From contig WELB01000295.1 in NCBI GenBank assembly GCA_009602725.1, forward strand, positions 90,831 through 130,300: a stretch of 39,470 nt of DNA. The letters run 5' to 3'. The notes under the pieces were generated by a model. The model was not told the DNA's origin. It saw only the letters and a program-made list of their open reading frames with translations, and did not search any database. Shown piece after piece: positions 1-39,470 of this stretch. Numbering within the stretch: position 1 is the first letter of the stretch; every line of letters begins with the position of its first letter. The DNA comes from Spirogloea muscicola. Its lineage: Eukaryota > Streptophyta > Zygnematophyceae > Spirogloeales > Spirogloeaceae. A program made the position numbers and the translations under genes.

Positions 1-134
1 ATTAGCGACCTCTATGTGCTGACTCGTGGTTACTGAGCGGGTCAGCTGAGCAGCAGGTGACGTACATTTGTCCAATGTGCTTGCCTTTGTACTTGGCCAC
101 ACATGGCCTCCCCATCTCTTAATATACACGCATT
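1..134 (+). mobile_element. LINE-A 3' end, 5'-truncated copy
   Basis: The copy encodes only the last residues of the LINE ORF (DLYVLTRGY then TGA) followed by about 100 bases of 3' UTR ending near TATACACGCATT. The same sequence follows the full C-terminal ORF at 16243-16371, which identifies it. The left side is cut by the window edge. Confidence 0.85.
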
Positions 135-146
135 TTCTTTTGGCAT

Positions 147-290
147 TCGAGCGTCAGCTAGCGACCTCTATGTGCTGACTCGTGGTTACTGAGCGGGTCA
201 GCTTAGCAGCAGGTGACGTACATTTGTCCAATGTGCTTGCCTTTGTACTTGGCCACACATGGCCTCCCCATCTCTTAATATACACGCATT
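147..290 (+). mobile_element. LINE-A 3' end, second tandem copy with target-site duplication
   Basis: This is a near-identical repeat of the first copy, starting slightly further upstream in the ORF (SASDLYVLTRGY-stop) and ending at the same TATACACGCATT. It is flanked by TTTTCTTTTGGCAT at 133-146 and by TTTTTCCTTTTGGCAT at 289-304, which look like a target-site duplication of about 14-16 bases. That fits target-primed insertion of a 5'-truncated copy next to, or into, the tail of an older one. Confidence 0.8.
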
Positions 291-344
291 TTTCCTTTTG
301 GCATAGGGCTCCATTTTATCTAGCCCTCACTTATAACAGGGAAT

Positions 345-577
345 TGCTCGCCCATAGAGAAGAGGGGCTGGCGCCCTTCCCTTAAAGAAGAAAGAAGAAA
401 GGGCTCGCCCATTGAAGAAAGAAGAAATTGAGGATATGGGCTGGAACAGCCAGCCCAACAAAGGAATGAACAAAGTACCAGAAGGGGGCTAGGTGAAGCA
501 CTAAGGAAGACAAGCACAAAAAGAAACAAAGCAGCTACAAATCACTCAGTAACCCCTGCTAAGCAATCGCAGGTCAA
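345..577 (-). mobile_element. LINE-B 3' end
   Basis: Read on the minus strand this gives the ORF end DLRLLSRGY-stop (about 544-577), then the LINE-B 3' UTR: a T-rich stretch, a CTTCACCTAGCCCCC-like block and a GGGCTGG/CCAGCCC stem-loop, ending in TTCTTC-rich sequence. The same order follows the longer LINE-B ORF at 13425-14175. Confidence 0.7.
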
Positions 578-582
578 ACTAA

Positions 583-757
583 TTGACGGAGAATACCCGC
601 TTTTGGGCTGGCAAAGCCAGCCCAAAATGTATGGACAAAACCCAAAGAGCCAAAGAAAGGTGCCAAAAGGTGCCAACAAGAAGCTACACAGGTAGACACG
701 AGATGCCGCAAAGGAAAGCTCAGTACCCACGGGTGAGCAGCAGCAAGTCCGAGTTAC
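583..757 (-). mobile_element. LINE-C-like 3' end
   Basis: The minus strand encodes SDLLLLTRGY-stop at about 718-755, followed by 3' UTR with a perfect GGGCTGGC...GCCAGCCC stem-loop near 605-625. The sequence resembles the minus-strand copy at 11740-12055. Confidence 0.6.
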
Positions 758-788
758 TCGCAGCCACTTTTTCAGCGCTAGTTTTGGC

Positions 789-868
789 CTGAACAATGTG
801 TTGGCTTGAGTTTGCCTCCCCTTCATTGCATGCGCACCATGCACCTTGTCTCTCTCTGGAAGCGCTTA
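789..868 (+). repeat. Dispersed short repeat (module M2)
   Basis: This is one of at least seven copies of an 80-base module. It runs from CCTGAACAATGTNNTGGCTTGA, through a pyrimidine-rich block and TTCATGCGCACC, to GCGCGCCTTCTC and TGGAAGCG. Others lie near 5425, 8505, 12092, 13181, 14275 (minus) and 35290. It often sits at the edge of LINE fragments. Confidence 0.6.
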
Positions 869-880
869 CAGTCTATTGTA

Positions 881-1690
881 GGAGCATCTTCTTCCCTGCT
901 CAAGGCCACGTCTTCAACCGGCAGCAACCACTTCCAGGAGTGGGACTAGCCTCCCCTTCTGCCCGCCTGGTGACGAAACTACAATTATACATTATCCCGC
1001 CTTCCCCACAACCTTGACTTTCTAAGCTATGTGACGCCATCAAGGTGGCGTGAGTAGCTCCGTCATGCACTGTCGATTACAAGCTAACAAGCATGCAGCA
1101 CAATTAGCTCCGGATCAGCCTGCAAGATTGATCAAATTTACAGTCGAGACTCCACAGTGGCAGATTGTCCACCACATTTCTTGCACCACCTAATGGCACG
1201 CCCAGTCTCCTAGAATCGGGTATTCATCTGCTGTCAGCTTGTTCGCTGCAGCAGCAGACTGCTCGCAAGCACATCCATCGTTGCCAGCAGATGTCAGTCT
1301 AGATACTCGTCAAAGTGTGATACAGTTGGAAAAATTTGCAAGTAACACGGATCTCGGGCTTAGAGAAAAGCTACCTTTTCGTCACCGCGGGCCTTCTCTT
1401 TTACGTCAAGAGATTAGGCTACTACAGGAAAGCTATCAACACTCCTGAAGACTTGTGTCAGCTGGAACGACATCAGGCAGGAACTCAGAACGTCCGTGCC
1501 TTACAAGACTAGCTCTCAAGGACCTAGACAAAGCGTTCTGTCAAGGTGGGAAGGATTTGGCACCAGCTTGCAGGCTCTCTCAAGTTGCAACACCCATCTA
1601 CTTCAGGCACAACGCCTGACCAAGTCAGAAGCGATGCTCAGAGAACATCAACCATTGCCGCATCAAAGACGCTGAAGACTCGTTGTCCAA
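881..1690. other. Gene-free region downstream of the alkenal reductase gene
   Basis: No supported coding region, RNA gene or dispersed repeat was recognised here. The proximal part should hold the 3' UTR of the minus-strand oxidoreductase, whose stop codon is at 1693-1691. Open frames in the stretch are short and show no family resemblance. Confidence 0.5.
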
Positions 1691-4427
<2,737 letters not shown>

Positions 4428-4810
4428 CTCGGCTTGTGGCAAATCACCAGCTCCTGAGCAGGTGCCTTCGGTCTTTGTCAGGCCTAATGCAGAGCTCTTG
4501 TCAGTGAGGCGGACCTTATCAGATAGCGAGCTTGCTGCATGTCGATAAAGGTGCTAAGGGCATCGATTATGGCCAGTTTCAGCGTCAGCGTGCTAGTAGC
4601 CAAGCGGCACCAAGCGCGCAGGCGCAGGTGCATGGCCTCTCTGGCTCGCAGCTCGGGCAACCATCTCAGACGCAGCAGCTCGCCATCAGCTGTCACCTGG
4701 CGGGCGCCTGACCACGGCGAGGAGGCCACTCCACCGCTGGCCTGCAAAGACGCCGCCGCCGCGCCTCCGGGCGGAGCTGTTGCTTCCTCGGCGGCGGCGG
4801 CGCAGCTGAC

Positions 4811-4854
<44 letters not shown>

Positions 4855-5285
4855 TGCTGAGCTGTCGCTGAGTCACTTGATGGCCGAGCTGGACAGGCAG
4901 GTCACCATCGGAGTGAATTCTCCTAGTATAAGAACAACAATAAAATTCTTCGGTTACGGATCCGTTGGAAAACCAGCAGTAGGTCCTGCCGTCTCATCAC
5001 GCCGACTCTGAGGTTGGTATGCTGCCTCCAACATATTTTAATGCGGAAATGCCGGATGCATAGTAACAGGCACTTTAACCTCTTAAGAGTCTGTTACGGG
5101 AACTGCCGCGCCACCTGGGAGGCCGTCGTGGCGGGCGGCATGCAGCCGGGCGCCACGTGGACCTCGCATGCGTCAGCTCGCGTCACCTCGTCAGTGACGC
5201 CGGCTCTGCCGTCTTCCCAGTCGTCTGACAGGGAGCGGAGTGCCAGACGATGAACCAGGCCAGGCGTTTTCACCAAATTAGATGT
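4428..5285. other. GC-rich upstream region with (GCG)n microsatellite
   Basis: This stretch lies upstream of the oxidoreductase and should hold its promoter. It contains an almost pure GCG/GGC trinucleotide run at about 4812-4852. The run creates poly-alanine open frames on both strands, which I do not accept as genes. A short frame (MAELDRQVTIGVNS, about 4876-4920) looks protein-like but has an upstream stop and no recognisable domain. From 4930 to 5285 nothing was recognised. Confidence 0.5.
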
Positions 5286-5460
5286 TCTTTTTCTGGATTG
5301 GCCAATCACAGCCATCGCCCTCTACTGGAAGAGTCTTACTGTCACCGAATGGCCAATTCGGCTGGACCAGTCACAGCCATCGCCCTCTATTGGAGGAGTC
5401 TCGCTTTAATTTCGCTTTAATTTCATGCGCACCGCGCGCCTTCTCTCTATTGGAGGGAGT
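5286..5460 (+). repeat. Short dispersed repeats M1 and M2 in tandem
   Basis: Two copies of module M1 (GGCCAATCACAGCCATCGCCC then TCTACTGGAAGAGTCT) lie head to tail, followed by the M2 core TTCATGCGCACCGCGCGCC and a partial third TATTGGAGG end. M1 in reverse complement resembles the hairpin element AAGTGGCACTCCCAATGGGG...GGGCTGTGAAAAGCCAGCCC found elsewhere in the window. Confidence 0.6.
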
Positions 5461-5778
5461 CTCTTCTTTCACCAGGCGAATCTGATCACTAACTACTAAA
5501 GGAGATGCGGCGCGGTTTGACCACGGGATGCGCGCGGCCGGGCCGCTGACCGCGCGCCGCGCCTCGCCGGGGCGCGCTCCGGGCGCGGGGCGGCCGCCTC
5601 GCCTCGGTCCGCGCCCGGGGGGGTTTTCCGCGGCGGGCCGCGTCCGGGGAGGGTGAGTCACCCCGGTCCGGGGGTGGGTGGGGGGAACTTTCCGGATGCC
5701 TCTCGCGGCCCCTCCCCCCCCCCCCACCCGGGGGACGCGGTTCGCCGGCCGGCTGTCGGTGTGGCCCTCCCGCCCGCC

Positions 5779-6066
5779 TCCGAGCGAGCTGCCCTCCTCG
5801 AAGCGGCTGCGGTGTTCTTCTGGGACGAGGCCGCCATGCAGAACCGTGCGGTTGTGGAGGCCGTGGATGCGATGCCGCGTGTGGTGCGTCGAGATGGAAC
5901 GCGACCGTTTGGTGGAGCGGGGATGGTGCTTCTCGGGGATTTCCGATGGATTGGGCCGGTCGTACGGGGCGCTGGGAAGACTGCTACGGTGGATGCCGGC
6001 CTGAAGAGTTCATACCTCCGGCGAATGACACACGAGATGGTGCTCTTGCAGCCTGTTCGGACTGCC
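5779..6066 (+). pseudogene. PIF1-like helicase fragment, Helitron type
   Basis: An open frame carries about 95 residues of a PIF1-family helicase: S-E-R-A-A-L-L leading into WDEAAMQNR (Walker B region), PFGGAGMVLLGDFR and PVV, then a degenerate LKSSYL...MVLLQPVRTA segment. This order is typical of the PIF1-like helicase of eukaryotic Helitrons and of fungal/algal PIF1 paralogues. The normally conserved glutamine after GDFR is tryptophan here. The Walker A motif upstream and all later helicase motifs are missing, and the frame runs straight into telomere-like repeats. It is a relic. The Helitron assignment is inference, since no Rep domain or Helitron terminus was found. Confidence 0.7.
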
Positions 6067-6086
6067 GGCGATATGGAGTGGGCCAT

Positions 6087-6130
6087 GTTTGGGGTTTGGG
6101 GTTTAGGGTTTTTAGGGTTTGGGGTTTTTA
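6087..6130 (+). repeat. Interstitial telomere-like repeat block 1
   Basis: This is a run of GTTTGGG, GTTTAGGG and GGTTTTTAGGG variants of the plant-type TTTAGGG repeat. It is followed by TTTTTAGCGTTCTCTCTGCGACCG, a flank nearly identical to the one after block 2 at 6467-6509. Confidence 0.85.
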
Positions 6131-6252
6131 GCGTTCTCTCTGCGACCGAATGAGGCCTGCTGATATTCAAGAATGGGCTGTAAACAACGTCAGAACGGGT
6201 GGAGGATGGACCACTCAGTAGCTACGAGTGAGGGGCCTCAATTTCGACAGAC

Positions 6253-6313
6253 TGGCTGCCGGGATATAGATGTTCCATCTTGTGTAACTTCGTCACATAT
6301 TTCCCGGCAGCCA
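6253..6313. repeat. Short inverted repeat (12-base arms)
   Basis: TGGCTGCCGGGA at 6253-6264 is repeated perfectly inverted at 6302-6313. The loop contains TGTTCCATCTTGTGTAACTT, which is found in the opposite orientation at about 19123-19144 at the left edge of the related repeat there. This suggests a foldback terminus or a small local inversion. Confidence 0.6.
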
Positions 6314-6466
6314 ATCTATATCAAGGGAATGATAGCTGGAGGGGGTACTGAGGAGGCGAAGGACGGGCGCGCGATATTAGAGAAAGCGCATCTCTGAATA
6401 ATGGCGCGCGACGCTGATGAAGGAGCAATATGGAATTCAGGAGCGCGACGGCGGCAAAGCCGGAAT
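6314..6466 (+). repeat. Repeat X, copy 1
   Basis: About 150 bases are shared, at high identity by eye, with 19148-19303. They run from CTATATCA and TGATAGCTGGAGGG through GGACGGGCGCGCGATATTAG and GATGAAGGAGCAA to AAGCCGGAATCTAG. Copy 2 lies inside a LINE, so this is a mobile unit. No coding frame is recognisable. Confidence 0.75.
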
Positions 6467-6509
6467 CTAGGGTTTAGGGTTTAGGGTTTTGAGGGTTTGG
6501 GGTTTTTAG
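6467..6509 (+). repeat. Interstitial telomere-like repeat block 2
   Basis: Three near-perfect TTTAGGG units and degenerate variants lie directly after repeat X and before TTTTTAGCGTGCTCTCCGCGACCG. The shared right flank with block 1 shows that the telomere-like tract is part of a duplicated unit, not two independent additions. Confidence 0.85.
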
Positions 6510-7600
6510 CGTGCTCTCCGCGACCGCGCGCTGGGAGCATCGCGCACCGTCCCACTAGTCAAGTAAAAAGAGAGAAGACGCTTTCCAGTAGAGGGCGATG
6601 GCTGTGAGTGGCCAGCTCACAAAATAGGATGAACGAAGTTCGAAGGGGCCAGAGAAAGAGGAAGCGCTGAAGTACACAGATGATCACTTGCATGCGCCCT
6701 TGTGCCCCGCCATCCGGCCCGTTCGGCCGTGTTCTAGCTGCCGCCCTGGCTGTCGTCAAAGGGGACTGCTTTCTGCGCTTCCTCTTTCTGGCTCCTCACT
6801 AGATGTCACTAAGCAATTCATCCTACCAGGCAAACTTTGAGGAAGCGCTTTTGGCCCCTTCGCATGTGGCTTCTGGCTACATGGGCTGACCTTGAACCTT
6901 TGTGATGCAGAGAAAATTACTTCATTCTCAATAGCACGTCAAGTCTGGACTTGGATGATGGACTTTGAAGCAAAGCTGCGGATGCAGGCCATCCCGAGTT
7001 TCCAGGTACACATATTAGCCCTCAAGCAACATGGTAGTGACAATATACTGTCGGTTCGCAGACATGCAAATTCGAGATATGCATGCATACGCGGGGATAG
7101 ATAAGGTCCGGTGTTGATTTCACACGACTTCTTCAAGTGGATGAATCCATTTTAAATCTTTCCGTTTAACTCCTGGCCATCTTGGCCCAACACCAACTCA
7201 AGACGAGAGGGAGGCATCAATGGCCTACTAGTTGTGTGCTCGTTCAGAAATGGAAATCGTCCTCCTCATAGGAGGAAGGCATTTCAAGCATGATACAAAA
7301 TTAAAGAGCAGAATTCACTCACCCGTCCACCCGTCTTAATCTCCAGCACCAACTTCTTCAGCACCAACTTTTTGCCACTGCTGTACCATCTTGATTCCGG
7401 GGATGCGTTGATCGGCTGGGTCGTGAGAGCAATTGGTGCATCGGCCGGTCAATTACCTCTACTCAGCAAAGGCACGTTGGACTTTGAATACTCACAGGAC
7501 GCCATTCAAGAGTAGGCGCTTCCAAAATGCCGCCAATGGAGAAAGTAGAAGCTCTTCATCGAATCACTGCCATCCATTGGAAGCGGCTTTCCTTCTCCAC
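6510..7600. other. Intergenic, repeat-bearing, no gene recognised
   Basis: A minus-strand M1 module lies at about 6575-6620 (CCAGTAGAGGGCGATGGC). The rest has short open frames without family resemblance. A sparse AT-richer stretch at 6890-7340 could be old single-copy sequence. Confidence 0.45.
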
Positions 7601-7603
7601 TAG

Positions 7604-7790
7604 AAGAAGTGGCCCTCCCAGTGGGGGCAAGGGCTGTGATAAGCCAGCCCGAAACAGAGTTGACAAGGTTTGAAGGGGCCAAACTACGAAGGGCCTAAAG
7701 CGCTATCTCAGAACGGGTGTAGGAGGAACTACTCAATCACTACGAGTGAGGAGCCTTACATCCGACAGACTAGCTGGCGAAAAGTAAGAT
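7604..7790 (+). repeat. SINE-like hairpin repeat, long variant
   Basis: The element starts GAAGAAGTGGCCCTCCCAGTGGGGGCAAGGGCTGTGATAAGCCAGCCC and continues through TTGACAAGGTTTGAAGGGGCC to CAGAACGGGTGTAGGA and CTACGAGTGAGGAGCC. The last two blocks also occur at 6190-6255. The GGGCTG...CAGCCC segment can form a stem-loop. Confidence 0.55.
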
Positions 7791-7824
7791 CCCTGACGAA
7801 AGCCAGAGGCTGCAGCGAGAGGAA

Positions 7825-8115
7825 GTGCTCGCCCATAGAGGATAGGGGCTGGGAAAGGCCAGCCTAAGAAAACATTGGACAAAATTCGAATGGGCCAGGG
7901 GAAGCACTAAGAAAAACAAGCACAAAGAAGAAACTATGCAGCTACGAAGCACTCAGTAACCCCTGCTAAGCAGCCTCAGGTCAGAGAAGCTTGGCTCCTG
8001 GAAGCGGGTCCCCTGGCCAGAGCCAGAGGCAGAGAAATAAGAGAAAGGGCTTGCCTATTGAGGATAGGGGCTGCGCAAGCACGGCCAGCACGCAGGTGCA
8101 AGGCGAGCGCCATGG
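7825..8115 (-). mobile_element. LINE-B 3' end, disrupted
   Basis: The minus strand encodes the LINE-B C-terminus: fragments matching RMRLAASLQRS and LHLRAGRA around 8060-8110, then GTRFQEPSFS-like residues and SDLRLLSRGY-stop at about 7952-7990. The 3' UTR and its GGGCTGG...CCAGCC stem-loop follow down to about 7825. About 45 bases of foreign sequence (around 8032-8080) split the ORF remnant. Confidence 0.7.
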
Positions 8116-8189
8116 ACCGCTGCAGGGTATTTTTCATTCCCTTATCCAATTTCGAGTTGCACCACGAGCTCCTTCCGAGCTCCTTCCGA

Positions 8190-8300
8190 GCAGCTTTGTT
8201 TCTGTTACTTAGCGCTTCCCCTGGCCCCCTTCTCGTACTCTGTTCATTCTTTTTCGGGCTGGTTGTTCCAGCCCCTATTCTCAATGGGCGAGCACTTCCT
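8190..8300 (+). mobile_element. LINE-B 3' UTR fragment
   Basis: This carries TTAGCGCTTCCCCTGGCCCC, TTCTCGTACTCTGTTCATTC, a GGGCTGG...CCAGCCCC stem-loop and CTCAATGGGCGAGC, the same order as after the LINE-B ORF at 14048. It faces away from the minus-strand copy at 7825-8115, giving an inverted pair. Confidence 0.65.
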
Positions 8301-8504
8301 TCCCTGCTCCCTCGGACTCTCGAGGCCGCCCGGGCCTGCCAAGTGCCGGGTCAGGCGGACCCACCGCGCGTGGGGCCCCCCCCCCCCAAACCCGAAAAGG
8401 CGCCAAAAGCATTTCGCACAAGTATTCTATCTACCGCGACTTGTGCGAGTTGGCGCTTAATCCCTATGGACAGCAAGGACAGGTTGAATTCATGACCCAC
8501 AGGT

Positions 8505-8580
8505 CGCAGCTAGTGGGGGAAAATTGGCTTGAAATGGCCTCCCTTTCTCTTCATGCACACCGCGCGCCTTCTCGTTTCCT
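8505..8580 (+). repeat. Dispersed short repeat (module M2)
   Basis: The copy reads ATTGGCTTGAAATGGCCTCCC, TTCATGCACACC and GCGCGCCTTCTC, matching the M2 consensus. It lies about 235 bases upstream of the first F-box gene start. Confidence 0.6.
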
Positions 8581-8815
8581 CGGTACGAGTTAGTCACTTA
8601 GGGCCAGTTCACACTTGGTCGGCTGGTCGAACATTGGTCTCGACTTGGCCTCGACTTGACAAGATTTGACTCCGGATGTCCATACAAAATACGACACGTG
8701 TCCTTCAGCCGCGACCGACCGACCAAGTGAGAATATGGCCCTTAAGCTTCGTAACCTCCACTTAGAGCCTGTCCAGCGCTCGCCCCGGCCCCCGTCTTCT
8801 CGCCGCTCTGCCGCC

Positions 8816-10839
8816 ATGGACGGCCTGCCGGAAGAGTGCCTGGCGGCGCTCCTCGCCCGCGCCGCCGCGCCGCCCGCCCACGCCCCGCTCGGCGCCTCCA
8901 GCTGGCTCCCGCTCGCGCGCGTCTGCCGTCGCTGGCGTCGCCTGGTCCAGGCCTCCGTCACCGAGCTCGCGCTGCGCCAGCGCAGGCAGCTCGTGGAGCC
9001 GCAGGCGCCGTCGGTGCTCAGGAAGCGGGAGCTCGCCCCGGCGCTGGCCACAGCCTTCCCGAGCCTCGCGCGGCTACGCCTCACCGTCCACTACTCCGCG
9101 AGCGGAAGTCGGGGTCCATTTCTCCCCGATGTCCGCTTGCTGATGGCTGCCACTGCACTCTCAGACCTGTGGGTGACCCTGCGGTCCAAGTGCCCACACT
9201 ACGATCAAGTTCACGTACCGCCAGAGCGGCTGATTGACGGTCTAAGTGCTCTCATTGCCCATGCACGAATTCTGCGGGGGCTGGTACTCCAGCGCCCCCC
9301 GGCCGTTCTGGTCCCCCTCATTGCCCAGCTCACGGTCCTCGAAAGCCTCTCCATAGCTAAGTGCGACTTCTCTGGTAAGCTGCTACTCCATTCTGTAGTA
9401 CGTGCTCTGACTTAGATGCTTGATATAGATGGTCGATACCCTGTCGATGCAGTGCAAATCGGCCTTCCCTTCTTTTTAAACGATGGGAGTTTGACGGGCT
9501 AGTGTGATTGTTAACGCCCTCTGCAGACACGGACATCCAAAGTATCGTTGTCTCGTGCAAGCGTCTCACGGAGCTAGAGCTTGGCAGCTCCAAGCGACCC
9601 TCTATTTCTCTCACAGATGCAGGAATTCTATACATTGCCAACAATTTGCCGCAGCTACGATCGCTCCTCCTGACTGGCTATGAAGACATTACGGACGCCG
9701 GGATCATTGCGCTAGCCTCCGCTTGCACGCTGCTGCAGCAGGTCCGCTTTCAAGCCTGTCCAAGGCTGTCGAAAGTCTCCTTTGAGGCGCTAATGTCATC
9801 ATGCTACTCGCTGACGCGGTTTCTCAGCCTCACGCCCCGGATTTGCCACGGGCTGCCGCCGGAGTTAGATACAGCATTCTCGAGGTTGCAGGTCGTAGAG
9901 ATACGCATCCCAGCAGATAATGACAACTTTGATGCTATCAAGGACCTGGCTGCCTCTTGCCGGCAGCTGCGAGAACTTCACATTCTTGGCTCAGGTGGTG
10001 CCCTCGATCCGTGGCTGGTCGCTTGCAACGAGCTTCCATCCCTTTTGGAGCTGAGATTGGTTTGGTGGACGGTGACAGCTTTGCCTTTGGGTGCCTTCTT
10101 GGCTAAGGCCCCGCAGCTAGTGGCTCTAAGTATGAAGAAACTTAACTTCTCTGGGACGGACGTGTACTTCCCTACCAGTCTTCAATCGCTCCGTTCCCTC
10201 GACTTTATTTGTTGGGGCACAGACGAATTTCTGCATCGCTTCTGGACATTTGGCGGCTGGTGCTCTGGCCTGACAGCACTTCGACTTGCTGAAATCTTCC
10301 AGCTGCACCTTAGGAAGGACTGGGCAACAATCCTGGCCGACTGCAGTAACCTTGTTACTCTGGAGCTTGGTTATGTAATCTATGCAAGGCCTACGGATAG
10401 ATGGTGCACAGAGGACAGCTTACTGGCACTTCCATGCCCTACAGAGGTGGCAATGACGTGCGACTCAAGAACCGCAAGTGCCTTTAGGGAAAACATGTAT
10501 GGAGGTGAGGGAAAGTATCAGAGTATCTCTCGCTTGATGAGCCCATGCACAAGCCTGCAAGTTGTGCGCATATGCTGTTGCTGGCGTTTCCCCGACGAGA
10601 GTGTTTACATCCAGATCATTGCCGACCTCCTAGCCACTTGCAGCCAACTAGCATATGTGCACGTGGCCGGCCTCTCTTATCCAAAGGTCAAACGGCTGCC
10701 GCAAGATGTTGCAAATCTCACTTTGTATCGTGCAAGAGTAGCTCGTCTGGAGAGGGTGGAAGAGCGATGGGAGGCCGACTTTGGTCTAGCTCATGAGTAC
10801 TTTTTCAAATTTCGCGTTCATCGTGAAACTGCTATTTGA
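8816..10839 (+). CDS. F-box / leucine-rich-repeat protein 1
   Basis: Two exons, 8816-9374 and 9527-10839, encode 623 residues. The start is ATG in a GCCGCCATGG context, conserved in the paralogue at 20338, so I prefer it to in-frame codons further upstream. An N-terminal F-box-like motif begins MDGLPEECLAALLARAA and continues to PLARVCRRWRRLV (about residues 1-45). It is followed by irregular leucine-rich repeats, for example LTELELGSS, LTDAGILYIA, LPQLRSLLLTG and ITDAGIIALASAC in the AMN1/F-box-LRR style. The tail ends RVEERWEADFG and FKFRVHRE. Such proteins usually act as substrate receptors of SCF ubiquitin ligases; the substrate is unknown. The intron (9375-9526) is GT-AG and phase-matched. 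It sits between LINE remnants. Confidence 0.9.
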
Positions 10840-11460
10840 TATATTCTTTTCCAATATCTTCGCTGACAGCTACTGGCAGGAAGAGGAGCACATGTCTCTA
10901 CTGTGTCCGCAACGTGAACAGCTACTCGCTCCTTTGCTTTGCTAGTCAACAATATCTCGTCAGAATGGCACAAGTACATCACATTGCTTGCAATGTTGTG
11001 AAGTAAGCCCTGCTCTAGTTCGGCTCCCAAGTCAGTCTGTCAAAGGCATCACGCAGGCAGAGGCCCTGATGCGCCAATACTTCGTGAGGCAACTCGGTTC
11101 TGCTCGGAAGTCACAGCAGTTGTTCCAAATTGCTGCACATTTTGCCAATGTGAGGAGGGCAGCACAGCCAATACTTCTGGATGCTTGTCCTCATCCTGCA
11201 ACCTGCAAGACGTTCAGCCGATTTAAACATCAGAGGTTTTCTGGATGTCAAGTATTCTGACGGCTATAGATTCCTTCCAAATGCAGTTCGTTGTTCTTTG
11301 CTGACTTCTACTAAATATTGGGTCAGATTGGGCTGCTACATTACTCTGACTCCATGAATGTCCGTTCTTTCCGGATTGAGCTTTCTTCTTCTTTCACAGC
11401 CCTCCGCCCCTTTGGAAGAGCTTGGTTTAAGTAGACAAGGTCAAAGGGCCGAAAGGCCAC
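10840..11460. other. Downstream region of F-box gene 1, no gene recognised
   Basis: The proximal part should hold the 3' UTR. An open frame at about 10988-11260 has no recognisable motif and no paralogue after the second F-box gene, so I do not call it. No transposon signature was seen. Confidence 0.45.
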
Positions 11461-11499
11461 CGCCTTGCTGTGGTAAAGCTGCTTCTTCTTTGCTCTCAC

Positions 11500-11706
11500 C
11501 CTTTGAGGTGCAGCTTGGGCCGCACTAGCATTCCCCAGGCATTAGTTGCAGTACATAGAATGCGGCTCTCGCTTAGTCGGCAGCGCTCGCAAGATCTGGC
11601 AATTCATCAGTGTGCAGGGCGCGCTCTAAGTCAGGCCTCCAGCTTTCGTGGCGGCGATCCAGCTCCCCAAGTTGTCGGATATATTTGTGCTCACCCGTGG
11701 GTACTA
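11500..11706 (+). mobile_element. LINE C-terminal fragment
   Basis: The coding remnant reads RMRLSLSRQRSQDLAIHQ and CAGRALSQASS in one frame. After a frameshift it ends LSDIFVLTRGY-stop at about 11671-11706. The pattern matches the end of LINE-B and LINE-C (RMRL-SLQRS--AIH-RAGRA). Confidence 0.7.
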
Positions 11707-11739
11707 GTGTCACCCTGTTACCTTAGATACCTCAGTATA

Positions 11740-12055
11740 GAAGAAAGTGCTCGCCCATAGAAAAAGGGGGCCAGCAAAGCCAGCCCGGAAAGAATGGACA
11801 ATGTCCGAAAGCCAAAGAAAGAAAAAACACACAGCTAGGCAGCTAGACAAGAAGACACGACGAAAGCACAGGAAGCTCAATACCCACGCGTGAGCAAGAT
11901 CAGGTCAGAGTAGCTCGACGCCGGGAAAGATGCATTCAGACGCGACCCAGAAGCGGCCGCGATAGCGCGACCTGCACGCGAGTGGACGGCATGAGCAAGA
12001 GAGCGCTGGAGGGACACGGAGAGCCGCATCCGAAAGACCTGGGCACCTCAGTATA
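11740..12055 (-). mobile_element. LINE-C 3' end
   Basis: On the minus strand the remnant encodes RMRLSVSLQRSLAHAVHS and RAGRAIAAASGS; then, after a frameshift, SSYSDLILLTRGY-stop at about 11893-11930. A 3' UTR with a GGGCTGGC...GCTGGCCC hairpin near 11765-11790 follows. The frameshift shows that it is dead. Confidence 0.7.
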
Positions 12056-12091
12056 GGGCTCCGTTTCATGTAGCCTTGTTTAGTTTGCAAT

Positions 12092-12165
12092 AGATTCTGC
12101 CTGAACAGTGTTCTGGCTTGAAATTGGCCTCCCTATCATTTCATTCGCTCCGCGCGCCTTCTCAC
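12092..12165 (+). repeat. Dispersed short repeat (module M2)
   Basis: It carries GCCTGAACAGTGTTCTGGCTTGA, a CCTCCC block, TTCATTCGCTCC and GCGCGCCTTCTC. It ends against the poly-C tract. Confidence 0.55.
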
Positions 12166-12171
12166 CCCACT

Positions 12172-12207
12172 CCCCCCCCCCCCCCCNTCCCCCCCCCCCC
12201 CCCCCCC
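12172..12207 (+). repeat. Poly-C tract containing an unresolved base
   Basis: This homopolymer C run is broken only by N at 12187 and one T. It separates M2 from a LINE-A endonuclease fragment that starts in mid-ORF, so it is probably an assembly junction or collapsed tract. Confidence 0.75.
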
Positions 12208-12585
12208 GTCGCATTCGTCGCTCCCTAGACATTGTTGGGGTACAACCTGGCGGAGGTCCACAAGCCTTGGTCGATGTAATTGACGGAGGCGTACAGAAGA
12301 AGTGGCACTCCCAATGGGGGCAAGGGCTGTGAAAAGCCAGCCCGAAAAGAATTGACAAAGGTTCGAAGGGGCCAAAAGCGCTTAGCAGCTACGAAGGGGC
12401 CTGAAGACAAGAGTTGAGTATCGACCCACACTGCTGGCCACACAGTGAGGCGTGCAGAGCAGAGAAAGCTGCAGCAGTGCCCTGACTACCCCTGCAGCAA
12501 TCACCTCCTACCGGCCGCAATGACACCTTTGGCTGCATGTCCTCTCGTTCTCATGCCCTACTTGAAGACATCGCATGTAACGTCC
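12208..12585 (+). mobile_element. LINE-A endonuclease-domain fragment, interrupted
   Basis: The left part encodes RSLDIVGVQPGGGPQALVDV. The right part (about 12418-12585) encodes STHTAGHTV, AEQRKLQQ and DYP...LLPAAM, the direct continuation in the intact copy at 15746-16273. Between them lies a SINE-like repeat (12296-12410). The right part is frameshifted and ends in degraded sequence. Confidence 0.75.
12296..12410 (+). mobile_element. SINE-like hairpin element nested in LINE-A
   Basis: About 115 bases run from AAGAAGTGGCACTCCCAATGG through the GGGCTGTGAAAAGCCAGCCC stem-loop and TTGACAAAGGTTCGAAGGGG to GGGGCCTGAAGACAAG. It interrupts the LINE-A frame between codons for EAY and STHIAG. ACAG on the left and ACAAG on the right could be remnants of a target-site duplication. 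Related copies lie near 7604, 14232, 15268, 15466 and 20005. Confidence 0.7.
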
Positions 12586-12849
12586 CCACCGTCTGTGAGC
12601 ACCAACAACCGCTGTTAGCGGTTACATGATTGAACAGAGCAGGCAAGTTCCACTCTAAACCCTAAACCATAATTTTCATCCCACCTCACCTAATTCTGAG
12701 TCCGTCATTGTCAGCCTTGAGACGCACGGTTCGTTCCTGTGCCCTCCGGCACTCATTCCGTCATCGTCCTTAAGTGACCTTGCTTGGCCAGGTGATCATC
12801 GGTGGGTCCCGCAGGGCCGCTTGGGCCCAGGCAGCTCTCAGACCTTTTT
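12586..12849. other. Intergenic with a short telomere-like motif
   Basis: CTCTAAACCCTAAACCAT at 12654-12669 is a two-unit CCCTAAA motif. Nothing else was recognised in this stretch. Confidence 0.5.
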
Positions 12850-13115
12850 TGGGATTGCTTGTCCAGCCCCTATCCTCAACGGGCGAGCCCTTGTCCAATT
12901 TTGGGCTGGCCTTTCACAGCCACCAGTCAATGTGGAAGCGCTGTTTCTCGGTGGGTCCACATACGGCCCAGGTGGTCCTCGCTGTGTTCTCACCTGGTCC
13001 CAGGTCCTCACGGCCCTGAGGGCATCTCATGGCTGCAGAAGCTCTGTCTTTGTTCTGTTCTTCTGGGCTGGCCTCTCCCAGCCACTGCCCTCTCCTGTTT
13101 TGTGCTCACCCGTGG
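12850..13115 (+). mobile_element. Mosaic of LINE 3' UTR modules and ORF tail
   Basis: GTCCAGCCCCTATCCTCAACGG (LINE-B 3' UTR), two GGGCTGGC...CACAGCC M1-like modules and a CFVLTRGY-stop tail at about 13086-13110 are joined in one stretch. The order is scrambled relative to intact copies. Confidence 0.5.
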
Positions 13116-13180
13116 GTATTGATGTCACCTTAGGCACCTTACTTTAGGTGTATTTAGCCTTGTTTAGTCTGCAGTAGCCT

Positions 13181-13265
13181 TCGCCTGAACAATGTACTGG
13201 CTTGAATTGGCCCCCCTTTCATTTCATGCGCCCCGCGCGCCTTCTCTCCTGGAAGCGTCTTCCTT
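13181..13265 (+). repeat. Dispersed short repeat (module M2)
   Basis: This is the fullest M2 copy: CGCCTGAACAATGTACTGGC, TTGAATTGGCCCCCC, TTCATGCGCCCC, GCGCGCCTTCTCTCCTGGAAGCG, followed by TTCC/CTTTCTTTC-rich sequence. Confidence 0.6.
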
Positions 13266-13424
13266 CTTTCTGCCTTCTTTCTTTCTGCGCTTGGCAGCAT
13301 ACACTTATCGTTTGATTCTCGTGCTGCCCGCCCCTCACGAGGCGCGGTCCGTCCCTCACGGGCCGGGCTTTAACCTGGGGAGCTGGCCGCTCATGTTCAG
13401 CGCTGTTCCCACGGCGGAGAGCGG

Positions 13425-14175
13425 ACAGCGGCGCAGAGCGGACAGCGGCCCACGACCGCCTCCGGGATGCGATGCATGGCATCCTGGTGGAGGCTGGCTT
13501 CTCGGTGGCAGCGGAGAACTCCGCCATCATGCCGCTCCAGCAAAGAGCCGACGGTCTCCACGCTCGTCGCGTAGACCTTGTGGCCACCCACAAGCCGGCG
13601 GGCCACGTCCTATCCTGGACGTGGTGACCACTGACGCATACAACCGCTCACACCCAGCCCAATGAGCCACCAAGGCTGGGTACGCGGTCGCCTGCGCCGC
13701 TCGGGCCAAGGAGCTCAAGTATGCTGATCGTCCGCGGGAAGACGAGTCTTCCCGCTGGCTATCGACACGCATGGGGCGTTGGACGCTCGGTGGCTTGAGC
13801 TGCTCAACCAGCTCGCCCGCCACGCCATTGTCCGCCGCTTCCAAGGGGAGCCGGTGGACTTTCCTGCAGCCGGGTCGCTAGCGCAGGTGTACCGTATGCG
13901 CTTGGCCGCCTCGCTGCAGAGGTCTATAGCCCGCGCGCTGCACCTGCGTGCCGGCAGAGCCCTCGCTGCTGCCTCTGGCTCTGGCCAGGGGACCCGCTTC
14001 CAGGAGCCCAGCTTCTCTGGCCTGAGGCTGCTTAGCAGGGGTTACTGAGTGCTTCGTAGCTGCTTTGTTTCTTCTTGTGCTAGTATTTCTTAGCGCTTCC
14101 CCTGGCCCCCTTCTCGTACTTTGTTCATTCTTTTTTGGGCTGGCATTTCCAGCCCCTATTCTCAATGGGCGAGCC
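13425..14175 (+). mobile_element. LINE-B endonuclease-like C-terminus and 3' UTR
   Basis: Frameshifted coding sequence reads LRDAMHGILVEAGFSVAA, RRVDLVATHKPAG, ILDVVTTDAYNRS, then a stop, then ATKAGYAVACAARAKELKY. It ends in an open 89-codon frame (13779-14048) with RMRLAASLQRS, LHLRAGRALAAASGS and FSGLRLLSRGY-stop. The spaced R-x-D-L-V, D-V-V and K-x-x-K-Y residues fit the restriction-like endonuclease seen in R2/NeSL/Dualen-type LINEs. The 3' UTR follows to about 14175 with its GGGCTGG...CCAGCCCC stem-loop. Frameshifts and a stop show that it is inactive. Confidence 0.75.
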
Positions 14176-14231
14176 CATTCTTCTTCAATGCTTTTCTGGC
14201 CCCTTCGAACTTTGTAGGAGACAGCTCGTTC

Positions 14232-14560
14232 AAAGTAAGAAGTGGCTCTCCCAATGGGGGCAAGGGCTGTGAAAGAGAGAAGGCGCGCGGTGCGCATGAA
14301 ATTGAAAGGGAGGCCAATTCTAGCCTTACCAAATGTCCTGTTAACTGGGTAATGAGCTGGCTAGGGGGGACACTAATATCCCCGAGTGAGCACATGCATA
14401 TCTGACAAGCTATACTGAGGAGCCAAAAGGAGATGGAGAAGGAGAAGGGCTGTGAGAGACCAGCCCGAAAAGAGTTGACAAAGGCTCGAAGGGGCCAAAA
14501 GACGGAGTGGCCTAAAACGCCATGTCTGAACGGCTGTAGGAAAAGTAAGGCCATGGCTGT
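14232..14560 (+). repeat. Cluster of SINE-like hairpin and M2 modules
   Basis: An AAGTGGCTCTCCCAATGGGG start at 14239 fuses at 14272 to a minus-strand M2 copy (GAGAAGGCGCGCGGTGCGCA). A second hairpin element lies at 14445-14540 (GGGCTGTGAGAGACCAGCCC and TTGACAAAGGCTCGAAGGGG), followed by a partial third at 14548-14600. Confidence 0.55.
14373..14402 (-). mobile_element. LINE ORF tail
   Basis: On the minus strand this encodes SDMHVLTRGY followed by a stop codon, flanked by unrelated modules. It is only about 30 bases of recognisable ORF. Confidence 0.5.
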
Positions 14561-14828
14561 GAGAGGCCAGCCCCAAAGAATGTACAAGGTCCAAAAGGCG
14601 TCAAAGGCACATAGCTATGCAAGAGACTAAGTCGTGCGCTGTGCCGTTGGTGGTCGATTCGTGTCGGTGCTGACTCGGACGCGGAGGTGGCTGCACGTGG
14701 AGATTCAAGACAGGTCATCCATCAGCTTGGTGTGACAAGACGACGCGAGCGCGTGACCTCCCACTCCCTTCGGTCAGCAATGGTGCCCAGTTGTCGCCGA
14801 AGTACCACTTGGCGACGTTCGGATTCAA

Positions 14829-14994
14829 TTACCGCCCACTTCCGTCTTGATGCGGGGAATCATCATCCAATCGCTGCTCACGTCCCGCCGGACGCGGGCG
14901 TACTTCCCAATCGCTGCTCACGTTCCGTCTGACACGGGGCGCACCACCCAAACAGTCGTCCCAGTCCCGCCGGACACGGGAAGGCCCACCCCAA
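14829..14994 (+). repeat. Tandem repeat, four units of 40-43 bases
   Basis: Units begin near 14829, 14871, 14911 and 14952. Each contains a TCCCGCCGGACGCGGG-type core, itself an imperfect palindrome, and a spacer ending CCCAA. Units 2 and 3 start with the identical TCGCTGCTCACGT. No coding frame was recognised. Confidence 0.75.
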
Positions 14995-15065
14995 TCAACT
15001 AGCCGTGACAGCCTGGTCACGGCGTGCAGGCATATCGCCGCCCATGTCGATTTCTGACAGCAGTG

Positions 15066-15198
15066 AGCAGTGCCTTTTCTTTCTTCTTGTGCTTGTTTTT
15101 CTTAGCGCTTCCCCTGGCTCCCTTCTCGTACTTTGTCCATTCTTTTTTGTGCTGGCTGTTCCAGCCCCTATCCTCAATGGGCGAGCTCTTTCTTTTCT
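15066..15198 (+). mobile_element. LINE-B 3' UTR fragment
   Basis: The fragment runs CTTTCTTCTTGTGCTTG, TTAGCGCTTCCCCTGGC, TTCTCGTACTTTGTCCATTC, a GTGCTGGCTGTTCCAGCCCC hairpin and CTCAATGGGCGAGC, collinear with the 3' UTR after 14048. Confidence 0.65.
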
Positions 15199-15267
15199 TG
15201 CCACCCACACCACACACAGAGAGGCCCTCAATCATAGACCGAGAAAGCTCCAGCAAAAAGAAGTGGC

Positions 15268-15610
15268 ACTCCCGATGGGCAATGGGGGCAAGGGCTGCAA
15301 AACTCTGACCTGCGACTGCTTAGCAGGGGTTACTGAGTGATTAGTAGCTGCTTTGTTTCTTCTTGTGTGCTTGTCTTTCTTAGTGCTTCACCTAAGTGCA
15401 AAAAGCCAGCCCAAAAAAGAATTGACAAAGGTTCGAAGGGGCCGAAAAAGCATTGAGCAGCTACAAAGAAGTGGTACTCCCAATGGGGGCAAGGGCTGCG
15501 AAAAGCCAGCCCAAAAGAATTGACAAAGGTTCGAAGGGGCCTAAGAGCGTTGAGCGTTGAGCTACAAAGGGCACTTCTCTGCGGCTACAAAGGGGTCTGA
15601 AGATGCTATG
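15268..15610 (+). repeat. SINE-like elements flanking a LINE-B tail
   Basis: A truncated hairpin element at 15268-15300 joins a LINE-B tail at 15303-15395 (SDLRLLSRGY-equivalent reading, stop, and TTCTTCTTGTGTG UTR). Two further hairpin elements follow at 15398-15460 and 15466-15600 (CCCAATGGGGGCAAGGGCTG and GAATTGACAAAGGTTCGAAG). Confidence 0.6.
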
Positions 15611-15714
15611 GTCCAGCAAGCGCGTCGAAGGTGTGATTTACCTTGACGAGCCGTGGTAATCGGCTAGCTAGGCCGTAGTGGAAATGGTAGAACAATGGTA
15701 GGAGTGCGTCTCGG

Positions 15715-16371
15715 GTCACACTAAACCCACCGCGCCATCGTTGAAGTGAGCAATGTAATGCCCATCACCACGGATTCCCAGGGAGGCCATCACCGTCGCA
15801 CCCTGGACATTGTGGGTGTACAACCTGCCGGAGGCCCACGAGCTTTGGTTGATGTGGTGGTGACTGAGGCATACAAGAGTTCCGCTTCCACACACATTGC
15901 TGGCCACGCAGTGGGAGGTGCTGAGCAGAAAAAGCTCCGACACTACTCAGACTACCCCCGCAGTGACCACCTCCTCCCGGCCGCAATCGACACTTTCGGC
16001 TGCTTGGGTCCTCGCTTCCATACCCTACTCGAGAACATAGCGAGTCTGGGATATGCACGACGCGAGGATATGCTCCCAGCCCAGATGGGTATGCCGGCAG
16101 CCTATCTGTCATTTCTGCGACGTCGAGTGTCAACCTGTCTGCAACGAGCTCAGGCGTATGCTCTGCATCAGAAAGCTGGTCGAGCCTTAGCTGCTGGCAC
16201 AAGAGCTAGTCAATTGCCGTCGGGTATTCGAGCGTCAGCTAGCGACCTCTATGTGCTGACTCGTGGTTACTGAGCGGGTCAGCTTAGCAGCAGGTGACGT
16301 ACATTTGTCCAATGTGCTTGCCTTTGTACTTGGCCACACATGGCCTCCCCATCTCTTAATATACACGCATT
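15715..16371 (+). mobile_element. LINE-A endonuclease domain, C-terminus and 3' UTR (best copy)
   Basis: An open frame to 16273 encodes the C-terminal half of the post-RT region without stops: VEVSNVMPITTDSQG, RTLDIVGVQPAGGP, ALVDVVVTEAY, AEQKKLRHYSDYP, FGCLGPRF, YLSFLRRRVSTCLQRAQAY and SDLYVLTRGY-stop. The D...D/E...K spacing around LDIVG / VDVVVTEAY / KKLRHY fits a PD-(D/E)XK-type restriction-like endonuclease of RLE LINEs. In green algae such domains are known from Dualen/RandI elements; that assignment is inference. The RT domain is absent, so this is a 5'-truncated copy. The 3' UTR (16274-16371) is nearly identical to the copies at 1-134 and 147-290. Confidence 0.8.
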
Positions 16372-16504
16372 CGGCCTTGAGGCCTGGGGGGTCAGATGAG
16401 CTACATAGCGCACCCCATTCAACAATGTATTTCTCCTGACCAAGCATAAGGGTGTGGAGGACCGGAGCCGACACAAGCCTTTCACGGCTCTGCCTCTCCC
16501 TCTG

Positions 16505-16632
16505 GCCTTTGCCGCTGTCGCCGCCGCCGCCGCTGCCGCCGCTGTCGCCGTCGCTGCCGTCGCTGCTGCCGCCGCTGCCGCCGTCGCTGCTGCTGCTGCC
16601 GTCACTGCCGCCGCCATCGCCGCTGTTGCAAC
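16505..16632. repeat. Trinucleotide-rich low-complexity tract (GCC/GTC)
   Basis: This tract is dominated by GCC, GCT and GTC triplets. It produces poly-Ala on one strand and Gly/Ser/Asp-rich frames on the other. The flanking minus-strand frame (LVSAPVLHTLMLGQEKYIVEW) is protein-like but was not recognised. Confidence 0.7.
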
Positions 16633-17131
16633 AACGAGCGTAGCGCACGCGTACAGTGTCACGCCAAGAGGGCGTGGCATACGTGTTCACGCATTGGCCG
16701 CTAGAGAGCCTTACCTCCGAGGAGCTTCCGTCACCGGCGCGTAAGACCGGACACACGTGGTAAGACACAACGATTGTGACCTTGTGTGTTGTTGAGCAAC
16801 TGACAAGCATAACCTTGCATTGCTCTGAGCTGTTGCATATATTCAACGCCTTTGTTCCTTTGCAAGAGTGCATAATGCATCTTGTTTGGACGCTCGTCGA
16901 CACAAGGCTTGGAGCCTGTTCGAAGTAGATAGGGCCTGGGTTTGGCCCCCGTTCGAAGTAGATAGGCTGGGCTAGGCCCCCGTTCGGTTCCGAGTTACTA
17001 TCAAATGGTTACGGATAACTTGAAACTTGGTTCGGACCATTGAAGCTCGCATGCTCATGTACTTGCATTGAGTGCTGAGTGTTTATCTTGTTGCTTACAC
17101 ATATTTTACAGAGCCGAGAAAGACTTTTGCT
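16633..17131. other. No gene recognised
   Basis: A short direct repeat GTTCGAAGTAGATAGG occurs at about 16918 and 16951. Nothing else was identified. Confidence 0.4.
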
Positions 17132-17773
17132 GCTCGAAACCCGTTGGCCGTACCACCAAAAACACTTCAATCAAAACGATGCCCTCTTCTGGTACCGTCC
17201 AGGGTATGACACCATTATAGAAGGTTCCTATGGCCTCCACATCCTCATGGCCTGCATTCGATACGAGAAGTGGCGTCTTCGCGCGGCAGGCGTGTGTGCT
17301 GACCAGGCGTCTTCTGCACGCATGTGAGCGACCAAGGGGAAACACAGCCTGGAAGCCTTAATCAAGTCAAAATTCCGATCCACCTCCATCTCCTCCAGAG
17401 CCACATTGGACAGCCCTGCAGAAGGTATCGGCCGGATGAGTCGTCCAGAACCACCCAGATCAGCACGACTCATCCGGCCGATAATTTCTGCAGGGCTGTC
17501 CAATGTGGCTCTGGAGGAGATGGAGGTGGATCGAAATTTTGACTTGATTAAGGCTTCCAGGCTGTGTTTCCCCTTGGTCGCTCACATGCGTGCAGAAGAC
17601 GCCTGGTCAGCACACACGTTTGCCGCGAAGACGCCACTTCTCGCATCGAATGCAGGCCATGAGGATGTGGAGGCCATAGGAACCTTCTATAACGGTGTCA
17701 TACCCTGGACGGCACCAGAAGAGGGCATCGTTTTGATTGAAGTGTTTGGTGGTACGGCCAACGGGTTTCGAGC
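17132..17773. repeat. Long near-perfect palindrome
   Basis: The left arm 17132-17444 and right arm 17465-17773 are inverted copies, each about 310 bases, with only a few mismatches and small indels (for example AAAAAC versus AAAC near the outer end). The spacer is 20 bases. A transcript from either side would fold into a long double-stranded hairpin. Confidence 0.93.
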
Positions 17774-17792
17774 GGCAATAATTTGCAACTAA
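17406..17792 (+). pseudogene. Protein fragment duplicated head-to-head in the palindrome
   Basis: The right arm holds an open frame of about 100 meaningful residues: ISAGLSNVALEEMEVDRNFD, LIKASRLCFPLVAHMRAEDAW, AAKTPLLASNAGHEDVEAIG and EEGIVLIEVFGGTANGFRAA. The left arm encodes the same protein on the minus strand (17503-17228), frameshifted. The closing VLIEVFGGTANGF resembles motif I of C5-cytosine methyltransferase domains, which some algal retroelements carry; this is a weak, pattern-level similarity. No start or stop is conserved between the arms, so it is treated as a broken fragment. Confidence 0.45.
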
Positions 17793-18110
17793 ACCGCATC
17801 ATTTCCTGAGTAAGTCAGAAGGATCTTGCGAATCAGATCTTACGTGTTGTCGCAGGAAAGGGGTGTTTTAGACATCAAATTCACCAGCTGTGCTCTGACT
17901 CTCAGATAAATGCGACCGCCATTCCTTATGTGCTGTTTTGTATTATTTTCTGCAAAAGTATATCATTGAAGTATCGCCAAGTCTCCTTGTACTCTTGTTG
18001 GTTTGACTCTGTCGAGCAAATGTGGAATGATTTGTCAATTACTTTCGTGCTAATTCAACTTATCGACGTCATATGGCAGCCGATATCATCTGGCACGACA
18101 ACTACACGGA
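17793..18110. other. AT-richer stretch, no gene recognised
   Basis: This region is noticeably richer in A and T than its surroundings. Open frames are short and unlike any family I know. Confidence 0.4.
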
Positions 18111-18111
18111 T

Positions 18112-18170
18112 GGGAGCTCCAGTAACCCGAGTCAGCAGCCGCAAGTCGGAATTGCTTGCAGCTGGAAGAG
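18112..18170 (-). mobile_element. LINE ORF tail
   Basis: The minus strand reads ASNSDLRLLTR then GTTAC, matching the SDLRLLTRGY signature with a shift just before the stop. A GGGCTGGCCAATCATAGCCAT M1 module follows at 18196-18225. Confidence 0.5.
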
Positions 18171-18249
18171 AGGCACTTTTCCCATTCTGTTTTCTGGGCT
18201 GGCCAATCATAGCCATTAACCTCTACTACGCAACGTGGAGGAAGGCTCC

Positions 18250-19828
18250 TTCCACTTCCAAGCGGATCTGAGGCGCATCCGTGACTCGGCAATCGGCTCT
18301 TTTCCCTCCATTCAACCCGTACTCACGCCATTCTCCGCCCTCGCCCAAGCTTCTGACAGAGGGGCACAATCCAGACTGGTTACGGCAGTGGAAGATGAGC
18401 GCCGCAGAAGGTTGAGGAGGCTGCCAGAGATTCACAACAATCCAAGGAGCCTGGCAAGACTTACTTCCCTCGCCACACCTGGAGCCACAGACTGGATCAC
18501 CTCACACGCCGTGGCCAACGCCTTCAGCTTCAGCTACGAGGCCTTTCGGACGTCGCTTCAACTCTTCCTCGGCCTCCCACCTAAGTGCCTGATTGGGGTG
18601 CGCCAGTGCGAGTGCGGCTTCCGTGCAGAGAGTGCTGAGCTCGCCACTCACATGCTGCGATGCCCCAGTGGACCAGAAGTGGTGGGCATCCACAACCTCC
18701 TCCGTGATGCCCTGGCGGGTTTGATGCGCAACGCCGGGTACCGTGCGGTCGTGGAAGTGAACAACATCATGCCTATCACCACGGATGCCCAGGGACGTCA
18801 TCATCTACGCACACTTGACATTGTGGGCGTGCAACCTGGTGGAGGACCACGGGCCTTGGTCGATGTCGTGGTTACGGAGGCGTATGGAGGTCCAGCATCG
18901 ACACACATCGCTGGCCTCGCAGTGGGCAGTGCAGAACATAGAAAGCTGCAGCACTACTCCGATTACCCCCAATGTGATCAGCTCCTGCCAGCAGCAGTCG
19001 ACGTCTTTGGCTGCTTAGGTCCTCGTTTCCTTACTCCCCTTCACAACATAGCCAATCTAGGCTACAAACGACATGCAAATGTGTTCCCGGCTGAGATGGG
19101 CTTGCCAGCTGCATATCTGTAACGAAGTTACACAAGATGGAACATCTATATCATGGGAGTGATAGCTGGAGGGAGTACTGAGGAGGCGAAGGACGGGCGC
19201 GCGATATTAGAGAAAGCGCATCTCTGGATAATGGCGCGCGACGCTGATGAAGGAGCAACATGGAATTCGGGAGCGCGACGGCGGTGAAGCCGGAATCTAG
19301 ACTTCTAGTGTTAGAACTCTACTAGTATTAGTATTACGCGCGGGTCCCCGCAATCGGCGGCGACTCCAGCGGCGGAGGCGGCGGCCACGGGTGGATCTTC
19401 TGTGAGGGCTTAGCAAGTGGCCGGGCGCCTAATAATCCCATGAGGCCGGGGGCAGGGCCCCGAGAACCTCGATGGTTACTGAAGGAGGAGGGGCGCCCAG
19501 TCGAGGCCCTTCTTCCACCCCCAGACGCTTGTACTCAGCATTGTTTACACTTCAACAGTTGGCTTTATTTTACCCATTGCATACGTTTGGCTCCGACTCC
19601 TTTGCTTCGCGACACCAACGCCTCGTCCTTGGGCTTGACGATCCTCATTCTTTACAATGTCTGTCGTTCTTGCGGCGACGAGTTTCGGCCTGTTTGCAGC
19701 GTACTCAGGCTTATGCTTTGCACCAGAAAGCCGGGCGAGCTCTAGTTGGTGGCAGAAGGGCTTCGTATCTGCCATCTAGTATTCAGGCATCGGTTAGCAA
19801 CCTTTATGTGTTGACCCGTGGTTACTGA
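18250..19828 (+). mobile_element. LINE-A post-RT region with nested insertion
   Basis: This is the longest LINE-A copy. The frame 18235-19122 encodes a post-RT segment (GATDWITSHAVANAFSFSY, FLGLPPKCLIGVRQCECGF), a zinc-knuckle-like C-x-C...H-x-x-x-C followed by GIHN, and the endonuclease-like LDIVGVQPGGGPRALVDVVV / HRKLQHYSDYP. It stops at MGLPAAYL where a 539-base insertion starts. Translation resumes at 19665 with SFLRRRVSACLQRTQAY and ends SNLYVLTRGY-stop at 19828. No RT domain lies upstream, so it is 5'-truncated. Confidence 0.8.
19121..19659 (+). mobile_element. Insertion X (539 bases) within LINE-A
   Basis: The LINE frame breaks after TATCTGT (ending 19120) and resumes after TGTCTGT (ending 19664); TCTGT at 19116-19120 and 19660-19664 is a likely 5-base target duplication. 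The first 180 bases match repeat X at 6314-6466. The rest (GCGCGGGTCCCCGC, GC-rich, then AT-richer) has no recognised coding content. No clear terminal inverted repeats were seen, so the class is unknown. Confidence 0.65.
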
Positions 19829-20330
19829 GCGGGTCAATCTGCTGTAGGGTTATGTAGGTCTTGAGATGTGCTTGCCTTTGTACTTGGCCATTTGGCCTTC
19901 GTTTGTCTCAAATACACGAAATTACCATCTACTGGTAGACTCCTGCTTTCCCAGCCCTCGCTTTGGCGCTTGTCCATTCCTTTGGGCTGGCTTCTCCATG
20001 CCACTGAAGAAGTGGCACTCCCAATGGGGGAAAGGGCTGCGAAAAGCCAGCCCAAAATGAATTGACAAAGGTTTGGAGGGGCCTACAAGCGATTAGCAGC
20101 TACAAAGGGGCCGGAAGATGCCACTGAGAGCAAGCGCGGCCACATTGAACCAAGTGCGGCCAGATTGACTGGTGGCTGGGAGAGGCCAGCCCAAAGAGAG
20201 AGAGAGACCCAAAACCCAAAAGAATGGACACTGCTGTCAGTTTGGAAGACAATTCGTGTATTTCGTGTATTCGTGTAGTTTGGAAGTGCTGTTCCCTGCT
20301 TCTCCGCCGCCATGGAAGCCGACAGGACAC
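19829..20330 (+). repeat. LINE-A 3' UTR followed by SINE-like hairpin element
   Basis: GAGCGGGTCA and GTGCTTGCCTTTGTACTTGG follow the LINE stop, diverged from other LINE-A 3' UTRs. A hairpin element occupies 20005-20118 (CACTCCCAATGGGGGAAAGGG, GCGAAAAGCCAGCCC, GGGGCCTAC). A further GAGAGGCCAGCCC half-module lies at 20172-20190. The final stretch is the upstream region of F-box gene 2. Confidence 0.55.
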
Positions 20331-20337
20331 AGCCGCC

Positions 20338-22389
20338 ATGGACGGCCTGCCGGACGAGGTCCTGGCGGCGGTCCTCGCCCGCGCCGCCGCGCCCCACGCC
20401 AGCGCCCGCGCCGCGCTCGGCGCCTCCGGCTNTGGTGGCCGCCGGCGTCGCCGAGCTCGCGCTGCGCCAGCGCCCGCAGCCAGAGCCGCAGCTCGGTGGG
20501 CGCCCACGGGGGATGCTCGGCCCGGCGCTGGCCGCGGCCTTCCCGCACCTCGTGAAGCTCCGCCTCACCGTCCACCACTCCTTCTGCGACTTACGCCGGC
20601 TGACGGCCGCCACTGCGCTCTCAGACCTGCGGCTGGTCCTCCACTCCTCCCTTCACCCGCCAAACCAGCTCCACAACGTTCTCCGGGACCTCGCCATCCA
20701 CGCACGGATTCTGCGGGGCCTTGTCCTCCATGTTTCCCTGCCCTCCTCTGCATCCCACCCACGGTCACGGTTCCCGCGGGGACGTGTCCTCCAATTCCCC
20801 CGGTCCTTTATTTCTGCGCTGGTTGCTGGCTTCACTGCCCTCGAGAGCCTCTCCGTGCTCGAGGCCGACATAACCGGTGAGCTCGGGAAGCTCGTCCTCC
20901 TCTGAAGTATGCTCCCTTTTCTGGGTCTCCTCCTCACTTGTCCTGGTCCTTGAACCCAAGTCCATGTCCAGCCAGCAGTGGCCCACCTCGCGTCCTTGTT
21001 TGAATAGAATGCCAATCTGACTGGCCGGTTGGGTTGCCATTGCCATCTGCAGATATGGACATCCATACTGTCGTTGTTGCGTGCAAGCGCCTCACGGAGC
21101 TAGAGCTTAGCAGCTGCCGCCAGCCATCCGAACCTCTTACAGATGCGGGATTGCTGGACATTCCCACATATTTGCCACAACTACTATCACTCCGCCTGAC
21201 TGGTTTTGATGCCATCACCGATGCTGGGATCCTGAGGCTAGCCTCTGCGTGCTCGCTGCTGCAGGACATGGGCATAGAAGGGTGTGATGGGCTGTCGCCA
21301 GACTCCTCATGGAGGCTCATATCGCAGTGCCGCTCGCTAACGCGGCTGCTTAGCCATGACCCCTGGAACTGCCACTGGCTGCAACACGCTGTAGACAATC
21401 TTCAAAGGTGGAGTCTTTCAGGACTGAAAGTAGTAGACATTGACCTCTTACCAGAAGGCAACACCAATTCTGCTATCCACGAACTAGCTGCCTCTTGCTC
21501 GCAGTTGCAAGAGCTTCGCATCTTTGGCTTCTTTGAGGATGCACATCTCGATCAATGGCTTCTCGGTTGCCAGGAGCTTCCTTCCCTTACGGTGCTCAGA
21601 TTGGTCGAATGGAGATTGACTGCTGGCAGCCTACTTGGCTTCTTAGCCAGGGCCCCCCGTCTGGCGGCCCTTGGCCTCGAGGACATCGTCTTCATCAATA
21701 CGGACCTGTGCTTCACTACAAGTCTTCCATCCCTCCATTTCCTCGACTGCAACACCTGTTTGGGCACAGGCGATGCTCAGCATCACTTTTGGAGACTCGG
21801 TGACTGGTGCCCTGGCCTGTCAACACTGCGACTTGCCGGAGTTATCGAGCTGCATGAAGACTGGGCAGCTACGCTTATTGCAAGTTGCAGTCAGCTTGTT
21901 AGCCTGGAACTTGGTGCTTCGCTCGTTCTGAGGACAGTCTCCACCACTGACACCTCATTGGCGCTTCCATCCCCTCCAGAGGAAGCAATCAGAAAGATTG
22001 ATGGTGAAAACATGTCCTGCGGGCATATCTGTCACTTAGTGAGGACATTCACAGATCTGAAGATTGTGCGCTTGGGGAAGTGCTGGAATGGTAGCATGGA
22101 TGAATTCTACAAGACCATAGCTGACATCCTGATAACTTGCCGCCAACTAGCATCGTTACATGTGGCTGGTCGCCATGGTGACGATTACGATTTGCTGCCC
22201 CAGATCGTTGAATCCATGTCGCAAATCCGTCTGAAGAGGGTGGAAGAGCAATGGGAGGCAGAGGTTGGTAGAGATAGTGATCATGGCTTTGAAGATTATA
22301 TTCACAAGTTCCGCATCTATCATGAAGTCCCACTTGAGGACGCCCTACCTGTTGCCAAAATTGATGCAATTCATTTTTGTTACTCATAA
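20338..22389 (+). CDS. F-box / leucine-rich-repeat protein 2 (contains a sequence gap)
   Basis: Two exons, 20338-20876 and 21053-22389, share exon structure, intron phase and sequence with F-box gene 1. It starts MDGLPDEVLAAVLARAAAP in a GCCGCCATGG context. At N (20432) the frame shifts and the F-box core (the counterpart of WLPLARVCRRWRR, about 40 bases) is missing. After it the frame continues ELALRQR through LRR segments (LTELELSSC, LTDAGLLDIP, LPQLLSLRLTGFDAITDAGI). The tail RVEEQWEAEVG and HKFRIYHE matches the paralogue. Without the gap the protein would be about 630 residues. I read the defect as missing sequence, not a true frameshift. The likely role is SCF substrate receptor. Confidence 0.85.
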
Positions 22390-22577
22390 GAATTCACTGA
22401 AGCATGACTTGGTCAACGGTGCGCCGGCAGTTTGGAGTCTTCTCGCTCCTTTGCTTGATTTCTTTGGGCTCACAGCCATTGCCTTACATTTGAAATGCTG
22501 TTTCCCTTGCTTGGACAGTCACCTGATCTTGCACGCCGAGCATACGTCACAATCAAACCTTCAAAGCATTGGATGTA

Positions 22578-22919
22578 CAGTCAAAGCTGTCTAAGCTTAT
22601 CCTCCATTAGCTTATATCCTGTATACCGTTATCAAATTCTGGCAAACCGAGTCGGTTTAGTGGCGCAAGCTTATATAATCCTCTATATTTCCATACTTTG
22701 CATATTTTCTCAGAATATAAGCTTACACCTATGGATATCTCTTGATAACACGCATTCTTTATGGACGGACCCTGCGGACGGACCGTGCGGCGGATCGTGC
22801 GACGGCGCGCGACCGTGCGATGGCCGTGCGACGGACCGTGCGACCTGTGTACCGTTATATCCTGTGTATCGTTATACAAACCTCCCCAACCGACCGCATA
22901 AGTTTAGACAGGTTGACTG
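22578..22919. mobile_element. Tc1/mariner-like MITE
   Basis: The 342-base element has inverted ends: CAGTCAAAGCTGTCTAAGC on the left and, reverse-complemented on the right, CAGTCAACCTGTCTAAAC. It is flanked by TA on both sides (22576-22577 and 22920-22921), the target duplication of Tc1/mariner. Subterminal TATATCCTGTATACCGTTAT is repeated directly near the right end with small changes. The centre holds a degenerate CGGACCGTGCGA array (22765-22850). There is no transposase, so it is non-autonomous. Confidence 0.8.
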
Positions 22920-22975
22920 TAGGTGACTGCCACTGTCGCCCTACACTGGTCTTTAACGACTGCTCTATATGTCAG

Positions 22976-23104
22976 AGATAATCATGGCGAGCTACTACAA
23001 AGCTGGTATGCTTACTCGACAAGAACTGCTTCTTTACAGTGGCTGTGGACGTGGCGACAATCCCCAGAGCGGCGGGCCTCTCCTCCTCGTTGGAACAAGG
23101 ATTC
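22976..23104 (+). pseudogene. Possible cytochrome-b5/MAPR-like fragment
   Basis: A short frame reads MLTRQELLLYSGCGRG and SGGPLLLVGTRI, vaguely like the start of a membrane-associated progesterone-receptor/cytochrome b5 domain (T..EL..Y.G...GPLL..V.G). It is cut off by a minus-strand LINE tail. The resemblance is weak and I cannot exclude chance. Confidence 0.15.
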
Positions 23105-23345
23105 AAGTAGCCTCTGGGTGCTCAATAGCCCCTGTTGAGCAGCCGCAGGTCAGAGAAGCTAGCCCCCGGGTATTGGGTCCCCTGTCTGTAACCAGAGGCT
23201 GCAGCCAAGCGCGACCGGCATGCAGTTGCACTACGTGAGCCATCGACAGCTGCAGCGATACTGACAGAACAATCTTCAAGTTCTGTTCACTCCTCTTTCT
23301 GGGCTGGCTAATCACAGCCATCGCCCTCTACTGGAAGAGACATTT
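23105..23345 (-). mobile_element. LINE-B tail and adjacent M1 module
   Basis: The minus strand gives SDLRLLNRGY-stop at about 23128-23160, preceded by residues matching the LINE-B C-terminus (CMPVALGCSLW region, degraded). On the plus strand, GGGCTGGCTAATCACAGCCA and TCGCCCTCTACTGGAAGAG at 23299-23340 is an M1 module. Confidence 0.6.
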
Positions 23346-24093
23346 TTTCCCTGGAACAGCCAGCCAAGTGACGAAGGAAGGAGCCATCAAAATGCTGAAC
23401 AAGGTGAGGCCGCAGACCTTGAGTTGGCCACGACAGGAGGTACTGCGGAGTAACTCTTCTTTCTGCCTGCGCCTAGCGTAAGCACCTCCAGTACTTGGTG
23501 CTGCTCACAGAGAGTTACTTCTGACTTCCTCGCGCTGAAAATTGAGGCAGATGGCGCTTGCAAAGACCTGTCAAGCTGACTGCTCTTGCCACTTTGCCAT
23601 CACCATGTGACATCCTTACAGTTGCGATACCCAACACTGGCCTTGCATGGCAGTACTATGTTGTGATTTTGCAGCTGCTCCTAGCCCACTGCGTAGATAC
23701 TCAATCAGCACACCCCCCTGATCCAAGCCAGCATTGCACACTCAGGCCACATCAAGTGAAGCCTGAGCCCCCAGCTGACAGGCTCTTGGCAGTGTGGGGG
23801 CACAGAAGTGCGTTCCTTGGCACAAGTCTTGCAAATGTCCAGGCTAACTGTTCTTCTAATTTGCAACCAGAAGCCCAACTTGGTTGACATGTCACTTCTC
23901 TAAAGCAGCAGGTGAGTGCACAGTGCACCCTGATCTTGAGCAATCGCAAGCGAGCTCCGCAGAGCACGGTCACTACCGTGTTTCATGCAATCTAAGAAGG
24001 TCACTGCGTCAAGTGAGATTGACAAGGGAGGACACTGCACCTAATAAGCTGAATAAGATATCAAAGGATGGTGCACCTGCAAATCGTCCAAAT
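23346..24093. other. Intergenic; 3' flank of the phosphoglycolate phosphatase gene
   Basis: No coding or repeat signal was recognised apart from short open frames. The distal part should include the 3' UTR of the minus-strand gene ending at 24094. Confidence 0.45.
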
Positions 24094-27000
24094 TCAAGCA
24101 GCTACCTTGGTCTTTGCTTTGAGCAAGGCAGTAATGTCATCCGCGTAAAAGTCTGGATGCACCTGATTCTCCGGACTTTGCAAGACATCCATTGTAGTCA
24201 CACCTGGACAAGCAGCACCAAATACAAGGACTACTTATAGCCTGCTTGCTTGTGTCAATCATAGTCTTCCCAGACGCGTATGGAAATTGCACAATCCAAG
24301 GGAAAAGGAGAGGGTTGAGAGGGAAGGGGGGGATAGGTGGTAAGAAGGTGCTTGATCTCACTCAATCATCTGCAAGGGATGAGGGCTGACCTGACAAGAC
24401 AAGAAGAGTGCGACAACCCCCATTCTGGCCAAAGAGAATATCAGTGTCTAGGCGGTCACCAACCATGCAGATTTGCGACTTGCTTATGCCAAACCTGCCC
24501 AGCCAGAAAAGCAAATAGTGTAAGCTGGTGTTCCCGGAGGTGCTTCCACCTCGAACAGATCACATTAGTATGTTGGAAAACAAGTCAATTGACACGTGAG
24601 GGATAAGTTGTGCAGCGACTCACTCCTTGGCAAGGTAGTCCATCATGAATGTGGAGGGCTTCCCCACCACTGTGGGCTCCTTCTTTGTTGAGCCCCTAAT
24701 AGCGCCCACCATGGAACCTCCACCTAAGAACGAAACATGATTCAGTTGAGCAACAGCTGAAGTGCATTGCAGCTGACCTATCTAACTGCCTTGAGAACGA
24801 GTAGAGTAGATCGAGTCAGCCCAGTGATATGAGCGTGGTATAGAATATTTTGAAACTGAGAGTGATGACAGTGCAAAGAAAGTACCTGCCCACTCCTGGG
24901 CATCTGTGAGATGGGTGACTGCATCACAATTGGTGGCAATAAACTGACAGTCGGGATTTTCTCTGATGCAGAGTGTCGCATACCTGGCGAGCAAGAACGT
25001 GACAACTCTTCTTATTCGTGCAAAGCTTCAGTGAATGTACTGCAGAGCAGATACGAATGTGCAATGCCAGTGGACCATGCAAGTAAATGGACAGTGCCAT
25101 TTTCATAGGACAGAATTCAGCTCTCAAAAGAGTATCGAACTCAGCCGCCTTACTGCAATTTGTAGTAATTGATGTTTCTGTCAAAGCCGACCACAACAGC
25201 AGCAACCTGCATTGCAACAGCTTGTTTCATAAGCTGAAAGCAACCAAAGCACTTTTGGCACGATAGTGAAAGTAGAGTTTACTCCTCACAGCTGAGCTCC
25301 TACTGTGTACTGTCCAATGCCAAAGCGTGGGATCAGTGAGATGTGGTAGAAACTTCTCAGCACGTGTATGCAAGCAAGATAACAGCCAGATCCACAACGT
25401 TAGCCTGACTTTAGGCTATTGGTAGCTCATACATCTTCATCATGCTCCATGTACTTGCCAGGTGCAAGATCTATGGCCTTTGTGCCGTCTTCCTGCAGCA
25501 AGCAACAGAAAGTGATATACTCAGTTGTCCTACTTGACTAGCAATTTGTGTCAAGAAACTGCTGTTCAGCAGTTCCAGACATGCTGAGGTGGTAGGCTGT
25601 CCGCGAACTCACCCAGTTTACCTTAGCAACAAGAGCATGCACTTTAAATGTGAAGGAAACATGCACTACCAAAGTATGTCACCTGCTGGGAGACATGATC
25701 GTCAGGCCACAGTCCAAGTTAGAGGCTCACCGGTCCCCCAATATGGGAGATTCCAGCAAGATCCAGTTCAAGCTGAATGCCAGCTTCACCCACGACATAC
25801 ACCTGCTACTTGGCAGGACATGCGTACTTCAGAGAGGCGGTGTCAGACTTCTTGTCTCCATTCGCACCCGCTCGATCACTTTGCCATGCCACAGACTTCA
25901 CTGCAACTTCACTGCGATTCGTGGGGATGCATTTACGAGCTAGTGCTGGTCTCAGGAGAGGCCAAACTATTGCAGCAGAGTACTGTTGCAGCAGGAAGTC
26001 TGACGCGCAGGCAGATTGGGGCTCTTGCCTTCTTGTCTGCTGGAAATTCTTTAAACTTCAGGTATGCAGCTGCAGCAAAGGACGATGCAAAAATCTCCTC
26101 CTGGACAATCAGCAGAAGAGAGTTGTATCTGAGCCCTGCCAGCCCTCCTGAATAATACCTAATACTAGAAGAGCAAATCATATATCACAAGCATACATAC
26201 GATGACTTACTTTTGTCACGTTTAGGCCGAGAGTCTTGAACTTCTTGCCATACTGCTCACGGGACTTGGTGGAGTTATTAGTCACAAAAATGAGCCGCTT
26301 GCCCTGCAAGTGAACAATGCAAGTCAGACCAGCCAAACGAGAGAATGATATGATCGATGACTCCAAGTATGGAGCGATTGCAGGGCTCAAGTCAAGCCTG
26401 AGCAGTCCCTATTCATAATATATTGCTGCTGATTGAGTCACATGGGTTCAGACTCCTTCGCGCAGCTCAAGAGCGAATGTGATCTGCCATTCACTTGCCG
26501 CAAGTAGGCAGCAATGCCTGATGGGAAGGACAAGACCGAAAGTTCCTTAGACGCTTAAAGCGTGCAAGACCTGGGATCGCAGGAAGTCGAGAGTCTCAGG
26601 TACCCCTTCAATCAGCTTGTCGCCTTTCCAGATAACACCTGACAAGCCATCGGCATGCAGGCTGGTAGGTCTCAGGGCAACTTCGAATGTAGCCCTTCAG
26701 TGATGAGGTCGATATGGCAGCTCACATCACAGTGCTTAACGGCCAGCCTTTCCACTCGAAGCCTATAGCTCTAAGAGCAAGAGCATGGGAAACCTGTCTT
26801 GATGCCAAATTAGCAATCGATCAGGCACTGACCATCGCAGTCGAAAAGGAAGGTCTCCACGCTGTCTATCAGTGCCTTTGCGTCTGTCAAAGGTGGCGCC
26901 CCTGCACCCACTGCACGGTGCAATGCTCACGCCTCAGCAGCAATCTCGCAATCTAGCAATCTCCTTGGCTGAGAGAAACTCGTCTGCAAGTAGAGTACTG

Positions 27001-27255
27001 CATCACAGCTTGGCGTTGACGCTCGTTCCACTTGCCCTCAGCAGACAGCTGGGATGCTCAAGTGACAAGAGTCTGTGACTGTATACTCACCAGACAAATG
27101 GGTCCGTGTAGCAGCCGAGTAAAGCATTTCGATTTGCGAGCAATGCTGTCAATAGCATGTGCTACCTGCACTGCCTACACAAGTGAGGTCAGGAAGCCCG
27201 ACTTACCAGCAAGTCCGCCGTTGCTGTCCTTGACGTCGACGGCCAGGGACGCCAT
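24094..27255 (-). CDS. PGP: Phosphoglycolate phosphatase (photorespiration)
   Basis: Twelve minus-strand exons give 315 residues from the modelled ATG: 27255-27207, 26901-26833, 26638-26571, 26303-26211, 26100-26029, 25802-25731, 25492-25433, 25206-25154, 24983-24886, 24723-24624, 24494-24391 and 24203-24094. This HAD-superfamily enzyme converts 2-phosphoglycolate, made by Rubisco oxygenation, to glycolate in the chloroplast. Motifs: FDCDGVIWKGD (nucleophile Asp37, Asp39), IFVTNNSTKS (motif II, Thr70), YATLCIRENP and VTHLTDAQEWAG of the cap domain, and MVGDRLDTDILFGQNGGC (metal-binding motif IV, about 255-272). The upstream frame encodes PAPPSRRVRA just before MASLAV, a likely transit-peptide cleavage site, so the true start probably lies further upstream and may need another exon. 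The intron after exon 5 starts GC. Confidence 0.95.
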
Positions 27256-27731
27256 GGCCCTCACGCGGCGCGAGGGTGGCGCTGGCAGCGAGGGCGTGGT
27301 AGTCCTGGCGGCCAGGTGGCCGGCCGACAATCTGAAGATAAGGCCAGGGCGCAGAGGTGAGTGGTTCGAGTCAGCAGCGGCGCTGCATTGGCGGAGCTGG
27401 CCACGACGGGGCTCCGGCTCATCGTTAAGCTCATGCTCCGGCTCAATGATCCAGCAGCGGCTGAAGTAATTCCGGCGGTGCTGGCCTGCCGGAGCCGAGC
27501 GCGTCGGCGAGCAGCCGCCTCCCCCGCGGCGCCTGCTGCGCGGCGGCGGCGGCTTCGACGAGCGGCCGCGCCGTCGGCAGGCAGATCGCCCTCCCGGCAG
27601 CGAGGGCGGCGCCGACCATTGTCGGGGATCCGGAGCTCCCGGAGCCGCGCGGCCGCGACGCCGGCGGCGGGAGGCTGTCCTGCGGCGGGACGCGAAGCGC
27701 AAGGCAGCTCTAATCCGCCAAAGCGCAAATC

Positions 27732-27770
<39 letters not shown>

Positions 27771-27830
27771 GCAGCGGCGCCTGGATCGAGTGGCGGCAGT
27801 TGGACGGCGCTGAGAGGATGGAGGTGGGGG
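27256..27830. other. GC-rich 5' region of PGP with (GCG)n microsatellite
   Basis: The minus-strand frame of PGP stays open here to 27702 and probably includes transit-peptide sequence near 27256-27340; a CTTCAG acceptor at about 27340 suggests one more intron. A GCG run lies at 27724-27772 and a poly-G run at 27826-27838. Arg/Ala-rich open frames on both strands are composition artefacts. Confidence 0.5.
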
Positions 27831-28019
27831 GGGGGGGGCGAGAGGAGGGAGGGAGCGGGGGAGATGAGGGGCTCTACAGCGGCTGCCGCGTGGCAGGCTG
27901 CTATCGGGCCGGGACTTTTCCACGTGGCACCTGGTTTGAAAGGCGTGTGCCCATTTCTAAGCCAATGGGATGCGTGGTTTGGTGTCCACGTCGGACAAGG
28001 GGCGGGGGTGCGTTCACAC

Positions 28020-28285
28020 TGCGGCGCCAGCACCCAGGGCCCGCGCGGAGCTCCCTCATGGTGATGCCCGTCCAGCTCCGCAATGGGGTCCCTCGGACGA
28101 GGCGTGTCGATCTGGTTGGCGTCCCCCTGGGAGGTGGCAAGCGGCTCCTCATGGACGTCGTCCTAACCGACAGCTTCCGGACGAAGGGCCCCATTACTTC
28201 TGAGACCGGCTATGCTGTGAAGGTGGCCGAACAGAAGAAGTTGAACAAGTACAAGGACCACCCGGCGGGTGATACCTTTTACCCC
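28020..28285 (+). mobile_element. LINE-C-like endonuclease-domain fragment
   Basis: The frame encodes VMPVQLRNGVPRTRRVDLVG, VPLGGGKRLLMDVVLTDSF and GYAVKVAEQKKLNKYKDHP. It aligns with LINE-A and LINE-B at R-x-(V/L)-D-(I/L)-V-(G/A), (V/M/L)-D-V-V and K-x-x-K/H-Y. It stops dead at N (28286), with no zinc-knuckle segment upstream and no RGY tail downstream. The upstream frame to 27800 is open but composition-biased. Confidence 0.7.
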
Positions 28286-28286
28286 N

Positions 28287-28359
28287 CGTCGCGCGCCTCA
28301 TGCGCGACCGGCGCACCAAGGACCTCGTCGCCGTCAAGTACATCGAGCGCGGCGAGAAG
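28287..28359 (+). pseudogene. Orphan exon of an SnRK2-type protein kinase
   Basis: Immediately after the N the sequence encodes [15 protein letters not shown] followed by VKYIERGEK, then a GTCCAA splice-donor-like junction. This matches the glycine-loop to catalytic-lysine segment of plant SnRK2 kinases (VAVK lysine, YIERGEK). Neither the preceding start of the kinase nor any later kinase exon exists in the window. It is either a captured or truncated exon, or one side of an assembly misjoin. In plants SnRK2 kinases act in abscisic-acid and osmotic signalling; nothing of that can be assigned here. Confidence 0.75.
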
Positions 28360-28367
28360 GTCCAACA

Positions 28368-28440
28368 GCCGCCGCCGCCGCCGCCGCCGCCTCCGCCGCC
28401 GCCGCCGCCGCCGCCTCCGCCACCACCGCCGCCACCGCCA
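28368..28440 (+). repeat. (CCG)n microsatellite
   Basis: An almost pure CCG run with a few CCT and CCA interruptions would encode poly-proline or poly-alanine depending on frame. It separates the kinase exon from the RING gene. Confidence 0.85.
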
Positions 28441-28564
28441 GCGCTCGGCTGCCGGTGCTGGCGGGAACGACGACGGGCCAGCCGCTTGGTGCCATGTGGC
28501 GTGTACTTCGCGTTAGCTTAGCTTAACTTAACTCAAATTGACCAAATCTTGCCGCGGTGCGCAG

Positions 28565-29934
28565 GCGGGGTGCTGCCGCCGGAGGGCATCAAGGGCGTGC
28601 TGCACAAGGTGGAGCCGCTCGATGGCTGCGCGCCGCTGGCCAGCGCGCCGGCGGGGGGCGAGCACGCCTTCGCGCTCATCGAGCGCGGCGGCTGCCTCTT
28701 CGACGTCAAGGTCCAGCATGCGCAGCAGGCCGGCTTCTTCGCCGTCATCGTCTTCAACAACGACCTCGGCCGCGAGCTTATCACCAGTGCGTCATCCTCT
28801 CTCACTGCCATGGCCCATAGCCAGGAGACTTGAGCTGCTGGCGGGTCTTGCTGACGCCCTCACGCCATGGCCTTGGCTGCCACCGACAAGGCATGCCGGC
28901 ACAAGTCAGAGACGGCGGCCGCTGAGGAGCAAAGGTGTCTGTGTAACAGACTTAAGTGAAAGCATTTGTGTTATGCAATTGCTGCCAGCTTCAGTACTTA
29001 CTGTGTGCCATAATTGTTGCTGCCATCATGCAGTGTCTGGCCGGCAGCCGGGGTTCATTCCAGCGGTCTTCGTGACGAACGAGAGCGGCGAGGAGCTCCT
29101 GATGCTGTCTGAGATCCCGGGCACCATCTGCTACATCGCGCCGACGTTCGAGTCGGCGGCCTGGTCGGTGCTCGCTGTGTCATTTGTGTCGCTGCTGGCA
29201 GTCTCCGCCGTCCTCGCCACCTTCTTCTTCGTGCGCCGTCACCAGCTGCGGCGCATCGGCTCTCGCCTCATCCTCCTGCGAGAGGCCCTGGGCATGAGCG
29301 CGTCCGAGGTGAAGGCATTGCCCAGCTTCACATTCAAATGCGGCGTCAACGTTGCCGGTGGCCACGGCGGCACATCTGAGACGTGCGCCATTTGCCTCGA
29401 GGATTATGAGCCCGGCGAGAAAATCCGCGTCCTCCCCTGTGGACACGGTGAGCTTTTCATATCTTCTTGTAATCACATCCTTAATTGTTCAAATAGTAGT
29501 CTGTGTAATCTGCAATGTCAGCTTGTAGCTGAGCATGGCCCTTTGGTCGCCCCATAAATTGGTAGCTAGCGGTTGCACTCGCCTTTTGTGACGGCCAGTA
29601 TGTTGTCTGGCGCCAGAGCTTGTTACTGACGGAGGCTCTGTGGCGCCTCACATGACGTCCTGCAGAATTTCACGTGCCATGCATCGATCTGTGGCTGATG
29701 ACAAGGCGGCCCTTCTGCCCCGTCTGCAAGCGCGATGCTCACGATGCGCCACCGCCGGTCTCGGAGAGCACGCCGCTTCTCAGCATGCCGCCAGCACTAC
29801 AAGCAGGCGGCGGCGCCAGCATGATGCTAGAGAGCAGCCCCTCGTTGGCAATTCGGCCATCGGCGCTCACGCCGGGCCGCGCGCTAGCCTCCGCTGGGCA
29901 TGTTTCAGTGCACCTGTCTGTTAGTGAGGAATGA
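28565..29934 (+). CDS. PA-TM-RING E3 ubiquitin ligase / RMR-like protein (5' end missing)
   Basis: Three exons, 28565-28786, 29034-29447 and 29666-29934, give 300 residues to the stop. Order: the rest of a protease-associated domain ([59 protein letters not shown]), one membrane segment ([20 protein letters not shown]), a basic stretch, then a RING-H2 finger: [39 protein letters not shown]. The C-terminal tail is Ser/Pro-rich. This architecture is shared by RNF13/RNF167-type ligases of endosomes and plant RMR vacuolar sorting receptors. The signal peptide and start exon were not found; a frame ending near 28500 with a GTGTAC donor could join but would leave a 64-base intron. The upstream N and (CCG)n suggest that the start may be lost in a gap. 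Confidence 0.9.
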
Positions 29935-30534
29935 CAGTCAAAGCCGGGGCTTCGACCACAGCGCTTGCCGCCTGCGCTAATACATAGTTCATGCCTCCCT
30001 TATCTCTCTTCCCCTCCTTCCCTCCTCCTTCCGCCTCCCTCCTTGCTTCTTGCAGCCCTCCATCCGCGGAGCTCGCAATGTACAGACAGTCAGAATTGCA
30101 CCATAACTGCTCACAATTGGCCGGCTTGCCAGTAATTCTGGAAGGCAGCCATGGCCTGATACCCGAACTTCCACCTGAACTTCCAATGGAAGGGGCAAAT
30201 TTGCCTTTCCACAGCCTGAGGCCCTAAGCTCTGCAGCATCTGTCACTTCTGCCAGTTCGTGAGCTGTGAATGCCCATTCGTGTGGCCCATTCATGCGAAG
30301 CGCCTCCTTGTCTCCTCTGTCTGGTCACCAGGTGAAGCAGCACTTGCAAGGCCGACGCAATAGCCATAGCCTGCAGCCGCCGCAGTCAAGCCTGAGTCTG
30401 TCAACCCCCAGCCTTGGAAGTTGCTGCAACTCAGGCGGTTAGTGGGGCTGTCGTGCAGCGGCAGGCCAGCGCGAGGCTGCACTGGCACTGCAGTGGGCTG
30501 GCAGGCAAGTCTCAGGCGGTGACAAGTCGTGACA
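29935..30534. other. Intergenic between the RING and WD40 genes
   Basis: A pyrimidine-rich CTTCCC/TCCCTCC tract lies at about 29995-30060. No gene or dispersed repeat was recognised. The right half should hold the WD40 gene promoter. Confidence 0.45.
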
Positions 30535-33500
30535 ATGCTGGCAGACCTCGCCAAGCCTCAGGCGGCTGCGGCGCAGCAGGCCACTGTGGTCGCTGCCAAG
30601 GAACTGGTCAAGGCGCGCATCGCCGGCCTGGTCGCTGGCAGCGAGGCCTCCCCCGGCAGCGCCCATGGCTGCCGGGCCGCCGTGCAGGTGAGCCCAGGCG
30701 GCAGTGCCGGCAGCGGCGTCACAGTGGTTAGCCACAAGCTCCTCGCATCAAGTGCGTCGCTTAAAGTGCGGCAGGCGGCGGCCATGCCACTTGGGCCCTG
30801 GCCATGGCGGCGTGGCAGGCTGTGGAGGGCGGCTGCAGCGTCGCCGCTTATGTTGCTAGCGGGCCAACGGTGCACCGTGTGGAGGTAGCTTGTCCGCGAC
30901 CCTTAACCTTAAACCCATAAACGGTAAACCCCAAACCCCTAAATCCTAAACCCTAAACCCCTATGGCCTAAACCCCAAACCCTTGAAGTGGGCATGCTGC
31001 AGCTCCTGACATCGGACTGTGGCACCCCATTGGTGCATTACAACGGTAACTGTAGAAACATGTAAACCCATATCTGTCAACACGGCATTTGCTGCAGACC
31101 AGGAGGCCACGCAGTTTCAGCCCGAAACCCTGAATCCTCAACTCCAATCATGATCCTAACTATCATTCTAGCCCTGACCCCGGCCCTAGTAACACACTTG
31201 AAAGTCAAAATCCTGAATGTTAAGCTTCTGGAGGGTCCAGCCTCTCCACGCTAGCGATGCTTCACTGCGAGTAGCACTAGCAACTCCGCAGCCAAGAGAA
31301 ATTCAATGGAGGCCCTGTGCATGCCAACAATGTAAGAACGCCGGCTTGGCCATCAGAATCACCACTGCAGCTGCTGCAGAGCAGGTGCCTCTAGGCGGCG
31401 GCGGCGGCACCGTGAGCGTCGGCAAGGGCGGTCTTGCCATCCCATCTGATGTGCAGGTCAGCTATTGCTGTCCCGCAGGTTGCCCTCAGCGTCGCTTTTC
31501 AGAGCAAGTGCAGGTAGACATCGAGTAGCGCTCACTCAGTCACCATGCGACTCTGTAGACGTGGGCTTAAGGATGCGGCATCGAGCTTGTGCTTTGCAGG
31601 TGGGGGACTCAGTTGTTGTGGGCGGCGCGCGCCACCGCCACGAGGTGCAGAGCTTGAGGCTGGCAGAGTTGGCAGGTAGGAGTGGATGCTGCACCTGTGT
31701 TGCTCAACTGGCAGTTGCCCAACTACGAGGGTCTTGTGGGCCTGGCTGACAGCACGTGTAGCAGCGAGCATTGCCAGGCGGCGGGGCGTTGCTGGGATCG
31801 ATCGACTCGTTTGGTCATCTGGCCGTCTGCAAGGTGCCGCCACTCTCAGCAGGTGCACTGAGGCCGACAATTTACCTGCTCACATACGAGCAAGGCGCAT
31901 CCTGCGCGCCATTAGCCAAAGAAGCAGCTAAAATTTTGAGTTAATTGAATCTGTAATTTAATTCTCCACCCTGAATGCTATCCCTATGTGCAACCATTTG
32001 GCATGCAATGCCTGAGGACCAGCTGTGTGCATGCCATAAGCCTGTGCGGTTGTCCTTGTTGCTGCAGATCGAGACGTGGGTGCAGCTTGGATGGTCAAGG
32101 AGCCGTTATATGCTGCCGGCCCTCCTGTGCCGGCGGCGCCCCGCGAGGGTGGCTGGGCTGGCCTCGCATTCGACCCAGCTGACCTCCAAAAGGTGGCAGC
32201 GCCCGCCACAGAATTGCTTAACCTGGACCTTAATTTGGACCACTTATGATCCTAATAGTACCCTTCTTAGATCTTGGCCCCCACGGCATTGTAACAGAAA
32301 TACATATATTGTAGACCCTTGCTCTAGTACGCGGCCGTGGAAACCCCCAAATGCTGGTGATGCGGGACTTAAGAGAATCCTGGAGCTAGTCAGACCTCGG
32401 CAGAGCAGCAAATCTTCTTCACATATGAGTTCCCTCGAATTTATTGTGGCAGCTTATGATCAAGTGGCAGCTTTAGATTTTGTTGGCAACATTTCCTCGA
32501 CTTTTGTAGAGCTGAAGTGCAGAAGTGGTCTGCATGCGGCGGTGCTCAATGTGCTGCAGGTGGTGACCGCACGGTCCTTCTCGAGGAGCCTTGACCTCTA
32601 CGACAACGGCCGTCACGTCCGCACGATGCACACGTGTGCATATTGCCCTAGCCCAACACCTTAACCTCAACCTTGACTATCATGCCCAAGCCTCATAGCC
32701 CATAGTCTAGACCTTAAGCAAGTCGCTGCAAAACTTGTGCGGCTTTTGTACACCTGAGGATGACAACATAGACACCCGGCGGAAGCCCTCAGATCCCAGC
32801 TATTGTCAATTATGACACTCCAGCAACTCATGCATCTGCTGTTGTGCACTGACCTGTCCTTGTTACTTACAGTATTGACATGATACTGACAATAATGCTC
32901 TTATCATAATAGATGCCTTGCAGCATGAAGAACCTTAAGCTCATAATACAGAACTTGAACCCTGTATTTATAGCTCTATTTGAGATGATAAGTCTGGAGG
33001 CCTGCCTAACTGTGGGTATTGTCGGCCAGCCTGCAGGGCCCGACGTCGCTGGCATTCTTCAGGGGCTCAGATGGCGTGAGCACCTCCTCGCCTGCAATGC
33101 TGGTGGTCACAGAGGGGAATCAGGTAACTGAGACTCTGGCATTTCATCATGTTAGCCAGATGGAGGTGGCAAACATCAATGCCTGTTAGCCACCTCCTTA
33201 CGTTTCCCATCACGAATTCTGCACACTGTAACACATGAGAAGGCATGCGTTGCGCATCAATCCAAGACATGCCCAGCTGAGCCAGTACACTGTATAAGCC
33301 TTTCAAGCTGGTGCTTCAATGCAGGTAAGCATCTGGGACACAAGAGCGTCGGAGAGATGCGGCTGCATGCACCGCATCCTTAGCGGCTTCGTGCAAGGGC
33401 CACTTTACGCTGCCGACACCGCCTCACACGGCGCATCGGCGGTTGTTGGCGTGGCCGGTGTTGACCGCGTCGCAGTGGTCTTTGATGTCCGGAGGCAAGC

Positions 33501-34846
33501 AACCCAGCTCAGCAACAAGCCTCTCACGGCTCACTGCTCATCGGCACTACCTTTATCTGCTCTCCATGATTTCCTGGCTACAATTAGAAGCCCAACAGTG
33601 TTGTCTTTTTTATAATTATGCCGAGCCAAAATTCGAAGCCTTTCACTGTCGTTCTTAAGGAATAAGATCTGAACTAATACTGATTTGATTTATAAGTCAC
33701 GTCGTCCTCCTATCATTAATTCAAGCTTCCTTCTTCCTGATAAAGGTGGACTCCACTCTCATGGTGGACGAACTGCCTCAAGTATGCGGTATGCCATTTC
33801 TCTCTGCCTCAAGCAGCTGCTCTGTTGAGTTGCTGGCTTTCACACAAGTCTCACTTGCTGACACAAATTTCGTATATGGCCAAGAAGTCTTGTACTGCTC
33901 AGTCATTGTTCCCTTGCAGATACAGTGCTCAAAGTACTTGTGGTCTACTATTATTGTGCTTGCAGGCCACTGGCCTGATTTTCTCGTCAATTGATACCAG
34001 TCTTGTGTATGTGTACGGCCTTGACCACGAGGTGAGCGAGCAAGCTCCCTGTGGTCTCCTCTAATGCCAGTCATCAGTGCATGTACTTCCAAGTCATGCC
34101 TATAATCACCAATTGACAAGTGAATCTCTAGTGATGTTTGTACTCGAGCAGTCGTGTTGCTCACTTTTTCATTGAATGTTGTCTTGTAAACACGTAATTC
34201 AAGAGTCAGACTAACTCTCTCACAAAGCTTGCAATTAGATATACACGACTTACTGCATGATCACCAAGCCTGCTACCAAGCAGTATTTCACGACATGTCT
34301 GGCAAGCCATACCTGTTGCTGCTACACTGTGAGCACAATTTGCTGGCATTGCTCCAGGTTGTGTGCGGGCAGTGGACATCCAGAGCCGGCAGCAGTGTGG
34401 TCCACCAGGTCGCCTTCCGTGGAGACTCCAGGTGGTGCGGCATCAGCAAGGTGCGTAGTAGCAACATACTTGCTTAGCTCACAGGGCTCTATTAAGTAAG
34501 ATCAGCCTAACAGAAGGTGCTTATCACAGACTGCCTATGGAGTCGTAGGTGGACCAACGAGGCAATCTGTTCTGCGTAGATGAAGGTCCAGCAGCAACAG
34601 TCTAATTTTGAGCACTAATTATGTTCTTTTTGTGTCAAGTTCTGGAGTGCCCTCACTCTGCATGCTGTTGTCATTGCTTGTCTCAATCAGCTTGAGTGGT
34701 GGCTGTGGACTAACCAGCATCAGCTGAAGCAGGCGGAGGATGTGGATGTGCTGGTGGGGTGGTGCGACTCTGGCAGCCTCTTCATTGCCGACATTTGCTC
34801 AAATACCACAGCTATCAAGCAGGATAGGCAGCATGCGACATTGTAA
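30535..34846 (+). CDS. WD40-like beta-propeller protein
   Basis: Eleven exons give 359 residues with consistent phase: 30535-30687, 31385-31456, 31600-31675, 32068-32192, 32560-32633, 33030-33123, 33325-33494, 33746-33788, 33966-34031, 34358-34450 and 34733-34846. The middle and C-terminal parts are repeat-like beta-propeller sequence: SFSRSLDLYDNGRHVRTMHT, PTSLAFFRG, AMLVVTEGNQVSIWDTR, VDRVAVVFDVRRW, TGLIFSSIDTSLVYVYGLDHE, AFRGDSRWCGISK and VLVGWCDSGSLFIAD. It resembles an uncharacterised plant WD40 family of similar size; I cannot give a specific function. The N-terminal 75 residues (Ala/Gly-rich) are less sure, and an upstream start exon is possible. Intron 7 begins GC. Intron 1 contains telomere-like repeats. 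Confidence 0.8.
30901..30984 (+). repeat. Interstitial telomere-like repeats in WD40 intron 1
   Basis: About ten CCCTAAA-type units with changes (CCTTAAACC, ACCCATAAAC, CCCCAAACCCCTAAAT, CCCTAAACCCC) form a degenerate array on the C-rich strand. It lies between exon 1 (ends 30687) and exon 2 (starts 31385). Confidence 0.85.
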
Positions 34847-35133
34847 GGCTTGTCAGCCAAGATAAGGTGTACATGAGGCTGTGTACCTAAAGGTATGCAT
34901 CTCCCTGACCCAGCGTGAGTGACTTGAGGCCAAGGCTTCTGCAGAGGACTTGAGTTGGGTTCTTTAGTATTAAGTCAATGCCATGACCAATATATATCAT
35001 ATATGTGCATAAGTTGTCGGTAAATCTTGGCTAGCTTCTACAATCCAAGCATCTTAAAGAAGGGTGTACTGCAGGATGGTGGTGCCCACCCTCTTCTTTC
35101 CCTCCCGTCGCCTTCAGAAGAAACACCTCTACC
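34847..35133. other. 3' flank of the WD40 gene
   Basis: This should contain the 3' UTR. ATATATATCATATATGTG at about 34990-35008 is a short AT-rich palindromic stretch. Nothing else was recognised. Confidence 0.4.
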
Positions 35134-35320
35134 ACTGTAAGGCAAGGCTGTGAGAGGCCAGCCCAAGGATTGAACAAGGTCTGGAAGGGCCAAACGAAAC
35201 AGCTGATCTAATGTAAGGCAATGGCTGTGAGAGGCCAGCCCAGGGGACTGCACAAGGTATGAAAGGGCTGGAAGACGCAAAGAGCAATTTCATGCGCACC
35301 GCGCGCCTTCTTCTGAAGAG
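35134..35320 (+). repeat. Tandem SINE-like hairpin modules plus M2
   Basis: Two head-to-tail copies of GTAAGGCAAGGCTGTGAGAGGCCAGCCC with TGNACAAGGTNTGGAAGGG lie at 35138-35205 and 35213-35280, followed by the M2 core TTCATGCGCACCGCGCGCC at 35288-35308. Confidence 0.6.
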
Positions 35321-35897
35321 CACAATATTACTCTCCAAAAAATCTGCAATTTGGGCCTTCACCCCCCACTCCCCTTCCCCAGAGATTGCATGCCAAGGTT
35401 TCGATGCATGGACTGTCGTGCAGGCAGTGTGGTCAACATGCACAGAAGGCTCAGTACAAGAGCAGCTCATGCGGCCCACAGCAAGGGAGTGGCTCTGCAT
35501 CTGCATGTCATCTCAGTTGCAATGTACGAGTTAGCTGGGCCGCCAGAAGGGCGCACTGCGCCAGCTTGGGAAAGGTTGCCGCTACTTCGACTTTTATGTA
35601 CAGACAATTTGAGAGATGTAATTGAGAGTACAGCCACCCTGCCCTTGCAGCCGGCTGGGAGAATGTGATGTTGCCAGATCGTGAAAGCCCACAAGCCAGA
35701 CTGAGCAGCATCTGCTTCACGACCTATTGACACCTAATCTTTTCATCATCATCTTGTCGTCGGCAGGCTGCAGCAGTGACGGCAACGCCGTTGCCCATGC
35801 TAGCCTTGCTGCGCCTGTACAGAGTTGCAAACTGTGCCCGCCTGTCTGCCACAGCAGGGTCGTCGATTGTGGGGGCCAGCAGCGAGCTCAGATCCAT
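35321..35897. other. Region between convergent WD40 and ATI-like genes
   Basis: No gene recognised. The two flanking genes converge on this interval, so it should contain the 3' UTR of the minus-strand gene. Confidence 0.4.
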
Positions 35898-38800
35898 TCA
35901 CACCAGGTTCCCATAGGATGCGCTGGCGCGCAGGATGGGGACCTTCTTGCGTGCTGACAGCGCCTCCTTGAGCCGCGCTACCTGCAGCATCAGCTGCCCA
36001 ATCCTCTGCGCCAGTAGCAGGCACTGCGGTCAAGCAACATCTCATATTGCTAGCGCATGCATGCGGCTGCCGCAATTCAGTCAAGTAAAGAGCCTCCTCG
36101 ATCCGATTGTAAATTGACAAGCAATGACTGCTGCCCATCTGACTGCCCACAAGTCAATGGCAGTGGGGCAAGCAGGGCAGCCAATGGAGAGGCTCTACCT
36201 CGTCGCGCTTGGCGAGCTGCAGGCGCAGATCGCGCGCAACAATGCGCTCGCGGTGCCAGCGCTGCGCCAGGAGCATGAGTGTCATCACTGCAGCCGTGAG
36301 CGCCACTGACCAGATGGCCGTTGCCTGGCCCTCCACCAGCGCCTGCAGCCGCCTCACGAGCAGCAATGTCTTCCTGCAAGACCGCCGGCAGAGTCAGCGC
36401 CATTGTAAGTGTCAGCAGCAGCGTCAGGGCACCAGTGCTGATTGTCGGCGTCGGCGTTGTCTTTAGCACCACTACCTTCAGAGCCACTAGGTCAGGCGTC
36501 GCAATGGCAACCGTACCTGCTCCACCAGGCCTCGCAGAGAGGCCAGGCTGCACTGGACTTGGCCCCGGCCAGCTTCCGCTTCTCCGCACCCTTGTCACCA
36601 GTGACAGCCCGTGGCCCGCTGATCTGCTTGTGGCTGTCAGGTGTGGCAGCTGGCGGCTGGCTAGATTGCTTGACCGCCTCAGCGGCAATGACGCTGCCAC
36701 CAACACTTTCGCCCTTGCCGCTGCCAAAGCCGGCGGCGGCGTTCATGTCCTCGGCATTCACCGACTCGGCCCCCTCATCAGCGTCCGAGAATGACGAACC
36801 CAGGCTGCCTATGCCGGCGGAGCCCCCGCCCAGTGACCACCGGCTGCCGTCGTCGTGGTCTTGCTTCTCTTCCTCCGATTGCTTGGCGCTGTACCCAAAT
36901 GAGCCCTGATAAAGGCCGCGGTGTGAGCCCGCAAAGCCCGTGCCTGGCGACGCACCTGGGCGCGCCAGCACAGAGGCAACAGCAGAGGATATTGAATAAG
37001 ATTGACCATAAGTCAGTGCCTACATGGTCGTTCATTCATATAATCTGATACACAATATAGTATTGCCTGCTTCAAAGCAATGCTACATCTGCTCTTCTGT
37101 AGCAAATGTGCAATCTGCATAGATGTGCATTCTGGCATGCTGGCAGCGCAGGGGCGGTGGCAAAGGCACCTGCAATCAACGAGTACGATGAGCCCAGGCT
37201 GCAGGAGGGGCAGGCGGCGAGGCCAGCAAGCGCCGCGTGTGTGCAGCAGTCCACTGCATGCAGCGCAGAGACTGGCGACGCCTGCACCTGAGCAGCATCG
37301 CCACCAACGCCACTGCCACCGAGTCCTCGCAAGGCCCTCTGCTGTGATGGCGCCAGCGAAATGCTGCCTGGATCGGCGGCGGCGGCAGCACCAAATCGCT
37401 GCCTGGCATCGATGACCTTCTGAACAGCGGCCGGGGCGACTGGCGGTGAGCTGCCGAGGCGCAAAACATGGCCGCTATCCATGCCCCCTCCGTCCAGGCC
37501 ACGCAGGCCGCCGCCACCAGCCCCGCCAATGCCGCCAGTGCCGAGCACTGCGTCGGGCTGGAATGCTGCCAGGCCCGGCGCGCCACCATAACCATGACCG
37601 TGCATGCCGGGCATGCGCCACACTTCCTCACCCAGGCTCTCGCCAAGGTAGGTGCTGAAGCCAAGGTGCGTAGCTGCGCCACGCACGGACTTCTTGCTGC
37701 CAAGCGTCACGAGGCTCTCAACGCCGCCACCACCGGGCTCGTCATCCAAGATGCTGGAGAAGCAGCCACCGACACTGAATGGGTGCGGTGGCGACTTGGG
37801 ACGGCAGGCCGGTGGCAATGGTTGAGGCGGCGTCGCCGTCGCCAGCGGGAGCAAGCCACCGGCGCCAGTGTTCGCCACAGAGGCAGAGTCGTCGGTGACT
37901 GACGCAGGAAAGAGCAGCTCATCGTCTACACCGCCCACGCCGCGCTGCCAAGTCGTGACCATGTCTGGGACGTTATTGCCGCCACCTCCATGTGCAGCTG
38001 CTGCTGTGGCATCATTGCCACCAATAGCACCGCCACTGCCGCCGCTGCCGCCGTCGCTTGTCCCCAGAAGGCTGGCCGACGAAGGCACGGGGGTGAGATT
38101 TGGCAACACGACGCCCCCGCCGCGCGGCGACGGCAGCGGCATCGTAAGCTTGTGGTCGGATGCAAAGTAGTGCGCATCCAGCAGGCTGTCCTCCAGGCCA
38201 CCCGCCGACATCATGCTGTGCAGACCCGCCGGCATGGACCCCCACAAGGAGAGCGCCAGCGGTAGCTCAGCACCAGCTTCAGCATGCTGAGGGCAAGGCG
38301 AACAAGAGCATGCATGCGCAGTGCCCGAGCCCGAGGTGCTGAAAGCAAGGGAATGGCAGGTAATTGCATATAGCCAAAAGTACATGAGCAAGACAACCAA
38401 GGTCGACATGTTAAGTGAGTCATTCCCAGCTCTTATTATCACCGAGCAATAATGTGCACTCCTCTCCAGCGCCCACGCTGTCAAGGATGCAGTGCATGCA
38501 GGCATGCAGAGGTGGACATAATCAGTTGTATCAAGCCAATGCAAGGCACGCCACTTAGCAACCTGTCGGCACCGATGTCCATAAGCGGTTGCTGGTGTGG
38601 CTCCTCCAGCTCGTAGGCGTCGCCAATGTCCTCCTCGGCTGGAGGGCTTGCCGCCTGGCCATGTTGTGCCCCACGCAATTTCGAGCGGTTTACATCAGGA
38701 GCTGCTCTTATCTCCTAGCGCTGCTGAGATGGCCGCCGTGACAGCCGCTCAGAAAGTGACAAGCGAGGCAGCAGGCAGTGGACCTCGGAGAACGACAGGA

Positions 38801-38918
38801 GCTCCCAGTCGACGAGGCTGGACGGGCGGGGCAGCGGCGGCCGGTCGCTGGCGAGCTCCGGCGCAGCGGCGGAGGCCGGAGCAGCGCCATCTTCGTCGCG
38901 CCGCCACTCGTCTGGCAT
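35898..38918 (-). CDS. ATG8-interacting (ATI1-like) membrane protein, candidate
   Basis: Six minus-strand exons give about 724 residues: 38918-38784, 38711-38563, 38338-37170, 36955-36517, 36373-36199 and 36005-35898. The long Gly/Ser/Ala-rich middle is probably disordered. The N-terminus has an acidic-flanked W-E-L-L (SSLVDWELLSFSE), a good ATG8-interaction motif. Residues near HSMMSAGG and AHYFASDHKLTMPLP recall a conserved segment of plant ATI proteins. Near the C-terminus, EAWW and a basic stretch lead to one membrane span (AIWSVALTAAVMTLMLLAQRW), then HRERIVARDLRLQL and a short coiled coil (RIGQLMLQVARLKEALSA). Plant ATI1/2 are ER/plastid membrane proteins in selective autophagy. The exon 1-2 junction is uncertain. 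The length is more than twice that of the land-plant proteins because of the low-complexity insert. Confidence 0.7.
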
Positions 38919-39247
38919 CTGGTGGCCGCCTGTGCCATGCCACGGCGACGCCGACGACCACGAAGTCAGGGCCATGGCTAGGCGGTCTGACGCCGGCAAC
39001 GACGTCAACAGTGCGGCTTCCGCACAATTCCTGCGCAAGAGCCTGGCGCTCTGGACGAGGACCTCCGTACGGCTACACCAGAGGCAATGGTCGGCCCCGC
39101 CGCAGCAGCGGCGGCCTCTGCCATCGAATTGGACCGAGACTGCGATGACGGGCAAGCCCCGCGCCAGCGCGCGAGAAATTGACGATATCGCAGGACATGT
39201 GATGGCGGCCGCAGCAGTGTACGATGGACGATTTGTGTCGTCGATTT
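38919..39247. promoter_or_regulatory. Candidate divergent promoter region
   Basis: This lies between the modelled start of the ATI-like gene (minus, 38918) and a possible plus-strand start at 39248. The interval is GC-rich with no clear TATA box. Its role is inferred from gene order only. Confidence 0.3.
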
Positions 39248-39470
39248 ATGGAGCAGAGCGCAGAAGCGGGATTGCGACAGACGGCTGCGCCGGCGCAAGT
39301 TGCGCCGCCTGCGGCGGCGACATGCGAGCCGAGTGCCGCGAGGGGCTCGCCGCCGCCGCCGCCGCAGACGAGGAGCGGGTGGAACCGTGGGAGCGCACCG
39401 GTAGTGAAGCCGTCGCCGGGCCCGGCGGCGCCGGGCCGCGGCCTGGCCTTGCCCTCCTCGCCGCCGGCGG
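39248..39470 (+). CDS. Possible first exon of an unknown divergent gene (cut by window end)
   Basis: From ATG at 39248 a frame stays open to the window end (74 codons): MEQSAEAGLRQTAAPAQV, then Pro/Ala-rich sequence with PPPPPQTRSGWNRGSAPVV. Proline/alanine bias, GC-rich composition and lack of any domain make this tentative. The opposite strand holds no better frame here. Confidence 0.35.
   Translation, partial: MEQSAEAGLRQTAAPAQVAPPAAATCEPSAARGSPPPPPQTRSGWNRGSAPVVKPSPGPAAPGRGLALPSSPPA

Follow-up and report, generated by a model that had tools for sequence, protein, structure and literature searches.

The closest described systems are the LINEs with a restriction-like endonuclease (RLE), among them R2, R4, NeSL/Utopia, HERO and CRE. 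In the parts of the literature available to us, their proteins resemble the fragments described here: a C, C, H, C array precedes an endonuclease-like core, which lies near the C-terminus and contains two Asp and K-x2-(K/H)-Y. The catalytic Lys and Tyr of RLE LINEs lie in a K-x2-K-Y whose second Lys is less conserved (PMC5678591). Here, by comparison, the spacing of the array differs, and beyond the core the protein goes on with an "LQR" segment and a linker before it closes with SDLxxLTRGY, an ending for which the available portions of the RLE LINE literature offered no counterpart. Dualen/RandI LINEs, described in Chlamydomonas and relatives, encode both an APE and an RLE, and the accessible accounts state that RandI shares its 3' tails with short elements; an RLE-like region is shared with these green algal LINEs, whereas APE and RT were unseen in the truncated fragments here. 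Stringent-type LINE 3' tails, as far as the consulted descriptions go, are likewise short, stem-loop-prone sequences near the 3' end that recur in several copies; here, however, such tails are clear only in two of our families (R and L, below) and in motif-less copies, and the stem is without compensatory change. Finally, Zepp and Zepp-like LINEs form clusters of copies, as here, according to the sources consulted. They show 5' truncation, and Zepp belongs to the APE-type L1 group, whereas the C-terminus of the fragments here is RLE-like.

We scanned all six frames of the 39,470-nt stretch of Spirogloea muscicola DNA under study (the window) with six motif seeds. This gave 14 strong matches with scores of 34 to 54, eight on the plus and six on the minus strand, and in all 14 the stop codon adjoins the motif; when the window was simulated five times with a first-order Markov model, the best score was 27. 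The stop codons end at 36, 192, 11707, 13122, 14048, 15336, 16273 and 19828 on the plus strand and at 546, 720, 7953, 11877, 14373 and 23122 on the minus strand. The original prediction had been about fifteen fragments ending in the motif and a stop, and at 14 of its 15 sites the motif is indeed present with a stop right after it; its positions agree with ours to within six bases for most, the exceptions being 11893 (the motif occupies 11877–11909) and 13110 (the stop is at 13122). The remaining site, 18112, proved to be a frameshifted relic (SDLRLLTRVT, with a frameshift after SDLRLLTR; 18118–18150, minus strand) without an in-frame stop. Two probable relics come in addition to that list, both on the minus strand: SDVRLLTRSD-stop (7733–7765) and SKLRPLTRSY-stop (6215–6247). 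As a set, the three score 28, 27 and 26, inside or barely above the simulated range, and therefore rest on alignment with the other copies rather than on score; RGY is not kept in them. A minus-strand match at 7449 (score 25, SNVPLLSRGN-stop) was left out of the count. None of the 14 strong copies lacks Arg, Gly or Tyr, an agreement that is partly circular since these copies were found by similarity to the motif.

The copies represent four families, here called Y, R, L and F. The Y family's longest C-terminal frame without interruption (15725–16273, plus strand) runs through an endonuclease-like core, the LQR segment and the linker to SDLYVLTRGY-stop; another Y-family C-terminus (19660–19828, plus) ends in SNLYVLTRGY-stop. 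Two further plus-strand motif copies, at 4–36 (Y family, incomplete at the window edge) and 142–192 (where homology to 16223–16389 starts), form a 156-bp tandem duplication and are not independent. The R family comprises a fragment with a frameshifted core, the LQR segment and SGLRLLSRGY-stop (13418–14048, plus), a C-terminus with SDLRLLSRGY-stop that is interrupted by a tail-like fragment of ~42 nt (7953–8128, minus), one with SDLRLLNRGY-stop and a decayed reading frame (23122–23285, minus), and two short copies whose homology begins 31 and 34 nt before the stop end, respectively (FDLRLLSRGY-stop, 546–576, minus; SDLRLLSRGY-stop, 15303–15336, plus). An L-family C-terminus ends in SDLILLTRGY-stop (11877–12047, minus) and a short L copy with an uncertain 5' end in SDLLLLTRGY-stop (720–765, minus). 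The F family is seen as a frameshifted C-terminus with SDIFVLTRGY-stop (11530–11707, plus) and as two short copies with uncertain 5' ends, SDMHVLTRGY-stop (14373–14408, minus) and FVLTRGY-stop (13099–13122, plus), the latter reading LSCFVLTRGY with S-D missing.

Judged by sequence, the motif forms the end of LINE proteins that, further upstream, resemble the RLE of R2-type LINEs. Common to the families is a 23-residue segment, "LQR...AGRA", which lies ~18 codons upstream of the motif and is separated from it by a poorly conserved linker of ~18 residues; the motif is present in 7/7 copies with this segment (tblastn E below 1), in 11530–11707 across the frameshift. The core is PD-(D/E)XK-like, with the second Asp ~15 residues after the first (LDIVGVQPGGGPRALVDVV in Y-type copies, VDLVGVPLGGGKRLLMDVV at 28061), although the Pro ahead of the first Asp is missing and, in the R family, both Asp sit in two frameshifted pieces. 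K-x2-K-Y appears as KLNKY at 28061, KELKY in R, and KLRHY and KLQHY in the two Y-type copies. Together with a His that is also conserved, the two Asp and this K-x2-(K/H)-Y follow the arrangement described for RLE LINEs. A 300-aa LINE fragment without a C-terminus (18220–19119, plus) joins a CECG...HMLRC array to such a core (LDIV...LVDVVVTEAY...KLQHY). In these decayed copies, of which this is the sole one with the whole array, the zinc array reads C-x1-C-x11-H-x3-C, unlike the spacing C-x2-3-C-x7-8-H-x4-C given for the RLE LINE CCHC knuckle in the published text available; H-x3-C also occurs near 13380. No reverse transcriptase was seen in the fragments studied, which are truncated and whose frames were scanned in part. 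Three LINE fragments had no Pfam match above cut-off, and neither a single query nor the A2 profile matched a PDB sequence. The A4 profile hit a repeat protein in the PDB (whole-sequence E 1.9e-05), which we took as chance, no displayed stretch having an independent E below 27. Two structure models had mean pLDDT values of 43.4 and 42.7, too low to inform on the fold or the role of the tail.

The motif is coding sequence. The four families differ at 9 to 13 of its 30 bases, and its codon changes between families are mostly synonymous, including Ser TCN/AGC and Arg CGN/AGG swaps: over the six pairs of four family representatives we counted 29 synonymous and 16 non-synonymous changes. Non-synonymous codons were fewer than under random substitution in every pair (P <0.0002 to 0.026; 5000 simulations), while the third-position excess alone was weaker (P 0.02 to 0.17, same pairs). 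This excess of synonymous change bears out the expectation that the motif is constrained, as a constraint on the protein; the Ser and Arg codon-class swaps count against constraint at the RNA level, which would not favour them. Since relatives were found nowhere outside the window, the case for constraint is built on four families from a single window. None was confirmed in viral contigs or prokaryote genome contigs, collections that make this weak negative evidence, and the pattern matches there (4 and 18 stretches in viral contigs, 50 in genome contigs) received no tblastn confirmation.

The last ten residues had also been expected to be more constrained than the rest, and this did not hold. 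Identity across three families was 21/30 (70%) in the motif, 43/69 (62%) in the LQR segment and 17/54 (31%) in the linker, so the motif stands out against the linker alone. With pooled, non-independent pairs, Fisher's test gave P 0.50 for motif versus LQR segment and P 0.001 for motif versus linker; by family pair the latter was significant singly in Y-L only (P 0.005; Y-R 0.12, R-L 0.25). Likewise, the families do differ widely elsewhere in part, but the LQR segment and the endonuclease-like core are shared.

On the best reading, the motif is an ordinary conserved C-terminus, mostly unremarkable as a feature; it belongs to a LINE lineage that is apparently RLE-type, and 5' truncation has made it frequent. 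We consider it probable that the ORF protein of a single diversified lineage of LINEs, with an endonuclease region like that of R2, ends in this motif. The ten residues could be a small anchored element, for example a terminal strand or hook, that would pack back, via the flexible linker, on the endonuclease or reverse transcriptase body and might thereby help to fold or orient the C-terminal module. A signature of this kind would reveal decayed copies of the lineage where the rest of the protein is lost, and structural work on RLE LINE proteins could take up the small C-terminal element that it suggests. It is unlikely, though worth weighing, that the peptide instead contacts element RNA or target DNA directly through its Arg and Tyr as part of the recognition machinery. 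The partly circular invariance of Arg, Gly and Tyr agrees with this, as does the non-specific RNA binding, in the portion of the source available, of a 180-residue peptide from the C-terminus of ORF2p of human L1, an APE LINE (PMC5678591); the conserved residues fit a packing role equally well. We give very little credence to the idea that the residues merely look conserved because short truncated copies of a few recent source elements dominate. Copies 36, 192 and 16273 are near-identical, and so, around the motif, are 7953 and 14048. Of the 16 motif copies that the window edge leaves uncut, 9 have homology that ends within 90 nt of the stop end; against this, the motif is conserved between four families as divergent in its bases as those above, and the adjoining linker, retained in the same longer copies, is unconserved.

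The prediction had named 3' RNA recognition as one example of a function of the motif. On one RNA-level reading, the conserved stretch would be an RNA hairpin of the last codons, the stop and the following bases, read by the element's reverse transcriptase or the translation machinery, with the amino acids a by-product. In the Y family the LTR codons do form a 10-bp stem with the 10 nt that follow the stop, and this stem survives a change from C-G to U-A between copies 16241 and 19796 (z -2.2 and -2.3). Across 15 copies, a hand-drawn 6-bp stem over the stop codon had 73% of cells paired, versus 26 to 42% with the partner slid by 1 to 3 columns. However, RNAalifold predicted no pair shared across families in these 15 copies, and the drawn stem did no better than shuffles (439/500 at least as high in cells paired, 388/500 in covariation), its pairs being largely a consequence of the fixed Leu, Thr/Ser and stop codons. 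Ten other copies gave z -2.0 (15304) and, in nine, values between -1.2 and +1.0. Together with the mostly synonymous change between families, this makes the hairpin improbable and leaves 3' RNA recognition by the motif unsupported. On the protein-level reading preferred above, RNA recognition for priming in the R and L families would rely on the downstream tail rather than on the motif.

The window is a dense record of truncation and nesting of such LINEs. Many copies retain just the last few hundred bases, which leaves the ORF end in excess and makes the motif frequent. Truncation, the alternative offered by the prediction, accounts for this frequency, but in R and L copies the motif is not the extreme 3' end, as a tail lies ~90 nt past it. 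In 8 of the 16 uncut motif copies homology ends 24 to 51 nt before the stop end (1.4 of 16 expected), and a scan over any 28-nt interval gave P 0.0006 for this cluster, the input being nine ends and, as hand-entered minimum lengths, seven longer copies. With sharp junctions only the clustering was not significant (P 0.26), and five of the eight breaks rest on diverged relatives, in which the fast-changing linker alone would end homology there; 5' ends may thus cluster just upstream of the motif, which we treat as a lead only. The R-type short copies 546 and 15304 start within 3 nt of each other and share bases not found in long R copies. It seems doubtful that the last ten codons, 3' UTR and tail (~170 nt) move as a separate non-autonomous LINE-derived element whose start the motif codons mark.

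The hairpin-prone tail of R and L copies is exemplified by that of R copy 14048 (14119–14190, plus, approximate end; TTTGTTCATTC...GGGCTGGC...CCAGCCC...AATGGGCGAGC), with its hairpin 89 nt past the stop, and by that of copy 546 (422–474, minus), with its hairpin at 90 nt. Among 24 hand-picked tails, the hairpin had 84% of cells paired compared with 36 to 54% after sliding; changes affecting both sides of the stem were absent, and covariation was below shuffles (489/500 at least as high). Tails like those of 14048 and 546 also occur at 12309–12361 and 20019–20071 (both minus) with no motif upstream, and in 16 of the 24 the 110 nt upstream on the same strand contain no motif stop.

A scoring scan of the window (39,470 bases, GC 55%) found the ten-residue C-terminal LINE ending SDLxxL[T/S]RGY, or a variant of it, at 14 strong-scoring places, eight on the plus strand and six on the minus strand, with a stop codon immediately after the motif in 14/14. 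These copies, named by the position at which the stop ends, score 34 to 54, against a peak of 27 in five simulated windows. Of the 15 places in the original prediction, 14 are confirmed by the scan and the adjoining stop; at the fifteenth, near 18112, the motif is recognisable but belongs to a frameshifted relic. Positions 7733 and 6215 carry two additional probable relics; relic scores (26 to 28) are about the simulation level, and relics were accepted on alignment, not score. A tandem duplication accounts for places 36 and 192. The motif is present in four LINE families, labelled Y, R, L and F. The finding is real, and to judge from sequence the best account of the motif is an ordinary, conserved C-terminus shared by a LINE lineage of apparently RLE type (RLE, the restriction-like endonuclease of R2-type LINEs). 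We met no description of this ending in the literature searched, which was surveyed through listings and passages.

The frames at 15725-16273 (+) and 18220-19119 (+) can be read as the C-terminal part of the LINE protein. By sequence reading, a C, C, H, C array lies in 18220-19119 (+), and both frames contain the core LDIV...LVDVVVTEAY...K-L-x-[H/K]-Y. Downstream of the core in 15725-16273 (+) come LQR...ALH..AGRA (the 23-residue LQR segment), a variable linker of ~18 residues and then the motif. In passages of PMC5678591, RLE LINEs have a catalytic Lys that is displaced and lies in K-x2-K-Y, and a His that is conserved at the first helix; the core residues in the window agree with that description, whereas the array spacing in those passages differs from ours. 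The RLE-type label rests on motif residues, because among the LINE fragments Pfam gave no family above cut-off and PDB no real relative, and structure prediction for the LINE protein gave no confident model. A more distant endonuclease-like fragment with KLNKY, at 28061-28321 (+), has no C-terminal end within the window.

Is the motif kept for its protein or its RNA? Between pairs of the four family representatives, which are not independent of each other, 9 to 13 of 30 motif bases differ, yet amino-acid changes are confined to 2 to 4 of 10 codons, where simulations of random change expect 5.5 to 7.2 (P <0.0002 to 0.026), which supports constraint at the protein level. Across all 71 between-family pairs, near-duplicates included, synonymous codon changes number 316 and non-synonymous ones 211. 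Ser is TCN or AGC, Arg is CGN or AGG, Gly uses all four codons, and the stop is TGA or TAG. A 3' RNA role, also suggested originally, finds no such support: RNAalifold predicted zero pairs in 15 copies (12 strong and 3 relics), and a stem drawn across the stop codon, with 73% of cells paired against 26 to 42% when slid, pairs no better than shuffles. In the Y family alone, a 10-bp stem between the last codons and the first bases after the stop (16255-16283 and 19810-19838, +) survives one double change, C-G to U-A, between two distinct copies.

Exceptional constraint on the last ten residues, as had been proposed, is likewise not supported. Over the three pairs formed by Y16241, R14016 and L11877 (F, being frameshifted, was excluded), the motif is identical at 21/30 residues, the LQR segment at 43/69 and the linker at 17/54. 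Motif and LQR segment are indistinguishable in conservation (P 0.50), so the C-terminal part has two well conserved pieces, the LQR segment and the motif. Single pairs are weak evidence for motif versus linker (P 0.005 for Y-L, 0.12 for Y-R, 0.25 for R-L). Where Y and R were aligned over the core alone, identity is 37% in one alignment and 44% in the other. The motif lies downstream of the LQR segment in 7/7 copies with a tblastn match to that segment (E below 1). A tail-like fragment of ~42 nt at ~8035-8076 (-) splits an R-family coding sequence between LQR segment and linker.

The abundance of the motif is due to 5' truncation of many copies. That it is the extreme 3' end, always retained, is not borne out in R and L: a hairpin-prone tail lies 83 to 97 nt beyond the stop (6 copies, relic 7733 included), and only 8 of 24 tails picked by eye have a same-strand motif stop within 110 nt upstream, so the R/L 3' end is the tail and the motif is often lost. 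One of the other 16 lies 156 nt after copy 19828. The tail reads TTTGTCCATTC..., GGGCTGGC...CCAGCCC, afterwards often ATGGGCGAGC and CTTCTTC; its GGGCTGGC...CCAGCCC inverted repeat is common to R/L copies and also occurs in copies without the motif (examples among the 24 tails: 14119-14171, +; 20019-20071, -; 35130-35259, -). In the two Y copies the stop is followed, after 56 and 57 nt, by a different and shorter inverted repeat, which was kept in the tail alignment despite poor fit; no such tail was found in F copies. The tail hairpin is possible in most copies (84% of cells paired), with no compensatory change in support. By analogy with known stringent-type LINEs, as passages in the literature present them, the tail may be a recognition site.

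In 8/16 motif copies (one copy cut by the window edge excluded), homology breaks off between 24 and 51 nt short of the end of the stop; an exponential expectation gives 1.4 of 16 (scan P 0.0006). Three of the eight breaks are sharp (31, 34 and 51 nt), against longer relatives 81 to 95% identical; the other five rest on diverged relatives or a flanking element, and with sharp junctions alone the clustering has P 0.26. Short copies 13122 (13099-13122), 14373 (14373-14408), 7733 (7733-7834) and 546 (546-623, after 720) lie directly behind another copy's tail in the same orientation, and 4-308 is in tandem; insertion beside tails or template switching could be the source of adjoining short copies.

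A 157-bp repeat, 95% identical, occurs at 6314-6470 and 19144-19300; the copy between 19120 and 19660 separates two halves of apparently one Y-family element. The stretches 8660-10839 and 20149-22389 (+) are related, and the former has, ahead of leucine-rich sequence, an F-box-like match (E 4.6e-05) slightly below the Pfam cut-off. An open frame at 28532-29557 (+) matches the RING zinc finger PF17123 (E 1.1e-07).
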